From Maribacter litopenaei (GTDB lineage Bacteria; Bacteroidota; Bacteroidia; Flavobacteriales; Flavobacteriaceae), in contig NZ_CP104205.1 of assembly GCF_025244665.1 (NCBI RefSeq), forward strand, positions 1,361,001-1,425,000: a stretch of DNA of 64,000 nt. Reading direction: 5' to 3'. Under the pieces are notes generated by a model. It ran no database searches, had not been told where the DNA came from, and was given only the letters and a program-made list of their open reading frames with translations. Shown here one piece after another: positions 1 through 64,000 of the stretch. Each line of letters begins with the position of its first letter. Within the stretch, counting starts at the first letter, position 1. The translations under genes were made by a program, and so were the position numbers.

Positions 1-651
1 TAACAATTTGCAACCTACCTACCGTTACCAAGTTTATATATTCTTCGTCGAAGAAATGATCCTTAGGTTCAATTGCATCAATTCGTTCCAAATCAATGGG
101 GTTATAGATTACCCGTGTTTTTTCGTCGTTTACGTTAAAGTTTTGAACCAAGTCAATTGCACTGGCCCTGGCATTGCTTACAACTAGGTCTGCTTTGGGA
201 TATAATTTTTTTACCGAGATAGGTGTTGATTTTACTTTGCATGTCACCATAACCATATTGTAGGCTGGGATAATTCCGTTCACTCACCATAAGTTTATAG
301 GGGTGATTTGTAAACCACCTTGCCATAATGTTTACATAACAAGGTCTCGGTAAGAAGGCTGAACGAATGTGTAATGCTTTCCCTCTTTAACAGTTTGGCA
401 TATTTCCATGCCAACCAAGGAAGTTTTAGAAATTTGAATATTCCTGGCTCATCTCCCCTCGATTTTTCTATGAAATGAACGGGTATGTCTTGGGGTATGT
501 CATAGTCAAAGGTATCGTTCATTAATACCAATACTACCTCATGACCTTTGTTTTTCAAATAAGGGAGTAAGTAGGACATTACCCGCTCCGCGCCTCCACC
601 AGCCATGGAGTACATGAAAATTGCAATTTTTGGTATACCTATATTCTTCAT
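1..651 (-). CDS. Glycosyltransferase family 4, 3' end beyond window, two frameshifts
   Basis: This is the N-terminal half of a GT-B fold glycosyltransferase, probably transferring a sugar in exopolysaccharide assembly at the inner membrane. The start at 651 gives KIAIFMYSMAGGGAERV, the usual GGAERV donor-fold opening of GT4 enzymes. The frame breaks at 345-350 (TCTCGG) and 214-219 (CCGAGA). Changing each to TCTGG/CCAGA restores a continuous protein (..LLTRPCYVNIM.., ..INTYLVKKLYPKADLVV..) running off the window at base 1 with IYNPID and VTVGRL motifs. It lies 9 bp after another GT4 gene and is the last visible member of the leftward run. The breaks look like sequence errors, so I call it an intact partial gene. 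Confidence 0.75.
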
Positions 652-660
652 TTCTACTGA

Positions 661-1734
661 CTAGTTTGCGATTTCCAAGAAAAAATCCTCGTATTTTTTT
701 AAAATTATGGATTTGTCGAATTTTTTATAAACAGATTCTGAAACCGATTTTGGATTTAGTTTCGGCAAATGATTTAGGCGGTATAAAAATTCCTCTCCGT
801 CCTTTACCATAAAACCATTAATTCCATTTTCAACAATTTCTTTAGTGCCTCCAGGAACATCAAATGCAATTACAGGGGTTCCGACAGCACAACTTTCCAA
901 AAGGGCATTTGGGAATCCTTCGGATAAAGAACCTTGTAGGAAGTAATCACTTTTCCTTAAGTAAATCGCCACGTCTTTCGTAAATGGGATATATTGAATT
1001 TTGTTTGACAGCCCTAGTATCTCAATCTTATCAAGCAAATCATTTTTTAACGATCCATCACCTATAATTGTATAATTAAAAGGATAATCAATATTTGTCA
1101 ACATCTGCAAAATTCTAGCATGCCCTTTAACGGTAACTAATCTTCCTACAGTAATGAACTTTAGGTGTTTGGAATCACTTGGAATAGAATCATGATATTG
1201 GAAATTATCTGTGATAGGATTATTAATGATCTTCAATTTGTTTTTGTTTAGATTATACAATTGAACACAATCTTCAACCATATCCTTAGATTGGCAAATG
1301 ACATAACCTAATTTTTTTAACGCAAACTTTAAAAGAAATGAAAACCAATCAAAACTGGTTTCCCCTCCAATCTCTTTATAAATTTTTGTAATAGAAGTCT
1401 GTCTACCAACAAACACAACCTTTGGGAATAAAAAGGAAATAAAACCTAATAATAAATTAACATGGGATAGAGTGCCAAAGACAATGTCCGGTTTTCTTTT
1501 TTTTATCAGCGAAATCAGTTTAGGAATAGACTTAGAAACTCTGTTACAATTTAAATATTGAATATTCGTGCCTGTAGTTTCATACCCATTATCCAACTCT
1601 TTTCCTATGACAATTAGTTCGCTTTCAAATTTAGAATTATTCAGATTTTTGGATAAAAAAATTAAAACACGTTCTGCTCCACCAAAACTAAGCATTGGTA
1701 TAATGAAAAGTACTTTTATTTTCGAATGGTTCAA
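661..1734 (-). CDS. Glycosyltransferase family 4
   Basis: Intact 357-residue GT-B glycosyltransferase. The N-terminal Rossmann fold opens with KVLFIIPMLSFGGAERV. A linker motif IINNPI lies near residue 170, and the C-terminal donor-binding domain has FITVGRLVTVKGH, then SEGFPNALLESCAVGTPVIA and GGTKEIV, the E-x7-E type nucleotide-sugar site of GT4. It sits between another GT4 gene and a Wzy-like polymerase on the same strand, so it should add one sugar of the lipid-linked repeat unit on the cytoplasmic side. Donor and acceptor cannot be read from sequence. Length is normal for the family. Confidence 0.88.
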   Translation of the reverse strand: MNHSKIKVLFIIPMLSFGGAERVLIFLSKNLNNSKFESELIVIGKELDNGYETTGTNIQYLNCNRVSKSIPKLISLIKKRKPDIVFGTLSHVNLLLGFISFLFPKVVFVGRQTSITKIYKEIGGETSFDWFSFLLKFALKKLGYVICQSKDMVEDCVQLYNLNKNKLKIINNPITDNFQYHDSIPSDSKHLKFITVGRLVTVKGHARILQMLTNIDYPFNYTIIGDGSLKNDLLDKIEILGLSNKIQYIPFTKDVAIYLRKSDYFLQGSLSEGFPNALLESCAVGTPVIAFDVPGGTKEIVENGINGFMVKDGEEFLYRLNHLPKLNPKSVSESVYKKFDKSIILKKYEDFFLEIAN

Positions 1735-1795
1735 AGTGTTGTTATTTTATATTCTGAATTTAACGGTATGTGGGTTTCAGAATTTTAAAGAAAAT

Positions 1796-2937
1796 TTAAG
1801 CTAATTGGCTTTCGCTAAAAATGTATTTCTCGTTATTAAACTCTCTTATTCTTAAGTATACGAATACGGATAAGGCAATACTTTGATAATTCGCAAAAAA
1901 GGTATGGCTCGCCATAAGGTTCAATAATACCACTATTAGTATGTAAAGTAAATAGGGTTCTTTTTTAAAGTAAACTATACTATACCTAAAGAGATATCCA
2001 TAAGTGCCAATAAAAATCAAAAATGGGATTAATCCGCTTTCGCCCAAAATCATCAAATAGGTATTATGGACTCCTGGGAGTTTTGTTGTCATTACTTGAA
2101 AAGATTTATAGCCTTGCCCAGTCAATGGATTTTTAAAAATCAAGTCGTAATAAATGGCCCAGGTTGTACTTCTACCTTCGTTACCTATAGATTTAGCTTT
2201 CACTTGTCCTTCTCCAAATAGTGCCGTCAACGCTTTAAATCTATCCGGTGCAAATATTCTGCTATCGGTAAATGAAATTATAATAACAAAAGCAACACCT
2301 CCAATCAGGGGGACAAGTAAATTTTTACGGCTCTTAAATATTGCCGTAAAATTTATTAAAACCCAAATTATTATAAATGTTCTAGAAAGTGTTAACATAC
2401 CCGCCAAGGTAAAAATTCCTTGCCCTGTCAATCGAAGTATATTATTTTTAATAGAATAGGAAATTGCCATGCCCAAAAGACAGACGATACCTGCAAGGTT
2501 CGGATTCAAAAAAATCCGCTAAACCTGCCCAAAACTAGCCCATGCATCGCATTTGCATAAGGAAATACAAACGCATTGAGAATAACGCTCAAAGCTCCAA
2601 CAAGTAAAATGTAAAAGAGTTCCTTGTAATTTGTTCCGGCCATGACCTCAATTATGCAGACCACAACTATGGTAAATCTTAAGAATTCCTTTAAAAAAAA
2701 TATTTCGTCACCTTCATAGTTTAACCCACTAATTAAAAAATACAATAATGATGAAATAATGAATGGTATGGTTGGTTTATGACGTTCTTTGGCTAAAACA
2801 AAAAAGGCCAATAAAGAAAGTGAAGTTAAATAACTCGCTGCGGATGAAATTGTAGAACTTGAATAAACCAATAAAAAAGCCGGCATATTACATAATGCCA
2901 AAAAAAGAATTAAATATTTTAGAAGTTGAAAAGCCAA
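1796..2937 (-). CDS. O-antigen/capsule polymerase-like membrane protein (Wzy/ligase type), one frameshift
   Basis: About 380 residues of polytopic membrane protein with ten or so hydrophobic segments, typical of Wzy polymerases and O-antigen ligases. The frame breaks in the A7 run at 2508-2514. Adding one base joins RFSGFF to LNPNLAGIV, the conserved 'RFxGxxxNPN' region at the head of the Wzy_C-type domain. The following loop holds the GEGQVKAKSIGNEGRSTTWA and TGQGYKSF stretches, and VHNTYLMILGESG matches the periplasmic H-N-x-x-L motif of the family. Placed in a glycan locus with a flippase, it most likely polymerises repeat units in the periplasm. Polymerase versus ligase cannot be settled from sequence alone. 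Confidence 0.78.
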
Positions 2938-2948
2938 TTTTTGAAAGT

Positions 2949-3889
2949 TTACAAGGAGCTTAGTTGCACCATTTTACCTAGGTTATAATCCCATTCTTCT
3001 CGGTTCAATAGGTCTATTTCCACTATCATGATGAAACGTAATTTCCCCGAAATACAGTTGTCCATCTACATCGTACCAATCGACACGAACATAATCAAAG
3101 GGTTTTGATAATATATTGGATAATTCGACCATTTTGACCAATTCCTTTGGAGGGGGTATGTCAAAATCCGCCGGATCAGTTTGTTTTTCTCCTAATCGGC
3201 GATCCATTTGAACGGGCATCTTGTCCAATCTGTATAATACCAATTTCTGTAATGGCTCGCAGTACCTCTTCCAATATCTACCTGAATCATATGGGCTTTT
3301 CCATTAAAACAATGCACCTTGTAATCCATTGGTATGGTTCCTTTAGAGGTTATCAATAATTTTTCGACAATAACTCGGGAACAATATTTTTATATTGCCA
3401 CTCTTTGTTTGAGTGGTAGTAATTCTTCTTAAGTCTTTTTTTAAAATTATTTCTAAGTTCAGCGTAATCTAAGGTATCCTTATCATGAACAAAAACGCCG
3501 CCACTGCTATCGTGATTGGCTTTGATAATACAGGGAATGTCCGGTATGTTCTCAGGAATGAGTTCATCCGGGTTGGTAGTCTGAAAATACAATGGAACAA
3601 GATAATCTTCACCTATGCGCTCCTCAACATATTTTCTAACCTCATATTTGTCGGCACATTGGGTCTGTATGGGCCTTCTGTCATATAACTTTAACCAATT
3701 AATTTTTTCATTAAGTGTTTGAGGGTTTTTAAGATTCAATGACTTTTGGCGACTCTTCCAAAAGTTATATTTGATTACCCATTTATCTCGCCACAATCTG
3801 TTTTTACTTTGGTGAAATAAGTAAATTAAAAAACTGCCGAATAGGGTATTGTGATATATCCAAAAAAAGATCTTTTTCATTTTTTTCAA
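2949..3889 (-). CDS. TupA-like ATP-grasp protein, three frameshifts
   Basis: ATP-grasp ligase-like protein of the TupA family (named for teichuronopeptide synthesis), expected to couple ATP hydrolysis to amide bond formation on a glycan. The N-terminal part has NPQTLNEKINWLK and CADKYEVRKYV. The nucleotide site follows with IPCIIKANHDSSGG, and the C-terminal metal/ATP part is FDYVRVDWYDVDGQLYFGE and FHHDSGNRPI. Frames break at 3373-3379, 3195-3200 and 2998-3003. Restoring CCAGA at each gives a continuous ~313-residue protein ending ..WDYNLGKMVQLSSL, which aligns throughout with the intact relative at 7814-8770. Neighbours are the polymerase and flippase genes. The substrate is unknown. Confidence 0.78.
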
Positions 3890-3923
3890 AAGTAATATTA
3901 ATACATACGTTGTTTATGTAAAA

Positions 3924-5294
3924 TTATTGCACGCTTGTTTTAATATTTTCCCCTAGTCTTTTCAAATACAAATACATGATTAAACTTTTGATAACCGTGA
4001 CTATAGTAGTGCAAATGGCTATTCCAAAAACACCATAAAATTTCATAAGAATGTAGTCCAATATAATATTCAAAATTAAAGCTATTAATGCTATATACGC
4101 CATAATACTGTTCTTATTTATACTGGTGGCAAAATTGACCATAATCATACCTGAAATTTTAAAGGGAATGTAAGCTAAAAATATTTTTTGAATGGTAGAC
4201 ACAATGTGCGTGTCTTCTGCTGTAAACTCATTTCTCTGAAATAGTAAAGCCACAACAAAATCAGACAATAGAATACCTAATATGGTTATAATGGTTAAAC
4301 CTAAAAAAAGCCATTTTAGATTTTTAAAAAGATTTTCAAAGGCCAATTTTCTATTATTAATCACCGTTTTGGAAAAATAAGGCAGCAGTACGGTAGAAAA
4401 AGCCACTAGTAAAAGGCTACTGGTGAAAGCAGGGATTTTAAGCCCGTAATTGAGTGCCGCAATGGATCCCACGAGTAATTGTGCGGCAAAGAACTGATCA
4501 ACAACGGAGTTCATTGCTGTTAAAAATCCCGACGATATTTTTGCAGGAATTTGTTTAAATGCAATTTTGATATTTTTATTTTTTAAATCGACCTTTCCGA
4601 GTATTATTAATTTTTTTTTGGAAGCAATCGTAATCAAATATAAAACACTAAAAAATGCACCTATCGTGGTGCCCCATGCCAATAAAGTATTCGATTTATA
4701 ATCATTAAAAAAATATATACCTAGCACAATACAAATTGGTGTAAAAATACCGGAAAATGAACTTAAACGGTATTCATCATTAACATTTAAAAGAGCACCT
4801 GTTACAGAAGACATACCCCACAGGAAAATGGCAGGTAAAAGGATATATAGTTGCTCCTTTACCATGTAATAAAATTCCAAGGATTTGTTAGGGTATAAAA
4901 TTTCGAGAAATGTATCTGTCGATATAAATGCAATGAAGACAAAAAAAACGCTTACCACCGTAGTGACAACTAAACTGGTAGCCTGAAAAGCCCCAATATT
5001 TCCTTTTTGGTTTAATTCAATTATGTAATTAGGAATAAAAACACTTTTAAAAGATCCTAAAAAAACAGTGTTAATTACGCCAGGAATCAATAATGCTACA
5101 AAAAAGGTATCTAATTCTAAAGATAGCCCGTAAAAGGAGGCCACTATGGATTCCTTAAAAAAACCAAGAATACTGGTAACAAGAGTTACGCCGCTTACCA
5201 AAAAAAAATTTTGTAAAACTTTTTTGGACACGAGTATCTTTATTTTTTTTCGGAAATAATTTAAAATTGATTTTATTTTTAATCTCATAAACAT
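3924..5294 (-). CDS. MurJ/MviN-like lipid-linked glycan flippase
   Basis: Intact 456-residue polytopic membrane protein of the MOP superfamily, MurJ branch: 'TSILGFFKESIVASFYG' near the N terminus, 'GALLNVNDEYRLSSFSGIF' in the middle and 'ALLFQRNEFTAEDT' near residue 350 are the MurJ-type segments. Within this locus its probable job is flipping the lipid-linked repeat unit to the periplasm (the Wzx role) rather than lipid II. That is inference from context. The first two ATG codons are two residues apart, and I use the outer one. An AT-rich divergent region lies upstream, with a CAAAATTA (minus-strand TAATTTTG) box at 5388-5395 as a promoter candidate. Confidence 0.85.
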   Translation of the reverse strand: MFMRLKIKSILNYFRKKIKILVSKKVLQNFFLVSGVTLVTSILGFFKESIVASFYGLSLELDTFFVALLIPGVINTVFLGSFKSVFIPNYIIELNQKGNIGAFQATSLVVTTVVSVFFVFIAFISTDTFLEILYPNKSLEFYYMVKEQLYILLPAIFLWGMSSVTGALLNVNDEYRLSSFSGIFTPICIVLGIYFFNDYKSNTLLAWGTTIGAFFSVLYLITIASKKKLIILGKVDLKNKNIKIAFKQIPAKISSGFLTAMNSVVDQFFAAQLLVGSIAALNYGLKIPAFTSSLLLVAFSTVLLPYFSKTVINNRKLAFENLFKNLKWLFLGLTIITILGILLSDFVVALLFQRNEFTAEDTHIVSTIQKIFLAYIPFKISGMIMVNFATSINKNSIMAYIALIALILNIILDYILMKFYGVFGIAICTTIVTVIKSLIMYLYLKRLGENIKTSVQ

Positions 5295-5614
5295 CTATTC
5301 GTACAAAGTTGGATTAATCATTCTGCGTCCTTTGTAATGATTAGTTAAAAAAGTTTTAACCCATCTCACACCTATTTGTTGTTCTTACAAAATTAAGCTT
5401 ACTTCAAGAGGAATCGTATAATCTGAGGAGTCTTTTTGTGAATGGCAAATGGTATTAAAGTTGTAAAACCTAACCTATAATGCTTTCAAAATTAGTTGTT
5501 AAATAGTTCAATGATATTTATAAAAGATGAAAGTAATTAAAAGTTAGATTAAAGTGTAAATTTGGTTTTTCAAAGCTATATTTACTTTTAGTTTAATAGA
5601 GAATATAAAATCAA
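5295..5614. promoter_or_regulatory. Divergent intergenic region, candidate promoters
   Basis: A 320-base AT-rich stretch without a convincing gene separates the leftward flippase from the rightward ATP-grasp gene. A minus-strand TAATTTTG box (5388-5395) and a plus-strand TAAATTTG box (5557-5564) fit the Bacteroidota TAnnTTTG -7 consensus. Neither has a clean TTTG at the -33 distance, so they are tentative. I see no repeat, RNA gene or hairpin with a T-run here. Confidence 0.35.
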
Positions 5615-6689
5615 ATGAAATATCTTTTAAGCCTAAGAGATTTTGCGGAAAACTATCTAAAGAATCCTTTTGCTAATTATTTATATAGTCGAATACTATA
5701 TAAAAAAATTGACCTACTTAATAAAGAAAAGAATTCTCCACATTTAGAGCAGGAACAAATTAAAAGAATTAGAGAAGTTTACAATGGATACGGAAAAAAA
5801 AGAATATCTACTTCATGGCACAGATTTTACTTCGCTTGTAATGGTGAATTTTCACCATATTACATACCGAAACTCTTTTTTATACGGAAATTGAACCTCA
5901 ACTAAATAACAAAACCTATAAAAAAGTACTTTCGGACAAAAATCTATTGGAATATCTTTTTAATGAGGTAAAACAACCAAAGACCATACTTAAAAATATT
6001 GGTGGACTATTTCAAGCAGATAATAAGTTAATTAGTATAAATCAGGCAATAAAACTTTGTGAATCTTCCAATGAAATAGTTATAAAGCCATCTTTGGATT
6101 CAGGTGGTGGAAAAAATGTTCGAGTTTATAATGTAGAAGATTTATTAGGTAGCGGTGAAAGTTCCTTTATTGAATTATTTAAATTATATAAAAAAGACTT
6201 CATAATTCAAGAACGGGTTAATCAGAATGAATTAATGGCTGCACTAAATCCTTCGTCTTTGAACACATTTAGAGTCATGAGTTTTATTAACAATGATAGA
6301 GTCAATATATTGTCTTCAATTATTCGAATGGGCCGAAAAGGAGCATTTACTGATAATTCATCCAGTGGAGGTATTTCTTGTGGAGTTAATTATGATGGGA
6401 CTTTAACTGCAATGGGTTTTACATCTAATGGAAAACCCTATTATGAAACAGATAGTGGACTTGAATTTAAAGAAGTAAAACTACCTTTTATGGATAAGGT
6501 AAAAGAATCAGTTACTTTACTTCATCAGAAAGTCCCTTATTTTAGATTAGTATCTTGGGATTTGGCTATTGATGATAATGCTAATGTAATTCGGTTGAAA
6601 TTAATGTATGGGGCCAAGATATTAATTTCCATCAATGGAACAATGGGCCGGTCATAGCAAGGTTGCTAAATTTTTGTTACGATAAATAG
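5615..6689 (+). CDS. Sugar-transfer associated ATP-grasp protein, two frameshifts
   Basis: ATP-grasp protein of the kind Pfam calls 'sugar-transfer associated' (ATPgrasp_ST). The ATP site region IVIKPSLDSGGGKNVRV and the segment LNTFRVMSFIN are clear, and the metal-binding end reads WDLAIDD followed, after frame repair, by VILVEINVWGQDINFHQ. Breaks lie at 5867-5870 (CCGA) and 6590-6594 (TTCGG). Replacing them by CCAGA and TCTGG joins YIPETLFYTEIEPQ and extends the protein to the TAG at 6687-6689, about 359 residues. It is the only rightward gene in this part of the locus and is convergent with a GT4 gene. It probably ligates an amino-acid-like or acid group during glycan synthesis; the true substrate is unknown. 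Confidence 0.72.
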
Positions 6690-6705
6690 CTTAAAGTTTG
6701 TTATG

Positions 6706-7806
6706 CTATTTTAGCACATTTTCAATCAGTCTCTCCCATTGGACTACTACATTTTTGGTTTCTAAATGCATTACAGCAGTTGGGGCATTTTTTGAAAATT
6801 GAAGTATTAAATCATCATCCGTAATCAACTTATTAAGCTTTTCTTCAAATTCGCTTTGGTTGTTAACGCTTGTCAAAAATCCATTTGTACCATTTATAAT
6901 TATTTCAGAAGGTCCTGTAGGGCAATCTGTAGAAATACAGGCCATACCCATGTACATTGCTTCAATTAAAGCATTTGGAAAGCCCTCAAATAAAGAAGGA
7001 AAAGCAAAAATTTTTGCTTTTTTATAAAATGGAATTACATTCTTTTGTAAGCCCAATAATTCTATTTTTTCACTCATTTTGAGGTCAACAATTAATTCTT
7101 TGTAAAACAATTCCATTGGATCAGTACCGATAAGCTGTAACTTCCAATTTTTTGGATTGATATTAGCAAAAGAACGTATAAGCATTTCTTGGCCCTTTTG
7201 AGAAGTTAATCTACCTACATTAAGTATAATATTTTCTTTTTTTTGCTTTTTACTTGAGTTCTTTTCATCAGAAAAAGTATTAAAAATAGGGTTTGGTAAA
7301 ATGATAATTTTTTTATTAGGCATCCATTTCGTAAAAAATTTCTTTATCGGTTCAGTCTGTACGATTAAATAGTTGCTCAACGGATAAATAATTCTCTTGA
7401 GTATTTTCCAAACCTTATTTGTCTGTGCTTTTGATGGATCAATACGTTCACTAATAATTGTTGGTAATCCCAACCTTTTGCCAACCAAAACAGTTAAAAT
7501 ATTTGAGTTGGTCATGAAACCAATGATAACATCTATTTTGTTTTTCTTTATGAGCTTTAGTATTTTGCGATAAAGGAAATAATTGTTTCTTATAGCCTGC
7601 CAGGCATTAACGCTGCTCAAATTGCTGTCACAACAAAATTCTAAGTTAACTCTAGCATCTATAACATAAAAAGGCCTTTTTTTGGAATAAGTAATTATTG
7701 TCAAATTGTGCTTTTCAATCAATTCGTTACAAAGAGCACTTACAACTCTTTCTGCTCCACCGGCTTGTAAAGAAGGTATTACAAAGGCAATGTTTGATTT
7801 CTTCAA
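6706..7806 (-). CDS. Glycosyltransferase family 4
   Basis: Intact 366-residue GT-B enzyme. The opening IAFVIPSLQAGGAERVVSAL, the linker IILPNPI, NVGRLTSQKGQEMLI at the start of the C-terminal domain and FPSLFEGFPNALIEAMYMGM with PTGPSEII are the donor-binding signatures of GT4. It starts 7 bp after the stop of the TupA-like gene at 7814 on the same strand, so the two are probably co-transcribed. It should add a sugar to the lipid-linked repeat unit; specificity is not visible. Confidence 0.88.
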   Translation of the reverse strand: MKKSNIAFVIPSLQAGGAERVVSALCNELIEKHNLTIITYSKKRPFYVIDARVNLEFCCDSNLSSVNAWQAIRNNYFLYRKILKLIKKNKIDVIIGFMTNSNILTVLVGKRLGLPTIISERIDPSKAQTNKVWKILKRIIYPLSNYLIVQTEPIKKFFTKWMPNKKIIILPNPIFNTFSDEKNSSKKQKKENIILNVGRLTSQKGQEMLIRSFANINPKNWKLQLIGTDPMELFYKELIVDLKMSEKIELLGLQKNVIPFYKKAKIFAFPSLFEGFPNALIEAMYMGMACISTDCPTGPSEIIINGTNGFLTSVNNQSEFEEKLNKLITDDDLILQFSKNAPTAVMHLETKNVVVQWERLIENVLK

Positions 7807-7813
7807 AGAAATA

Positions 7814-8770
7814 TTATTTTAATTTTGGCAATTCAAGTTCTTTCCCTAGAAGAGTGTCCCATTTAGATGGTAAAATGGGCCTATTTCCACCATTATGGTG
7901 TAAGGTTAATTCCCCAAAATACAATTGATTTTTATAGATATACCAATCGGCTCTTAAATAGGGAAAGCTGGCAGTAAGCTTTTCGGACAATTCACACATT
8001 TCATCTAAAAGATCTGGCCTTTCGATATCCTCTTCATTTGGATCGGTAAATTTCCCATCACCTAAAATTGACGACCATCTATAGGGTTCACGTTGCCATT
8101 GACGGTTGTACCAGTTTCTAAAATGCTTTCCTGTATTTCTACCCATATCTACGTTAATCATCCTAACCTTACCGTTAAAACAATGAACTTTATAGTCTGC
8201 GGGTAGTGAACCTTCATTATCCGTTAATAGTTTTTCAACAATAATTCGCGGTGAAATATTCCTATATTGACGCTCACGACCATCCCAATAGAAGTTTTGA
8301 GACATGCGCGCTCGCAGTATATTTTGAATAGTTATCCAATTATGATTGTCATATTTATTATAGATAATAATTCCTCCAGAACTGTCATGATTTGTTTTAA
8401 TAATACATGGGATATCTGGTAAATTTTCCGGTACAATTTCTTTGTAATTTTCTGTTGCGAAAAATAAAGGTATAAGGTATTTATCACCTATTTTCTCTGA
8501 AATATAATTGCGTACTTCATACTTGTCCGCAAATTGAGTGAAGGATGAATCCCAAAAGTTAAGTTTTAACCAATTAATTTTCTCATTGAGAGTAACCGGA
8601 TTTTTTAGATCTGGAATATAACCAAATGACTTTTTGAATTTTTGTAGTGTAAACGCCTCTCTTGAAAGATACTTTTTGTGAAGTATATATTGGTAGATAC
8701 GTGCAAATGGTTTTATGATATAAAATCCTAAACTGGATTTTTGATAGAGTGATTTGAAAAGATTTTTCAC
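7814..8770 (-). CDS. TupA-like ATP-grasp protein
   Basis: Intact 318-residue member of the TupA-like ATP-grasp family and the best reference for the broken relative at 2949-3889. Visible motifs are NPVTLNEKINWLK, ADKYEVRNYI, IPCIIKTNHDSSGG (ATP-binding lysine region), DYKVHCFNGKVRMINVDMGR, FPYLRADWYIYKNQLYFGE and LTLHHNGGNRPI. The family is found in glycan loci and is thought to attach amino acids or similar groups to carboxylated sugars. It is followed by a GT4 gene 7 bp away and preceded by the lyase-like lipoprotein gene. Four copies of TCTGG/CCAGA are uncorrupted in this gene, unlike most other genes here. Confidence 0.85.
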   Translation of the reverse strand: MKNLFKSLYQKSSLGFYIIKPFARIYQYILHKKYLSREAFTLQKFKKSFGYIPDLKNPVTLNEKINWLKLNFWDSSFTQFADKYEVRNYISEKIGDKYLIPLFFATENYKEIVPENLPDIPCIIKTNHDSSGGIIIYNKYDNHNWITIQNILRARMSQNFYWDGRERQYRNISPRIIVEKLLTDNEGSLPADYKVHCFNGKVRMINVDMGRNTGKHFRNWYNRQWQREPYRWSSILGDGKFTDPNEEDIERPDLLDEMCELSEKLTASFPYLRADWYIYKNQLYFGELTLHHNGGNRPILPSKWDTLLGKELELPKLK

Positions 8771-8816
8771 ATTTTTTTTTAAAACACGATAAATATATAG
8801 CTAAAAAAAAAAATAA

Positions 8817-10628
8817 TTAAAAAAGACGTTCAAAAGAACGCCTTTTTCGAGAAGATACAAGATTTATTGTCTCGGCCAACCAGTTAAAATAAACTTCAAT
8901 ATTTGTATATCCATCACCATCATAATCTCCATTTGCACTTTCACTTAAGTTTCCAAAATAACTTTTTTCCCATTCATCTGACATCCCATCATTATCAGTG
9001 TCAAAATTAGTAGGACGCGTTGTACTAACTTTTTTGGGAATAATTAATGAGTCAAAACCACCGTAATTATTAAAGTAGTCAGATATAGCCTTTTCATCGT
9101 AAGAATCTTGGTGTATACTATTTCCTGGACCTTTGTCCCTAAAAACTCTGTTTTGAATTCCTGATTGTGTAGTTTCCCATTCTGTAATCAAGCTGTTAGT
9201 AATTACCCTGTTATTCGAATTGTATTTTATAGCGTCTGCGTTATAAATATTATTGTCATGTGGATTTAATTGAATATTACTTTTAAAATAGAATGAACCG
9301 TCCGTTATTGATGCAGTTGGATTATTGATTTCATTTGGTTTCCAAGAGATTGCATAATTTCTAGGTTTATTGTTAATGAAGGATTTGTATATATTTCCAA
9401 TAACATCGGCATTATTACCCCAAACAACATTCATTCCTTCTTCATAACCATATATGATATTATTTATATACTCAGAGGTTTCCCCATTCATACCGTACCC
9501 GACCAATATATTTCTGTCACTAGTATGTGAAAGATAATTTCCTATGAAAGAAATATTATAATTTTTTTTACCAAAAAGAACATTTCTAAAATTATCGTTA
9601 TTAGTAATCATACAGTTTTGAACTGAGCTATTAGTCAAGCCTTGTAAAGCAAAGTTTTCATCAGAGCCATTCGAAATAGATACATGATCAATAATAACAT
9701 TTTTCAGATTGTATTTGTTAGTGTTGTACCAAGGATTTACAACCTGAAGAGCGTCCATAGCACTCACATTATTATCATCAACACGAAAAGTCAAATACCT
9801 TAATATTACATTGCTCGCTTGAATGTCCAATAAGGCACCATAACCAGAAGAATACTGACCACTTGTTCTGATTGTAATACCGGGATATGGAGCCGTTTCA
9901 CCAGCAATTGTTACATTTTCTCTTAAGATATTCGTGGATGGATCAGCATTGCTATTGCCAACTCCTAATTTAATCATCTTGTCCACCTTAATTTCTCCTC
10001 CAACGTCAAATACAATAATTCTTGGTCCATTTGTTTCTATTGCATCTCTAAAACTTCCGGGCCCACTATCATTTAAGTTGGTCACATGAATAACAGTACC
10101 TCCTCGGCCTCCAGTGGTATATTTTCCAAAACCTTCGGCACCAGGAAAGGCCAATAACTCGCCCATATCTACAGGAGAAATGGTTACGGTAGCTTCCTGT
10201 CGAGAGACCTCTTCGTCGGGGGTTGTAACCTCCGTAGTATAGGTAAATGTATCCTCAAGGGGCGTTTCCGAAGTTTCTGTGTTGGTTGAAGTTTCCTCCG
10301 TTGGAGGTGTTATAGTTTGTGGGGTATAGGTAAGTGTATTATCATCATTGATAACCACCTCGCCATTTTGGGGTGTTGAGGTCCCCACTATAGTAACTTG
10401 GACATCACTATTAAAGTTATCATTGTTTAATACATCCATAATGATGCTGGACTGACCGTTTCCAATAAAAAATTGATCATCGACCAACAGTGCAATACTT
10501 TCTAAGTCACCATTTTTGGCAATCACATAATCCGATAACAAGTCGGCATCTTTGGAGCAGGCTGTGACAAATAAAATCAATGATAATAGCAAGCTCATCT
10601 TTTTTAGGGTGGGGTTCAAGGAATTCAT
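8817..10628 (-). CDS. Pectate-lyase-like beta-helix lipoprotein
   Basis: A 603-residue exported lipoprotein. Residues 1-24 form a signal peptide with a lipobox ending LFVTAC-S. Residues 50-150 resemble an Ig/cadherin-like repeat (VLNNDNF, GEVVINDDNTLTYTP) with a Thr/Glu-rich linker. From about residue 158 the sequence FPGAEGFGKYTTGGRGG and VTNLNDSGPGSFRDAI is the standard opening of pectate-lyase superfamily proteins, followed by right-handed beta-helix repeats (NVIIDHVSISNGSDENF, NISFIGNYLSHTSDRN). The C terminus has DTDNDGMSDEWE and NGDYDGDGYTNIEVY, a calcium-binding or dockerin-like tail common in these lyases. In a uronate-rich glycan locus it could trim or release the polymer. Activity is inferred; the catalytic residues were not verified. 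Confidence 0.8.
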   Translation of the reverse strand: MNSLNPTLKKMSLLLSLILFVTACSKDADLLSDYVIAKNGDLESIALLVDDQFFIGNGQSSIIMDVLNNDNFNSDVQVTIVGTSTPQNGEVVINDDNTLTYTPQTITPPTEETSTNTETSETPLEDTFTYTTEVTTPDEEVSRQEATVTISPVDMGELLAFPGAEGFGKYTTGGRGGTVIHVTNLNDSGPGSFRDAIETNGPRIIVFDVGGEIKVDKMIKLGVGNSNADPSTNILRENVTIAGETAPYPGITIRTSGQYSSGYGALLDIQASNVILRYLTFRVDDNNVSAMDALQVVNPWYNTNKYNLKNVIIDHVSISNGSDENFALQGLTNSSVQNCMITNNDNFRNVLFGKKNYNISFIGNYLSHTSDRNILVGYGMNGETSEYINNIIYGYEEGMNVVWGNNADVIGNIYKSFINNKPRNYAISWKPNEINNPTASITDGSFYFKSNIQLNPHDNNIYNADAIKYNSNNRVITNSLITEWETTQSGIQNRVFRDKGPGNSIHQDSYDEKAISDYFNNYGGFDSLIIPKKVSTTRPTNFDTDNDGMSDEWEKSYFGNLSESANGDYDGDGYTNIEVYFNWLAETINLVSSRKRRSFERLF

Positions 10629-11105
10629 AAGTAGGTTAACAAAAGGGATTTTTAAGGTTTTACTATTTGGGACACAATTATAACGTTTAATTTTATCGAA
10701 TCGTTTAAAAGCACTTTTTTTTCGACGAACTGCACTTTTTGTTTATTTCAATTAAAATTAAAATCTTTTGAGTTAAAAATTGAGGTCCATTTTTAAACTC
10801 AAGTAGGTACGCAAATCAACGACGTTTTAGATCTCTTTGTCGATGCCTTTAACATTTTATTTTCAATTTATTCGATGAATTGCACACTTTTGTTCCCAAA
10901 CCGTGTTTAAAAGCTAAAAAAAGTTCTATTTAAGACATCAATATTAAAAGAATACCGAAACAATATCTTTATGATTTAAACGATTTAATAAATTTAATAG
11001 GATTGCAAGTGGATTTTTAAAATAACACCTGAGTTCATAAATAATATGATAATCAATTTTTAAAAATTAATTTAACTACTGACTTTTATCATTTGAAAAA
11101 CTGTA
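10629..11105. promoter_or_regulatory. Divergent intergenic region with repeated TTCGAYGAAYTGCAC element
   Basis: A 477-base region between the leftward lyase gene and the rightward acyltransferase gene. Two related elements, TTCGACGAACTGCAC at 10721-10735 and TTCGATGAATTGCAC at 10871-10885, stand 150 bases apart in the same orientation, each followed by a T-rich stretch ending TTTTGTT. A third relative occurs at 48823-48837. A weak TATCTTTA box lies at 10964-10971. No open frame of note is present. The repeats look like regulator binding sites, but no regulator is known for them. Confidence 0.4.
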
Positions 11106-11711
11106 TTGATGAATTTTTTACATAATACCTATTCTATAATTTTAAGAAAATTAAAGATAAATCTGTTTTTGTTCAAGTTGCGAAGGAAAAAAATTAAACT
11201 TGGAGAAAATGTGATTTTTAAAGGAATTCCCCATATTCAAATACATGATAATGCAGAACTTAGCATTGCTGACAATGCCGTTATAAACTCCGAAAATAAA
11301 GGGTATCATTTAAGCATGTTCGGCCCTTGTAAGCTTATGTTAGACAGACCGACTTCTAAAATTCATATAGGATCGAACTCTAGAATTCATGGAAGCTGTA
11401 TTCACGCTAAAAAGAGTATTGTTATTGGTGATAATTGCCTTGTTGCTGCCAATTGCCAAATTATGGACTCCAATGGCCATGATGCTTCCTTTCCAAATGT
11501 TCATGAAAGAATACATACCAGCGGAAAAGCAGCCGATATCGTTATTGAGGATAATGTATGGTTAGGAACAGGTGTCGTTGTTTTGCCAGGCGTGACCATT
11601 GGATACGGTAGTATTATATCGGCCAATAGTGTAGTGCACAAAAATATCCCCGCCATGACGGTCGCTGGCGGGAATCCAATACAAATTATAAAAAGCTATG
11701 CTGAAAAATGA
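11106..11711 (+). CDS. Left-handed beta-helix (hexapeptide repeat) acyltransferase
   Basis: Intact 201-residue protein with hexapeptide repeats (VIGDNCLVAANCQI, VIEDNVWLGTGVVVLPGVTIGYGSIISANSVV) forming a LbH coil, and the DSNGHD segment that supplies the catalytic histidine in maltose/galactoside acetyltransferase-type enzymes. The ending AGGNPIQII is also typical. It probably O- or N-acetylates a sugar of the exopolysaccharide using acetyl-CoA. It is convergent with tviB. A role with the downstream PglF/aminotransferase pair is possible but it lacks the PglD N-terminal domain. Confidence 0.85.
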   Translation: MMNFLHNTYSIILRKLKINLFLFKLRRKKIKLGENVIFKGIPHIQIHDNAELSIADNAVINSENKGYHLSMFGPCKLMLDRPTSKIHIGSNSRIHGSCIHAKKSIVIGDNCLVAANCQIMDSNGHDASFPNVHERIHTSGKAADIVIEDNVWLGTGVVVLPGVTIGYGSIISANSVVHKNIPAMTVAGGNPIQIIKSYAEK

Positions 11712-11731
11712 TTGCCACTTAAGATAGCCAT

Positions 11732-13012
11732 CTAGAGTCTTCCGTCAACTTTTTGAGGCAGCACCCCCTTAACGTCATATATAACTCCATTCTTTTTTAT
11801 CACATTACTAAAATCCAAATCCAAAAATGCCTTGTGCGCTACTGTCAACACCACAGCGTCAAATTTCTGCTGAGGCATGGTATTAGTAATATTCATTCCA
11901 TATTCATGGATCACTTCCTGTGGTGATGCCCAAGGGTCAAAAACGGTGACATCCGTGCCATAACTTTTCAAGTTGTTGATGACGTCTACTGCTTTGGTAT
12001 TTCGTACATCCGGGCAGTTCTCCTTAAAGGTGATGCCCAACACCAAAATCTTGCTTTCCTTGATACGGATGTCCTTTTGCACCATTAATTTTATAATTTC
12101 GGAAGCCACATATTTTCCCATGGTGTCGTTCATGCGGCGACCGGCCAAAATGATTTCCGGATGGTAGCCATATTCCTGGGCTTTTTGGGCCAAATAATAG
12201 GGGTCGACCCCAATACAATGCCCTCCCACCAAACCGGGTTTGAAAGGTAGAAAGTTCCATTTGGTGCCTGCGGCTTCCAATACCTGATGAGTGTCAATGC
12301 CCATGAGGTTAAAAATTTTGGCCAATTCGTTGACAAAGGCAATGTTGATGTCCCTTTGGGAATTTTCTATTACTTTGGCCGCTTCCGCTACTTTAATTGT
12401 GGGTGCCAAGTGGGTACCCGCTGTAATTACCGATGCATAGAGGGCATCCACCTTATTGCCCACCTCCGGAGTGGATCCTGAGGTTACCTTTAGGATTTTT
12501 TCTACGGTGTGTTCTTTATCACCCGGGTTGATACGCTCCGGGGAATAACCCGCAAAGAAATCCGTATTGAATACCAAGCCGCTTTCTTTTTCCAAAACGG
12601 GAATACACTCATCCTCCGTGACGCCCGGATAAACGGTAGACTCATAAATCACTGTGTCTCCTTTTTTTAAGACCTTCCCTACGGTTTCACTTGCTTTGTA
12701 CAAAGGTGTGAGTATGGGCCTATTGGTACTGTCGACAGGCGTAGGTACGGTCACAATATAATAATTGCAATCCGCGATATCCTCTAATTTGTTGGAACAA
12801 TAGAGACCGGTTTCCATTTTCGATTCGGAAACCAATACTTTTTGAAGAATATCGTCTTCCACCTCCAAGGTACTGTCATGCCCTCCCATTAGTTCTTTAA
12901 TACGGGCTGCATTGATGTCGAACCCTATGACAGGGTATTTGGTAGCAAATAATCGGGCCAGGGGCAGCCCCACATAGCCCAATCCTATAATGGCAATTTT
13001 AGTGTTGTTCAT
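11732..13012 (-). CDS. tviB: UDP-N-acetyl-hexosamine 6-dehydrogenase (TviB/WbpO type)
   Basis: Intact 426-residue nucleotide-sugar dehydrogenase that oxidises UDP-HexNAc to the uronic acid with two NAD+. The N-terminal Rossmann motif is IAIIGLGYVGLPLA. Motifs VTVPTPVD, ESTVYPG and YSPERINPGD follow, and the catalytic cysteine is in GGHCIGVDPYYL near residue 262. The C-terminal domain has VLGITFKENCPDVRNTK. The TviB/WbpO (VipA) subgroup is indicated by the SPERINPGDKEH stretch and by the neighbouring TviC-like epimerase. It should give UDP-GlcNAcA or UDP-GalNAcA for the polymer. Upstream of the start is an unusual array of 7-base repeats. Confidence 0.88.
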   Translation of the reverse strand: MNNTKIAIIGLGYVGLPLARLFATKYPVIGFDINAARIKELMGGHDSTLEVEDDILQKVLVSESKMETGLYCSNKLEDIADCNYYIVTVPTPVDSTNRPILTPLYKASETVGKVLKKGDTVIYESTVYPGVTEDECIPVLEKESGLVFNTDFFAGYSPERINPGDKEHTVEKILKVTSGSTPEVGNKVDALYASVITAGTHLAPTIKVAEAAKVIENSQRDINIAFVNELAKIFNLMGIDTHQVLEAAGTKWNFLPFKPGLVGGHCIGVDPYYLAQKAQEYGYHPEIILAGRRMNDTMGKYVASEIIKLMVQKDIRIKESKILVLGITFKENCPDVRNTKAVDVINNLKSYGTDVTVFDPWASPQEVIHEYGMNITNTMPQQKFDAVVLTVAHKAFLDLDFSNVIKKNGVIYDVKGVLPQKVDGRL

Positions 13013-13020
13013 GTTTTATT

Positions 13021-13106
13021 TTTTAGCTTTTAGCCATTGGCATTTGGCTCTTGGCTTCTTTTCTTTGTTTATAAATGCTATTGGCCGCTGGCTGTTGGCC
13101 TTTAGC
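13021..13106. repeat. Degenerate 7-bp tandem repeat array
   Basis: Units of the form NNTTGGC or TTTTAGC follow each other in perfect 7-base phase: TTTTAGC twice (13021-13034), then CATTGGC, ATTTGGC, TCTTGGC to 13055, a 23-base interruption, then TATTGGC, CGCTGGC, TGTTGGC, CTTTAGC to 13106. The array ends only about 8 bases upstream of the tviB start codon, between tviB and tviC. No protein reading was found. It may be a slipped-strand repeat or a transcript-level element. Confidence 0.75.
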
Positions 13107-13184
13107 AATCCGTTTTTAGTTTTAACTATTGGTAATTTGTTGTCGGATGTTCGTAATTTATAAATTCTTCTAATTGCTAACAAT

Positions 13185-14177
13185 CTATTTTCGCAAATTC
13201 TCCCAGTACCAAGCTACGGCTTCTTTGAGTCCTGTCTTGATATCGTATTCGGGGCATATCCCAATAAATTTTTTGCTTTATCGATGGAGGCCGGAGAGTG
13301 GGGGACATCGCCTTTACGTTCCGGGCCATAAATTGTATCCACATTTTTTATTTCGGCATCATATTCACCTAGATATTCCTTTAAAAGGGTGACTAGCTCC
13401 TTCAAATCCGTACGTTCCCCATAGGCGACGTTGTATACAGTATTTATCGCTTCAGGATTAGATTCAATCATAGCGAGAATATTCATCTGTACCACATTGT
13501 CTATAAACGTAAAATCTCTCGGAAAAAGATCCATCTCCATTGATTACAGGAGATTCATGCTGCATCAACTGCAGCACAAATTTTGGTATAACCGCAGCAT
13601 AAGCCCCATTGAAATCCTGTCTGCGTCCAAATACATTAAAATAGCGAAGTCCAACGGTTTCCATGCCATAGGTTTTGGCAAAAACATCCGCATAGAGTTC
13701 ATTTACATATTTTGTAATGGCATAAGGCGACAACGGTTTTCCGATACTATCCTCTACTTTGGGCATGTTGGTGGAATCCCCGTACGTGGAAGAACTGGCC
13801 GCATAGACGAAACGCTTCACCTGTTGATCTCGTGCCGCGACCAACATATTCAAAAACCCGGAGACGTTGACCTCGTTACTGGTGATGGGATCGTTAATAG
13901 ATCTTGGAACAGAGCCCAGGGCTGCTTGGTGCAAGACGTAGTCCATATCCTTACAAGCTGTCCGGCAGATATCCAAATCACGAATATCTCCCTCAAGTAG
14001 GCTGAAATTTGAATCATCTAAAAAAGGCTCAATATTCTCCCTTTTCCCCGTGGAGAAGTTGTCCAAACAACGCACAATATTTCCGTTATTTAGAAGTGTT
14101 TCACAAAGGTTGGACCCAATAAATCCTGCCCCTCCAGTTACCAAAATTTTGAATTGTGATTTTATATTAAAAGACAT
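13185..14177 (-). CDS. tviC: UDP-HexNAc 4-epimerase (TviC/WbpP type), two frameshifts
   Basis: Extended SDR epimerase interconverting UDP-GlcNAc(A) and UDP-GalNAc(A). It has [16 protein letters not shown] for NAD binding, [17 protein letters not shown], the Y-x3-K pair in [36 protein letters not shown] and [18 protein letters not shown]. Breaks lie at 13517-13522 (TCTCGG) and 13248-13252 (TTCGG). Restoring TCTGG gives a ~330-residue protein ending [19 protein letters not shown]..., with the stop at 13185-13187. Normal family length and its place beside tviB support the Vi-antigen-like HexNAcA pathway. I regard the shifts as sequence errors. Confidence 0.85.
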
Positions 14178-14256
14178 TATTATTTATCTGAAGTTTTAGA
14201 ATTGTGTTTTTGACATTAAGACTTAACAATATAAAGTAAATTTAACTGGGGTCTTT

Positions 14257-15188
14257 TTATAAATTCTGCATTCTAATTTGAATTTCTCTTGTGAAAGCCT
14301 CCGCACCCTTTGATGATAAGTGGGTATTGTCTTTCCAATTTTCCAAGGACTTTTCTTTTTCAAAGAAATCACTTAAGTTCCAGTATGTAATATTTTTCTC
14401 CTTGAGTATGCGAATTAGGGCTAAGTCGTCTTCCTTACAATCATCCCTATAAATAGGGGATGTGTAGAAAATTAGCACTTTGTTATTTGTTTCACAAAAA
14501 GTTTTTATTTCGTCTATATAACTTGAATATATTGAATTTATCGAAAGAATGCTATCACAATTTCTTGTCGTCCATCTATCCAGTAGCTGGTTGAATTTTT
14601 TCCTCTGATTATCAGACACTACTAATGGGTCATAACCCGAGTATTTTTTAAAATCGTACTGTGGTTTTACAAAGTTCTTGAGTATTCCAAGTAGGCGACC
14701 GTTATAGGTTTGGCTCCAAAAAATTTTATGTAGAATATTATTTTGCCCCAATAAATCTAATTCATTCCTAATAACTTCATTTTGATGATAAAATAAATTT
14801 AGACTTGCAACATCTTCACCTAAATAGTTTTGATTAAAGGCATTATAAGGTGAAATATGAACCAAAAAAGTTTGTTTTAAATTTTTGGGAGTTGTTTTGA
14901 TTAAAGCCGAAGTATGGGCAATTTTGGTCCCATCCACTCCAATATTGAAGGAGTTATCAGCTATTTTTTTGGGATTAATGTGATGATTTGCTCGAATTCC
15001 CAAAAACTATAAAATCAAGTTGATTCCTTTTGTAATAAAAATTGATTAATTTTTCCACCACTTTGACCTGTATAAACTTTTTGACTGATTTTGTTAATTC
15101 CAAAGTAGACTAGTTTGTCTAATAAAAAAAGAAAAACCACAGATACTAAAAACAATTTTATCAAATAAGTCAATGATGATTTATTCAT
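14257..15188 (-). CDS. DltD/AlgJ-like (SGNH) protein, partner of the MBOAT, frameshifted near N terminus
   Basis: About 310 residues. A start at 15186-15188 gives MNKSSLTYLIKLFLVSVVF, one membrane anchor. After two frame breaks (about 15011-15021 and 14990-14996) the conserved block reads DFIVFGNSRANHHINPKKI, the serine block of SGNH/DltD-type proteins. The C-terminal catalytic block is WNLSDFFEKEKS...WKDNTHLSSKGAEAF, with the Asp-x-x-His pair in DNTHLS. The stop of the MBOAT gene is 5 bases upstream. Together they would move acetyl groups across the membrane and place them on the exported glycan. The N-terminal repair is less certain than elsewhere because both breaks seem to be two-base changes. 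Confidence 0.68.
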
Positions 15189-15192
15189 GGCC

Positions 15193-16610
15193 TTAAAATT
15201 GAAAATAAATAAAGTTACTGGAAGTAGAGTAGAAGAGGTTTATTAAAATTACAGTGATGCCACAAAAAATCACAAGCTTCCAAATGCTGTAATTTTCGCC
15301 TAAATTTTCCAAATGTGTATTGGTTTTGTAAAGAAAGGTATCAAACGCGATTCCCAAAAATAGTACTACAAGGGAATTGGTCATGACGTTTATATCTCCA
15401 ACAAAGGGCAAAGATGGCACAAAAAAGATAATCTTATTTAACGCAATTAGTGCAGAATCAAAGGTTTGTGCCCTGAAAAATATCCACGCCAAAATGACGA
15501 TGCCAAAGGTGACAGGTCTTCCTAAAAATTTCAGTTTTTGTAAGAAACTAAATTCGGATTGGATTTTAAGAACTTTTCAATACCAAGCACGAGTCCATGT
15601 ATACCTCCCCAAATGATAAAGTTCCAGGAGCTGCCATGCCACAGACCTCCCAGTAACATAGTCAGCATTAAGTTTCGATAGGTAATTTTTATACCTTTTC
15701 TATTACCCCCTAATGAAATATATAAATAGTCCCTTAACCAATAGGATAAGGACATATGCCATTTACGCCAAAATTCTGTCAGGGATTTGGAGAAATAAGG
15801 TAAATTAAAGTTTTGATGAAATTTAAAACCCATTAATTTGGCAGTACCGATGGCAATATCCGAATAGCCTGAAAAATCAAAATAAATTTGAAACGCATAG
15901 AAAATGGTAGCTAAAAGTATGGTACTTGAGTTATATAGGCTCGTATCCGAATAAATCGTATCCACATAGATTGCCAATGTATCGGCAATAACTATTTTTC
16001 TGAACAAACCAATAAGTATTTGAACAATACCTTCATTGAACCATTCTTTTTTAAAAAATCTTTTTTTCTCAATTTGAGGTAATAGATTTGATGCTCTCTC
16101 TATGGGTCCTGCCACTAATTGTGGAAAAAAAGCGATATATGTAAAAAAGGACAATATGTTATTCGTGGGTTTAAAGTCTCTCCGATAAATATCAATCGTA
16201 TAACTCAAGGTTTGAAATGTGTAAAAACTAATCCCTACGGGAAGAATAATATCCAAGGTTAAATCATTTGGTTGCCAGCCAAAAATACCAACCGCTTGCA
16301 CAAAGGAATCAACAAAGAAGTTGTAGTATTTAAATATGGAAAGAAAACCTAAATTGGCAACAAGGCTTATGATTAGCCATAATTTTCGTTGTCTCTCGGT
16401 TTCAGCATTATAAATTTTGAGTCCTGCAGTATAGTCTATAATTGAACTAATAATAATCAACGATAGAAAACGCCAATCCCACCAGGCATAAAATATATAA
16501 CTTGCAACCAATAATAGAATATTTTGGAATCTAAGATTGTTGTTGAGCACCCAATACAAAACAAAAACTGTTGGGAAAAAAATGAGGAAATCTATCGAAT
16601 TAAATAGCAT
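15193..16610 (-). CDS. MBOAT O-acyltransferase (AlgI type), one frameshift
   Basis: Polytopic membrane-bound O-acyltransferase of about 472 residues. It starts MLFNSIDFLIFFPTVFVLYW and has the AlgI-type blocks ILPVGISFYTFQTLSYTIDIYR, FPQLVAGPIERA, YFDFSGYSDIAIG, PYFSKSLTEFWRKWHMSLS, YIYISLGGNR-like LYISLGGNRKG, and GGLWHGSSWNFIIWGG with the invariant membrane histidine. The frame breaks at 15553-15557 (TTCGG). Restoring TCTGG continues the protein through KSNPEFSFLQKLKFLGRPVTFG and AWIFFRAQTF. With the DltD/AlgJ-like gene it forms a glycan O-acetylation pair, implying the polymer is acetylated. Confidence 0.85.
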
Positions 16611-16656
16611 TTTAAAGTATGGAGATTAACGTAAATCGGATATTAGAAATACCATA

Positions 16657-17688
16657 TTAGCCTTTATAACCGTAAAAACTTTTATACCAATTTACAAAAC
16701 GTTGTACCCCTAATTTTATTGGTGTATTGGGCCGATAATCGTAATCTATAATTAAATCACCAACGTTCGCCCAGGTTTTTTCCACATCGCCTGGTTGCAT
16801 TGGAAGCATTTCTTTTTGAGCTACCTTACCCAAACTTTCCTCAATGGCCGTTATAAAATCCATCAGTTTTACGGACTTGCTATTTCCTATGTTATAGACG
16901 CTGTACAGTTTTTCTGAAGATACATTTTGTTCCAAAGGTGTCTCTAGGATTCGTACGACTCCTTCCGTAATATCATCTATATAGGTAAAGTCCCTCTCCA
17001 GGTTGCCATTGTTGAAGACCTTGATTGGTTTGTTATTCATAATGGCATCTGTAAACAAGAACATGGCCATATCCGGCCTGCCCCAAGGGCCATAGACCGT
17101 GAAAAATCGAAGCCCGGTGGATTTAAACCCGTATAAATGACTGTACGCATGCGCCATAAGCTCATTGCTCTTTTTTGTGGCAGCATATAAACTCACCGGA
17201 TGATCCACAGAATCCGTCGTTTCAAAGGGTATTTTTTCATTCAGGCCATAGACACTAGAGCTACTGGCATAGACCAAATGTTTTATGTCATAATTTCTAC
17301 AGCACTCCGAATATTTAGAAAGCCTACCAAGTTACTATCCACATAGGCTTCTCGGATTTTCAAGGCTGTATCTAACCCCCGCTTGTGCGGCCGGATTGCA
17401 AACAGTATCAAAACTGTATTTTTTACATAGCTCAGGAAGATTTTCACGATCTTCCAAGGCCATGCGTATGAAGGAAAAACCGGTATGGCTAGTACTGGTT
17501 GTCTCTTTGTTCCACTGTTCGGCTTCTTTTTGGGCCACTCCCAATTGTTCCAAACGGGCAAATTTTAGACCAACATCATAGTAATCATTGATATTGTCCA
17601 AGCCTATAACCGTATGCCCCTTTGCCAACAAAGATTTAGATACAAAAAAGCCTATAAATCCAGCGGCACCTGTTACCAAAATCTTCAT
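16657..17688 (-). CDS. NAD-dependent epimerase, UDP-glucuronate 4-epimerase type, two frameshifts
   Basis: Extended SDR enzyme with [32 protein letters not shown] (typical of UDP-GlcA 4-epimerases), AAQAGVRYSLENPEAYVDSNL, ASSSSVYG, the YAATKK catalytic pair, GLRFFTVYGPWGRPDMA and ERDFTYIDDITEG. Breaks at 17350-17355 (TCTCGG) and 17307-17310 (CCGA) vanish if TCTGG/CCAGA is restored, giving about 343 residues. It would convert UDP-GlcA from the adjacent ugd product to UDP-GalA. The start ATG overlaps the ugd stop (ATGA), so translation is probably coupled. Confidence 0.85.
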
Positions 17689-19082
17689 GACTGCCCTATT
17701 TTGTAATAGTTGAACCCAATTTCCTCCATAATCCTGGTATCCAAAATTCGTCTGCCATCAAATACAAAGGCAGGCTTTAGCATTTGGTCATAAATGGCTT
17801 TCCAATCATAGGTTTTAAACTCGTCCCATTCCGTAACAATGGCAATGGCATGGGCATCTTTTGTAACTGCTATGGGGTCTGTGGTAACCTTCAATAGTTT
17901 TCTATTTTCTTCAGGAGCCCGCGTACCCAAGTAGTCCAAATCCGCATAAATCCTATCTTCACTCACTTTGGGGTCATACACCAAAATTTCCGCGCGTTCC
18001 TCCAATAACGCATCTGCTACCGCAATGGCCGGGGATTCACGGGTGTCATTGGTATCCTTTTTAAAGGCCCATCCATACAAAACGATTTTTTTGCCTGAGA
18101 CCGTATTGTAGAGGGTTGAAATAATAGTGTCCGCAAACCTTCTTTTTTGGTAGTCATTGGCAATCACCACCTGCTCCCAGTAATCGGCCACTTCGTTCAG
18201 TCCATAGGATCTTGCTATATACACCAGGTTTAGTATGTCCTTTTGAAAACAAGACCCTCCAAAACCTACGGAAGCATTTAGGAATTTTGGCCCTATTCTA
18301 CTATCGTAACCTATGGCCCTGGAAATTTCCTGTACATTGGCATCGGTCTTTTCGCATAAGGCTGAAATAGTATTGATAGAGGATACCCGTTGGGCCAAAA
18401 AAGCATTGGCTACCAATTTTGAAAGTTCGGAGGACCAAACGTTGGTCTGCAGAATACGCTCCTTGGGCAACCAATGTTCATATACCGCACTTAAAGCGTC
18501 CTTAGCCTTTTGTCCTGAAGGGGTATCGTTTCCTCCAATAAGCACCCGATCGGCATTTAAAAGGTCATCAATGGCCGTTCCTTCTGCCGTAAATTCGGAT
18601 TGGACAAAATCTCGAAATGGACAGAATTACCGGTATTGTCCAAAATATTCTGTATGGCCTGCGCGGTGCGCACGGGCAAGGTAGACTTTTCCACTACAAT
18701 TTTATCGTCCTTGGCTACCTTGGCAATGTTGCGGGCACACAATTCAATAAATTTTAAATCCGCTGCCTGTCCTTTACCCTTACCGTATGTTTTTGTAGGG
18801 GTATTTACGGATATAAAAATCATTTGGGCCTCGTCTATAGCCTTGTCCACCTCGGTAGAAAAAAAGAGGTTCTTTCCCCTACTTTCCCCTACAATTTCCT
18901 TTAGACCCGGTTCGTATATAGGAAGATTATCCGGATTATCCGTATTCCACTGGGCAATACGGTCTTCATTGATATCTACTACGGTTACCTGAATTTCTCG
19001 GACATTTGTTCGCAATGACCGACATGGTGGGGCCGCCCACATATCCTGCTCCTATACAGCAGATTTTTGTAATCTTTTTCAT
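17685..19082 (-). CDS. ugd: UDP-glucose 6-dehydrogenase, two frameshifts
   Basis: Makes UDP-glucuronate from UDP-glucose with two NAD+. The start at 19080-19082 gives [19 protein letters not shown]. Motifs are [67 protein letters not shown] with the catalytic cysteine, and [16 protein letters not shown]. This long eukaryote-like Ugd form (~465 residues) is common in Bacteroidota. Breaks lie at 18996-19001 (TCTCGG) and 18594-18598 (TTCGG), both removed by restoring TCTGG. It sits directly upstream of the UDP-GlcA epimerase gene. Confidence 0.88.
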
Positions 19083-19279
19083 TTCCTGATTTAGGGATTA
19101 AAAGACAAAGATGAAAAATAAAACAGGTTTTAAAAAGTGTATAGGTATGAAAAAGACCAAATATCCTTTCACCCCGATAAATGGAATCCGTAAAGTCCAT
19201 TAACCGATAAATCTTGGACCTTAGACGAATTATGTCCTTAATAATGTTGATTGAGCACAGTATTGATTAATTTTGAAGC

Positions 19280-19287
19280 TATATTTG
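19280..19287 (+). promoter_or_regulatory. Candidate -7 box (TATATTTG)
   Basis: The box fits TAnnTTTG and stands 23 bases before the proposed TTG start of the aminotransferase gene at 19311. Transcription would begin near 19292, which excludes a translation start further upstream. A clean TTTG at the -33 distance is not seen. Confidence 0.4.
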
Positions 19288-19310
19288 CAACCCTAAATTG
19301 TTACAACCGT

Positions 19311-20447
19311 TTGAAAACCATAGCAACACCTACTAAAGTCCGGCTGTCCTCACCCCATATGGGAGGAGATGAATTAAAGTACGTACATGAAGCTTTTGAT
19401 ACCAATTGGGTAGCACCCTTGGGCCCCAATGTGGATTCCTTCGAAAAGGCGATTGAAGCCGTATTGGGTAACGGAGTTTCCGTTGCAGCCTTGAGTTCCG
19501 GTACGGCAGCCATCCATCTAGGACTGAAATTGTTAGGTGTGGATCCTGGGGATGAAGTTTTGTGTCAAAGCTTTACTTTTTCCGCATCCGCGAATCCTAT
19601 TTTATATTTGAGAGCCTCCCCAGTGTTTGTGGATAGTGAAATCGATACTTGGAATATTAGTCCGGAATTGCTACGGGAAGCAATAATCGATAGAATACAA
19701 AATTATAGGAAGCCAAAGGCCATCATTGCAGTGCATTTATATGGTATGCCCTACAAAATTGAGGAGGTCAAAGCCATTGCCGAGGAATTTGAAATTCCAA
19801 TTTTGGAAGATAGTGCGGAGGCATTGGGAAGTTCCTATAAAGGAATTTCATGTGGTACTTTTGGTGACATTGGTGTTTTATCCTTTAATGGCAATAAAAT
19901 CATAACTACTTCGGAGGTGGTGCCCTAGTCACCAAAGATGCATCTCTTCGGGACAAAGCAATTTTTTTAGCCACCCAGGCGAGGGACGAGGCCCCTCATT
20001 ATCAACATAGTCATGTAGGATACAATTATAGAATGAGCAATGTGTTGGCAGGTATTGGTAGGGGACAGATGAATGTTTTAAAGGATAGGGTGGCCGCACG
20101 GCGTAAGAATTATGACTTTTACCTAAATTCACTAAGGGAAATAAAAGATATTTCCTTTTTGGCAGAACCAAAAGATTTTTTTTTCCAATCGATGGTTAAG
20201 TTGTATCTTAACATCTTCTTATGATATGCGAGAAACTTTGAGGATGGCACTGTTAGATGAAAATATAGAATCAAGGCCATTATGGAAACCACTCCATTTA
20301 CAACCAGTGTTTAGGAAAGCTGAACAGTTTATGGATGGTACTTCCGAAGTATTGTTTGACAGAGGGTTGTGCCTGCCGAGTGGATCTAATTTATCCCAAG
20401 AGGACTTGGAACGGGTAGTAGAAACCATCAAAAGCGCTTTATCATGA
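19311..20447 (+). CDS. DegT/DnrJ/EryC1 (PglE-type) sugar aminotransferase, two frameshifts
   Basis: PLP-dependent aminotransferase acting on a UDP-4-keto-6-deoxy sugar. Family blocks are RLSSPHMGGDELKYV, NWVAPLGPNV, AALSSGTAAIHLGL, CQSFTFSASANPI, AVHLYGMP, EDSAEALGSSYKG, then SFNGNKIITTSGGGALVT with the PLP lysine after repair. Breaks are at 19910-19914 (TTCGG, restored TCTGG) and in the T9 run at 20176-20184, where removing one T gives FFSNRWLSCIL. I choose TTG at 19311 because the conserved homology begins soon after and a -7 box precedes it. The gene overlaps the PglF-like gene by 4 bases, suggesting a bacillosamine/QuiNAc4N-type pathway. Confidence 0.82.
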
Positions 20448-22387
20448 TACAAAAATACCTAACCTATAATGCAGAGCGCTACGCTTCAAAGTGGTTGGTT
20501 TTGATAATTGACCTCGCCACAATAGCCTTTGCCTTTGTATTGTCCTATTTGATACGGTTCAACCTTACCTTGGATTTTCAGGTAGAAAATTTGTTGGTGC
20601 AACTCCCCTTGGTGCTCATTACGGGGTTGATTTCCTTTTTGATTGTTGGTTCGTATAAAGGTGTGGTCAGACATACTGGGGTACGCGATGTCTACAATAT
20701 CTTTAATGCTGTGTGCCTTTCCAGTATTTTGGTCATTTTTATTGTATTGGCCAATAGGATTTTTGGAGTTTTAAACCTATTTACAATTCCTTTATCCATC
20801 ATCATTATAAACAGTTTGTTGACTTTTATTGGTCTTACAGCTTCTAGGTTCGTTTTTAAATCTATCTACAGCAGCATGCATCAAGGTACTAAAGCTTTTA
20901 AAAAGGTACTGATATATGGCGCAGGAGATTCCGGGGTACTGACTCATGGAGCCATTACCAACCATTCACAGAGCGAATATAAAGTGGTAGGTTACATTGA
21001 CAGGGATGTTAAAAAAATAGGAAAGAACATTAATGGAGTTCCTGTTTTTTCCCGTAAGACAGTAACCGAGGAATTTATTGAGAAATATAATATTTCCGAA
21101 ATTATTTTCTCTATACAAAATATCGATTCCTTGAAATTGAGGAAAACGGTAGAGGGATTAATGGATTTACCGGTAGTGGTAAAAATTGTGCCCCCTATTG
21201 AAAATTGGATCAATGGGGAACTAAAAGTTTCCCAAATAAAACAGGTGCAAATTGAGGATTTATTGGATCGTGCTCCCATAAAAATCAAGAACAGCAAGAT
21301 AGAGATGGAACTTCTTAATAAAAGTATTATGGTGACTGGGGGAGCTGGTTCCATTGGAAGTGAAATTGTACGTCAAATCTGTTCGTATGCCCCTAAATCC
21401 CTTATAATTATCGATTCAGCGGAGTCCGCGCTGTATGATTTACAACAAGAACTGAAGCAAAACGGGTGTCATAACTTTATTCCCATAGTAAGCGATATCA
21501 GAGACAAGAATCGTATGAATGCCCTGTTTTCGGAGCACAAGCCAAATATGGTCTTTCATGCCGCTGCCTACAAACACGTACCCTTAATGGAGTATAATGC
21601 CTATGAGGCCATTAAAATCAATATTGCCGGTACCAAGACCATTGCCGATCTCTCCTTAATACATGGTGTGGAAAAGTTTGTGTTCGTTTCCACGGATAAA
21701 GCTGTAAATCCTACAAATGTCATGGGAGCTTCCAAGCGTATTGCAGAAATGTATATCAGCTGTATGCAAAAAGAGGAAAAGACGAAATTTATAACGACTA
21801 GATTTGGTAATGTATTGGGCTCCAATGGTTCCGTAATCCCACTATTTAGAAAGCAAATAGAAATGGGCGATCCTTTGACCCTGACCCATAAAGAGATTAC
21901 CCGTTACTTTATGACTATACCTGAGGCGTCCCAGTTGGTACTGGAGGCGGGCGCCATGGGTGAAGGGGGAGAGATTTTTATCTTCGATATGGGCGAATCC
22001 GTAAAAATTTATGATCTCGCCAAGAATATGATTAAACTGTCCGGTTTACGCTACCCGGAGGATATCGATATTAAAATTACCGGTTTAAGACCTGGCGAAA
22101 AATTGTACGAGGAATTGTTAGCCAACGGTGAGAATACCCTGCCGACCTACCACCAAAAAATAAAAATCAGCAAGGTAAGGGAATTGGATTATGCCAAAGT
22201 GCGCTCCAAAATTGATGAATTGTGCATTACCAACATGTTCTTTAATGGAAACACCATTCAATTAATGAAGGAAATTGTCCCGGAATATGTTTCCAAAAAT
22301 TCTACACTTTGTGAGTTTGATAGAAAGCCAAATTCGGATGTTCAAAGTCATAAGGCGAATCCCAACCTAAAAATTGTACAACCTTAA
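20444..22387 (+). CDS. Membrane UDP-HexNAc 4,6-dehydratase (PglF/CapD family)
   Basis: Intact 647-residue protein. Residues 1-150 hold four membrane segments and residues 160-270 a CoA-binding-like NAD fold (VLIYGAGDSG). The catalytic SDR domain begins with IMVTGGAGSIGSEIVRQI near residue 295. FHAAAYKHVPLMEYN, VSTDKAVNPTNVMGASKR (Lys in place of the usual tyrosine dyad, as in PglF/FlaA1 relatives), TRFGNVLGSNGSVIPLF and GLRPGEKLYEELL follow. It would turn UDP-GlcNAc into the 4-keto-6-deoxy intermediate used by the overlapping aminotransferase. The product sugar is probably the first sugar of the repeat unit, but this is inferred. Confidence 0.88.
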   Translation: MIQKYLTYNAERYASKWLVLIIDLATIAFAFVLSYLIRFNLTLDFQVENLLVQLPLVLITGLISFLIVGSYKGVVRHTGVRDVYNIFNAVCLSSILVIFIVLANRIFGVLNLFTIPLSIIIINSLLTFIGLTASRFVFKSIYSSMHQGTKAFKKVLIYGAGDSGVLTHGAITNHSQSEYKVVGYIDRDVKKIGKNINGVPVFSRKTVTEEFIEKYNISEIIFSIQNIDSLKLRKTVEGLMDLPVVVKIVPPIENWINGELKVSQIKQVQIEDLLDRAPIKIKNSKIEMELLNKSIMVTGGAGSIGSEIVRQICSYAPKSLIIIDSAESALYDLQQELKQNGCHNFIPIVSDIRDKNRMNALFSEHKPNMVFHAAAYKHVPLMEYNAYEAIKINIAGTKTIADLSLIHGVEKFVFVSTDKAVNPTNVMGASKRIAEMYISCMQKEEKTKFITTRFGNVLGSNGSVIPLFRKQIEMGDPLTLTHKEITRYFMTIPEASQLVLEAGAMGEGGEIFIFDMGESVKIYDLAKNMIKLSGLRYPEDIDIKITGLRPGEKLYEELLANGENTLPTYHQKIKISKVRELDYAKVRSKIDELCITNMFFNGNTIQLMKEIVPEYVSKNSTLCEFDRKPNSDVQSHKANPNLKIVQP

Positions 22388-22427
22388 TATTTCATACCCT
22401 TGCGGGTAAAATTCATGCTATCTTATT

Positions 22428-23264
22428 ATGTTCAAAATCACTTCTTTTTTCAAGGTATTGGCCGTGATTGTCTTCACGGGAGCTTTATTCACTTCTTGTG
22501 GATCAAGCAAGGATATTGTGTATTTCCAAGATGCACAGAATTATGAAACTATTGTTAGTGATAACAGTTATGTCAACACCTTTAAAATTGACGATGTGGT
22601 ACGTATCAATGTTTCAACACTGGACCAGGCAGCGAGTGCTCCATTTAATATTTTTATGGGGGTACAACAGGAAACCAATTTACCAGGTTTGAATAGTGGA
22701 AATAGACCGACCCAGCTAGACTATATCGTGGATAAAAAAGGGGAAATAGACTTCCCAGTTTTGGGAAATATAAAAATATTGGGTCTTACTCCCGAGGACA
22801 CCAAGGAATTGCTTAAGGAAAAATTGAAGCCCTATCTTAAAGATCCCATCATCAATATTCGATTGGTAAATTTTACGGTCACGGTTTTAGGTCAGGTCAA
22901 TAGACCTGGGACCTATCAAGTGAATGGAGAGCAGATAACCGTATTGGAGGCTATAGGTCTTGCCAGTGATCTGGGTATCAAAGGAAAACGCGATAATGTG
23001 TTGGTCATTCGAGATTTTAATGGAACAAAGGTGTACACACGAATTGATTTGACCAGTAAGGAGGCATTGAACTCACCTGTCTACTATTTGACTCAAAATG
23101 ATGTAGTGTATGTTGAGCCAAACCGATCCGCTGTATCTCAGTCTACTTTGGATAATAGAGCTGGGCTTGCCGTATCCATTGCTTCTTTGCTCATTACGAC
23201 TACGGTTATTTTATTGACCGTGAAATTAAAAACCCATTCATTTGCTTTCAATAGTATTCTATGA
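22428..23264 (+). CDS. wza: Polysaccharide export outer-membrane lipoprotein (Wza family)
   Basis: Intact 278-residue exporter. The signal peptide ends in the lipobox LFTSC-G. The Poly_export domain has YFQDAQNYE, FKIDDVVRINVSTLD and YIVDKKGEIDFPVLGNIKILG, followed by a SLBB domain (FTVTVLGQVNRPGTYQV, TVLEAIGLASDLG). A hydrophobic helix near residues 248-268 could cross the outer membrane as in Wza. It forms the outer-membrane exit channel and works with the downstream Wzc, whose ATG overlaps its stop codon by 4 bases. Confidence 0.9.
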   Translation: MFKITSFFKVLAVIVFTGALFTSCGSSKDIVYFQDAQNYETIVSDNSYVNTFKIDDVVRINVSTLDQAASAPFNIFMGVQQETNLPGLNSGNRPTQLDYIVDKKGEIDFPVLGNIKILGLTPEDTKELLKEKLKPYLKDPIINIRLVNFTVTVLGQVNRPGTYQVNGEQITVLEAIGLASDLGIKGKRDNVLVIRDFNGTKVYTRIDLTSKEALNSPVYYLTQNDVVYVEPNRSAVSQSTLDNRAGLAVSIASLLITTTVILLTVKLKTHSFAFNSIL

Positions 23265-25627
23265 CTTTTTCCAATAAAACCGAGGATTTAAAAAAAATAG
23301 TCAATACCTATACCAAACAGTGGAAGTGGTTTGTTCTTTGTGGAATAATCGCTTTGGCCGTTGCTTTTGTAAAAATTAGGTACACTATTCCTGAATATGC
23401 CGTACAATCGCAAATACAGATTGTTCAGGAAAAAAATTCTACGAACGAATTAAGTGTTTTTCAAGATTTAAATTTAGTAGGTGGAGGTTCTAATCAAGTA
23501 GAGGATGAGATTGAAATTTTGGCATCAAGGTCCAATTTTATCGAAGTGGTCAAAGAGTTGGGCATTAATATTCAGGTAACCGCTCTTGGTAAGATTATAA
23601 ACTCTGAAGTCTATGGTAATCCACCTTTTAAATTGAATTTTATTTCGGCAGACTCCGTTGTAAACAGTGCTAAGTATGGTTTCTACATAGAATCTACCTC
23701 AGAAACAACTTTCTCCATTAAGGAACAAGAGGATGCTCCCTCCAAGGTGTATTCCTATGGGAATGGAGTACCTACTCCCTTGGGTGATATGATCATCACA
23801 CCAAACATTAAAGAACCCAAAGGTCTTATAGGTAATGAATACTATATTTCCCTTTCTCCTGTTGAAAATGTAGCGCGCTCCTTAAAGGCAGCCGTTTCCG
23901 TAACACCTGCTGAGGAGTTCTCCAATATTTTGGATATTTCCATGACAAGTGCCATTCCTCAAAAAGCGAAAGATATTATCGATAAATTAATAGAGGTCTA
24001 TAATAGGAATGCGATTGAGGAAAAAAAACGGATTGCGGATACTACCTCCGAATTTATTAATAATAGGATTCAAATGATATCCGGAACTTTAAGTACCGTT
24101 GATGAGGATGCGCAGCAACTTTTGACGGAAAAAGGAATGACCGGATCAGGTTTGGAAGTTGGTGCGGCCGTACAGGTTAGTGCAGGAAGTCGACAGAACT
24201 TGGAGAATGCTAGGATTCAACTACAAATGGTCAGTGGTCTAAAGGAATATGTGGATGGGGAAACAGGATATGAGGAAATGCCCGTGGTGGATGTAGGCAA
24301 CGGGGCAATCTCCCAAGCAACTATGCAATATAACCAATTGGTGGCAGAACGAAAGCGTCTACTTAAAAGTGCAGATGAGCAAAACCCCATGATTGTCAAT
24401 TTGGACGAGCAATTAGACGGTTTGAAAAATACCATGCAGTCCAGTTTGGCTTCCTTGGAACGAAATGTAGGGATGAACGTAAGTACCTTACAAAGTCAGC
24501 TGGGAAGAATACAGGGAACGATTTATTCCGCTCCCGAAAACCAAAGGGAACTCCGAAACATTACAAGAAAGCAGGAGACTACGGAGTCTCTCTATTTGTA
24601 TTTGTTGCAGAAAAGGGAGGAGTCCCGGATTGCCTTTGCCTCTGCAGAGCCCAAATCGAATGTTATTGACAAGGCCTACGTAGCCAGTCCTGTTCCGGTT
24701 AAGCCTAAAAAGACAATTATCTATTTAGCCGCCCTAATGCTAGGTATGTTGGTTCCTTTTGGGGCTATCTATGGTAAGGACCTTTTGGATACAAAAATCC
24801 ATAACAAACACAACTTAGAAGATATTACCAAGGATGTGCCTGTGTTAGGCGAGCTTCCCAGATTAGGCAAGAAAGATTCAAAGTTAATCGTGAAGGATGA
24901 TCGTTCAGTTCTAGCAGAGGCTTTGCGGATACTGAGAACCAACTTGGATTACCTCATAAAATCCAAAACAGCAATTGATAACAAAAAGAACAATAGAATA
25001 TTTATAAGTTCCAGCGTACCGGGTGAAGGTAAGACCTTTATCTCTACCAATCTAGCGATGATATTGTCCAGTACCAATAAAAAAGTACTCCTAATAGGAG
25101 CTGATATTAGAAACCCCAAGTTTTATTCCTTTTTTACTGGGGACTCCATTGATAAATTGAAAAGTGCAAGTAATAACAAGGATGCAGGACTTACGGAGTT
25201 TATTTTTAATAACAACATAGAAGTAAGGGATATTATCAACCCCATGTTGGTACATCATAATACCATTGATGTCATCTATTCTCGAAAGATTCCCCCCAAC
25301 CCGGCAGAACTTCTAATGAGCTCCAGGGTTGAGGAATTGTTTGAGAAAGTTTCCGACATGTATGATTATGTCATAGTCGATACGGCTCCGTTAATGGTTG
25401 TTAGTGATACCCTATTGATCACCCCTTATTCAGATTTTTTAATTTATGTTACTCGGGCAGGGATTACAGATAAAAATGCTGTCGAATTTCCATTGCAATT
25501 AAAGGAGGAAGGAAAATTAAAAAACCTATCCTTTGTTGTGAACGACGTTAGTTTGGATAATCTGGGTTATGGTGGAAAATATGGCTATGGCTATAGTAAA
25601 ACCACTAAGAAGTGGTGGAAATTCTGA
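23261..25627 (+). CDS. wzc: Polysaccharide co-polymerase / tyrosine autokinase (Wzc type)
   Basis: Intact 788-residue inner-membrane protein: a Wzz domain between membrane helices at residues ~20-45 and ~485-505, a coiled coil and GNVR-type block before the second helix, then a BY-kinase. The kinase has the Walker A SSVPGEGKTFISTNLAMIL, Walker A' VLLIGADIRNPKF and Walker B YDYVIVDTAPLMVVSD, preceded by EALRILRTNLDYL. The tail has four tyrosines in YGGKYGYGY, the expected autophosphorylation cluster. It controls chain length and export together with Wza. The PHP phosphatase gene lies tail-to-tail 7 bases downstream. Confidence 0.92.
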   Translation: MTFSNKTEDLKKIVNTYTKQWKWFVLCGIIALAVAFVKIRYTIPEYAVQSQIQIVQEKNSTNELSVFQDLNLVGGGSNQVEDEIEILASRSNFIEVVKELGINIQVTALGKIINSEVYGNPPFKLNFISADSVVNSAKYGFYIESTSETTFSIKEQEDAPSKVYSYGNGVPTPLGDMIITPNIKEPKGLIGNEYYISLSPVENVARSLKAAVSVTPAEEFSNILDISMTSAIPQKAKDIIDKLIEVYNRNAIEEKKRIADTTSEFINNRIQMISGTLSTVDEDAQQLLTEKGMTGSGLEVGAAVQVSAGSRQNLENARIQLQMVSGLKEYVDGETGYEEMPVVDVGNGAISQATMQYNQLVAERKRLLKSADEQNPMIVNLDEQLDGLKNTMQSSLASLERNVGMNVSTLQSQLGRIQGTIYSAPENQRELRNITRKQETTESLYLYLLQKREESRIAFASAEPKSNVIDKAYVASPVPVKPKKTIIYLAALMLGMLVPFGAIYGKDLLDTKIHNKHNLEDITKDVPVLGELPRLGKKDSKLIVKDDRSVLAEALRILRTNLDYLIKSKTAIDNKKNNRIFISSSVPGEGKTFISTNLAMILSSTNKKVLLIGADIRNPKFYSFFTGDSIDKLKSASNNKDAGLTEFIFNNNIEVRDIINPMLVHHNTIDVIYSRKIPPNPAELLMSSRVEELFEKVSDMYDYVIVDTAPLMVVSDTLLITPYSDFLIYVTRAGITDKNAVEFPLQLKEEGKLKNLSFVVNDVSLDNLGYGGKYGYGYSKTTKKWWKF

Positions 25628-25634
25628 CATAAAC

Positions 25635-26381
25635 TTAACTACTGAAATTATAGGTTGTCCTTTCGATAATAGGCACTAATAATTCAATTTGCGACTCTTT
25701 TAGTTGCATTTCCTTTAGGGCATTTAGTTGTGCTGGTATTATGGATATCTGTCGCAATAAAATCCAGTAGATTGTTGTCTAATAAGGATAAGGTGGTCTT
25801 CTGAACCTCTTTTCCATAATATCCGAGATATGGACAATATGTTCAATTGAAGTAGCATTCCCTTCTTTTTGTAGTTTTCAAAGGATTTCATTTTTCCATG
25901 AAGAAAATTATAGCGTTCAGGGTGCGCTAAAATAGGGTAGAGGTTTTTTTCGGAAATTCTTTCTACCATTTCAAATAAATTTAATGAGGGTTGCAGATAG
26001 GACATTTCTATCAAGATATAGTTATTCGCAAGTCTCATTATCTCGGTTTTCATCCAATCTATTTTCAAAACCGGCGTCAATCATATGTTCCGCGGCTGCC
26101 TGGATATGAACACGCTTTAATTCGTTCATTTTTAAAGCATTTTGAAGTAAACCCAAGGAGTTGTTGATTGTCTCGGGAGTATTTGGGTAGTAGTTTTCCA
26201 TGATATGGGGCGTACAGATAAAATCCGTAACACCAAATTCACCAAAACCCTTAATAAGTGCCAATGAATCCTCCACACTTTTTGCGCCATCGTCAATACC
26301 CGGTAGGATATGATTATGAATATCCACAAAGCCCTCCAAATGGTCAATTAAGTATCTTTTTTTCGTGAAAAAACTGAACAT
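25635..26381 (-). CDS. PHP-type protein-tyrosine phosphatase (CpsB/YwqE family), three frameshifts
   Basis: Metal-dependent phosphatase that dephosphorylates BY-kinases. The PHP metal motifs are FVDIHNHILPGIDDGAKS, CTPHIMENYY, AAEHMID, ILAHPERY and FIATDIHN. Breaks lie at 26041-26046 (TCTCGG), 25823-25828 (CCGAGA) and 25731-25736 (TGCTGG). Restoring TCTGG or CCAGA at each gives a 249-residue protein ending QLNALKEMQLKESQIELL... with the stop at 25635-25637, the usual family length. Its convergent position beside wzc fits a kinase/phosphatase pair controlling polysaccharide export. Confidence 0.83.
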
Positions 26382-26401
26382 CTAACTAGTATTAATTGAT
26401 T

Positions 26402-27808
26402 TTACTTACCGATGCAAAAATTGGCAAAAATGTTTCCCAATAGTTCATCATTGGTAACTTCTCCGGTTATTTCCCCTAAATGATATAAAGTTTCCTTTAC
26501 ATCGATAGCCATAAGGTCACTAGAGAGGTCTTCGGTTATGCCCATTTGGACTTTTTCAATGGACTGTAATGCTCGCAAAAGAGAATCATAATGCCTACTG
26601 TTCGTGACAATAGTTTCATTATTTCTCAGGGCACCAGTATTTATTAATTGTAATAACTGGTGTTGTAACTCCTCAATCCCATGCCCTGTTTTTGCCGATA
26701 TTAAGTGTGCTTTATGCAATATTGCCTTAACAATCTCCTTTGCTTCTTCCGTGAGGACATCGGATTTATTTATTAATAGAATGAATGGCTTTTCTCGGAT
26801 TCTTCTTCCTAATCTTCCCGGCTTCTGATTGAATCCTGTTTAATATAGCTCCATAGGAATCAACTTTAGTCAAGGTACTTCCATCCACCAATAAAATGAC
26901 TATTTGTGATTGTATTATTTTTTCAAAAGTCTTTTTAATACCTATACTTTCTACGACATCTTCTGTTTCCCTAATACCCGCCGTATCGATGAACCGAAAT
27001 CCTATTCCACCAATTGTAATTTCATCTTCTATACTGTCCCTAGTGGTACCGGCAATATCCGAAACTATAGCCCGTTCTTCATTCAGTAATGCGTTTAAAA
27101 GTGTGGATTTGCCTACATTGGGTTCGCCCACTATGGCTACGGGAATACCATTTTTGATGACATTGCCCATGGCAAATGAATTGACGAGTCTCTTCAATAC
27201 TTCTTGAATGCGATTGACTAGAGATTTAAACTGAGTACGATCCGCAAACTCAACATCCTCTTCGGAAAAGTCTAGTTCCAACTCAATCAGTGAAGCAAAG
27301 TTTAACAATTGTTTCCTCAAATTCGGATTTCGTTACTGAACCCCCCACGCATCTGCTGCATGGCTATGTGATGGTTGGATTCATTATCCGAGGCAATTAG
27401 ATCGGCAACGGCTTCGGCCTGACTCAAGTCCATCTTGCCATTTAAAAATGCCTGCAGGGTAAACTCTCCTGCTTCGGCCATTCGGCAACCATTTCTTAGA
27501 AAAAGTTGGATGATTTCTTGTTGAATATAGGGTGAACCATGACAGGAAATTTCTACAACATTTTCACCCGTGTACGAATATGGCCCCTTAAAAATGGAGA
27601 CCAATACTTCGTCCAATACTTTTACACCATCAACAATATGGCCCAAATGTATAGTATGGGTTTTCTGCTTATTTAGGTTCTTCCCACTTACAGATTTAAA
27701 AAGTTTGGACGTTAAGGAGATGGCATCCCTTCCCGAAACTCTAATAACGGCAATGGCTCCAGCTCCTGAGGCTGTTGCCAATGCTACTATTGTTTCGTCT
27801 CTTTTCAT
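26402..27808 (-). CDS. mnmE: tRNA modification GTPase MnmE, two frameshifts
   Basis: GTPase that with MnmG makes the (c)mnm5 modification at wobble uridine 34. The N-terminal folate-binding domain has ETIVALATASGAGAIAVIRVSG and GEFTLQAFLNGKMDLSQAEAVADLI. The G domain has GEPNVGKSTLLNALL, IAGTTRD and FIDTAGIRETED, and after repair LLINKSD. The C terminus is FCIGK with the catalytic cysteine. Breaks at 27322-27326 (TTCGG) and 26793-26798 (TCTCGG) are repaired by TCTGG. As a near-essential gene of normal length (~468 residues) it is strong evidence that such shifts are not real. A -7 box lies only 4 bases before the ATG. Confidence 0.92.
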
Positions 27809-27812
27809 GCTG

Positions 27813-27820
27813 CAAAAATA
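27813..27820 (-). promoter_or_regulatory. Candidate -7 box (TATTTTTG) for mnmE, leaderless geometry
   Basis: The minus-strand TATTTTTG ends 4 bases before the mnmE ATG (27806-27808). With the usual Bacteroidota spacing the transcript would start at or next to the A of ATG. No good TTTG is found at -33, which keeps confidence low. Confidence 0.35.
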
Positions 27821-27905
27821 ATCAATTAGAAAGTAGTCTTCCCTTGATTTTCGAATGAGGGCATTTATTTTTAAATTCAGCTAAAAAGAAAAAATAAGTT
27901 CAAAT

Positions 27906-28316
27906 ATGAAAATCGGTTTTATTTACATTTTTCTTTTATTGGTATCCAACGTTATCTTATGCGCCCAGGATGGAACCACAGAATCAGAAAATTCCGTACG
28001 AAAACAAGAGGCTAGAGAACTAAAGGCGGTTAGGAGAGAGGTAGATAAAAAGGAAAAAAAGGGCAAAAAGGAGGCTCGGTTAGGTGAAGTAGCCAAAGAG
28101 GTGGAGAAATTAAAAAAAGAAATCTCGTCCACTGAAAAGGATATTGACAAATATGAAAAGCAGATAAAATCCCTAAATAGGAAAATTGAAAAGGGTACGG
28201 ATAAGGGTAAGCTTTCTCCGAATGATATTGAAAGATTAAGGGATAAAATAGAAAAGTTGAATACCAAGCTCCTGAAGGAATCTAAAAAATTGGAAAAACT
28301 AGAGCGAAAGAAATAG
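27906..28316 (+). CDS. Secreted coiled-coil protein, unknown function
   Basis: 136 residues with a signal peptide (MKIGFIYIFLLLVSNVILCAQ) and then a very charged, lysine/glutamate-rich helix with heptad spacing from residue ~45 to the end (VAKEVEKLKKEISSTEKDI, LRDKIEKLNTKLLKE). No catalytic motif is visible. It is divergent from mnmE and 71 bases ahead of a DUF4870 gene. A periplasmic structural or chaperone-like role is possible but unproven. Coding character is supported by the clean signal peptide and lack of stops. Confidence 0.6.
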   Translation: MKIGFIYIFLLLVSNVILCAQDGTTESENSVRKQEARELKAVRREVDKKEKKGKKEARLGEVAKEVEKLKKEISSTEKDIDKYEKQIKSLNRKIEKGTDKGKLSPNDIERLRDKIEKLNTKLLKESKKLEKLERKK

Positions 28317-28387
28317 ATATTCGGTTTGTAACAAATCACACTTTTTTGCGTCCTATTGGTAGTTATTCATCTTAAAATCAATCAGAA

Positions 28388-28752
28388 ATGGAAGTAGTAA
28401 ATCAAAATATAGCACTTAGGGAAGACAAAAATCTTCTAGTGGTAGCACATTTAAGCCAATTCTTGGATTACATAACTGGATTTGGAGGACTCATAGTTCC
28501 TTTAGTAATATGGCTTAGTACTAAGGATTCCGTCATTGGTATGCACCAACACGGAAAGGCAATCATCAATTTTCAACTTAGTTTAATATTGTATGTAATA
28601 ATTGGTATTCCGAGCATTTTACTTCGGGAGCTGGTATATTACTCTTGATTTTCGCGGGAATCTTGTCGTTTGTAATGCCAATAGTCAATGCAGTAAAAGC
28701 CGCTAATGGCGAGCCGCCCAGTTACTTTGGAACGATACGGTTTATCTCATAA
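28388..28752 (+). CDS. DUF4870 small membrane protein, one frameshift
   Basis: About 121 residues with three membrane helices. LVVAHLSQFLDYITGFGGLIVPLVIW, then KDSVIGMHQHGKAIINFQLSL and the ending IVNAVKAANGEPPSYFGTIRFI are the DUF4870 (Tic20-like) pattern. The frame breaks at 28623-28627 (TTCGG); restoring TCTGG gives ILLLGAGILLLIFAGILSF and the stop at 28750-28752. Function of the family is unknown. A strong hairpin terminator follows. Confidence 0.8.
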
Positions 28753-28770
28753 CAGAATTAAATACAAAAC

Positions 28771-28802
28771 AAAGGGGAGCCAATTTGGCTCCCCTTTTCT
28801 TT
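28771..28802. terminator. Bidirectional rho-independent terminator
   Basis: The stem AAAGGGGAGCCA/TGGCTCCCCTTT (28771-28797) with a 3-base loop is flanked by a T-run on the plus strand and an A-rich stretch (T-run on the minus strand) on the other side. It lies between the convergent DUF4870 and dnaN genes and should end transcription from both. Confidence 0.88.
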
Positions 28803-28823
28803 TTATGGGTTGGATATTTAATT

Positions 28824-29942
28824 TTAATTGTTCAGCATAACCGGCATTACCAACATGGTAATATTTTCCCCTTCGTCCAAACCGTCTATAGGTGTTAGAA
28901 TTCCTGCTCGGTTGGGTAAACTCATCTCCAGTGAGACTTCGTCAGATCCCAAGTTGTTCAACATTTCCACAAGGAATCTAGAGTTGAACCCAATTTGCAT
29001 ATCATCACCCTGATAGGAACAAGTCAGTCGTTCCTCCGCCTTGTTGGAATAATCAAGATCTTCCGCTGAAATATTCAATTCAGCCCCAGCAATCTTAAGC
29101 CGAATTTGATGTGTAGTTTTATTGGAGAATATAGATACCCTTTTTACAGAGCTTAAAAACTGACTTCTAGCTATTGTTAGTTTATTAGGGTTTTCCTTTG
29201 GAATAACCGCTTCGTAATTTGGATACTTGCCATCAATTAATCGACAAATAAGTTCGGTATCGTCAAAGGTAAATTTTGCATTACTGTCATTGTACTCTAT
29301 TAACACATCGGATTCACTTCCTGCCAAAATGCCTTTCAATAATGTGAGGGGCTTTTTGGGCATGATAAATTCAGCAACCTCTGATGCGGTAACGTCCTCT
29401 CTTTGATATTTTACTAATTTATGCGCATCAGTAGCCACAAAAGTTAAACTTTCCGGTGAAAACTGGAAAAACACCCCACTCATTACCGGACGCAAATCAT
29501 CATTACCCGCAGCGAAAATTGTTTTGTTAATGGCAGTAGCCAAAATATCCCCTAATAGAGTCGTTGAACTGGGACTGGAAAGCTCTACAGCTTTGGGGAA
29601 CTCTGCCCCGTCTGCATAGGCCAGGGCGTATTTACCATGGTTTGAGCTGATTTCTACGGTATTATTATCTGCAACTATAAATGTCAAGGGTTGCTCGGGA
29701 AAAGTCTTTAAAGTGTCCAAAAGTAACCTAGCCGGAACTGCGATAGTTCCTTCATTATCGGAATCCACATTCAAAACAGAGCTCATGGTGGTCTCTAAGT
29801 CTGATGCCGACACTGTCAATTTATCTTTGTTGAGATCAAACAGGAAATTGTCCAAAATTGGAAGGGTGTTGCTATTGTTAATAACACCGCCCAATATTTG
29901 AAGTTGTTTTAATAAATAGGTACTGGAGACAATAAATTTCAT
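28824..29942 (-). CDS. dnaN: DNA polymerase III sliding clamp (beta subunit)
   Basis: Intact 372-residue processivity clamp. I start at MKFIVSSTYLLKQLQILGGV (29942) because this is where DnaN proteins begin; an upstream in-frame ATG would add ten unrelated residues. Blocks NTLPILDNFLFDL, TIAVPARLLLDTLK, AGNDDLRPVMSGVFF, FVATDAHKLVKY, LICRLIDGKYPNYEAVIP and the ending ITMLVMPVMLNN are characteristic of the three-domain clamp. It is free of frameshifts. A TATCTTTG box upstream at 30028-30035 is the likely promoter. Confidence 0.94.
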   Translation of the reverse strand: MKFIVSSTYLLKQLQILGGVINNSNTLPILDNFLFDLNKDKLTVSASDLETTMSSVLNVDSDNEGTIAVPARLLLDTLKTFPEQPLTFIVADNNTVEISSNHGKYALAYADGAEFPKAVELSSPSSTTLLGDILATAINKTIFAAGNDDLRPVMSGVFFQFSPESLTFVATDAHKLVKYQREDVTASEVAEFIMPKKPLTLLKGILAGSESDVLIEYNDSNAKFTFDDTELICRLIDGKYPNYEAVIPKENPNKLTIARSQFLSSVKRVSIFSNKTTHQIRLKIAGAELNISAEDLDYSNKAEERLTCSYQGDDMQIGFNSRFLVEMLNNLGSDEVSLEMSLPNRAGILTPIDGLDEGENITMLVMPVMLNN

Positions 29943-30250
29943 TGGTCGTTCTCGGTTTTGTTTCAATCTCAAAAGCTTTCTTAACCTTTAGGAAAATACC
30001 CAATAGGTTGCCGCTTTTGCCATCAAACAAAGATATTTTAAAAGGATATTTATAGGAAACAAACTTATCAACAGTCTAGTATGAGGTGGTCTATCTTGAA
30101 TTAACCATTTTACTGGGGTTAAGCAACCGTTTTATACAAAAACGTAAATGGAGTTATTAACTATAAAGATGTTTGAAACAGTATTCTGGTTTCCCTAAGT
30201 GTTCAATCACCAAATACGAAAATGGCCTATTGGAGATAATACATTTCTGT
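29943..30250. promoter_or_regulatory. dnaN upstream region with candidate promoter
   Basis: 308 bases with no supported gene. On the minus strand TATCTTTG (30028-30035) is a -7 box with a TTTG 24 bases further upstream, giving a dnaN leader of about 80 bases. A weak CGTTTT/AAAACG hairpin occurs near 30130-30146, without a clear T-run. Short reading frames here have no recognisable content. Confidence 0.4.
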
Positions 30251-31081
30251 TTAAAGAAAATCTATAATGATAGTATCCCTATAATCCAGTCCCAAAAGTG
30301 TGGCCGCACCCCCTACAGTTTTAAGGTTACTTTTGTAAATGGCCAATTCAATATATTCAGATGAATTAAAAAGAGCCAAAAGGTCACCATCACCTTTTCG
30401 TTTACTTTTTTCAACGGAATAATCGATAATATCATTATAGGCCTTGTGTATCTTTTTGATTTTATGGTTCCGCACCAAAAGTTCAAAATCCCGTCCTTTT
30501 CTGTAGGCTTCAAAAAGATGTTTTTGAATGTTGGTCACCACGTTGCCATAATTGTCAATGTAGATAACACTACCTATAATCTTTTTGCCATCGTCTACGA
30601 TACGAGGCATAAATTCCCTTAGATCCTTAAGTTCGTTAAAAGGCTTTCCAACAACCTCCAATGTACCACCTCGGGCAATATGGCAGGCTACTTGTACAAA
30701 GACGCTTAAAACAGGAAAGGAACCATGCAAGGGATCTGGAATTTTAATCTCAACGATTTTTTCCGGTTTTACTTCTGAAGTAATAAGCCCAATGACCCCT
30801 GTGTTGGCACTAATAAAGTAGTGTCCGTTGATTAATATGGCAATATGCTGATTCTCTTGGGTAGCTTCTGAGTCGACACCTACTATATGAATGGAACCCT
30901 TTGGAAAACTATTATATGAATTTTTAAGTATGTAGGCACACTCTTGTATGTTAAAGGGAGCCACATTATGGGAAATATCAACAATTTTGGCATCGGGTAA
31001 TTCGCTATAAATGGATCCTTTTAATACCCCAACAAAGTGGTCTTTCAATCCAAAATCGGTAGTGAGGGTAATGATTGCCAT
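30251..31081 (-). CDS. SAM hydroxide adenosyltransferase (DUF62 / SAM hydrolase family)
   Basis: Intact 276-residue enzyme of the fluorinase/chlorinase superfamily that in most bacteria uses water to convert S-adenosylmethionine to adenosine and methionine. The opening IITLTTDFGLKDHFVGVLKG, the segment VDISHNVAPFNIQECAYIL, HIVGVDSEA and YFISANTGVIGLI form the N-terminal SAM-binding domain, and IYIDNYGNVVTNI begins the C-terminal domain. The D-x-H triad region is present; a halogenase-specific loop is not evident. The gene is divergent from phoH. Confidence 0.88.
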   Translation of the reverse strand: MAIITLTTDFGLKDHFVGVLKGSIYSELPDAKIVDISHNVAPFNIQECAYILKNSYNSFPKGSIHIVGVDSEATQENQHIAILINGHYFISANTGVIGLITSEVKPEKIVEIKIPDPLHGSFPVLSVFVQVACHIARGGTLEVVGKPFNELKDLREFMPRIVDDGKKIIGSVIYIDNYGNVVTNIQKHLFEAYRKGRDFELLVRNHKIKKIHKAYNDIIDYSVEKSKRKGDGDLLALFNSSEYIELAIYKSNLKTVGGAATLLGLDYRDTIIIDFL

Positions 31082-31100
31082 GCAGCAATGTTGATATGTT

Positions 31101-31135
31101 TTTGGTTAGGCAAACTTAATTTTTACTTAAATTTG
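31101..31135 (+). promoter_or_regulatory. phoH promoter (TTTG-N23-TAAATTTG)
   Basis: TTTG at 31101-31104 and TAAATTTG at 31128-31135 fit the Bacteroidota -33/-7 pattern with slightly long spacing. Transcription from about 31140 excludes the ATG at 31138 as a start and supports the TTG at 31211 for phoH. Confidence 0.5.
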
Positions 31136-31210
31136 ATGTACAAAATTAAACAAAAAAATAGCCGAGCGAAATTAAACTTGGCGGAATTAAAATCTTCAAA
31201 ATCCCACTGT

Positions 31211-32164
31211 TTGAACGAAATCGTACTAGAACTCACCGAAGTAAGTCCAAGAGAGTTTTTTGGGCAACAAAATGAAAATATAGAACTTCTAAAAAAATAT
31301 TTTCCAAAATTAAAAATTGTCGCGCGGGGCAATAAAATAAAAGCCTATGGTGACGAAGACCAACTCGAGGAATTCGATAAGCGCTTTGATATGCTTACGG
31401 AGCATTTTGTGAAGTATAATAAGCTAGATGAAAATAGTATAGAACGAGTTCTAATGAGCGAGGATTCCAAGGATTACCATGGCCCCGAAAATAGTGGGGA
31501 AACATTGATCCATGGTGTAAGTGGCAGATTGATTAAGGCACAAACCGTGAATCAACGTAGATTGGTGGATGCGGCAAAGAAAAATGATATGGTATTTGCC
31601 ATTGATCCTGCTGGTACTGGTAAAACATATACCGGAGTGGCGTTGGCGGTAAAGGCATTGAAGGAAAAGCAGGTACGTAGAATTATTTTGACTAGACCTG
31701 CTGTTGAGGCCGGGGAAAATCTTGGCTTTTTACCAGGTGACCTGAAGGAAAAATTGGATCCCTACATGCAACCTTTATATGATGCCCTTAGAGATATGAT
31801 ACCCGCTGAAAAGTTAGCGCATTATATTGAAAATGGTACTATACAAATTGCACCTATGGCCTTCATGCGAGGAAGGACCCTAGACGATGCATTCGTAATT
31901 TTGGATGAGGCCCGAACACGACCCATGCGCAGATGAAAATGTTCCTGACCCGTATGGGAAGAAATGCCAAGTTTTTACTTACAGGGGATCCGGGACAAAT
32001 AGATTTACCCGGAAGAACTATTTCTCGGACTAAAGGAGGCTTTGTTGATATTACAAAATGTGGAGGGCATCGAAATTATATATTTGGACGATAAGGACGT
32101 CATTCGCCATAAATTGGTAAAGAAAGTGATAGATGCCTATAAAACAATAGAACATCAAAACTAA
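31211..32164 (+). CDS. phoH: PhoH family ATPase (PhoL type), two frameshifts
   Basis: PhoH-like P-loop NTPase of about 318 residues: an N-terminal KH-like region ([32 protein letters not shown]), the Walker [40 protein letters not shown] and PLYDALRDM, then [21 protein letters not shown] (Walker B) after repair. Breaks are at 31912-31915 (CCGA) and 32023-32028 (TCTCGG); restoring CCAGA/TCTGG yields [19 protein letters not shown] and the stop at 32162-32164. The start is taken as TTG 31211 ([10 protein letters not shown]) from family alignment and promoter position. It lies 5 bases ahead of purC, so the two may be co-transcribed. Confidence 0.87.
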
Positions 32165-32169
32165 AATGC

Positions 32170-33123
32170 ATGTCGAATACCATTTTTGATACCAATTTTA
32201 CATTTCCGGGACAAAAAAGTGTTTATAAAGGTAAGGTTAGGGAAGTATATGCCTTGGAGGATGATATGCTTATCATGATTGCCACAGATCGTCTTTCTGC
32301 CTTTGATGTTGTAATGCCGAAAGGGATTCCATACAAGGGGCAAATTCTAAACCAAATTGCTACCAAAATGATGGCTTCTACATCGGATATCGTTCCAAAT
32401 TGGTTGACGGCCACGCCAGATCCCAATGTGGCCATAGGACATGCATGCGAACCCTTTAAGGTAGAAATGGTTATTCGAGGATATTTATCAGGTCACGCTG
32501 CTAGGGAATACAAGGCTGGAAAAAGAGTACTGTGCGGAGTTCCCATGCCGGAGGGTCTAAAAGAAAACGATAAGTTTCCGACACCAATTATTACTCCTGC
32601 GACCAAAGCAGAAATGGGGGACTATGACGAGGATATTTCCCGCGATGATATTTTAAAAAGGGGTATCGTTTCCAAGGAGGATTATGAGGTATTGGAGAAA
32701 TATACGAGAGCTTTATTTCAACGCGGTACTGAAATTGCTGCTAATCGTGGTCTTATTTTGGTGGATACCAAATATGAGTTTGGTAAAACCAAGGATGGGA
32801 AAATTGTATTGATTGATGAGATTCATACGCCCGATTCCTCACGATATTTTTATGCAGAAGGCTACCAGGAAAGACAGGATAATAATGAACCTCAAAAACA
32901 ACTGTCAAAGGAATTTGTGAGGCAATGGCTTATCTCAAATGGTTTTCAAGGATTAGAAGGTCAAAAGGTTCCCGAAATGACAGATGAGTACATAGAATCC
33001 GTTTCGGAACGCTATATTGAATTGTACGAGAACATCACTGGTGAAACATTTCAAAAGGCCGATACTGAAAACATCCATCAAAGAATTGAAAAGAACATAT
33101 TGGAGTATCTAAATAAAAACTGA
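32170..33123 (+). CDS. purC: Phosphoribosylaminoimidazole-succinocarboxamide synthase (PurC)
   Basis: Intact 317-residue SAICAR synthase joining aspartate to CAIR in purine synthesis. Motifs [59 protein letters not shown] and [14 protein letters not shown] are diagnostic. The long form (~310 residues) is the Bacteroidota/eukaryote-like type. It follows phoH by 5 bases and meets the exonuclease gene end to end. Confidence 0.94.
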
Positions 33124-33774
33124 TTATCTCAGGTTTTTAAGTGAGAGTTCTCTTTTCTCCTTTAATTTTGATAAAATTTTTAGAAAGGCTATGGCTGTGA
33201 TATAGGCGTCTCCTAGGGCCGTGTGCCTGTCTTTTTTGGAAATTGAAAATTTCTCGGTTAAATCATCTAAAGAATAATGTTCTTTAGGTTGAACCAAATA
33301 GGATTTAATGAGAGTTTTCTTAAATAAAACGCCAGTGTCCAAATAAATATTCTTTAGTTTCGGCAGATCCAATCTTTTAAGGGCACTATTAATCATTCCG
33401 ATATCAAAACCAGCGTGATGTGCCACTAGGATATGATTTCCCACATATTTTAGAAACCTTTGGATTGCTTCTTCCTCCGAAATGCAATCCTGCTTGCTAT
33501 TCCTGAGTATTCCATGAATGGGAACACTTTCTTTGTTAAATGCCTCCTGTTGTAAGTAGACATCCAAAATTTCATTCACTTGAATATTGTGGCCCTTTAG
33601 TTTTAGTGCACCGATGGACAGTATACGGTCATTCATTTTGTCGAATCCTGTTGTCTCAGTATCAAGAACCACAAAGGTTAGCTCATCGAATTCTTTTGGC
33701 AAGGGCTTCTTAAAAAGTGCGGCATATGTTTGCCAATAATCGGGATATTTTGAAGAACGGTTAAAGATACCCAT
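33124..33774 (-). CDS. DEDDh 3'-5' exonuclease (DnaQ/epsilon-like)
   Basis: Intact 216-residue exonuclease. ExoI motif FVVLDTETTGFDKMNDRIL, ExoII region VAHHAGFDIGMINSAL, and ExoIII DRHTALGDAYITAIAFL carry the D-E-D-D-h residues for two-metal catalysis. It is too short for a polymerase-fused form and the N-terminal PDYWQTY region is typical of stand-alone Bacteroidota proteins. Its start overlaps the stop of the cNMP/CBS/nucleotidyltransferase gene by one base, so the two should be translated together. Confidence 0.9.
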   Translation of the reverse strand: MGIFNRSSKYPDYWQTYAALFKKPLPKEFDELTFVVLDTETTGFDKMNDRILSIGALKLKGHNIQVNEILDVYLQQEAFNKESVPIHGILRNSKQDCISEEEAIQRFLKYVGNHILVAHHAGFDIGMINSALKRLDLPKLKNIYLDTGVLFKKTLIKSYLVQPKEHYSLDDLTEKFSISKKDRHTALGDAYITAIAFLKILSKLKEKRELSLKNLR

Positions 33775-35695
33775 CAGCCCAAAATATTGGAAACCTTAAA
33801 GCGTATGGAAATCACGTCCTGAATCTCCTTAATGGCCTTAAAGGTTCGTTTAAGTTTCATTTTTTCTTCCTTTGTCAAGGATTCCAATTCAATATATCTA
33901 CCGGAATCATGGTGGAGCAATCCCTGTTTGGTTCTAAATTTCAATAATGCCTTCGTGGCATAGGAACAGGCCGAGATATAAATCCCGATTGTTGGGTTCC
34001 AGTTCCGCCAACTTTTCATATCGTTCCCAAGTATTGCTAATTCCTTTGACCGAGTGAGATAGAATGAGTACTCGAGCGGCATCAATGAGAGGTCTTAATG
34101 CCCTGTTTTTTAAATCGAAAAAGTCCTTATGCTGCCCGTCCTGTTCAACCAAAAATGACCTAAAGAAGCCTGAGGGAGATGGACTTTGCAAAGCTCCATT
34201 GGCAATATGGACTAAGAAAATAGGGTATTTGGTAACATTGTCAAAAATATAATCGGACATCTCATTTACCAAATCCTTATGGCCATAAGACAAGCTGTAA
34301 TCGAAAAAAATGGAAGACATCAGTACTTCATTGGGGCCCGGATTGATGATCCAATAGGATATTTTGTTTTTCCATTCCTGTACACTTAGGCACCACTTAG
34401 GATTGGATGCCATCATATCCGCTGGACAATATTCATACCCAATTTTGTTAAGTCCTTTGGTCACTTTTTTAGAAAGCTCTAAAAAATATTTTGTTGTCTT
34501 GGGCAATTGCTCTTCTTGAACATCTTCGAAAACCAAAGCATTGTCTTGATCGGTATGGAGCAGTTGTTCACCACGACCCTGACTACCCAGTGCCAGCCAG
34601 GCAAAATTAACAGGAGGCAGTACCTCCATTCTTTCCAAGCAGATTTCTATTACTTGTTTAATACAGGTATCGTTTAATTCGGAAATTATCTTAGAGGTCA
34701 AGGCCATGGGGAGATTTTGTCCCAAATAACTATGTAAAAGCATCATGATACTTTTACGAAGTTCCTTTACCTGCTTGATTTTTTTAGCCCGTTTGATAGC
34801 CTTTACTATTACGGCTGGGTTATCTCCTAGAGAAACCATAATGTCATTTTTGGATAGAATTCCTACGGGTTTACTATTAACGGTGCCGTCCTTGGTCAAC
34901 ACAAGATGACTGATATCATTTTTCATCATGGCCATTTGTGCCTGGGCAATCGTCATTTTTTCCGGGTAAGTGATAACTGGGGAAGACATTATGTTTTTAA
35001 CGCTGGAAGTAATGGGAAACTTTCCGGTGACTACCTTGTTTCTTAAATCTTTATCTGTGACTATGCCTATAGGTAGCTCATTTTTACAGACCAATATAGA
35101 CCCAATGCGGCTTTTTGTCATTCGTTCAGCAGCCTTTTGAATTGTGGTTTTCGATCCGCAAGTGATTAATTTTTTAGAATAGCGGACAGGTTGAAAATCA
35201 TCAATGACCAAATTGCCCTGAGTATTTAAACTTGCAGATATGCCTATTTTTTCTAAGTTTCGGGTCTCGGTTATATGGATTTCTTGTATTGGAGGCGAAA
35301 CTTTCGGTTAAAAAGTTCGACACGCGCTGATTGGACTCGGTGATAGGTTTGAAAATGGCAATAGGAATGGCGTAAAGAATGGACTCTTCATAAGCCCTAG
35401 CTTCCAATTTGTAGTTTTCCTTGGCAATCAAAGGTCTAAGACCAAAGATATCACCCTCGTCACAATAATCCATTATTGATTTTATATTTGGATTATTGAG
35501 TTCGATAGCCCCTTTGTGCACTACATAGAAATGTGGGTGAGCCTCTTCGTTCAATGAAAAAACCAAACTTCCCTTTTCTTTATAAATAATGGAAACTTGT
35601 TGGGATAAATCCTCCAATAACTTTTCCTCCATAATATTAAAAGGAGGGTAGTTTTTTAAAAAATCGGCAACACGTTCCGAAATTAGGTTCTTCAT
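33774..35695 (-). CDS. cNMP-binding / CBS / DUF294 nucleotidyltransferase protein, two frameshifts
   Basis: About 640 residues in domain order: cyclic-nucleotide-binding fold (residues ~1-135, YVVHKGAIELNN), two CBS domains (RIGSILVCKNELPIGIVTDKDLR, VGILSKNDIM), then a GlnD-like DUF294 nucleotidyltransferase (WLALGSQGRGEQLLHTDQDNALVF) and its C-terminal helical DUF294_C domain. Breaks lie near 35289-35292 (restoring CCAGA gives SFASRIQEIHITETRNLEK) and at 33971-33976 (CCGAGA, restored LYLACSYATKALLKF). The fold suggests nucleotidyl transfer controlled by small nucleotides, target unknown. Neighbours: sdaA upstream by 18 bases, exonuclease overlapping downstream. Confidence 0.82.
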
Positions 35696-35713
35696 TTGTT
35701 TATAATTTTTCTA

Positions 35714-37147
35714 CTAGCAATCGCTTAGAAAAACACCAACGGCCAATCCTCCTTCAGAAGTTTCTTTGTATTTGGAACTCATATCCTTGGCCGTTTCCCA
35801 CATGGTTTGTACCACCTTGTCCAAGGGTACCTTCGCTTCTGATGGATCCGATCCCAATGCCAACTCTGCCGCATTAATGGCCTTGATGGCTCCCATAGAA
35901 TTTCGTTCTATACATGGAATTTGGACGAGGCCACCTATGGGGTCACAGGTAAGGCCCAAATGATGTTCCATGGCTATCTCCGCGGCCATGAGTACTTGTT
36001 CGGAGTCCCACCCAGTAGTTCTGTTAAAGCTCCTGCCGCCATAGCAGAGGAAACTCCTATTTCGGCCTGACAACCGCCCATAGCAGCAGAGATGGTCGCT
36101 CCTTTTTTAAAGATGCTTCCAATTTCCCCGGCCACTAATAGAAATTGTTTTATGTGTTCAAAATTACCCGCATGGTTTTCAATGACCAAGTAGTACATTA
36201 AAACTGCGGGTATTACACCTGCACTTCCATTGGTAGGTGCGGTCACAACTCTTCCTAAAGAGGCATTCACTTCATTTACACTAAGTGCAAAACAACTTAC
36301 CCATTGCAAGATTTGTCTGAATTTGACCTCGGTCTGTCTGATTGTTTGTAACCATTCCTCCGGATTGGAATAGGGGAGGTCGCCCTTAAGATTTTCATGC
36401 AGCTCAAATGCCCTTCGTTTTACATTGAGCCCGCCAGGTAATTTTCCTTCGGTATGGCATCCGGTGTACATACACTCTAACATGGTGTTCCAAACCCTGC
36501 TAATAGCATGATCAATTTCTTCATCGGATCTTAATGATTTTTCATTTTCCAAAACTATTTCGGATATAATATTGGAATTTTTGTTACAGACCTCCAATAG
36601 CTCAGCTCCGTTTTCAATAGGGTAAGGAAAATTGTTAAAGACTTTATTCTTTTTTTTGGCATTTTTTCGTTCCTCGACTACCACAAATCCTCCTCCAATT
36701 GAATAATATGTTTTGGAGGTTTTTTTACCACTAACCAGATTAGCATTAAATTTTAATCCATTGGCATGGAAGGGCAGAAATTTTTTATGGAAGACAATAT
36801 CATTTTCTCGGGTTGAAGCTTAAGATTTTAGTCCCACCAAAATTTAACTTACAGGAGCTTTTTACCGCGTCGACTAGTCCATGGATGTTTTCTATGGGTA
36901 TGGATTCGGGGTCGGTACCCAATAATCCTAGAATGATGGCGTAATCTGTGGCATGTCCTTTACCAGTTAGTGAAAGTGAACCGTATACGTGAACCGAAAT
37001 TGAGACCACCTTGTCAAATTGCCCTTCTTCTTTAAGTTCTTTGATCCATCTTTCTGCCGCTCTCCAAGGTCCCAAGGTGTGGGAGCTAGAAGGACCAATG
37101 CCAATTTTGAGCATGTCAAAAATGCTAATGCTTTCTCTTTGTAACAT
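35714..37147 (-). CDS. sdaA: L-serine ammonia-lyase, two frameshifts
   Basis: Iron-sulfur L-serine deaminase giving pyruvate and ammonia. The beta domain has [24 protein letters not shown]. The alpha domain has [40 protein letters not shown], and [18 protein letters not shown], carrying the cluster cysteines. Breaks at 36806-36811 (TCTCGG) and 35999-36003 (TTCGG) are resolved by TCTGG, giving SFNPENDIVFH and [20 protein letters not shown] and a ~478-residue single-chain enzyme of normal length. A minus-strand TAACTTTG box at 37177-37184 is the likely -7 element. Confidence 0.9.
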
Positions 37148-37176
37148 TATTCTTTAAAAAGTCTATTACTAATGTA

Positions 37177-37184
37177 CAAAGTTA
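37177..37184 (-). promoter_or_regulatory. Candidate sdaA -7 box (TAACTTTG)
   Basis: Minus-strand TAACTTTG fits TAnnTTTG and stands 29 bases before the sdaA ATG. A -33 TTTG is not clear. Confidence 0.4.
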
Positions 37185-37256
37185 GATTGAGGTGATAATT
37201 GTTTTCGCATTTGATTTAATTGGTGTCCAATGAGAATAGTCATTTAATTGAATAAA

Positions 37257-37295
37257 TGACATCCTGTCAGTTTTTATCCCTTGGCATATTGTTTG
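37257..37295 (+). promoter_or_regulatory. dnaK control region: TGACA-N3-TGTCA palindrome and -24/-12-like promoter
   Basis: The inverted repeat TGACA-TCC-TGTCA (37257-37269) is followed 11 bases on by TTGGCATATTGTTTG (37281-37295). The latter matches the sigma-54 -24/-12 consensus (TGGCA, then TTG at the right distance) except for the last C. Transcription would begin near 37306, giving a ~42-base leader to dnaK. No TAnnTTTG box is found in the right place, so a non-housekeeping promoter is plausible. Confidence 0.5.
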
Positions 37296-37347
37296 TCATT
37301 TAGAAGATGATTGAAAAATTAAGCACTTAAATTTTAAAACATATAAA

Positions 37348-39261
37348 ATGAGTAAGATTATTGGAATAGATTTGGGTACTACCAACTCCTGTGTCTCCGT
37401 GATGGAAGGTAATGAGCCAGTAGTAATTCCAAACGCAGAAGGGAAAAGAACAACGCCGTCCGTAATAGCTTTTGTTGAGGGCGGTGAAATAAAGGTTGGT
37501 GATCCTGCGAAAAGACAGGCGGTAACCAATCCTAATAAAACTATTTACTCCATAAAAAGATTTATGGGGAATAAATTTTCCGAATCGGAAAAAGAGGCAA
37601 AAAGGGTTCCATATAAAGTAACAAAAGGGGATAACGATACGCCAAGAGTGGATATCGATGGACGTTTGTATACTCCTCAGGAATTGTCTGCAATGATTCT
37701 TCAAAAAATGAAGAAAACTGCGGAGGATTATTTGGGACAGGATGTTACACGTGCGGTAATTACTGTACCGGCTTACTTTAACGATTCCCGTGAGGCAAGC
37801 CACAAAGGAAGCGGGTGAAATTGCCGGTCTAACAGTTGAGCGTATTATCAATGAACCGACAGCTGCCTCATTGGCTTATGGATTGGATAAAAAGGATACC
37901 GATCAAAAAATTGTGGTTTTTGACTTCGGTGGTGGTACACACGATGTATCCATTTTAGAATTGGGAGACGGCGTTTTTGAAGTGTTGGCTACCGATGGGG
38001 ATACGCATCCGGGAGGTGACGATGTCGATCAAAAAATTATAGATTGGTTGGCAGAAGAATTCAAGGCCGAAGAAGGTTTGGATTTACGCGACGATTCCAT
38101 GGCGCTACAAAGATTACGCGAGGCTGCTGAAAAAGCAAAAATCGAATTGTCATCTTCAGCTCAAACTGAAATCAATTTACCATATGTTACGGCCACTGCA
38201 ACGGGGCCAAAGCACTTGGTACGTACGTTGACCAGATCTAAATTCGAGCAATTGATCGCGGATTTGGTAAAAAGAACAATTGAGCCTTGTGAAACTGCCT
38301 TGAAATCTGCAGGACTTTCAAAAAGCGATATTGATGAGATTATTTTGGTAGGTGGTTCTACGAGAATCCCTGCGGTACAGGAAGCTGTTGAGAAATTCTT
38401 TGGCAAGAAACCTTCTAAAGGCGTTAACCCGGATGAAGTTGTGGCCATTGGTGCCGCTATCCAAGGTGGTGTATTGACAGGAGATGTAAAGGATGTATTG
38501 TTATTGGATGTTACTCCATTGTCCCTCGGAATCGAGACTATGGGGAGTGTTATGACCAAATTGATCGAGGCCAACACAACGATCCCAACGAAGAAGTCAC
38601 AAGTGTTTTCCACAGCTGCAGATAATCAGCCTTCGGTAGAAATCCATGTACTTCAAGGTGAGCGTCCTATGGCAGCCGATAATAAAACCATTGGTAAGTT
38701 TCACTTAGATGGAATTCCGCCAGCGCCCGGAGGTACGCCGCAAATTGAGGTAACTTTTGATATTGATGCCAATGGTATCATCAAAGTTTCTGCAACGGAT
38801 AAGGCAACTGGAAAATCCCAGGATATAAGGATTGAAGCATCTTCTCGGATTGACGGAGGAAGAAATCAAAAAGATGAAGGCTGAAGCCGAAGCTAATGCG
38901 GAAAGTGATAAAAAAGCGAAGGAAAAAGCTGATAAGTTGAACGAGGCCGATGGAATGATATTCCGAGACAGAAAAGCAACTATCGGAGTTTGGGGATAAA
39001 TTGTCCGATGACAAGAAAAAACCAATTGAAGAAGCACTTACTGAGCTTAAGGCAGCATATGAAGCTAAGGATGTAGCTCTAATTGCACCTGCTTTGGATA
39101 AAATCAACGAGGCTTGGAAAGTGGCTTCGGAGGAAATGTACAAAGCCCAAGCTGAGGCACAGCAGGGAGGAGAACCGGCACAAGGAGAACCTACTGCTGA
39201 TGGCGGAAGTGCTACGGAAGGCGATAACGTTGAAGACGTAGACTTCGAAGAAGTCAAGTAG
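37348..39261 (+). CDS. dnaK: Chaperone DnaK (Hsp70), three frameshifts
   Basis: Hsp70 chaperone of ~637 residues. ATPase motifs: [40 protein letters not shown] (after repair), [16 protein letters not shown] and [11 protein letters not shown]. The substrate domain has [17 protein letters not shown], and the tail ends EDVDFEEVK. Breaks: 37788-37793 (CCGTGA), 38843-38848 (TCTCGG) and 38963-38968 (CCGAGA). Restoring CCAGA/TCTGG gives the invariant NDSQRQ, ASSGLTEEEI and IFQTEKQL. Because DnaK is needed and highly conserved, these shifts must be sequence errors. Two small variants (THDVS for SFDVS-type residues, THPGGDDVD for TxLGGDDFD) may also be base errors. Confidence 0.94.
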
Positions 39262-39308
39262 CTTGTCCTGAGCGGCGATGAAGGATAGACTTAGAAGAAG
39301 TAAAATAA
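39262..39308 (+). repeat. REP-like motif plus a decayed copy of the dnaK 3' end
   Basis: Directly after the dnaK stop comes TGTCCTGAGCGGCGATGAAGG, resembling the GAGCGNAGTCGAAGG short interspersed repeat seen in many bacterial genomes. It is followed at 39285-39308 by a 24-base segment matching the last 24 bases of dnaK (39238-39261) at 19 positions and reading IDLEEVK-stop against VDFEEVK-stop. The copy is out of frame with dnaK. Confidence 0.5.
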
Positions 39309-39370
39309 AGAGATAATAATATATCTCTTGATGATAGAAAGGGGCGATTGAAATCGCTCCTTTTTTATTT
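39309..39370 (+). terminator. Hairpin followed by rho-independent terminator after dnaK
   Basis: AGAGATA-N6-TATCTCT (39309-39328) forms a small stem. The main terminator is AAAGGGGCGATT/AATCGCTCCTTT (39338-39363) with a 2-base loop, one G-U pair and a run of T to 39366 with TATTT after. It should end the dnaK transcript. Confidence 0.8.
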
Positions 39371-39380
39371 TGGAATGTAA

Positions 39381-39411
39381 TTTGTTTGGGCAAGTAATTG
39401 AATTAATTTTG
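39381..39411 (+). promoter_or_regulatory. Promoter TTTG-N19-TAATTTTG, leaderless geometry
   Basis: TTTG (39381-39384) and TAATTTTG (39404-39411) match the Bacteroidota -33/-7 consensus with ideal 19-base spacing. The -7 box ends 4 bases before the ATG at 39416, so the transcript probably begins at the start codon. Confidence 0.6.
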
Positions 39412-39415
39412 TGAT

Positions 39416-40334
39416 ATGTTAAAAAAATACTCCAATATCTTTTTGTGGATGCTACTGGCCCTTCCATATTCTTTTTTTGCCCAAGAGGTTAGAATCTTTA
39501 CAGTATCCGATTTTGATTTAAAGGACAGTGTAAAAACATGTCTCGGTCAGTACAAAATATGGCAAAGAGGAATATGACTTTAATAAAAGGGGTTTACTCA
39601 CCAAGTTGGTTACTCGCTACAATGAAGCGGACTATGACGTAATGTATTACAAATACAGGGATAGTCTTTTGATAGAAAAACGATCCGAAACTTATAGGGA
39701 TAATAAGTTTGACCCGGCTACTTCGATTGCTCATTTTTTTGAATTGGATACCACCGAAAACCTTATAATAACTGAAAAAATATTCTCTTATGATAAGGAA
39801 TTTTTAGACCAGTATGTCTACAACTACGATGATAAGGGTGATTTAACAAAAATGGTTCGGACGAATAATGAAGGAACCGATGAGACATTGGTGGAATACA
39901 AGAAATATAAAGGAGAATACACTATTACCTATCTATTGAACGATGTACCTTTAAAATCGATAAGGACATCCTTTCAAACAAAAAACGGCGACAAGCAAAA
40001 AATCGTACTCACAAAGGAGTATCTTAAGGGAGAGGCCAATAAAGCCTACGAAGAGGTGTTCGATACAGATGGAAAATTACTTGCCCAACAAGAGTTCGAG
40101 TTTGATGCGCAATCCAAGAAATTTGTGCCGACCGTTAGGACAACCTTTGATTATGATAAAAATGGGATGTTAATAGAAGAGATTCAAAGAGGTGAAAATA
40201 TTTTGGATAAAAAGGAATATTTATATCAATACGATAAAGGGGAAGGTGGCAATTGGGTAAAGCAAATTGTAACCCCTGAAAATTCATACACAACAAGAAA
40301 AATAACCTATTACGGGCAGAAAGAATTGAACTGA
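39416..40334 (+). CDS. Exported hypothetical protein with YD-like repeats, one frameshift
   Basis: I do not recognise a named family. The start at 39416 gives a signal peptide (MLKKYSNIFLWMLLALPYS, then FFAQ). The frame breaks at 39541-39546 (TCTCGG); restoring TCTGG gives KTCLVSTKYGKEEYDFNKRG and a ~306-residue protein. The body has repeated short units such as YNYDDKGDLTKMVRTNNEG, EVFDTDGKLLAQQEFEFD and FDYDKNGMLIEEIQRG, similar to RHS/YD-like antiparallel repeats of periplasmic or surface proteins. It is convergent with the GNAT gene, one base apart. Confidence 0.7.
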
Positions 40335-40335
40335 T

Positions 40336-40887
40336 TCAATTAGAAATCATTTTCCATTCATCCCGTAACAGACCATAGCAACAGGTATTTCGCTTAAATC
40401 CGTCTAGGAGATATACGTCCTCTCTAAGAATACCTTCCAATGTGCACCCAAGTTTTTCTACCGCTTTTCCGGACCTAATATTTCGTTCATCTATCCTAAA
40501 CTCTACTTTCTCAAAATCCAAATTGGTAAAGGCATAGTTTAACATTAATTGTTTCATCTCTGTATTTAGGCCTGTTCCTTGAAACTCCTTACCAATCCAA
40601 GTAGATCCTATATGTAGGACTTTATTTTTCCAATTGACATTCATGTAGCGTGTGCTGCCGGCAAATTTTTCAGCCGCTCTGTCAAAAATTATAAATGGAA
40701 TGCTAGTTTTTTGGTCTTGCTGTTCTAAGGCTGTAATGACATAATTTTTTAATGCCTCCGGAGTTTCGATATCGGATGGGGAGTACTGAACCAATTTCTT
40801 TTCAGAGGCTATTGGTATCAGATTTTGATAATTCTCCAATGTGAGTGGCAAAAGTTTTACCCTATCGTTTTCCAAAATAATTTCCAT
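40336..40887 (-). CDS. GNAT family N-acetyltransferase (RimJ/RimL-like)
   Basis: Intact acetyltransferase. MEIILENDRVKLLPLTLENY opens the fold, and the acetyl-CoA site region is IGSTWIGKEFQGTGLNTEMKQLML followed by VEFRIDERNIRSGKAVEKLGCTLEGILRED, the R/L-type signature of ribosomal-protein-acetyltransferase-like GNATs. I begin at 40887; an ATG four codons earlier (40899) would overlap the upstream esterase gene. The substrate is unknown. It is probably co-transcribed with the esterase. Confidence 0.85.
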   Translation of the reverse strand: MEIILENDRVKLLPLTLENYQNLIPIASEKKLVQYSPSDIETPEALKNYVITALEQQDQKTSIPFIIFDRAAEKFAGSTRYMNVNWKNKVLHIGSTWIGKEFQGTGLNTEMKQLMLNYAFTNLDFEKVEFRIDERNIRSGKAVEKLGCTLEGILREDVYLLDGFKRNTCCYGLLRDEWKMISN

Positions 40888-40888
40888 G

Positions 40889-41536
40889 TCAGTTGGCAAA
40901 GGAATTAATGATTTCTTTTTTCAGTTCGTGCCCTCCCTCAAAAGTAATTTGTTTAGCCTTTCCTTTAAACAAAGTGATTAATTTCTTGGTTTCTTCTTCT
41001 AATCGTTTAGCATTGATGTATTCATCTTTAGAACCAACGACCGAATAAATGTCCGTTCTATACTTCAACAGATGTTCAAAATCCGAAGGAGTCAATTCTT
41101 CCGGAATACCACCGGCATACAAAATCAGTTTCTTGGGTTTTAATCCTGTTTTAGCGATGAGTCTTGTTGCTATAGATACCCCTTGAGAAAAGCCTAATAC
41201 GATTAAATTGCATCGGTCAGGGATATTTTCATTGTCCAATACCTTTTCAATATAGTTGAGAACGTTGGAGGTTTCTTGCTCCCTGTCCACTCGAGTTAAC
41301 CAACTGGCACCCACATGTCTATATTTTCCGTTCAGATAATATTTTGAAGGGGCCTGTGGAGCGATGATGTAGTTTTGATTTTTATCCAAATCCTCAAAAT
41401 ACTTGAGAAAATATTTGCTCAAAAAACCAATTCCATGAAAAATCAACCAAACATTTTTGGTTTTAGGATCTAGGCTATTTAACGTTTCATAGGTATTGGT
41501 ATGTTGATATTGAACGTGTTTTATTTCGGTTTCCAT
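40889..41536 (-). CDS. Alpha/beta-hydrolase, carboxylesterase/phospholipase-like
   Basis: Intact 215-residue serine hydrolase. WLIFHGIGFLSKYFL is the oxyanion strand, APQAPSKYYLNGKYRHVGASW resembles the YpfH/Est family segment, LIVLGFSQGVSIATRLI contains the nucleophile elbow G-x-S-x-G (GFSQG), VVGSKDEY provides the acid and FEGGHEL the histidine. The natural substrate is unknown. It overlaps or abuts the GNAT gene downstream. Confidence 0.85.
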   Translation of the reverse strand: METEIKHVQYQHTNTYETLNSLDPKTKNVWLIFHGIGFLSKYFLKYFEDLDKNQNYIIAPQAPSKYYLNGKYRHVGASWLTRVDREQETSNVLNYIEKVLDNENIPDRCNLIVLGFSQGVSIATRLIAKTGLKPKKLILYAGGIPEELTPSDFEHLLKYRTDIYSVVGSKDEYINAKRLEEETKKLITLFKGKAKQITFEGGHELKKEIINSFAN

Positions 41537-41600
41537 AAATCAATCGTCTTTGTTTTTACCTCTTGGTATTCTATTCCTTAATTTTACATAAAAAAGGAAA

Positions 41601-42023
41601 ATGGGCGAACACAAAGATAAGATACTTGAAGTCTGCAATAGCTCTTCTAAGAATACATTAATGGAAACCTTGGGAATCACCTATGTGGATGTAGGCGAGG
41701 ATTTTCTAATAGCCAAAATGCCGGTATCTCCCAAGGTACATCAACCTGATGGTGTACTTCACGGAGGTGCCACTGTCGCTCCGGCTGAAAGCGTTGGGAG
41801 CATGGCTTCCTATATATTTTTAAATGCAGCGGAGTATTTTGTAAGAGGCATTGAAATTTCTGCCAATCATGTGAAAAGTGTAAAGGAGGGGTTTGTCTAT
41901 GCCAAAGCTTCATTTATCCATAAGGGCAGAACCACTCAGGTTTGGGACATTAGGATTACCAACGGGCAGAATCAACTCATATCCGTTTGTAAATTGACCA
42001 CGATTGCTTTGCCAAAAAAGTAA
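41601..42023 (+). CDS. Hotdog-fold thioesterase (PaaI/MenI-like)
   Basis: Intact 140-residue hotdog protein. HQPDGVLHGGATVAPAESVGS is the HGG active-site block of the PaaI group, with the catalytic Asp/Glu in PAES. Located 1 base before menF in a menaquinone cluster, it is most likely the 1,4-dihydroxy-2-naphthoyl-CoA thioesterase (MenI). That assignment is from context; the family also hydrolyses other aryl-CoA esters. Confidence 0.82.
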   Translation: MGEHKDKILEVCNSSSKNTLMETLGITYVDVGEDFLIAKMPVSPKVHQPDGVLHGGATVAPAESVGSMASYIFLNAAEYFVRGIEISANHVKSVKEGFVYAKASFIHKGRTTQVWDIRITNGQNQLISVCKLTTIALPKK

Positions 42024-42024
42024 A

Positions 42025-43129
42025 ATGGTCTTTTCTATTTTCGATAAAGCCCAAAGTCATATGGAGCAAAAACTTCCATTTGTACTCTATAAAAAGCCAA
42101 GGGAATTTGATGTTAATGGTATTTTTCAGAAGAATGCAACCCTTCATTCTGTCTCTGATTTTAGTGAAAGTGGTTTCGTCTTTGCCCCATTTGACAATCA
42201 TATGAAACCTATCTTGATGAAGGCGGATGAGGTATGCACCGAAACTTTCGATACTGAAAAAAAAGCGTCTTAAAAGATTCGCCTACAGGGGAACATACTG
42301 ATTCTAAAAATTATGAAATGATGGTTTCAAAGGCCATCGATGCCATTAAGGAAGATGAGCTTAAAAAAGTGGTGCTTTCAAGAAAAAAGGAAGTCTATGT
42401 TTCGGTTTCGGCCATTACAATATTTCAAAGACTGATCAATACCTATGAAAATGCCTTATGTTATGTATGGTATCATCCACAGATAGGCACTTGGTTAGGG
42501 GCCACTCCTGAAATTTTATTGAAAAGTAGGGGAAATGCCTTTGTGACCATGTCCCTTGCAGGCACACAGGTTGTTGGCAAAGAACAGGATGTTCCTGATT
42601 GGGGCCGAAGGAAATATATGAACAACAATTGGTTACAGATTATATACTAGAGGCTTTAAGAGGTAAAACGACGGACTTGAAAATCGGTAACCTGGAGACT
42701 ACAATGGCCGGGCAATTGTGGCATTTGAGAACCAAAATTTCCGGACATTTTGAGCTCGGAAAATTGGCAGAATTAATAAAATCCTTACACCCGACACCGG
42801 CGGTCTGTGGAATTCCTAAGGAGAAGGCCAAAACGTTCATTTTGGAAAATGAACAATATGACCGAATGTTTTATACGGGCTATTTAGGGGAATTAAACCT
42901 GAGGAGTGGAGTAGAACGAAACACCAACCCAAGAAATAAGGAAAACGGGGTATATAGATCCATATTAAATTCAACTGAACTTTTTGTCAATTTGCGATGT
43001 ATGAAATTGGATGATCCGTTGGCGACCTTATTTATAGGCGGAGGGATAACCTCAGATTCAGATCCTAGGAAGGAATGGGAAGAGACGGAGAATAAAAGCA
43101 AAACCATTTTAAAAGTAATTACCGATTAA
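42025..43129 (+). CDS. menF: Isochorismate synthase, two frameshifts
   Basis: Chorismate-utilising enzyme converting chorismate to isochorismate for menaquinone. The conserved C-terminal blocks are KVVLSRKKEV, WYHPQIGTWLGATPEILLK, MSLAGTQ, HLRTKISG, LHPTPAVCGIPKEKA, FYTGYLGEL and FVNLRCMK with LFIGGGITSDSDPRKEW. Breaks: the A8 run at 42257-42264 (one A missing) and 42605-42608 (CCGA, restored to CCAGA giving WGQKEIYEQQLVTDYI). The repaired protein is ~368 residues, as usual in flavobacteria. I place the start at 42025, right after the thioesterase stop. Confidence 0.87.
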
Positions 43130-43140
43130 GTGTAAACCAA

Positions 43141-43172
43141 TTGGTTTTTGACAGTAAGAGGCCTTATTTTTG
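43141..43172 (+). promoter_or_regulatory. menD promoter TTG-N21-TATTTTTG
   Basis: TTG (43141-43143) and TATTTTTG (43165-43172) fit the -33/-7 pattern. The -7 box ends 6 bases before the menD ATG at 43179, so the leader would be absent or 1-3 bases. Confidence 0.5.
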
Positions 43173-43178
43173 TAGTTG

Positions 43179-44931
43179 ATGAAATACTCCAATATACCCG
43201 TAGCCCAATCCATTATTGGGCATTGTAAAGCTAATGGGATTAAAGACATTATTATTTCTCCCGGTTCCGTAAATGCACCTTTGACGCTTTCCTTTACAAA
43301 TGATTCCTTTTTTCGCTGTTTTAGTATTGTAGATGAGCGTTGTGCGGCCTTTTTTGCATTAGGTATGGCCCAAAATTTACATAAGCCAGTAGCTTTGATA
43401 TGTACATCGGGTAGTGCCTTATTAAACTATTATCCGGCGATTGCGGAAGCCTATTACAGCGAAATACCACTGGTGGTCATTTCTGCGGATAGACCCTCCT
43501 ATAAAATCGATATTGGGGACGGGCAAACTATTCGACAGGACCATGTATATGAAAGGCACATTGGCTATTCGGCCAACTTGAGACAAGACCTCACGCACGC
43601 AACGGAAAGGATTGAGAGGTATCGGCCTGAATGGGTTATTGAGAAGGACCTTGAAAAGGAGCAGGAAAACGTTCGTATTTTTAATCAAGATGAATTAAAA
43701 AAAGCATTGACCACTACGATTCAGGATAACCTTCCAGTCCATATCAATGTCCCTTTTGAAGAATCTTTATATACAATTGAGGAGATGGAATTAGTGCTAC
43801 CGGAACCCATCCAAGGTAGAATTGAAAATGAGGAAAAGAATACAACGGAGGCTTTAAGTTTATGGCAGCATGCCAAAAGAAAAATGGTGCTGGTTGGAGT
43901 TAACGATCCAGGTCAACTCGAACATGAGTTTGTAAAAATACTAGGTGAAGATCCCTCTGTGATTGTGTTTACGGAAACAACCAGCAACGTGCATCATCCC
44001 TATTTTTTTAATAGCATTGATTCTATATTGGCTCCGATAGAGTTGAGCAGTAATAGGCAGTTATTATTTGAAGATTTAAGGCCGTGAAATTTTAATTACA
44101 ATTGGCGGACATGTGGTTTCCAAAAAGATAAAGGCTTTTTTGAGGGAGTTTACGCCAAAACATCATTGGCATGTGGGCACTTCAAGGGCCAATGATACGT
44201 TCTTTTGTCTAAAATGGCATTATAAGGAATCACCTAACCAATTTTTTAAAAAGATGTACACGCCATTAGGTAATAGTACTACTTCTAGCTATTTTGAAAG
44301 ATGGAATAAAATAAGGCACAATTATAGAGATAGGAGGGCTACATATATTGAACAAATTCCGTATTCGGATTTTATTGTCTTTGACAAAGTGTTAAAGTCA
44401 ATTCCTAATAATTATCAATTGCATTTGGCAAACAGTTCAACCATACGGTATACTCAATTGTTTCAATTAGATCCATCCTTAAAAGTTTTTTGCAATAGGG
44501 GCACCAGTGGAATTGATGGTAGTACGTCAACGGCTTTGGGAGCATCGGTTTATGGCAAATCCCCAACTTTATTGATTACAGGGGACCTTAGTTTCTTCTA
44601 TGATAGCAATGCGCTATGGAACGACCATATCCGAAAGGATTTTAGAATTGTATTGATAAACAATGCAGGTGGCGGTATTTTCAGAATTTTACCCGGCCGA
44701 AAAGACACGGAAACCTATGAACGGTTTTTTGAAACCAAGCATGAGTTAAACGCATCCAAGTTATGTGAAATGTTTAAGATTGAATACAGTGCTGTTTTTA
44801 ATGAAGATGAATTACAAAGAGAGTTGATCAATTTCTATGGACAGTCTGATTTTCCGAGACTTTTGGAGATTCATACTCCCCGACAGTTGAACAATAAAAT
44901 TTTGACAGATTATTTTCATTTCATATCTTAG
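43179..44931 (+). CDS. menD: SEPHCHC synthase MenD, one frameshift
   Basis: ThDP-dependent enzyme joining isochorismate and 2-oxoglutarate. N-terminal blocks: IIISPGSVNAPLTLSF, VDERCAAFFALGMA, CTSGSALLNYYPAIAEAYY, VISADRP, DGQTIRQ. C-terminal ThDP blocks: FCNRGTSGIDGSTSTALGAS, TGDLSFFYDSNAL and LINNAGGGIFRIL. The frame breaks at 44082-44087 (CCGTGA); restoring CCAGA gives DLRPEILITIGGHVVS and a ~584-residue protein. An upstream TTG at 43176 is in frame but I prefer ATG 43179. Confidence 0.92.
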
Positions 44932-44971
44932 GGAAAATATTAACTATTAACATTTTAAGACACTACAAATT

Positions 44972-45310
44972 ATGAGTAAAAGAGACGAGCTTATTGAAAA
45001 ATACGCAGCTGACATCAAAGATAAATTTGGCGAAACTGCTGATATGGATTTGCTTACCAAAGTAACTGTAGGTTTAGGACCATCTATTTATAACCTGGAC
45101 GCCTCCAAAGTGTCGGGAGGTGATGAAAAGGAGCTTGAGACTGTAAAAAATAATTACTTGATTAAAAAATTAGGTCTTAGCGATGAACCTCAGTTAATGG
45201 AGGCTATCAAATCTGTAATGGACAAATATGGCTCTGCCAACAGAAATAAGCATAGAGCTGTTGTGTATTATATGCTATGCAAGCATTTTAACAAAGCATC
45301 TGTTTATTAA
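44972..45310 (+). CDS. DUF2853 family protein
   Basis: Intact 112-residue small acidic protein. SKRDELIEKYAADIKDKFG and the ending MDKYGSANRNKHRAVVYYMLCKHF are the DUF2853 pattern. It is all-helical with no known activity. It sits between menD and the CvfB-like gene in what is otherwise a menaquinone cluster, and a terminator follows. Confidence 0.85.
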   Translation: MSKRDELIEKYAADIKDKFGETADMDLLTKVTVGLGPSIYNLDASKVSGGDEKELETVKNNYLIKKLGLSDEPQLMEAIKSVMDKYGSANRNKHRAVVYYMLCKHFNKASVY

Positions 45311-45329
45311 GAGTTTTTATAAAAAAATT

Positions 45330-45362
45330 AAAGGACCGGTTCTTTGAAACGATCCTTTTTTA
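45330..45362 (+). terminator. Rho-independent terminator
   Basis: AAAGGACCGGTTC (45330-45342) pairs with GAAACGATCCTTT (45346-45358) apart from two mismatches, with a TTT loop and a T-run after it. It closes the menD-DUF2853 transcript. Confidence 0.65.
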
Positions 45363-45374
45363 TTTCATTAAGTT

Positions 45375-45407
45375 TTTGTTGCCGCTTTTCTAATTCGTGT
45401 AATTTTG
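45375..45407 (+). promoter_or_regulatory. cvfB promoter TTTG-N21-TAATTTTG, leaderless geometry
   Basis: TTTG (45375-45378) and TAATTTTG (45400-45407) with 21-base spacing. The box ends 4 bases before the ATG at 45412, placing the predicted transcript start on the start codon. Confidence 0.55.
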
Positions 45408-45411
45408 TAAG

Positions 45412-46246
45412 ATGATTGAGATAGGTAGAAAAAACAACTTAAAAATTTTAAGGGATACCAGTGTGGGGCTATTTCTAGGGGATGAAGAGGGTAATGATGT
45501 TCTTTTGCCCAACAAATATGTTCCAGAATCTTATGAAATTGGGGAGGGTGTAGAGGTTTTCTGTTATTTGGATTATGATGAAAGACCAGTGGCCACGACC
45601 CTAGAGCCATATATCATGCTGGGTGAATTTAGACTGTTGCAAGTTGCTGAGGTAAATGAATTTGGCGCATTTATGGACTGGGGACTGGAAAAGCATTTAT
45701 TAGTACCGTTCAGGGAACAGCGAAGCAAAATGAAACAGGGTCAATGGTATATTGTCCATTGTTACCTTGACGAAAAAACAGGAAGATTGGTCGCTTCCAA
45801 TAAATTGGACAAATTCTTAAATAACGAAAACCTTAATCTAAAGGAATGGGAAGAGGTGGATTTGGTCATTACAAGACAAACAGATTTAGGGTGGGAGGTC
45901 ATAGTGAACGAAAAGCACAAAGGGCTGGTCTATTTTAATGAAGTTTTTAAGTCCATCAACATTGGGGATGTAATCCCAGGTTGTGTTAAAAAGATAAGAA
46001 ATGACAATAAAATCGATATATCGTTACAGCCTCTTGGAAGTAAAGTATTGGAACCAGCGGCCAATAAAATATATAATGTTTTAAAGGAAAATGGGGGATT
46101 TTTACCATTGCATGATAAGTCGGATACGAGAAGACATTAGGGATATGTTTCAGATGAGTAAAAAAACCTTTAAAAAGGGACTCGGCACCTTATATAAGGA
46201 GAGAAAGGTAAAACTGGAAGATAATGGTATACGTTTGTCTAATTAG
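45412..46246 (+). CDS. cvfB: S1-domain RNA-binding protein (CvfB/YitL family), one frameshift
   Basis: RNA-binding regulator with tandem S1-like OB folds: IGRKNNLKILRDTSVGLFLG, LLPNKYVPE, FRLLQVAEVNEFGAFMDWGLEKHLLVPFREQ, WYIVHCYLDEKTGRLVASNKLDKF and GDVIPGCVKKIRNDNKIDISLQ. A C-terminal winged helix follows after repair. The frame breaks at 46126-46131 (ACGAGA, restored as CCAGA), giving KSDPEDIRDMFQMSKKTFKKGLGTLYKERK to the TAG at 46244-46246, ~278 residues. One CCAGAA at 45522 in the same gene is uncorrupted. Confidence 0.85.
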
Positions 46247-46430
46247 TAAATATGCTTAAATAGCGTATTAAACCATTGGTGATCAATTTTTTAATCTGAA
46301 TATTGTGGGGTTATTTTTGGTGTAGTTTACCTTTAATCCTATTTTTGTCTCATCTCAGTGGAAGAAGTGTAAATCCGACTCTTTTTTTATTTAAATTTAA
46401 CGTAATATTAAGACTTAAATAATATAGCAT

Positions 46431-47033
46431 ATGCCCTTTATTGAAGAAAGTGATCTTTTAGAGCTGCATAAAGATATAGACAAAGCACAAATAATTAACG
46501 AACGCCTTTTAGACCAGATAAAATTTAAGAACAAGGAACTTAAAAGAAGCAAAATACAGCGGAATATATTTGCTGGAATCACTGCTTTTTTTCTCATTGG
46601 TGGGTTGGCCCTCACATCCTTCACTGCTGGATTAAATACTTCCAATTCATTGGACAAACAAAATAATAATCTTCTTGTATCTATAGATAGCTTGGATGCC
46701 ATCAAATCAAGAATTGATAACCTGAAGGCACAAAATGATGAACTAAGCTTGGTAAAGGAATTCTACTTAGCCAAGAAATTCTTGGAAAAGGAAATGATTT
46801 ATTCGGTCCAAGTCAAATCGTTTGTTGATAACAACGTTACTTTGGCCTCAGAAGCTCTGACTAACACTTTGTTCGTTAAAACCAATCCATTTTATTCATA
46901 TTCCCTTGGAACTTTTGAAACTTTGGAAGAGGCACAATCCTTCAGAAAACAATTGGTTGATATAGGTTTTGAAGATGCCTTCGTGGCCTCCTATAAAGAG
47001 GGTAAAAGAGTTCAAATAGAAGATCCCTATTAG
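46431..47033 (+). CDS. Single-pass membrane protein with SPOR-like C-terminal domain
   Basis: 200 residues: N-terminal cytoplasmic coiled coil (ESDLLELHKDIDKAQIINERLL), one membrane helix (residues ~46-65, IFAGITAFFLIGGLALTSF), a coiled coil, then YSVQVKSFVDNN...NPFYSYSLGTFETLEEAQSFRKQLVDIGFEDAFV. The last part has the pattern of SPOR/peptidoglycan-binding repeats (YSVQVGxF, LGxFxTxEEAxxxxxxL). It likely acts in the periplasm at septal or lateral peptidoglycan. Its gene stops 2 bases before menA. Confidence 0.72.
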   Translation: MPFIEESDLLELHKDIDKAQIINERLLDQIKFKNKELKRSKIQRNIFAGITAFFLIGGLALTSFTAGLNTSNSLDKQNNNLLVSIDSLDAIKSRIDNLKAQNDELSLVKEFYLAKKFLEKEMIYSVQVKSFVDNNVTLASEALTNTLFVKTNPFYSYSLGTFETLEEAQSFRKQLVDIGFEDAFVASYKEGKRVQIEDPY

Positions 47034-47035
47034 TA

Positions 47036-47944
47036 GTGACCCAGTTTAAGGCGTGGATAAACGCTGCAAGATTAAGAACCCTACCTCTTTCTATTTCCGG
47101 TATACTCATTGGTGCCGCCTTGGCCTCTTTTTATGGTAATTCGGATGCAGTCATTTTTTGGTTAGCAATACTTACCACGGTTGGATTTCAGATCACATCT
47201 AATTTTGCCAATGATTACGGGGATGGCATAAAAGGTACCGATAACCAATATAGAATAGGTCCCAAAAGAGCATTGCAGAGTGGTCTTCTTTCCAAAAGAG
47301 CACTTAAAAGAGGTATTGTTATTTCTATAGTAATAGATGTATTATTGGTTGTTGCCTTACTGTTTTTTTCCTTCAAGTGGGAGGAATTGGGATGGGCAAT
47401 TTTTTTCATGCTACTGGGTGGGCTTAGTATATGGGCTGCCATAAAGTATACGGTTGGAGAAAACGCATACGGATATCATGGTTTGGGCGATGTATTTGTG
47501 TTTGTTTTTTTTGGTTTAGTAAGTGTATTGGGCAGTATGTTCTTGTTCATAAAGAGTATTCCTGCTTTTTCTATATTACCGGCCATTACAATTGGGCTTT
47601 TGAGTGTGGGTGTACTCAACTTGAATAATTTAAGAGATCATCAATCCGATAAGGACTCCGGGAAGAATACGTTAATCGTAAAAATGGGATTTGCAAAGGG
47701 CAAATTATATCATATTATATTGTTATTGGTAGCCTTTTTGGTACTTTTCATTTTTATTAATAGCACTGCCGAAAACTGGTGGGGATATCTAAGTTTGTTG
47801 GCGTTCTTCCCAATAACAATTCATGGAATAAAAGTCAAGAGAACTAAAAACCCTGCTTTATTGGATCCTGAGCTCAAAAAGTTGGCCTTAAGTGCATTTT
47901 TAATGGCCATTCTCTTTTATTTTAGTTATTACAATTTTTTGTAG
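47036..47944 (+). CDS. menA: 1,4-Dihydroxy-2-naphthoate prenyltransferase MenA
   Basis: Intact 302-residue UbiA-superfamily enzyme that prenylates DHNA. The start is GTG at 47036. WINAARLRTLPLSISGILIG, then the first Asp-rich motif NFANDYGDGIKGTD, RALQSGLLS, GYHGLGDVFVFVFFG and the second motif NLRDHQSDKDSGKNTL are clear, with about eight membrane segments. It supplies demethylmenaquinone precursors for respiration. Confidence 0.93.
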   Translation: MTQFKAWINAARLRTLPLSISGILIGAALASFYGNSDAVIFWLAILTTVGFQITSNFANDYGDGIKGTDNQYRIGPKRALQSGLLSKRALKRGIVISIVIDVLLVVALLFFSFKWEELGWAIFFMLLGGLSIWAAIKYTVGENAYGYHGLGDVFVFVFFGLVSVLGSMFLFIKSIPAFSILPAITIGLLSVGVLNLNNLRDHQSDKDSGKNTLIVKMGFAKGKLYHIILLLVAFLVLFIFINSTAENWWGYLSLLAFFPITIHGIKVKRTKNPALLDPELKKLALSAFLMAILFYFSYYNFL

Positions 47945-47978
47945 TTTTGGACGTTAACCCACTAAACCACTAACAATT

Positions 47979-48742
47979 TTGGAACAACCTATTAAAATAC
48001 TTATCGTAGAGGACAACGTAATCATTGCAGATGATATGCAGTCCATGTTGGAGGAGATTGGTTATGAAATTGTAGACAATGTTATCGTTTACGAGCAAGC
48101 AGTTGAGGTATTAAAAACCCAACAAGTAGATCTTGTCCTTATTGACATAATTCTTGCCTCGGACAAAACTGGCATTGATTTAGGGAAACATATTCGGGAA
48201 AATTACGACATCCCATTTATTTTTGTTACCTCAAACTCGGACAGGGCCACCGTTGAAAATGCTAAGACAGTTAAACCTAACGGCTATTTGGTAAAGCCTT
48301 TTGAGCAGCAGGATTTATACACTTCTATAGAAATCGCATTATCCAATTTTATATATGGGAAACAGGCTTCGGGTAGTTCGGCTAATAATTCGGTCGAATC
48401 CAATGAAGATGTCCCAATGAGCAACTCCATTCTTAAGGATTCTATTTTCGTCAAAAAGCAACATCTCTATTATAGAATTCAATTTGGGGATATCCAGTTC
48501 ATTAAGGCGGATAATGTTTATTTGGAAGTGAATACGGTTGACAAAAAATTCCTGGTCGCTCACCATTAAAGGACTATTTGGAAAAACTTCCTTCGAATAA
48601 GTTTTACAGGGCACATAAGTCCTATATAGTCAATGTAGATCATATCGATGCAATTAATTCAAAGGACATCATGATCAACAACACGCTAATACCCATTTCA
48701 AAAGATTTCAAGGAGTTTATCATTTCCGCCATGAATTCTTAG
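47979..48742 (+). CDS. LytTR-family response regulator, one frameshift
   Basis: Receiver domain (ILIVEDNVIIADDM acid pocket, LVLIDIIL phosphoacceptor Asp near residue 57, FVTSN, NGYLVKPF lysine), linker, then a LytTR DNA-binding domain (IQFIKADNVYLEVNTVDKKFLV, LPSNKFYRAHKSYIVNVDHI). The frame breaks within 48554-48562 (TTCCTGGTCGCTC); inserting one base gives FLVRSPLKDYLEKL and a stop at 48740-48742, ~254 residues. This is one of the few breaks I cannot tie clearly to CCAGA. The start is TTG at 47979; a TAGTTTTG box lies at 47942-47949. The kinase at 49158 is its likely partner. Confidence 0.83.
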
Positions 48743-49157
48743 TTTTAGTTTGGCCTTATAAGTTTTACTAGTATTTCTTTTATCGATAAAGTGTTTAAAA
48801 AACCAGTTGAAACGAATAGTTTTTCGTTGAATTGCATCTTCACAACAAAAAATCGACCTTATACAACATTAAAGCATAATAGGGGATTGTAAATAATATT
48901 TTTGTAATAAGGATATTGGATAAAATCATCTTTATATGTGACTTGAAGAAAAACGTATAAAGAGAGATTTTTAGGGAATAATTCAGAATTTATAATTGAA
49001 TTTCTTGATTTTGTCTACATACCTTGAAAATATGTGAATCGCTTAGGTTTACTACATAATTAAACTCGTAGGGCATTGAATCCATAAAGGGTTCCTTACC
49101 GGAAACAATATTTATGAGTTGATTAGATTATGTTAGTCTTCCTATTTAGGACATAAT
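48743..49157. promoter_or_regulatory. Intergenic region with TTCGTTGAATTGCAT element and kinase promoter candidate
   Basis: 415 bases without a convincing gene. TTCGTTGAATTGCAT (48823-48837) resembles the two elements at 10721 and 10871. Part of it pairs with an upstream AACGAA (48811-48816) to form a weak hairpin. TATTTTTG (48897-48904) is a -7 candidate 74 bases after the element. The remaining ~250 bases before the kinase ATG are AT-rich and unexplained, which would make a long leader if that box is used. Confidence 0.35.
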
Positions 49158-51126
49158 ATGAAGAGAAGCTTTTTGGTACTTTTATTTGGTTTTCTTTGTT
49201 TTCTGTTAGCTCCAATGGAGATTAACTCACAGGACGTACCATCACAAAGCGAGAATTATTTTCAGCAGTTCAAGGAACTTCCCAATTCTACCAGCCGCAT
49301 CGATTTTTTCTTTGATACCTCAAACCGGTATAACCAAAACTCGGCGTATGATTGGTTGGACACGGTAAATGTTTATTTAATCAGCTCTCAAAAAATCAAT
49401 GATAGTGCAGCTGTGTCCGAATATCAAATGATCCAATCAAAAATCTATTATGATTTAGGGGATTACGAGAGGAGTTTGTCCATTGCCAAGGATCTTTTCG
49501 ATGATATGGAAGAATACCCATTAGAGTGGAAATCGCTCATTCTTAATATCATGGATGACGACTATTCCAAGTTGGAGCTATACGATAAGCAGATTGAAAT
49601 TAGAAGGTATAAAAGGGAATTGGGATTGACCGAAAGGGTTTCATTTTATGATATTTATTCAAGTTTGGGCCAACACAGAAAGGCCATGGAGGATTACATG
49701 ACTGAGGAAAAGAATACAATAGAGGAAGGTGATTTCTATGGTCAGGCCATCTATAATAATACTATTGGCAATTACCTTCTGTTGGATAAATCTACGCCAA
49801 CAGCTTTAAGTTATTTTAACAAGGCGAATGCTTTAATCGATGTTTATTTCAGTGATGTAATAAATACCAAGACTTCCAATGAGGTCAATGAAGGTAATCA
49901 TTTAAAGGGGGTCATTCTTGGAAACATCGGTAAATCCTATGTGCAATTAAAGGAATATGAAAAGGCAATACCTTATTTGGAAGAAGGCATAGAGCTTATC
50001 AAAAAACACAATACGGGAAAAGTTTCGACCGAATTAGTAGAAAATACTTTGGAGATTGCCGAGTGTTACCTTCAGCTAAATAATTATGAAAAGGCAACGG
50101 ACTATTTGAGCAAAGACCTAATACCAGTAAAGATTAAGAACATACTTAAAAAAAACAGATTGTATGCTGCATATTATGATCGAACAGGCGATTATAAAAG
50201 TGCTAATGAGTACCTCAAACAAAATAACAGGATTAGAGACTCACTGGATGATAACGACACCAATATCAAGAGCCAGCAATTAGAGTCCGTGTTGAAACAA
50301 GATCTGGAAAATTCCGAGAAAAATGAACGAGGAACAGAAAGCGGTTTTAGAAAAGACCAGGAATGAAATCCTTGAAAAGGACGAGCGTATAAATTTGGTT
50401 TTTATATCCCTGATTTTTACTCTTTTAGGTTTTTCGGGTCCGGTTTATGCCTATTTGAAAAGTATCAAAAACCAAAGATTGATTGCGGAACAAAAACATT
50501 TTATAGAAAATTCCCTTATTGAAAAGGACTCCTTATTGAAAGAGATTCACCACAGGGTTAAGAACAATCTTCAGATGGTTTCGAGTTTGTTGAGCCTTCA
50601 GACAAAAAACACAAAAAGTAAAGCTGCCATTGTTGCCTTGGAGGAGGGTAAGAGTAGGGTAAAGGCGATGGCCTTGATTCACCAAAAACTGTATCAGAAT
50701 GAGGATTTGTCCGTGATAGAAATGCAGGGCTATATCGAGAGCTTGATCAATAGTGTCCAATCTGTATATAAAAAAGGAGGACATAATATTAATATCACCA
50801 TAGATGCTGAAGGTGTGGAGTTGGATATTGATCGAGCGATTCCTTTTGGACTTATCTTAAATGAATTAGTGTCCAATTCCTTTAAATATGCCTTCCCACA
50901 TGACGAGGAAAATGGCAAAATATATATCCACCTCAGAAAAACCCAGGGACAGGAAGGATTTTTTGAATACACTGATAATGGTGTAGGACTTCCTGAGGAT
51001 TCTGACGAAAGGGCGAATTCCTCCATGGGTATCCGATTGATGAATCGATTGGCAAACCAATTACAAACAAATTTGAATACAGATAGAACTGCTGAAGGAG
51101 TTCGGTTTTGGTTCCATTTCAAATAA
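49158..51126 (+). CDS. TPR sensor histidine kinase (HisKA_2/HATPase), one frameshift
   Basis: About 655 residues. A signal peptide (MKRSFLVLLFGFLCFLLAP) leads to a periplasmic TPR-like region (residues ~40-370, e.g. GNIGKSYVQLKEYEKAIPYLEEG). A coiled coil, a membrane helix (LVFISLIFTLLGFSGPVYAYL), HisKA_2 (LLKEIHHRVKNNLQMVSSLL with the phosphoacceptor His) and HATPase (FGLILNELVSNSFKYAF, YTDNGVGLPE, SSMGIRLMNRL) follow. The frame breaks at 50314-50319 (CCGAGA); CCAGA restores ENSRKMNEEQKAVLEKT. It lies downstream of a LytTR regulator, a frequent flavobacterial pairing. The signal sensed is unknown. Confidence 0.87.
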
Positions 51127-51128
51127 GG

Positions 51129-51923
51129 TTATCTCACTTTACTTTTTAGAACAAATTTGTGCAATAGTTTAGGGAAAAACCTCTTCAGGTAGACCCCATA
51201 TTTTTCCTTTCCACCAATATATACTTCAAACTTTTTTCTTTTTATAGCATTAATTATTTGTTCGGCACAAACTTCCGCTGTAATTCCATTTTTCGTTGCC
51301 TCATCATCAGTATTTGAAATGCTACCGTCGGCTACCAAGGCATTTTTGGAAACATTGGTTTGAACAAAACCAGGACAGATCATTGTTACATCAATTTGGT
51401 CCTTATCATGCTCCATTCGTAACGAATCAAAGAAACCATGCAAGGCATGTTTTGCTCCGCAGTAACCTGAGCGATAAGGAGAGGAAAATTTTCCCATTAA
51501 ACTGGTAATTGTAACAAAATGTCCCGTTTGTCTAGTGATAAAATACGGCAATAAACATCTTGTTAATTGTATAGTACCCAGGTAGTTGATATTTATCATT
51601 TCTTGATACACTTTAAATGATGTGTCTTTGATCAGCGAACGTTGGCTGATTCCCCCATTATTGATTAAAATATCAATGTCACCAAAAAATGAAAGTGCTT
51701 TTTGTGGCATGGTTTCTAACATTTCAAAGTTGCTAAGATCCAAGGGAAGAATTGCTACATTATCCAAAAACGTACAATTGTTTTTAACCCGTACAAGCTC
51801 AGTTTCCCTTCGTGCCGACAAAATTACTTTACTACCAATTTCGTTCAGTTTATACGCAAGGGCCTCTCCTATTCCCGAGGAAGCACCTGTAATCCAAATT
51901 ACCTTACCTTTTAAACGCTCCAT
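51129..51923 (-). CDS. Short-chain dehydrogenase/reductase
   Basis: Intact 264-residue classical SDR. Motifs: VIWITGASSGIGEALA (NAD(P) binding), LPLDLSN, ILINNGGISQR, catalytic Ser in VTITSLMGKFSSP, YRSGYCGAKHALHGFFDSLR with the Y-x3-K dyad, and MICPGFVQTNVS. It is similar to DHRS7-like membrane-associated SDRs, with a C-terminal basic tail. The substrate is unknown. It is convergent with the kinase gene, 2 bases apart, and divergent from menC. Confidence 0.88.
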   Translation of the reverse strand: MERLKGKVIWITGASSGIGEALAYKLNEIGSKVILSARRETELVRVKNNCTFLDNVAILPLDLSNFEMLETMPQKALSFFGDIDILINNGGISQRSLIKDTSFKVYQEMININYLGTIQLTRCLLPYFITRQTGHFVTITSLMGKFSSPYRSGYCGAKHALHGFFDSLRMEHDKDQIDVTMICPGFVQTNVSKNALVADGSISNTDDEATKNGITAEVCAEQIINAIKRKKFEVYIGGKEKYGVYLKRFFPKLLHKFVLKSKVR

Positions 51924-52018
51924 ATCTAATCATTAAGAGTCAAAATATAGCTAAATTTGCAGGATTCAACTTGGATGATGAAAAAGTATTTTGGGTTGAA
52001 AAACCATTTAAATTTTGA

Positions 52019-53072
52019 ATGAAGGCACGTTTCAAAAAGTATGTACTTAATTTTAAGTCTCCAAGTGGAACCTCCGGAGGTATTTTAAGAACAAAGGAGA
52101 CTTGGTTTTTAATTACGGAGGAAGATGGAAAGCTAGGTATAGGGGAATGTGGTCTTTTTAGGGGACTAAGCTTTGATGATGTTCCTGAGTATGAAGAAAA
52201 ATGTAAATGGGTGGTGGAAAATATCCATTTGGGTAAGTCAACTCTTTTAAAGGAACTGATTGAGTTTCCTAGTATCCAATTTGGTTTGGAACAGGCTTTA
52301 CTTTCATTGGCAGGCGATAATCCTTTCGAGCTTTTTAAATCTTCTTTTCTCCAGGATAACGCTCCTATTTCTATCAATGGTCTTATCTCGGATGGGGGAT
52401 TCAGCATTTATGAAAGCACAGATCGTTGAAAAACTGGAACAGGGCTTTTCATGCATTAAAATGAAAATTGGGGCCATTGATTTCAGGGAGGAGTTGCGAT
52501 TGCTGGAATCTATTCGGAAGGATTTTTCCTCTGATGAAATAGAATTGAGGGTAGATGCCAATGGGGCCTTCACACCTGATGAAGCGTTGAATAAGCTGAA
52601 TGACCTTGCTAGTTTTGGTCTTCATTCTATTGAGCAGCCTATAAAGCAAGGAAACTGGGGTTTTATGAAGAAATTATGTGAAGATACACCATTGCCCATT
52701 GCATTGGATGAGGAATTGATTGGGGTAACTCATGTAACAAAAAAGCAAGAATTATTACTAACTATTAAACCTCAAAACATCATTTTAAAACCCAGTTTGG
52801 TGGGTGGATTTGCGGGTTCTGAAGAATGGATAGATTTAGCGGAGAAGCATGGAATTGGTTGGTGGATTACCAGTGCCTTGGAGAGCAATATTGGTTTAAA
52901 TGCCATTGCACAGTGGACTTACACCCTAAATAATAAAATGCCACAGGGACTGGGTACGGGGGCATTGTTCACTAATAACTTTAAGAGCCCTTTAGAAGTA
53001 AAAAATGGCAGTTTATATTATGACCAAAAGAAAGATTGGGAAGAAAAATTAATAGAACATTTATGTATATAG
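52019..53072 (+). CDS. menC: o-Succinylbenzoate synthase MenC, one frameshift
   Basis: Enolase-superfamily dehydratase making o-succinylbenzoate. N-terminal capping domain (GILRTKETWFLITEEDGKLGIGECG), barrel motifs with catalytic lysine CIKMKIGAIDF, metal ligands in LRVDANGAF, IEQPI and IALDEEL, and the second lysine in IILKPSLVGG. The frame breaks at 52386-52391 (TCTCGG); TCTGG restores SINGLIWMGDSAFMKAQI and a ~350-residue enzyme. A TAAATTTG box at 51951-51958 is a promoter candidate. The end overlaps the CPBP gene start by 10 bases. Confidence 0.88.
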
Positions 53073-54014
53073 AACAAGCATTTAAGGGGTTAAGCGATAA
53101 TTGGAGATATATTCGGGACTTTTTGTTGTTTTTGGGGCATGGCAGATTTTCGGAGGAATACCTTTGGTAATAGCATTGTTTGTTTCTGACGCTGCAGGGA
53201 TCCTGGCAACTGGTGATATGGGAAGTATGTCAGAGGCATTAGGCTCTAATACCTTCCTGTTTTTTATGTTGCTTACTTTTGCCATAGGTTTATTGTGTTT
53301 ACTCTTGTATGTTAAGTTTGTGCATAAACAATCGATTAAATCATTAACCACTTCTCGTAAAAGCGTGGATTGGAGTAGAATTTTGTTCTCCTTTAGTTTA
53401 TGGGCAATTGTATCAATAGCTTTATTGTTTCTTGATATTTGGTTGACACCGGAAGATTATTCTTTCAACTTTAAATTGGAGCCTTTTCTCATATTGGCTG
53501 CGGTTTCAATTGTTTTTATTCCTATTCAGACAAGCATGGAAGAATATTTTATGAGGGGTTATATGATGCAAGGATTGGGTATTATGACCAAGAATAGATG
53601 GTTCCCCTTGTTTTTTACCTCTTTACTTTTTGGTCTGATGCACATATTAAATCCGAAGTAGAAAAATTAGGTTACGGCATTTTGGTTTTTTACATAGGTA
53701 CAGGATTCTTTTTGGGAATTCTTACTTTGATGGATGAAGGTTTGGAGTTGGCCTTGGGCTTTCATGCGGCAAATAATTTAACCGCTGCCCTGTTGGTAAC
53801 TGCCGATTGGACTGCCTTTCAAACGGATTCCGTATATAGGGATATCTCCAACCCAGTACTTGGGTGGGACGTTTTGGTACCAGTATTTGTTGTATTCCCA
53901 TTGCTGCTTTGGTTCTTTTCAAAAAAATACAACTGGACAAATTGGAAGGAACGTTTGACAGGTAAGGTTTTAACCAAAGAAGAATTTTTGTCACAATCGC
54001 AAGAAAATCGTTAG
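53063..54014 (+). CDS. CPBP-family intramembrane metalloprotease, two frameshifts
   Basis: Polytopic Abi/CAAX-protease-like protein of ~317 residues. The start at 53063 overlaps menC and gives MYIEQAFKGLSDNWRYI. Motif 1 is TSMEEYFMRGYMMQGL (E-E-x3-R), motif 2 FGLMHILNPE, motif 3 GFHAANNLTAALLV (H-x3-N). Breaks: 53112-53116 (TTCGG) and 53653-53656 (CCGA); restoring TCTGG/CCAGA gives RYILGLFVVFGAWQ and HILNPEVEKLGYGIL. The function is unclear; such proteins process prenylated or secreted peptides. It sits between menC and menE and is likely co-transcribed. Confidence 0.82.
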
Positions 54015-54020
54015 TGTACC

Positions 54021-55099
54021 ATGAAGGATTCCATGATCCATCCTGAATTTAAAATAAAAGGGAGACCCATTTCCAGGAAGGACCTATCAGAGTTAGCTTA
54101 TAGTTTTATCAAAGAAGGTGAACCCTATCAAGTAAGTATTGGAAGTTTTTTATTGGATTGGCTATCACCTAAAAATTCTATCGTAGTAAATACCTCTGGT
54201 TCCACAGGAACCCCAAAATCAATTTCCCTGCTAAAGGAACATATGAAGAATAGTGCCTTGGCGACAGGTGCTTATTTCAATTTAACTCCTGGAACGACTT
54301 GTTTACATTGCCTTCCCTGTGAGTATATAGCGGGTAAGATGATGTTGGTCCGTGCATTGGTCTTGGGATTGGATATTCATTTCGTAGAGCCAAGTTCCGC
54401 GCCTTTAAAGAGTATTGATAATCAAAAATCTTTTGATTTTTGTGCGATGGTTCCTTTACAAGTCCAATCCTCGTTTGATGAAATCGACCGATTGAAGAAA
54501 CTTATTATTGGCGGGACTCCCGTTTCAAAAGAAGTAAAGAAAAAACTGTTTCCCAAAAAAACCAAGTGTTTTGAGACCTATGGAATGACGGAAACCATAA
54601 CCCATGTGGCCATCAAGGAGATTACCTCGGAATTTGAACAACCACCTTTTAAGGCATTGCCCAATGTTTTCTTCTCATGTGACAAACGAGGGTGCTTGGT
54701 AATTGAGGCACCCCTTGTGGTGATGGAAAAGGTAGTGACCAATGATATAGTGGATCTGGTTTCGGACCAAGAATTTCATTGGCTGGGAAGATATGACAAT
54801 GTTATTAATTCTGCTGGAGTAAAACTTTTTCCGGAGACTATTGAAAACAAATTGATGCCTCCGGTAGAAAGCCCCTTTATTATTGCGGGTATTGATGATG
54901 AACGTCCGGGACAAAAACTGATATTAATTCGGAATCTGATTCCTCACAAAAATTTGATATGGCCAGTTTAAACTCCATAAAAACATTGGAACCTTATGAA
55001 CGACCAAAAGATATATTATATCTTAACACTTTTATACGAACTGAGAATGGTAAAATTCAAAGAGAACTGACCATAAAACAGGCCATTAATAATCAATAA
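54021..55099 (+). CDS. menE: o-Succinylbenzoate-CoA ligase MenE, one frameshift
   Basis: Short ANL-superfamily ligase forming OSB-CoA. The P-loop is VVNTSGSTGTPKSI, A5 motif FETYGMTETITHVA, A7 region HWLGRYDNVINSAGVKLFPE. The frame breaks at 54928-54932 (TTCGG); TCTGG restores LILILESDSSQKFDM and reaches GKIQRELT (A10 lysine) and the TAA at 55097-55099, ~360 residues. Flavobacterial MenE lacks much of the N-terminal domain of longer ligases, so this length is normal. Two TCTGG copies inside the gene are uncorrupted. Confidence 0.9.
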
Positions 55100-55113
55100 C
55101 TAAATTTAATTCA

Positions 55114-56461
55114 ATGCGAAGAATAGTATTCTTTCTAATCGTTACTTCCGTTTTAACCTTGAATGCACAACGTATCTTACCCGAGAAGGAAAGGGCAAAA
55201 GTAATTGATGAGTTATTGGACGATCGTTTTAATAATCTATTACCCCAATTGATGGATGATGCCAATATTGATATGTGGGTGGTCATTTCAAGGGAATATA
55301 ACGAAGATCCCGTGTTGCGAACGATGCTGCCAGCAACTTGGCTAAATGCTAGACGTAGAACCATTTTGTTGTTCTATAGGGATAAGGTGAAAAATAGCAT
55401 TGAAAAATTAGCGGTTGCCCGTTATAATGTGGGAAAAAACATTGAATCTGCATGGGATAAGGAAAAAGAGCCGGACCAATGGAAGCGATTGATGGAATTG
55501 ATATCTGATAGAACCCCCCGGAAGATAGGGCTCAACTTTTCAAAGAATGCACAATATTGCGGACGGTTTGGATAAAACCGATTATGACGAATTCATGTCC
55601 AATCTACCCAAAAAATTCAGTTCAAAAGTGGTTTCAGCAGAGCAACTCGCCGTCCGTTGGATAGAAACAAGAACAGACCGCGAAATGGTCATCTACAATC
55701 AGTTGGTAGATATTACCCACGACATTATTTCGGAAGCGTTTTCTGAAAAGGTAATAACGCCAGGAATTACCACAACTTCTGATGTAGAATGGTGGATGCG
55801 TCAAAAAGTAACCGATTTAGGATTAGAAACCTGGTTTCACCCCACGGTAGATATCCAAAGAACAAGCGAAGACCTGGTTGGGCACCTCTATTCCTTTTCA
55901 CGGTAGACCTGAGGATATGGTCATCCTTCCAGGAGACCTTTTGCACTGCGATTTTGGAATTACATATTTGAGATTGAACACCGATTGTCAAGAACTGGCC
56001 TATGTCCTTAAACCTGAAGAAAAGAAAGCTCCGGATTTTTTGGTAAATGGATTAAAGGACGGTAATAAGGTGCAGGACTTTTTGACCCAAAACATGATAG
56101 CAGGAAGAACGGGCAATGAAATTTTGGCTAAATCCCTTAGCGATGCCAAGGCGGCCGGTTTAAGACCTTCCATTTATACCCATCCTTTGGGTATGTATGG
56201 GCATTCTGCAGGTACCACTATTGGTATGTGGGATTCTCAAGGTGGGGTCATGAAAGATGATGGCGAAAACTACCCTTTAAATCCTAATACGGTGTATGCC
56301 ATTGAACTCAATACGACCATAACGATTCCGAATGGAAACGAGACATTCGAATTATGTTGGAGGAGGCAGGATTTTATGGTGAGAATGGCTTCAGATATGT
56401 AAATGGAAGACAAACCGAACTTCTGTTGATACCAAGGGTAAAAGAACACCAAGGAAATTAG
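55114..56461 (+). CDS. Secreted M24 (Xaa-Pro aminopeptidase-like) peptidase, three frameshifts
   Basis: Pita-bread-fold peptidase with signal peptide (MRRIVFFLIVTSVLTLNAQ) and ~448 residues. Blocks: MWVVISREYNEDPVL, ARRRTILLFYRD, RWIETRTDREM, LPGDLLHCDFGITYLRLNTD (metal Asp pair), YTHPLGMYGHSAGTTIGMWD (His), and NTVYAIELNTTI (Glu), with the last metal Glu in the repaired RIMLEEAGF. Breaks near 55540-55552, 55880-55882 (extra G, LVGTSIPFHG) and 56347-56350 (TCGA). These three are not clearly CCAGA sites. It likely trims dipeptides in the periplasm. The stop is at 56459-56461. Confidence 0.8.
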
Positions 56462-56520
56462 TACCTTAACAAAGGCATAACAGAGATTCACTATGTATGA
56501 AATTAATTGGTACCCATAGA

Positions 56521-59120
56521 ATGAATTCATTTTTATGGAAATCAATGTTCTTTTTGTTCCCGGGGATGGTTCTTGCCCAAACAGTACTGAAGGGAACCGT
56601 TAAAGATGCCGATACGGGACTCCCGCTACCTTTTGTAAATATCGGTTTTGTTGACAGGGGCCTTGGAACGGTTTCTGAGGAAAACGGAACTTTTAATTTT
56701 TCCTTCGATGCCTCAAACTTGACCGTTGAGGACACATTGAAGATATCGTATCTAGCGTTCAAAGAATACAAGATTCCTTTTTCCGTGGTACAAACGGAAC
56801 AGTCCTATCCTTTGGACGTTCTTCTAGAACCGGATATTCTGAGTTTAAACGAGGTAGTATTGACAAGTAAAAAGCGAAAAAGAAGGAACAAGAGCGAAAA
56901 AATGGTAGGGTATTCCTATGTAGGTCAGTTAAAAAATGGCTCATGGGAAGGCGATGGTGCCTTAGGCGGGGAATTGATAACCAAAATCAATGTGTCCAAG
57001 AAGCAACGGCAGTTGAATGCATTCTACTTTTATGTGCTTGAAAATAAATCGGACAGTTTGTTGGTCAGGGTAAATATCTATGAAGGCGGCACTAAGGTTC
57101 CGGAAGAAAGGTTGACCAACAAAAATATCATTTATACAATAAAGACTAGGGTAGGCAAGGTGGGTATTGATTTAACCCCTTATGACATCATTGTAGAGGA
57201 TGATTTTAGTATAGGCATTGAATTGCTCAAGGTATACGGTGACCAATTAGGGCTTGTTGTAGCAGGTGATGATACCCCGGGAGTATCCTACCGTAGATAT
57301 GCAAGTCAAGGGGAGTGGTTAAGATATCCCAAGGATGCTTTGACTTATTTTGTGAGTACAACACTTGTGGAGGAAACCGAAGAAGAAGATGACCTGGAAG
57401 GAATTTTGGTAAAAGAATATTCCAAAGATCAATTATTGCAAAGCCTCGAACTTAAGCCAAAACAATTGACCCAGGTAGGTGGTTTTGTCTTTTATGAAGG
57501 TAAACCTTTGGCAAATGCCCAAGTTTTGAATCTAACCTCTGGTGAAGTAGCCTCTACGAATGATATAGGTAGATATAATATAAGTGTAAATGTCAATGAT
57601 GAACTCGAATTCAGTTTTGGGTCTTTACAAACCCAGATCAGAAAAGTTTTTGAAACCTCCTATTCCATTAATGTTTCGCTTGAGGAAAAAATCATAGCAT
57701 TGGATGAAACAGTGGTTACGGGGCAGAAAAAAATAATAGAACCCAAAAGGAACTTTTTGAGCAATACAATGAAGACCCTGGGATTGTAAAGACTTCGTTT
57801 GGAATTTTTGATAAGAGTACTGCTGGGGTTTCAATGAAGATTTTGGATGAATCGGAAATAAAAAGTAGCGGTGCAACTACCTTAGGCAATCTTTTAAGGG
57901 GAAAGGTATCCGGATTATCAATGCTTTCATTTGATAATGCTATCGATGGTTCTACCCAAATATTTCTAAGGCAGAATGGAACTAACAATCCAATCCCTGC
58001 TGTCTTCGAAATAGATGGAATTATTGCCTCAGGCTACCCTGAGTTCCTCGATGTTACCCAGATTAAACGAATTGCAATACTTTCCGGTCTTTCTGCGGTG
58101 GCCAAATATGGATCGGTAGGAGCAGGCGGGGTCATCATAATCAATACGAACCTTGGAAATTTTTCACTTTCAAATAATAAGACTAGAGGCGAGGAAAGTC
58201 TTGTCAAAGGAACGGCGAATATTTCGGCTATTACAGAAGAGGAGGTACGCCGAAATTGGCCGGATTTTCTTCAGGAACTTTATCGTAGCAAACAATTGGA
58301 TGAAGCCAGGGCTATTTACGATTCCTATGAATCTCAATACGGAACCAATCCCAATTTTAACATTGACGCAGTTAACTATTTTTTGGAATATTGGAAGCAG
58401 GAATCCTTTACAAAGGATTTATTATCCATAGCCCTGAACCGATTTAACAACGGTTTCAACTACATAAAGGCCTTGGCGTTTTTGATGGATAAGTACGACA
58501 ATCAAAATCAGTCCGTTCAATTATACAAGCAGTTGTTGCTGTTTAAATCAAATTCGGCGGAATCTTACCGGGATTTGGCCAATGCCTATGTCCAAAACGG
58601 TCAAAGGGAACGCGGAAAAAACCTATATGCCCGGTATTTTAACCTGGTGCAGGAAGGATATTTTTCCGAACAACCGGAGGCATTGCAGCAGGTAATCAAC
58701 ACAGAGGTCGCAGTGCTGTTGGAAATCAAGGAAAATCAGACAGACGGCCCACTTTCAGGCTTACTGGACAAGGATGAAAATAAAACCCGGATCTTGTTGG
58801 AATGGAACGATGATACGGCCCAATTGGATTTTCAATTTGTAGGCCCCAACAATGGAGTGAGCAATTGAACCAATGCAAGTGATGGGGAAGTGGGAGAAAG
58901 TTTAATAGGTAAAGGGTATACCAGTAAGGATTTCTTCATATATGGGAATGACGGAACATGGAAAGTGAATGCACTTTACAAAGGGAACAGGTCCGGTTTG
59001 GCCACTTATCTTAAAGTAACCGTTAGTACCAATTATGGTATGGAACATCAAAATGACGCCATTTATATTTTTAGGATGGATGTAAAGGATGTCAATAGGG
59101 CATTGTTGGAAATTCCTTAG
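56521..59120 (+). CDS. Barrel-less TonB-plug protein with carboxypeptidase-like, TPR and DUF2135-like domains; one frameshift and one in-frame TGA
   Basis: About 867 residues. I start at 56521 (MNSFLWKSMFFLFPGMVLAQ, a good signal peptide); an ATG 24 bases upstream is in frame. Order: carboxypeptidase-regulatory-like domain (LKGTVKDADTGLPLPFVNI), a GLN-rich domain, a second such domain (GGFVFYEGKPLANAQVLN), a TonB plug (VSMKILDESEIKSSGATTL, YGSVGAGGVIIINT), TPR-like helices, and a C-terminal beta domain (LLEWNDDTAQLDFQFVGP, ATYLKVTVSTNYG) resembling DUF2135. No beta-barrel follows the plug. The frame break is the A4 run at 57745-57748. The TGA at 58866-58868 replaces a Trp that the downstream paralogue keeps. 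Confidence 0.72.
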
Positions 59121-59278
59121 TCTTTTTCATGAATCATCATTCACACGATTCTTCATGGTCTGACAGGACCAAATAAGGCTCTATTGGGTATTTTTTATAT
59201 TCCATTACATTTTTATTTAGCTGTAGTTAAATTCCTATTTTTTAAGTATATTCAATTGAAAACAAAATACTTACGGAT

Positions 59279-61039
59279 ATGAGAAACTTATTTGTTTTTT
59301 TATGTGTGTTGACTAGTTGTGCGCTAGCTACAGCACAAGAAGAAAAGGAGGTCTTTGGGAAAATTACCGATGAATATGGTCCACTCGAAAATGTGGTGGT
59401 ATCCATTGAAGGGTCTCAGAAAAGAGCTTTTTCCGATGAAGGTGGGAATTACAGAATTTATGCCCAAGAAGGAGATATTCTATTGTATGAGCTAATGGGA
59501 AAGCTGCCTATGGAAATCAAAGTGGAGGATGTTACCCGGGTGCTTAATGTAACGTTACGTGATAAAGTGGAAAAGCTAAGAGGTGTTACGGTGACGGAAA
59601 AAAGGCGAATGAAATCTCAGGAACAGATGTCCCTTGAATATGCCTCCAACCCAAATATCGTTAAAAATTCATTTGGTTTTCTCGGACAAGGAACGTGTAG
59701 GCTACTCTTTAAGGATATTGGACGAAAAGGATATTGGCCCCCAATACATAAATTTGGCAACCTTATTGAATGGAAGATTTGCCGGAATTAGGGCAAGATG
59801 CAATGCTATCGGTGAATTGGAAGTAGCCCTGAGAAATGGGGCAACCTCCTTTTCGGGAACAAATTCTGTGGTTTATGATGTTGATGGAATAATTTTGGAA
59901 AGAATGGATTGCTATACTCCGGATCCCTCCCTCATTAAAAGAATTGCCGTTAATTCTAGTTTGGTAGGAACCAGCTTATATGGCAAAAAGGGTAGGGGTG
60001 GTGTCATTATTATTAATACAAAGTCGGGTACCTTTTCTTCGGTACAAAACAATAATTACAAAAGGTTCAAAAATAAATTGAACCAAGAAAGTTTGTTCAA
60101 TGGTGGGGCAATACCCTTGGATGGTGCACAGCCGCTACCCATCTATATGGAGTCTTATTTGGCGGCGAATTCTGAAGAAGAGGCCATTGTAGCCTACGAA
60201 AACCAATTGGTAAAATATGCCAACAGCTTCTACTTTGTACTGGATTCCTACAGGTACTTTATGGATAGATGGGACAACAAAAAAATCGCCTCTTCCTTGC
60301 TTGAAGACAATTGGAGGCTCTTTGAAGGTAATCCGGTCGCTTTAAAATCCTTAGCGTACATACACCAGGCAAATGGTGATTTTGCTTTGGCGAAAGCAAT
60401 TTACAAGGAAGTATTTCTCTTGAGGCCGAGTATGTACAATCTTATTTCAATATGGCAGAAAGTTATGTGGAGAATAAACAATTTAACCTAGCGGCCTCCA
60501 TGTACTCAAGATTCAACTATCTTAAGCAGCAAGGTTTTTTAAGCGATGACAAAGGGGAATTTTCAGCTTTGTTGGATAGCGAATTCAAGAATCTATTAGG
60601 ACTAAAGGGGAATGATTTCTTGACTACAAGACAACGCAAGAAACTGGCCTCCAATGAGGATTTTAAAGGAACACGTTTGGTTTTTGAATGGGCGGATAGC
60701 GAGGCCGAATTTGAGCTACAGTTCGTGAACCCCGAAAATCGTTTTTTTAGTTGGAAGCATACCGCTGTGGATAATGAGGAAATCATAAAGGACGAAAAAA
60801 CCTTGGGGTATTCCGCTAAGGAATATCGATTAGGGAATACCTATCCCGGCGAATGGCAGGTGAACATCAATTATTTTGGGAACAAGAGTATAACTCCCAC
60901 CTACCTAAAAGTGGCCATTTATAGAAACTATGGCGAACCGTTCCGGACTAAGGAGATCAAGGTGTTTAAGTTGATGACCAAGAACCTCAATCAACATTTA
61001 TTCAATGTGTCCAATACTGTTGAGTTAGTTTCCAACTAA
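59279..61039 (+). CDS. Barrel-less TonB-plug protein, paralogue of upstream gene, two frameshifts
   Basis: About 586 residues: signal peptide (MRNLFVFLCVLTSCALATAQ), one carboxypeptidase-regulatory-like domain (VFGKITDEYGPLENVVVSI), a TonB plug (RVGYSLRILDEKDIGPQYI, LYGKKGRGGVIIINT), TPR-like helices, and the DUF2135-like end (LVFEWADSEAEFELQFVNP, PTYLKVAIYRNYG). Breaks at 59680-59685 (TCTCGG) and 60426-60430 (CCGAG) are repaired by TCTGG and CCAGA, giving SFGFLDKERVGYS and LLRPEYVQSYFNMAESYV. The same architecture as its neighbour minus the first reg-like domain points to tandem duplication. It overlaps the carboxylase gene by 4 bases, tail to tail. Confidence 0.75.
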
Positions 61040-62679
61040 ACCTGTAACACACCCATATTAAATTGCTTTTCAATAGGCGCATGATTGGCGGCTTCAATGC
61101 CCATGGAAACCCATTTTCGAGTGTCCAACGGGTCTATTACTGCATCAGTCCAAAGACGAGAGGCGGCATAGTAAGGTGAAACTTGCTCGTCATATCGCAT
61201 CTTTATTTTATCAAATAGTTCCTTCTCCTTTTTCTCGGTGATGGTTTCACCTTTCTTTTTCAGGGAGGCAGTTTCAATTTGTAATAACACCTTTGCCGCT
61301 GAATTTCCGCTCATCACAGCCAATTCGGCACTAGGCCACGCAACGATCAATCTGGGGTCGTAGGCCTTACCGCACATGGCATAATTACCGGCACCGTAAC
61401 TGTTTCCAATAACGATTGTAAATTTTGGTACTACGGAATTACTGACGGCATTGACCATTTTTGCCCCGTCCTTTATAATGCCCCCGTGCTCACTCTTGCT
61501 ACCTACCATGAATCCGGTGACGTCCTGCAGAAACACCAAGGGTATTTTTTTCTGATTGCAATTGGCGATAAATCTTGTTGCCTTATCAGCGGAATCCGAA
61601 TAGATAACACCTCCAAACTGCATTTCCCCTTTTTTGGTCTTGACCACTTTTCGTTGGTTGGCTACGATACCTACGGCCCAACCGTCAATTCGGGCATAGC
61701 CTGTGAGGATGGTCTGTCCATAGCTTTCTTTATAAGGTTCAAATTCGGAATCGTCAACCAGCCTTTTTATGATTTCCATCATGTCATATTGTTCCGTACG
61801 GGAACTTGGTAAAATACCATAGATATCTTCAGAATTTTCTTTTGGCTTTAAGCTTTTGGAACGGTTAAATCCTGCGACAGGAAAATCCCCGATTTTGTCA
61901 ACAATATTTTTTATTGTATCAAGGGCATCTTTATCGTCCTTCGATTTATAATCGGTCACGCCACTTATTTCACAATGAGTGGTGGCACCTCCCAAGGTTT
62001 CGTTATCGATACTTTCTCCAATGGCCGCCTTTACCAAATAGCTGCCCGCAAGGAAAATACTCCCTGTTTTATCCACAATAAGTGCCTCGTCACTCATAAT
62101 GGGCAAGTAGGCCCCACCGGCCACACAACTTCCCATTACGGCAGCTATTTGGGTAATCCCCATGCTGCTCATGATGGCATTGTTCCTGAAAATACGGCCA
62201 AAGTGCTCCTTGTCAGGGAATATTTCGTCCTGCATGGGCAGATACACCCCGGCGCTATCTACCAAGTAGATAATGGGTAGTTTGTTCTCTATGGCTATTT
62301 CCTGCGCCCTTAGGTTCTTTTTTGCGGTTATCGGAAACCAGGCCCCAGCTTTTACAGTGGCATCATTTGCCACGACAATGCAAAGCCTCTTTTTTATATA
62401 TCCAATCTTAATAACTACCCCGCCCGAAGGACATCCGCCATGTGCCTCGTACATCCCTTCACCAGCAAAGGCCCCAATTTCCAATTGTTCTGATTTTGGG
62501 TCTAACAAATAGTCGATGCGCTCCCTTGCCGTTAGTTTTCCTTGATCGTGTTGCTTGGCTATTTTGGCCTTTCCTCCACCCAATTGTACATGGGCCAGTT
62601 TCTTTCTTAATTCCGATAAAAGTAGTCTGTTGCTATCCTCGTTTTGATTGAACTTTAGATCCATTCTTTCCTGTTTCAT
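61036..62679 (-). CDS. Acyl-CoA carboxylase, carboxyltransferase (beta) subunit
   Basis: Intact 547-residue biotin-dependent carboxyltransferase of the methylcrotonyl/geranyl-CoA carboxylase beta group. RLLLSELRKKLAHVQLGGG and KLTARERIDYLLD begin the protein. GGVVIKIGYIKKRLCIVVANDATVKAGAWFP, SMGITQIAAVMGSCVAGGAYLP, FLQDVTGFMVGSKSEHGGII and NSYGAGNYAMCGKAYDPR are the acyl-CoA and carboxybiotin pockets. AGGAY/GxCVAGG of this kind favours MccB (leucine breakdown) over propionyl-CoA carboxylase. A start at the second ATG (62664) is also possible. No alpha subunit is in the window. Confidence 0.88.
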   Translation of the reverse strand: MKQERMDLKFNQNEDSNRLLLSELRKKLAHVQLGGGKAKIAKQHDQGKLTARERIDYLLDPKSEQLEIGAFAGEGMYEAHGGCPSGGVVIKIGYIKKRLCIVVANDATVKAGAWFPITAKKNLRAQEIAIENKLPIIYLVDSAGVYLPMQDEIFPDKEHFGRIFRNNAIMSSMGITQIAAVMGSCVAGGAYLPIMSDEALIVDKTGSIFLAGSYLVKAAIGESIDNETLGGATTHCEISGVTDYKSKDDKDALDTIKNIVDKIGDFPVAGFNRSKSLKPKENSEDIYGILPSSRTEQYDMMEIIKRLVDDSEFEPYKESYGQTILTGYARIDGWAVGIVANQRKVVKTKKGEMQFGGVIYSDSADKATRFIANCNQKKIPLVFLQDVTGFMVGSKSEHGGIIKDGAKMVNAVSNSVVPKFTIVIGNSYGAGNYAMCGKAYDPRLIVAWPSAELAVMSGNSAAKVLLQIETASLKKKGETITEKKEKELFDKIKMRYDEQVSPYYAASRLWTDAVIDPLDTRKWVSMGIEAANHAPIEKQFNMGVLQV

Positions 62680-62702
62680 TTCTTAGGCTAAAGATAAGGA
62701 GT

Positions 62703-62710
62703 TAAATTTG
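62703..62710 (+). promoter_or_regulatory. Candidate -7 box (TAAATTTG)
   Basis: TAAATTTG stands 27 bases before the oxidoreductase ATG at 62738. No clear -33 element was found. Confidence 0.35.
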
Positions 62711-62737
62711 GGTAAATTGTAAACAAAATATAAAAGT

Positions 62738-63712
62738 ATGGTACGATGGGGTATCGTGGGTGCTGGAAAAATTGCACACACTTTTTCAAAGGATTTGGCA
62801 TTGGTTGCAGGGGGTACACTTACCGCTGTTGGTTCGAGAAGTCTTGAAAAGGCAAAGGAATTTGCTGCTGAATATGGGGCTGCCCATACCTTTGGAAGTT
62901 ATGATGCCTTGTTTGAAAGTGATACCATAGACGTTGTTTATATAGCTACGCCGCATACCAATCATACCGAGCTGGCCATAAGGGCGATGCAGGCCGGTAA
63001 GCACGTACTTTGTGAAAAACCTATGGGCATAAGCAGGCCCGAGGTGGAAAGGATGGTTCGTGTAGCTAAAAAGGAAAAAGTTTTTTTAATGGAGGCCCTT
63101 TGGTCACGATTTAATCCCACCATAAATGCGGTAAAGGACTTAGTGGATTCAGGTGAAATTGGGGATGTGGGATATCTGTATTCAGATTTTGCTTTTTATG
63201 CTTTGGATCGGGACGAAAATGGAAGACTGTTAAACCCCGACTTGGCCGGCGGTTCTTTGCTGGACATCGGGATATACCCAATATTTTTATCCTATTTGAT
63301 GCTGGGAATGCCTACAGATATTATGGCAAATGTACATTTTCATAAGACAGGGGTGGAGAAGCAATGTAGTATGGTTTTTGACTACCCCAATGCACATGCC
63401 ATGTTGTACAGTGGGCTTACTACAAATTCTGAAATGAAGAGCGAAATTTCAGGAAGTAAGGGTTCTATTTATATCAATCCTAGGTGGCATGAGGCTACTA
63501 ACTATACCTTGGTAAAAGATGGTGAAACAAAAACTGTGGAATTGCCCAAGATAGGAAAGGGATATGGTCATGAGATAGAGGAAGTGCATGCATGTTTGCA
63601 GGAAGGAAAATTGGAAAGTGACCTGTGCACCCATCAGAATAGTTTAGACTTGATTTTTTTAATGGACACCATACGCTTGAAAACAGCTATTAAATTTCCT
63701 TTTGAACAATAA
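62738..63712 (+). CDS. Gfo/Idh/MocA family oxidoreductase
   Basis: Intact 324-residue NAD(P)-dependent sugar-type dehydrogenase. WGIVGAGKIAHTFSKDL is the nucleotide-binding turn, followed by VYIATPHTNHTELAIRAMQAGKHVLCEKPMGI (catalytic EKP lysine), EALWSRFNP and GGSLLDIGIYPIFLSYLMLG. The last resembles dimeric dihydrodiol dehydrogenase/glucose-fructose-oxidoreductase relatives with the D-x-G-x-Y active-site motif. The physiological substrate is unknown. Confidence 0.9.
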   Translation: MVRWGIVGAGKIAHTFSKDLALVAGGTLTAVGSRSLEKAKEFAAEYGAAHTFGSYDALFESDTIDVVYIATPHTNHTELAIRAMQAGKHVLCEKPMGISRPEVERMVRVAKKEKVFLMEALWSRFNPTINAVKDLVDSGEIGDVGYLYSDFAFYALDRDENGRLLNPDLAGGSLLDIGIYPIFLSYLMLGMPTDIMANVHFHKTGVEKQCSMVFDYPNAHAMLYSGLTTNSEMKSEISGSKGSIYINPRWHEATNYTLVKDGETKTVELPKIGKGYGHEIEEVHACLQEGKLESDLCTHQNSLDLIFLMDTIRLKTAIKFPFEQ

Positions 63713-63784
63713 TAATCGCTGGGAAAATTGGAAAGGCATTTTAAAAATTACGATATTTGATGTTCGCTTAAAACCAAAGGAAAG

Positions 63785-63967
63785 ATGGGAATGAATAAGA
63801 ATACTGTTTTGGCATGGGCCACATTTATTATGATTTTAGTGGGGTTGCTTTTAATCGGTGCGGGGGCCTTTCGATATGACGAAGTGGCGGGCTGGGGCTT
63901 CGCTTCTGTCGGTATCGGGTTTTTTGCCATTGCCTGGGTTTTTAATGCATTAAAGGGTAGGGTGTAG
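63785..63967 (+). CDS. CAL67264-type small membrane protein
   Basis: 60 residues with two membrane helices (TVLAWATFIMILVGLLLIGA and WGFASVGIGFFAIAWVF) joined by a short FRYDEVAG loop. The sequence matches what I recall of the small flavobacterial 'CAL67264 family membrane protein'. No function is known. The start could be M1 or M3. It follows the oxidoreductase gene by 72 bases. Confidence 0.75.
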   Translation: MGMNKNTVLAWATFIMILVGLLLIGAGAFRYDEVAGWGFASVGIGFFAIAWVFNALKGRV

Positions 63968-64000
63968 GTGTTTTGTTTTAAGTTCTCAGTTAAAGGTAAT

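Follow-up and report, generated by a model that had tools for sequence, protein, structure and literature searches.

Frameshifts in a Maribacter litopenaei assembly concentrate on altered CCAGA motifs and are very probably long-read consensus errors at methylated sites

The window, i.e. the whole stretch of 64,000 nucleotides analysed here (G000:C1:1361001-1425000, no strand assigned), belongs to a Maribacter genome represented by one contig of 3,864,532 bases. It was compared with the intact coding sequences of four Maribacter relatives by frameshift-aware alignment, which reached no more than about 48 of the 64 kb. The comparison yielded 142 single-reference frameshift events, which group into 48 clusters. 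Of these, 41 are well flanked, meaning that for one relative or more the flanks on either side are at least 50% identical; seven clusters with weak flanks (21651, 21677, 35232, 42263, 42291, 54931, and 60415) were left out. The window contains 27 copies of CCGAGA. It retains 22 copies of CCAGA vs about 106 expected at the density of the relatives, and 16 of the 22 read CCAGAT; both counts match exactly those given in an earlier note on this DNA.

The gene dnaK (37348..39258, plus strand) carries frameshifts at about 37790 (CCGTGA context), 38844 (TCTCGG), and 38965 (CCGAGA), as judged against all four relatives. Three minus-strand genes, named here as in the earlier note, have two frameshifts each: sdaA (35717..37147) at about 36810 (CCGAGA) and 35999 (CCGA); mnmE (26405..27808) at about 27321 (CCGA) and 26797 (CCGAGA); and ugd (17688..19082) at about 19000-19012, where two relatives place the shift differently, and at 18594 (CCGA). 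On the plus strand, the gene at 31037..32161 is shifted at about 31914 (CCGA) and 32024 (TCTCGG), with four relatives for each site, and the gene at 55114..56458 at about 55547 (other context), 55899 (TCACGG context), and 56332 (CCGA). The plus-strand genes that the earlier note called menD (43179..44928) and menE (54021..55093) have one frameshift each, at about 44083 (CCGTGA context) and 54931 (TCGG; placed at 54928 in that note), respectively; the menE cluster is not among the 41 because its flank identity is only 0.47. A non-motif event of +2 lies in an A-rich run at 41597..41597 (plus strand), and dnaN (28824..29972, minus strand), which served for the assignment to the genus, is intact. 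All 11 frameshift positions named earlier were recovered within 16 bases; one of them, 18996, is classed as 'other' since its placement is off by 4 or 16 bases, depending on the relative.

The 41 clusters comprise 24 shifts of +1, 16 of -1, and one of +2. Motif context was scored in a 19-nt core per cluster, with 16,052 aligned codon positions as background. CCGA/TCGG was present in the core of 29 clusters (background 8.4%; p=1.9e-22) and CCGAGA/TCTCGG in that of 15 clusters (background 0.6%; p=1.5e-23). The other variants listed in the earlier note, CCGTGA and CCAGCA, accounted for 4 more clusters, and the remaining 8 were classed as 'other'. The note had assigned about 40 of about 50 frameshifts to CCAGA; the concentration on this motif holds, while the counts come out lower, at 33 of 41 clusters in the approximately 48 kb aligned. 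Relative to the gene, 17 clusters have the motif in the CCGA sense, 13 in the TCGG sense, and 11 in neither; each motif orientation includes both insertions and deletions, as had been claimed before.

The same context had been proposed for examination outside the window, and it was found there as well: 145 of 150 events were kept and 109 of the 145 contain CCGA, almost all from one adjacent 400-kb stretch (184,660 of 186,235 bp). For the window and the outside regions taken together, CCGA occurs in 138 of 186 events vs 15.8 expected, and CCGAGA in 70 of 186 vs 1.0 expected. The 48 events without CCGA include some CCGTGA variants and some homopolymer-like or GGACC-like cases. Twenty scattered genome stretches were used for the k-mer test described below; they were of hardly any use for the frameshift test, for want of matching DNA from the relatives.

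Loss of CCAGA was also evident from k-mer counts, which do not involve frameshift calling. In 864 kb of the genome, the count was 280 where about 1,437 would be expected (z -21.1), and no other 5-mer shifts as far. The 15 one-base neighbours of CCAGA lie at 0.76-1.45 of expectation; CCAGG and CCTGG show no depletion (1.09), and CCAAA is at 1.01. Survival of CCAGA varies strongly with the flanking bases, from 0.00 to 0.85. Conversely, CCGAGA occurs 1,760 times genome-wide vs 245-858 times in 12 genomes of the same genus. A survey of 397 family genomes for the CCAGA signature gave no second genome that stood out, so that an association between enzyme and error cannot be drawn from it; in G116 the ratio is similar (274 vs 62 control), yet this genome is 99% complete, and G110 combines a similar count with a ratio of 1.9.

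The frameshifts are only one part of the pattern, and the earlier picture is incomplete: it lacks the substitutions in CCAGA as well as a second affected motif, GGACC/GGTCC. Substitutions were assessed at the protein level, in about 234 kb of aligned coding sequence, because the asymmetry at the DNA level was too unspecific. Namely, CCGGA in this genome opposite CCAGA in a relative was found 47 vs 11 times, and CCAAA opposite CCAGA 52 vs 6 times, a pattern expected from plain loss of CCAGA. In-frame rewriting of CCAGA to CCGGA accounts for 73 missense changes vs 4 in the swapped control: L to P 29/29 (control 3/5), W to R 9/13 (0/0), R to G 18/25 (0/8), and Q to R 17/25 (1/11). The unspecific DNA-level asymmetry makes the magnitude of the CCGGA share uncertain; natural CCGGA variation between relatives amounts to 171 and 118 per 100 kb. 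The second motif is rewritten as GGATC (GATCC), with 36 protein changes vs 0 in the swapped control: T to I 4/18 (control 0/17), P to S 6/65 (0/46), G to D 20/59 (0/27), V to I 5/81 (0/83), and W to stop 1/6 (0/0). YGGACCR is at 0.57 of expectation.

Both copies of the 16S rRNA gene are altered at a CCAGACTCC site. In six copies from three relatives this site is intact and reads GGACCAGACTCC, from which the two copies examined here deviate, as they do from one another; in genome G005 the 16S pattern used gave no match. The affected part of the gene includes a stretch used for universal primers. In the relatives' sequence the 23S rRNA reads N, and the alignment fails there. The errors lie on these exact motifs, in genes as well as in 16S rRNA, and in both orientations. 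The estimated completeness of the genome is 81.68% vs 97-100% in 16 of 18 genomes of the same genus.

We are highly confident that the frameshifts are long-read consensus errors at methylated motifs, probably in a nanopore-only assembly of native DNA. The suggestion of base-calling error at a modified motif, already made in the earlier note, gains support from the confinement to one exact 5-mer, the presence of both orientations and of insertions and deletions, the disagreeing 16S copies, and the low completeness. We infer a nanopore platform, base methylation, 5-methylcytosine as the mark, and a responsible enzyme. One of the cytosine-5 methyltransferases of the genome would modify CCAGA, most likely as 5-methylcytosine, and the base caller would misread the modified motif as CCGAGA (+1), CCGA (-1), or CCGGA (substitution). 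Methylated GGACC/GGTCC would be misread C-to-T, turning GGACC into GGATC.

Real pseudogenes, arising by true hot-spot mutations in a decaying or mutator strain, would agree with the frameshifts that the deposited sequence does contain, and deamination in methylated GGWCC could in principle give C-to-T changes. We regard gene decay as highly improbable, however, in view of three shifts in dnaK, of 23 of 42 genes struck, essential-looking ones among them, of insertions, deletions, and substitutions all falling on one exact 5-mer, and of two 16S copies altered differently at a site that relatives keep intact. We give practically no credence to a recoding signal at CCAGA, be it programmed ribosomal frameshifting, which the earlier note had also excluded, or some other: nothing was found in its favour, the motif occurs in both gene-relative orientations with both +1 and -1 shifts, it is altered in 16S rRNA as well, and relatives lack the shift at the same places. 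Both candidates were rejected on the 16S alterations and the mixture of orientations and indel types.

A weakness of the base caller at unmodified CCAGA would fit the strong flank dependence of CCAGA survival, which resembles a context effect. It seems improbable, since the near-normal values of the 15 one-base neighbours draw a sharper boundary than context alone would suggest, the second motif corresponds to another known m5C specificity with its own error type, and no other of the 397 family genomes, which may have been sequenced by other means, stands out. Methylation of CCAGA as m6A or m4C instead of m5C is rather unlikely but deserves more weight; in its favour, the A-to-G change and the indels fall at the A of CCAGA. 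The m6A error described for R10 data is the reading of the G preceding methyl-A as A (PMC12016153); with A5 methylated, an error of this type would give CCAAA, which is at its expected frequency. The enzyme content also argues for a cytosine-5 mark over m6A or m4C.

Profile searches of the genome were made with five methyltransferase families (PF01555, PF02086, PF00145, PF02384, and PF07669). The search extended to m6A/m4C enzymes, type III and D12 among them; PF01555 and PF02086 gave no match, although frameshifted or divergent genes might escape these profiles. With PF02384 and PF07669, two loci scored strongly and look like type I HsdM, whose sites are bipartite; two weak hits (1965809 and 412484), judging from what lies beside them and from their initial residues, resemble methylases of proteins or tRNA. 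PF00145 (cytosine-5) matched three loci. Candidate A (L141:14864-16369; E 3e-88) has plasmid neighbours that point to LlaJI-family loci, and those of candidate B (L150:5624-6868; E 3e-65) point to MutH/Sau3AI or BglII/BstYI nucleases; no nuclease of these types was matched by the genes next to A or B in this genome. Comparison with solved structures gave no decision on which cytosine-5 enzyme reads CCAGA, and ncbifam and PADLOC assigned no specificity to these enzymes. Our best guess for the CCAGA enzyme is an HTH-fused one (G000:1952124-1953629) that is followed by a gene for an HNH nuclease.

The third cytosine-5 enzyme (C, in L185) shares 61% identity over 268 residues with a methyltransferase from a Vibrio plasmid, whose neighbour is annotated as a SinI-family nuclease; further identities are 54% over 125 residues (Vibrio) and 49% and 62% (Pseudomonas). 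By this sequence similarity it is a good candidate for methylation of GGWCC, the second error motif. Unlike in a SinI-family locus, no SinI nuclease was matched in L185, and the adjoining nuclease fragment scores as EcoO109I family (PF14511). The recognition site of EcoO109I is RGGNCCY; RGGACCY is not depleted here (1.05), unlike YGGACCR (0.57).

A close precedent is Dcm (CCWGG), whose m5C motifs were behind about 70% of the consensus errors made under default nanopore models (PMC6591954). There too the errors are motif-confined, the m5C mark was unlearnt by the base-calling model, and homopolymer errors form the next class, as here; the motifs in our case are CCAGA and GGACC/GGTCC, and the platform is a presumed one. 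Methylation-related errors in nanopore typing are likewise described as strain-specific and at consistent motifs (PMC11389150, PMC12016153). Those are R/Y ambiguities beside methyl-adenine, whereas the visible errors here are mainly insertions and deletions, with cytosine-5 enzymes as candidates. The pentanucleotide itself is known from NEIS0771 of Neisseria meningitidis, a CCAGA type IIS m5C restriction-modification system (PMC7973814, PMC7046676), and cytosine-5 genes are the candidates here as well. This error class of long-read data is already known, while CCAGA methylation in Maribacter, for which the literature searched gave no report, appears to be new. A CCAGA-specific cytosine-5 methyltransferase in Maribacter, as a type IIS-like system in Bacteroidota for a motif that the literature consulted describes only in Neisseria, with two methylated motifs readable from the assembly alone, is proposed tentatively.

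An annotation pipeline would label about half of the genes in the window as pseudogenes, a wording of the earlier note that is fair, given that among 42 genes aligned to the relative G007, 23 are frameshifted at least once. The in-frame errors (73 in CCGGA and 36 in GATCC context in about 234 kb) would escape such a pipeline, and the altered sites genome-wide, extrapolated from k-mer counts, probably number several thousand. Through its missing k-mers and the direction of its protein changes, an assembly can reveal methylated motifs even when no raw signal is used. We consider the genes probably intact, and the errors give hints of the DNA words that the cell methylates.

The genome of the marine flavobacterium M. 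litopenaei is a single contig of 3,864,532 bases with an estimated completeness of 81.68%; completeness is 97–100% in 16 of the 18 same-genus genomes listed. The window spans positions 1361001-1425000 of this contig, and its dnaN gene shares 97% identity with those of Maribacter flavus and M. thermophilus, placing the host in Maribacter. Another single-contig genome of the genus, G011, has dnaN in two frames (G011:C1:3331590-3332722) and may, given this, carry assembly errors of its own; its CCGAGA count is within the ordinary range.

Frame changes in the window were located against intact open reading frames from four same-genus relatives (G007, G005, G002, and G013) using an aligner permitting such changes. 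DNA identity to these relatives is mostly 71–82% (matches >300 bases). The 142 single-reference events formed 48 clusters, of which 41 were kept at a flank identity of >=50%. The 19-nt core contained CCGA/TCGG in 29 of the 41 clusters (background 8.4%; p=1.9e-22) and CCGAGA/TCTCGG in 15 (background 0.6%; p=1.5e-23). This agrees with the earlier note, which had placed the frameshifts on altered CCAGA/TCTGG sites: other variants named there account for four of the remaining clusters, and eight are of other kinds. All 11 frameshift positions named in it were found again, at most 16 bases off (one with weak flanks), as were its 22 leftover CCAGA copies in the window, 16 of them CCAGAT.

The tabulation was extended to 167 further genes, with 184,660 of the 186,235 bp aligned coming from the adjacent 400 kb. 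They contained 150 events; 145 were retained, 75 being +1 and 70 being -1 shifts. CCGA was present in 109 of these 145 events and intact CCAGA in none. Among all 186 events, pooled from the window and this mostly adjacent region, the top 4-mer was CCGA (138 vs. 15.8 expected) and the top 6-mer was CCGAGA (70 vs. 1.0). CCGTGA (7 vs. 0.2) and AGGACC (4 vs. 0.1) were prominent in the 48 events lacking CCGA.

Depletion of CCAGA was also evident without reference alignment. The window and 40 stretches of 20 kb (864 kb) contained 280 copies vs. approximately 1,437 expected from 800 kb of relatives, 520 kb of which were from G007 (log2 -2.35, z -21.1). The second-largest 5-mer fold change was that of GGACC (-0.56, z -6.6); 5-mers overlapping CCAGA, such as CAGAA and CTGGA, were displaced too. 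Segments of 20 kb held 2–12 CCAGA copies vs. 18–54 in relatives, with survival varying by flanking bases (ACCAGAT 0.85, CCCAGAC 0.00). Genome-wide, CCGAGA occurs 1,760 times vs. 245–858 times in 12 same-genus genomes. All 15 one-base neighbours of CCAGA were at 0.76–1.45 of expectation (CCAGG 1.09); the highest was CCGGA, one of the sequences that the error produces.

Across 467 blocks aligned without gaps (233,943 bp), CCAGA occurs 90 times vs. 382 in the relative, and CCGGA 529 vs. 438 times. Asymmetry of changes at the DNA level alone is insufficient as proof of rewriting, because any change off a depleted 5-mer looks lopsided. Residues differing from the relative were therefore scored for CCGGA context, with the genomes swapped as control: 29/29 L to P changes (CCG; control 3/5), 9/13 W to R (CGG; 0/0), 18/25 R to G (GGA; 0/8), and 17/25 Q to R (CGG; 1/11), with p from 1e-8 to 4e-17. 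By a rough balance, some two fifths of CCAGA sites would have become indels and about a quarter CCGGA, with about a quarter surviving.

Corruption extends to a second motif, GGACC/GGTCC, which is turned into GGATC/GATCC; the genome was sampled for it in the window and stretches L111–L150. The motif was at 0.68 of expectation, GGATC at 1.43, and GGCCC, for comparison, at 1.06; depletion was strongest for YGGACCR (0.57) and absent for RGGACCY (1.05). The GAT|CC context was found in 20/59 G to D (swapped control 0/27), 4/18 T to I (0/17), 6/65 P to S (0/46), 5/81 V to I (0/83), and 1/6 W to stop (0/0) changes, a total of 36 vs. 0.

The 16S genes of both rRNA operons (stretches L137 and L201) are affected. 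In G007, G002, and G011, six copies of the 16S gene carry GGACCAGACTCC; at the same place, the two copies of M. litopenaei carry ATCGAGACTCC and ACTGAGACTCC. At other GGWCC sites of 16S, C-to-T or G-to-A changes occur at alignment columns 506, 547, and 580 in copy b and at column 545 in both copies. Columns 255, 283, 285, 286, and 842, in which both copies are alike and unlike the relatives, look like species differences; the change at column 842 (GGTCC to GGCCC) is of another type than the error. The errors of the two copies differ, which bears on any identification by 16S drawn from this assembly.

The genome was searched for five methyltransferase-related Pfam families. PF01555 and PF02086 had no match, PF02384 matched in three places, PF07669 in four, and PF00145 (cytosine-5 methyltransferases) at three loci in four pieces. 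Locus C (3175056-3176331), split by a frameshift, shares 61% identity over 268 residues with a Vibrio plasmid methyltransferase adjoining an annotated SinI-family nuclease, and resembles a Pseudomonas enzyme in a like setting. SinI recognizes GGWCC; the gene adjoining locus C is an EcoO109I-family fragment. For a putative CCAGA-reading enzyme we lean towards locus A (L141:14864-16369), with an N-terminal helix-turn-helix and nearest plasmid matches of 55–56% identity within LlaJI-family loci, over locus B (L150:5624-6868; 43–48% to its nearest plasmid matches). Locus A is followed by an HNH-nuclease gene, and the two (L141:14864-17459) are possibly a self-regulated restriction-modification pair. 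Strong PF02384 matches at L183 ~7321-10986 and L184 ~7543-10834 look like type I restriction-modification loci, the former seemingly broken into several frames.

A CCAGA type IIS m5C system is listed for Neisseria meningitidis, where it is backed by MspJI cleavage and was missed by SMRT sequencing (PMC7973814, PMC7046676). About 70% of errors in nanopore consensus obtained with default models are reported at Dcm m5C motifs (PMC6591954), and strain-specific methylation errors are on record (PMC11389150, PMC12016153). Methylation as the cause is well supported, if indirectly. The earlier note was right in substance that the frameshifts are an assembly artefact. The artefact exceeds its description, because a second motif is also involved and because it also yields silent protein errors and reaches the 16S rRNA genes.
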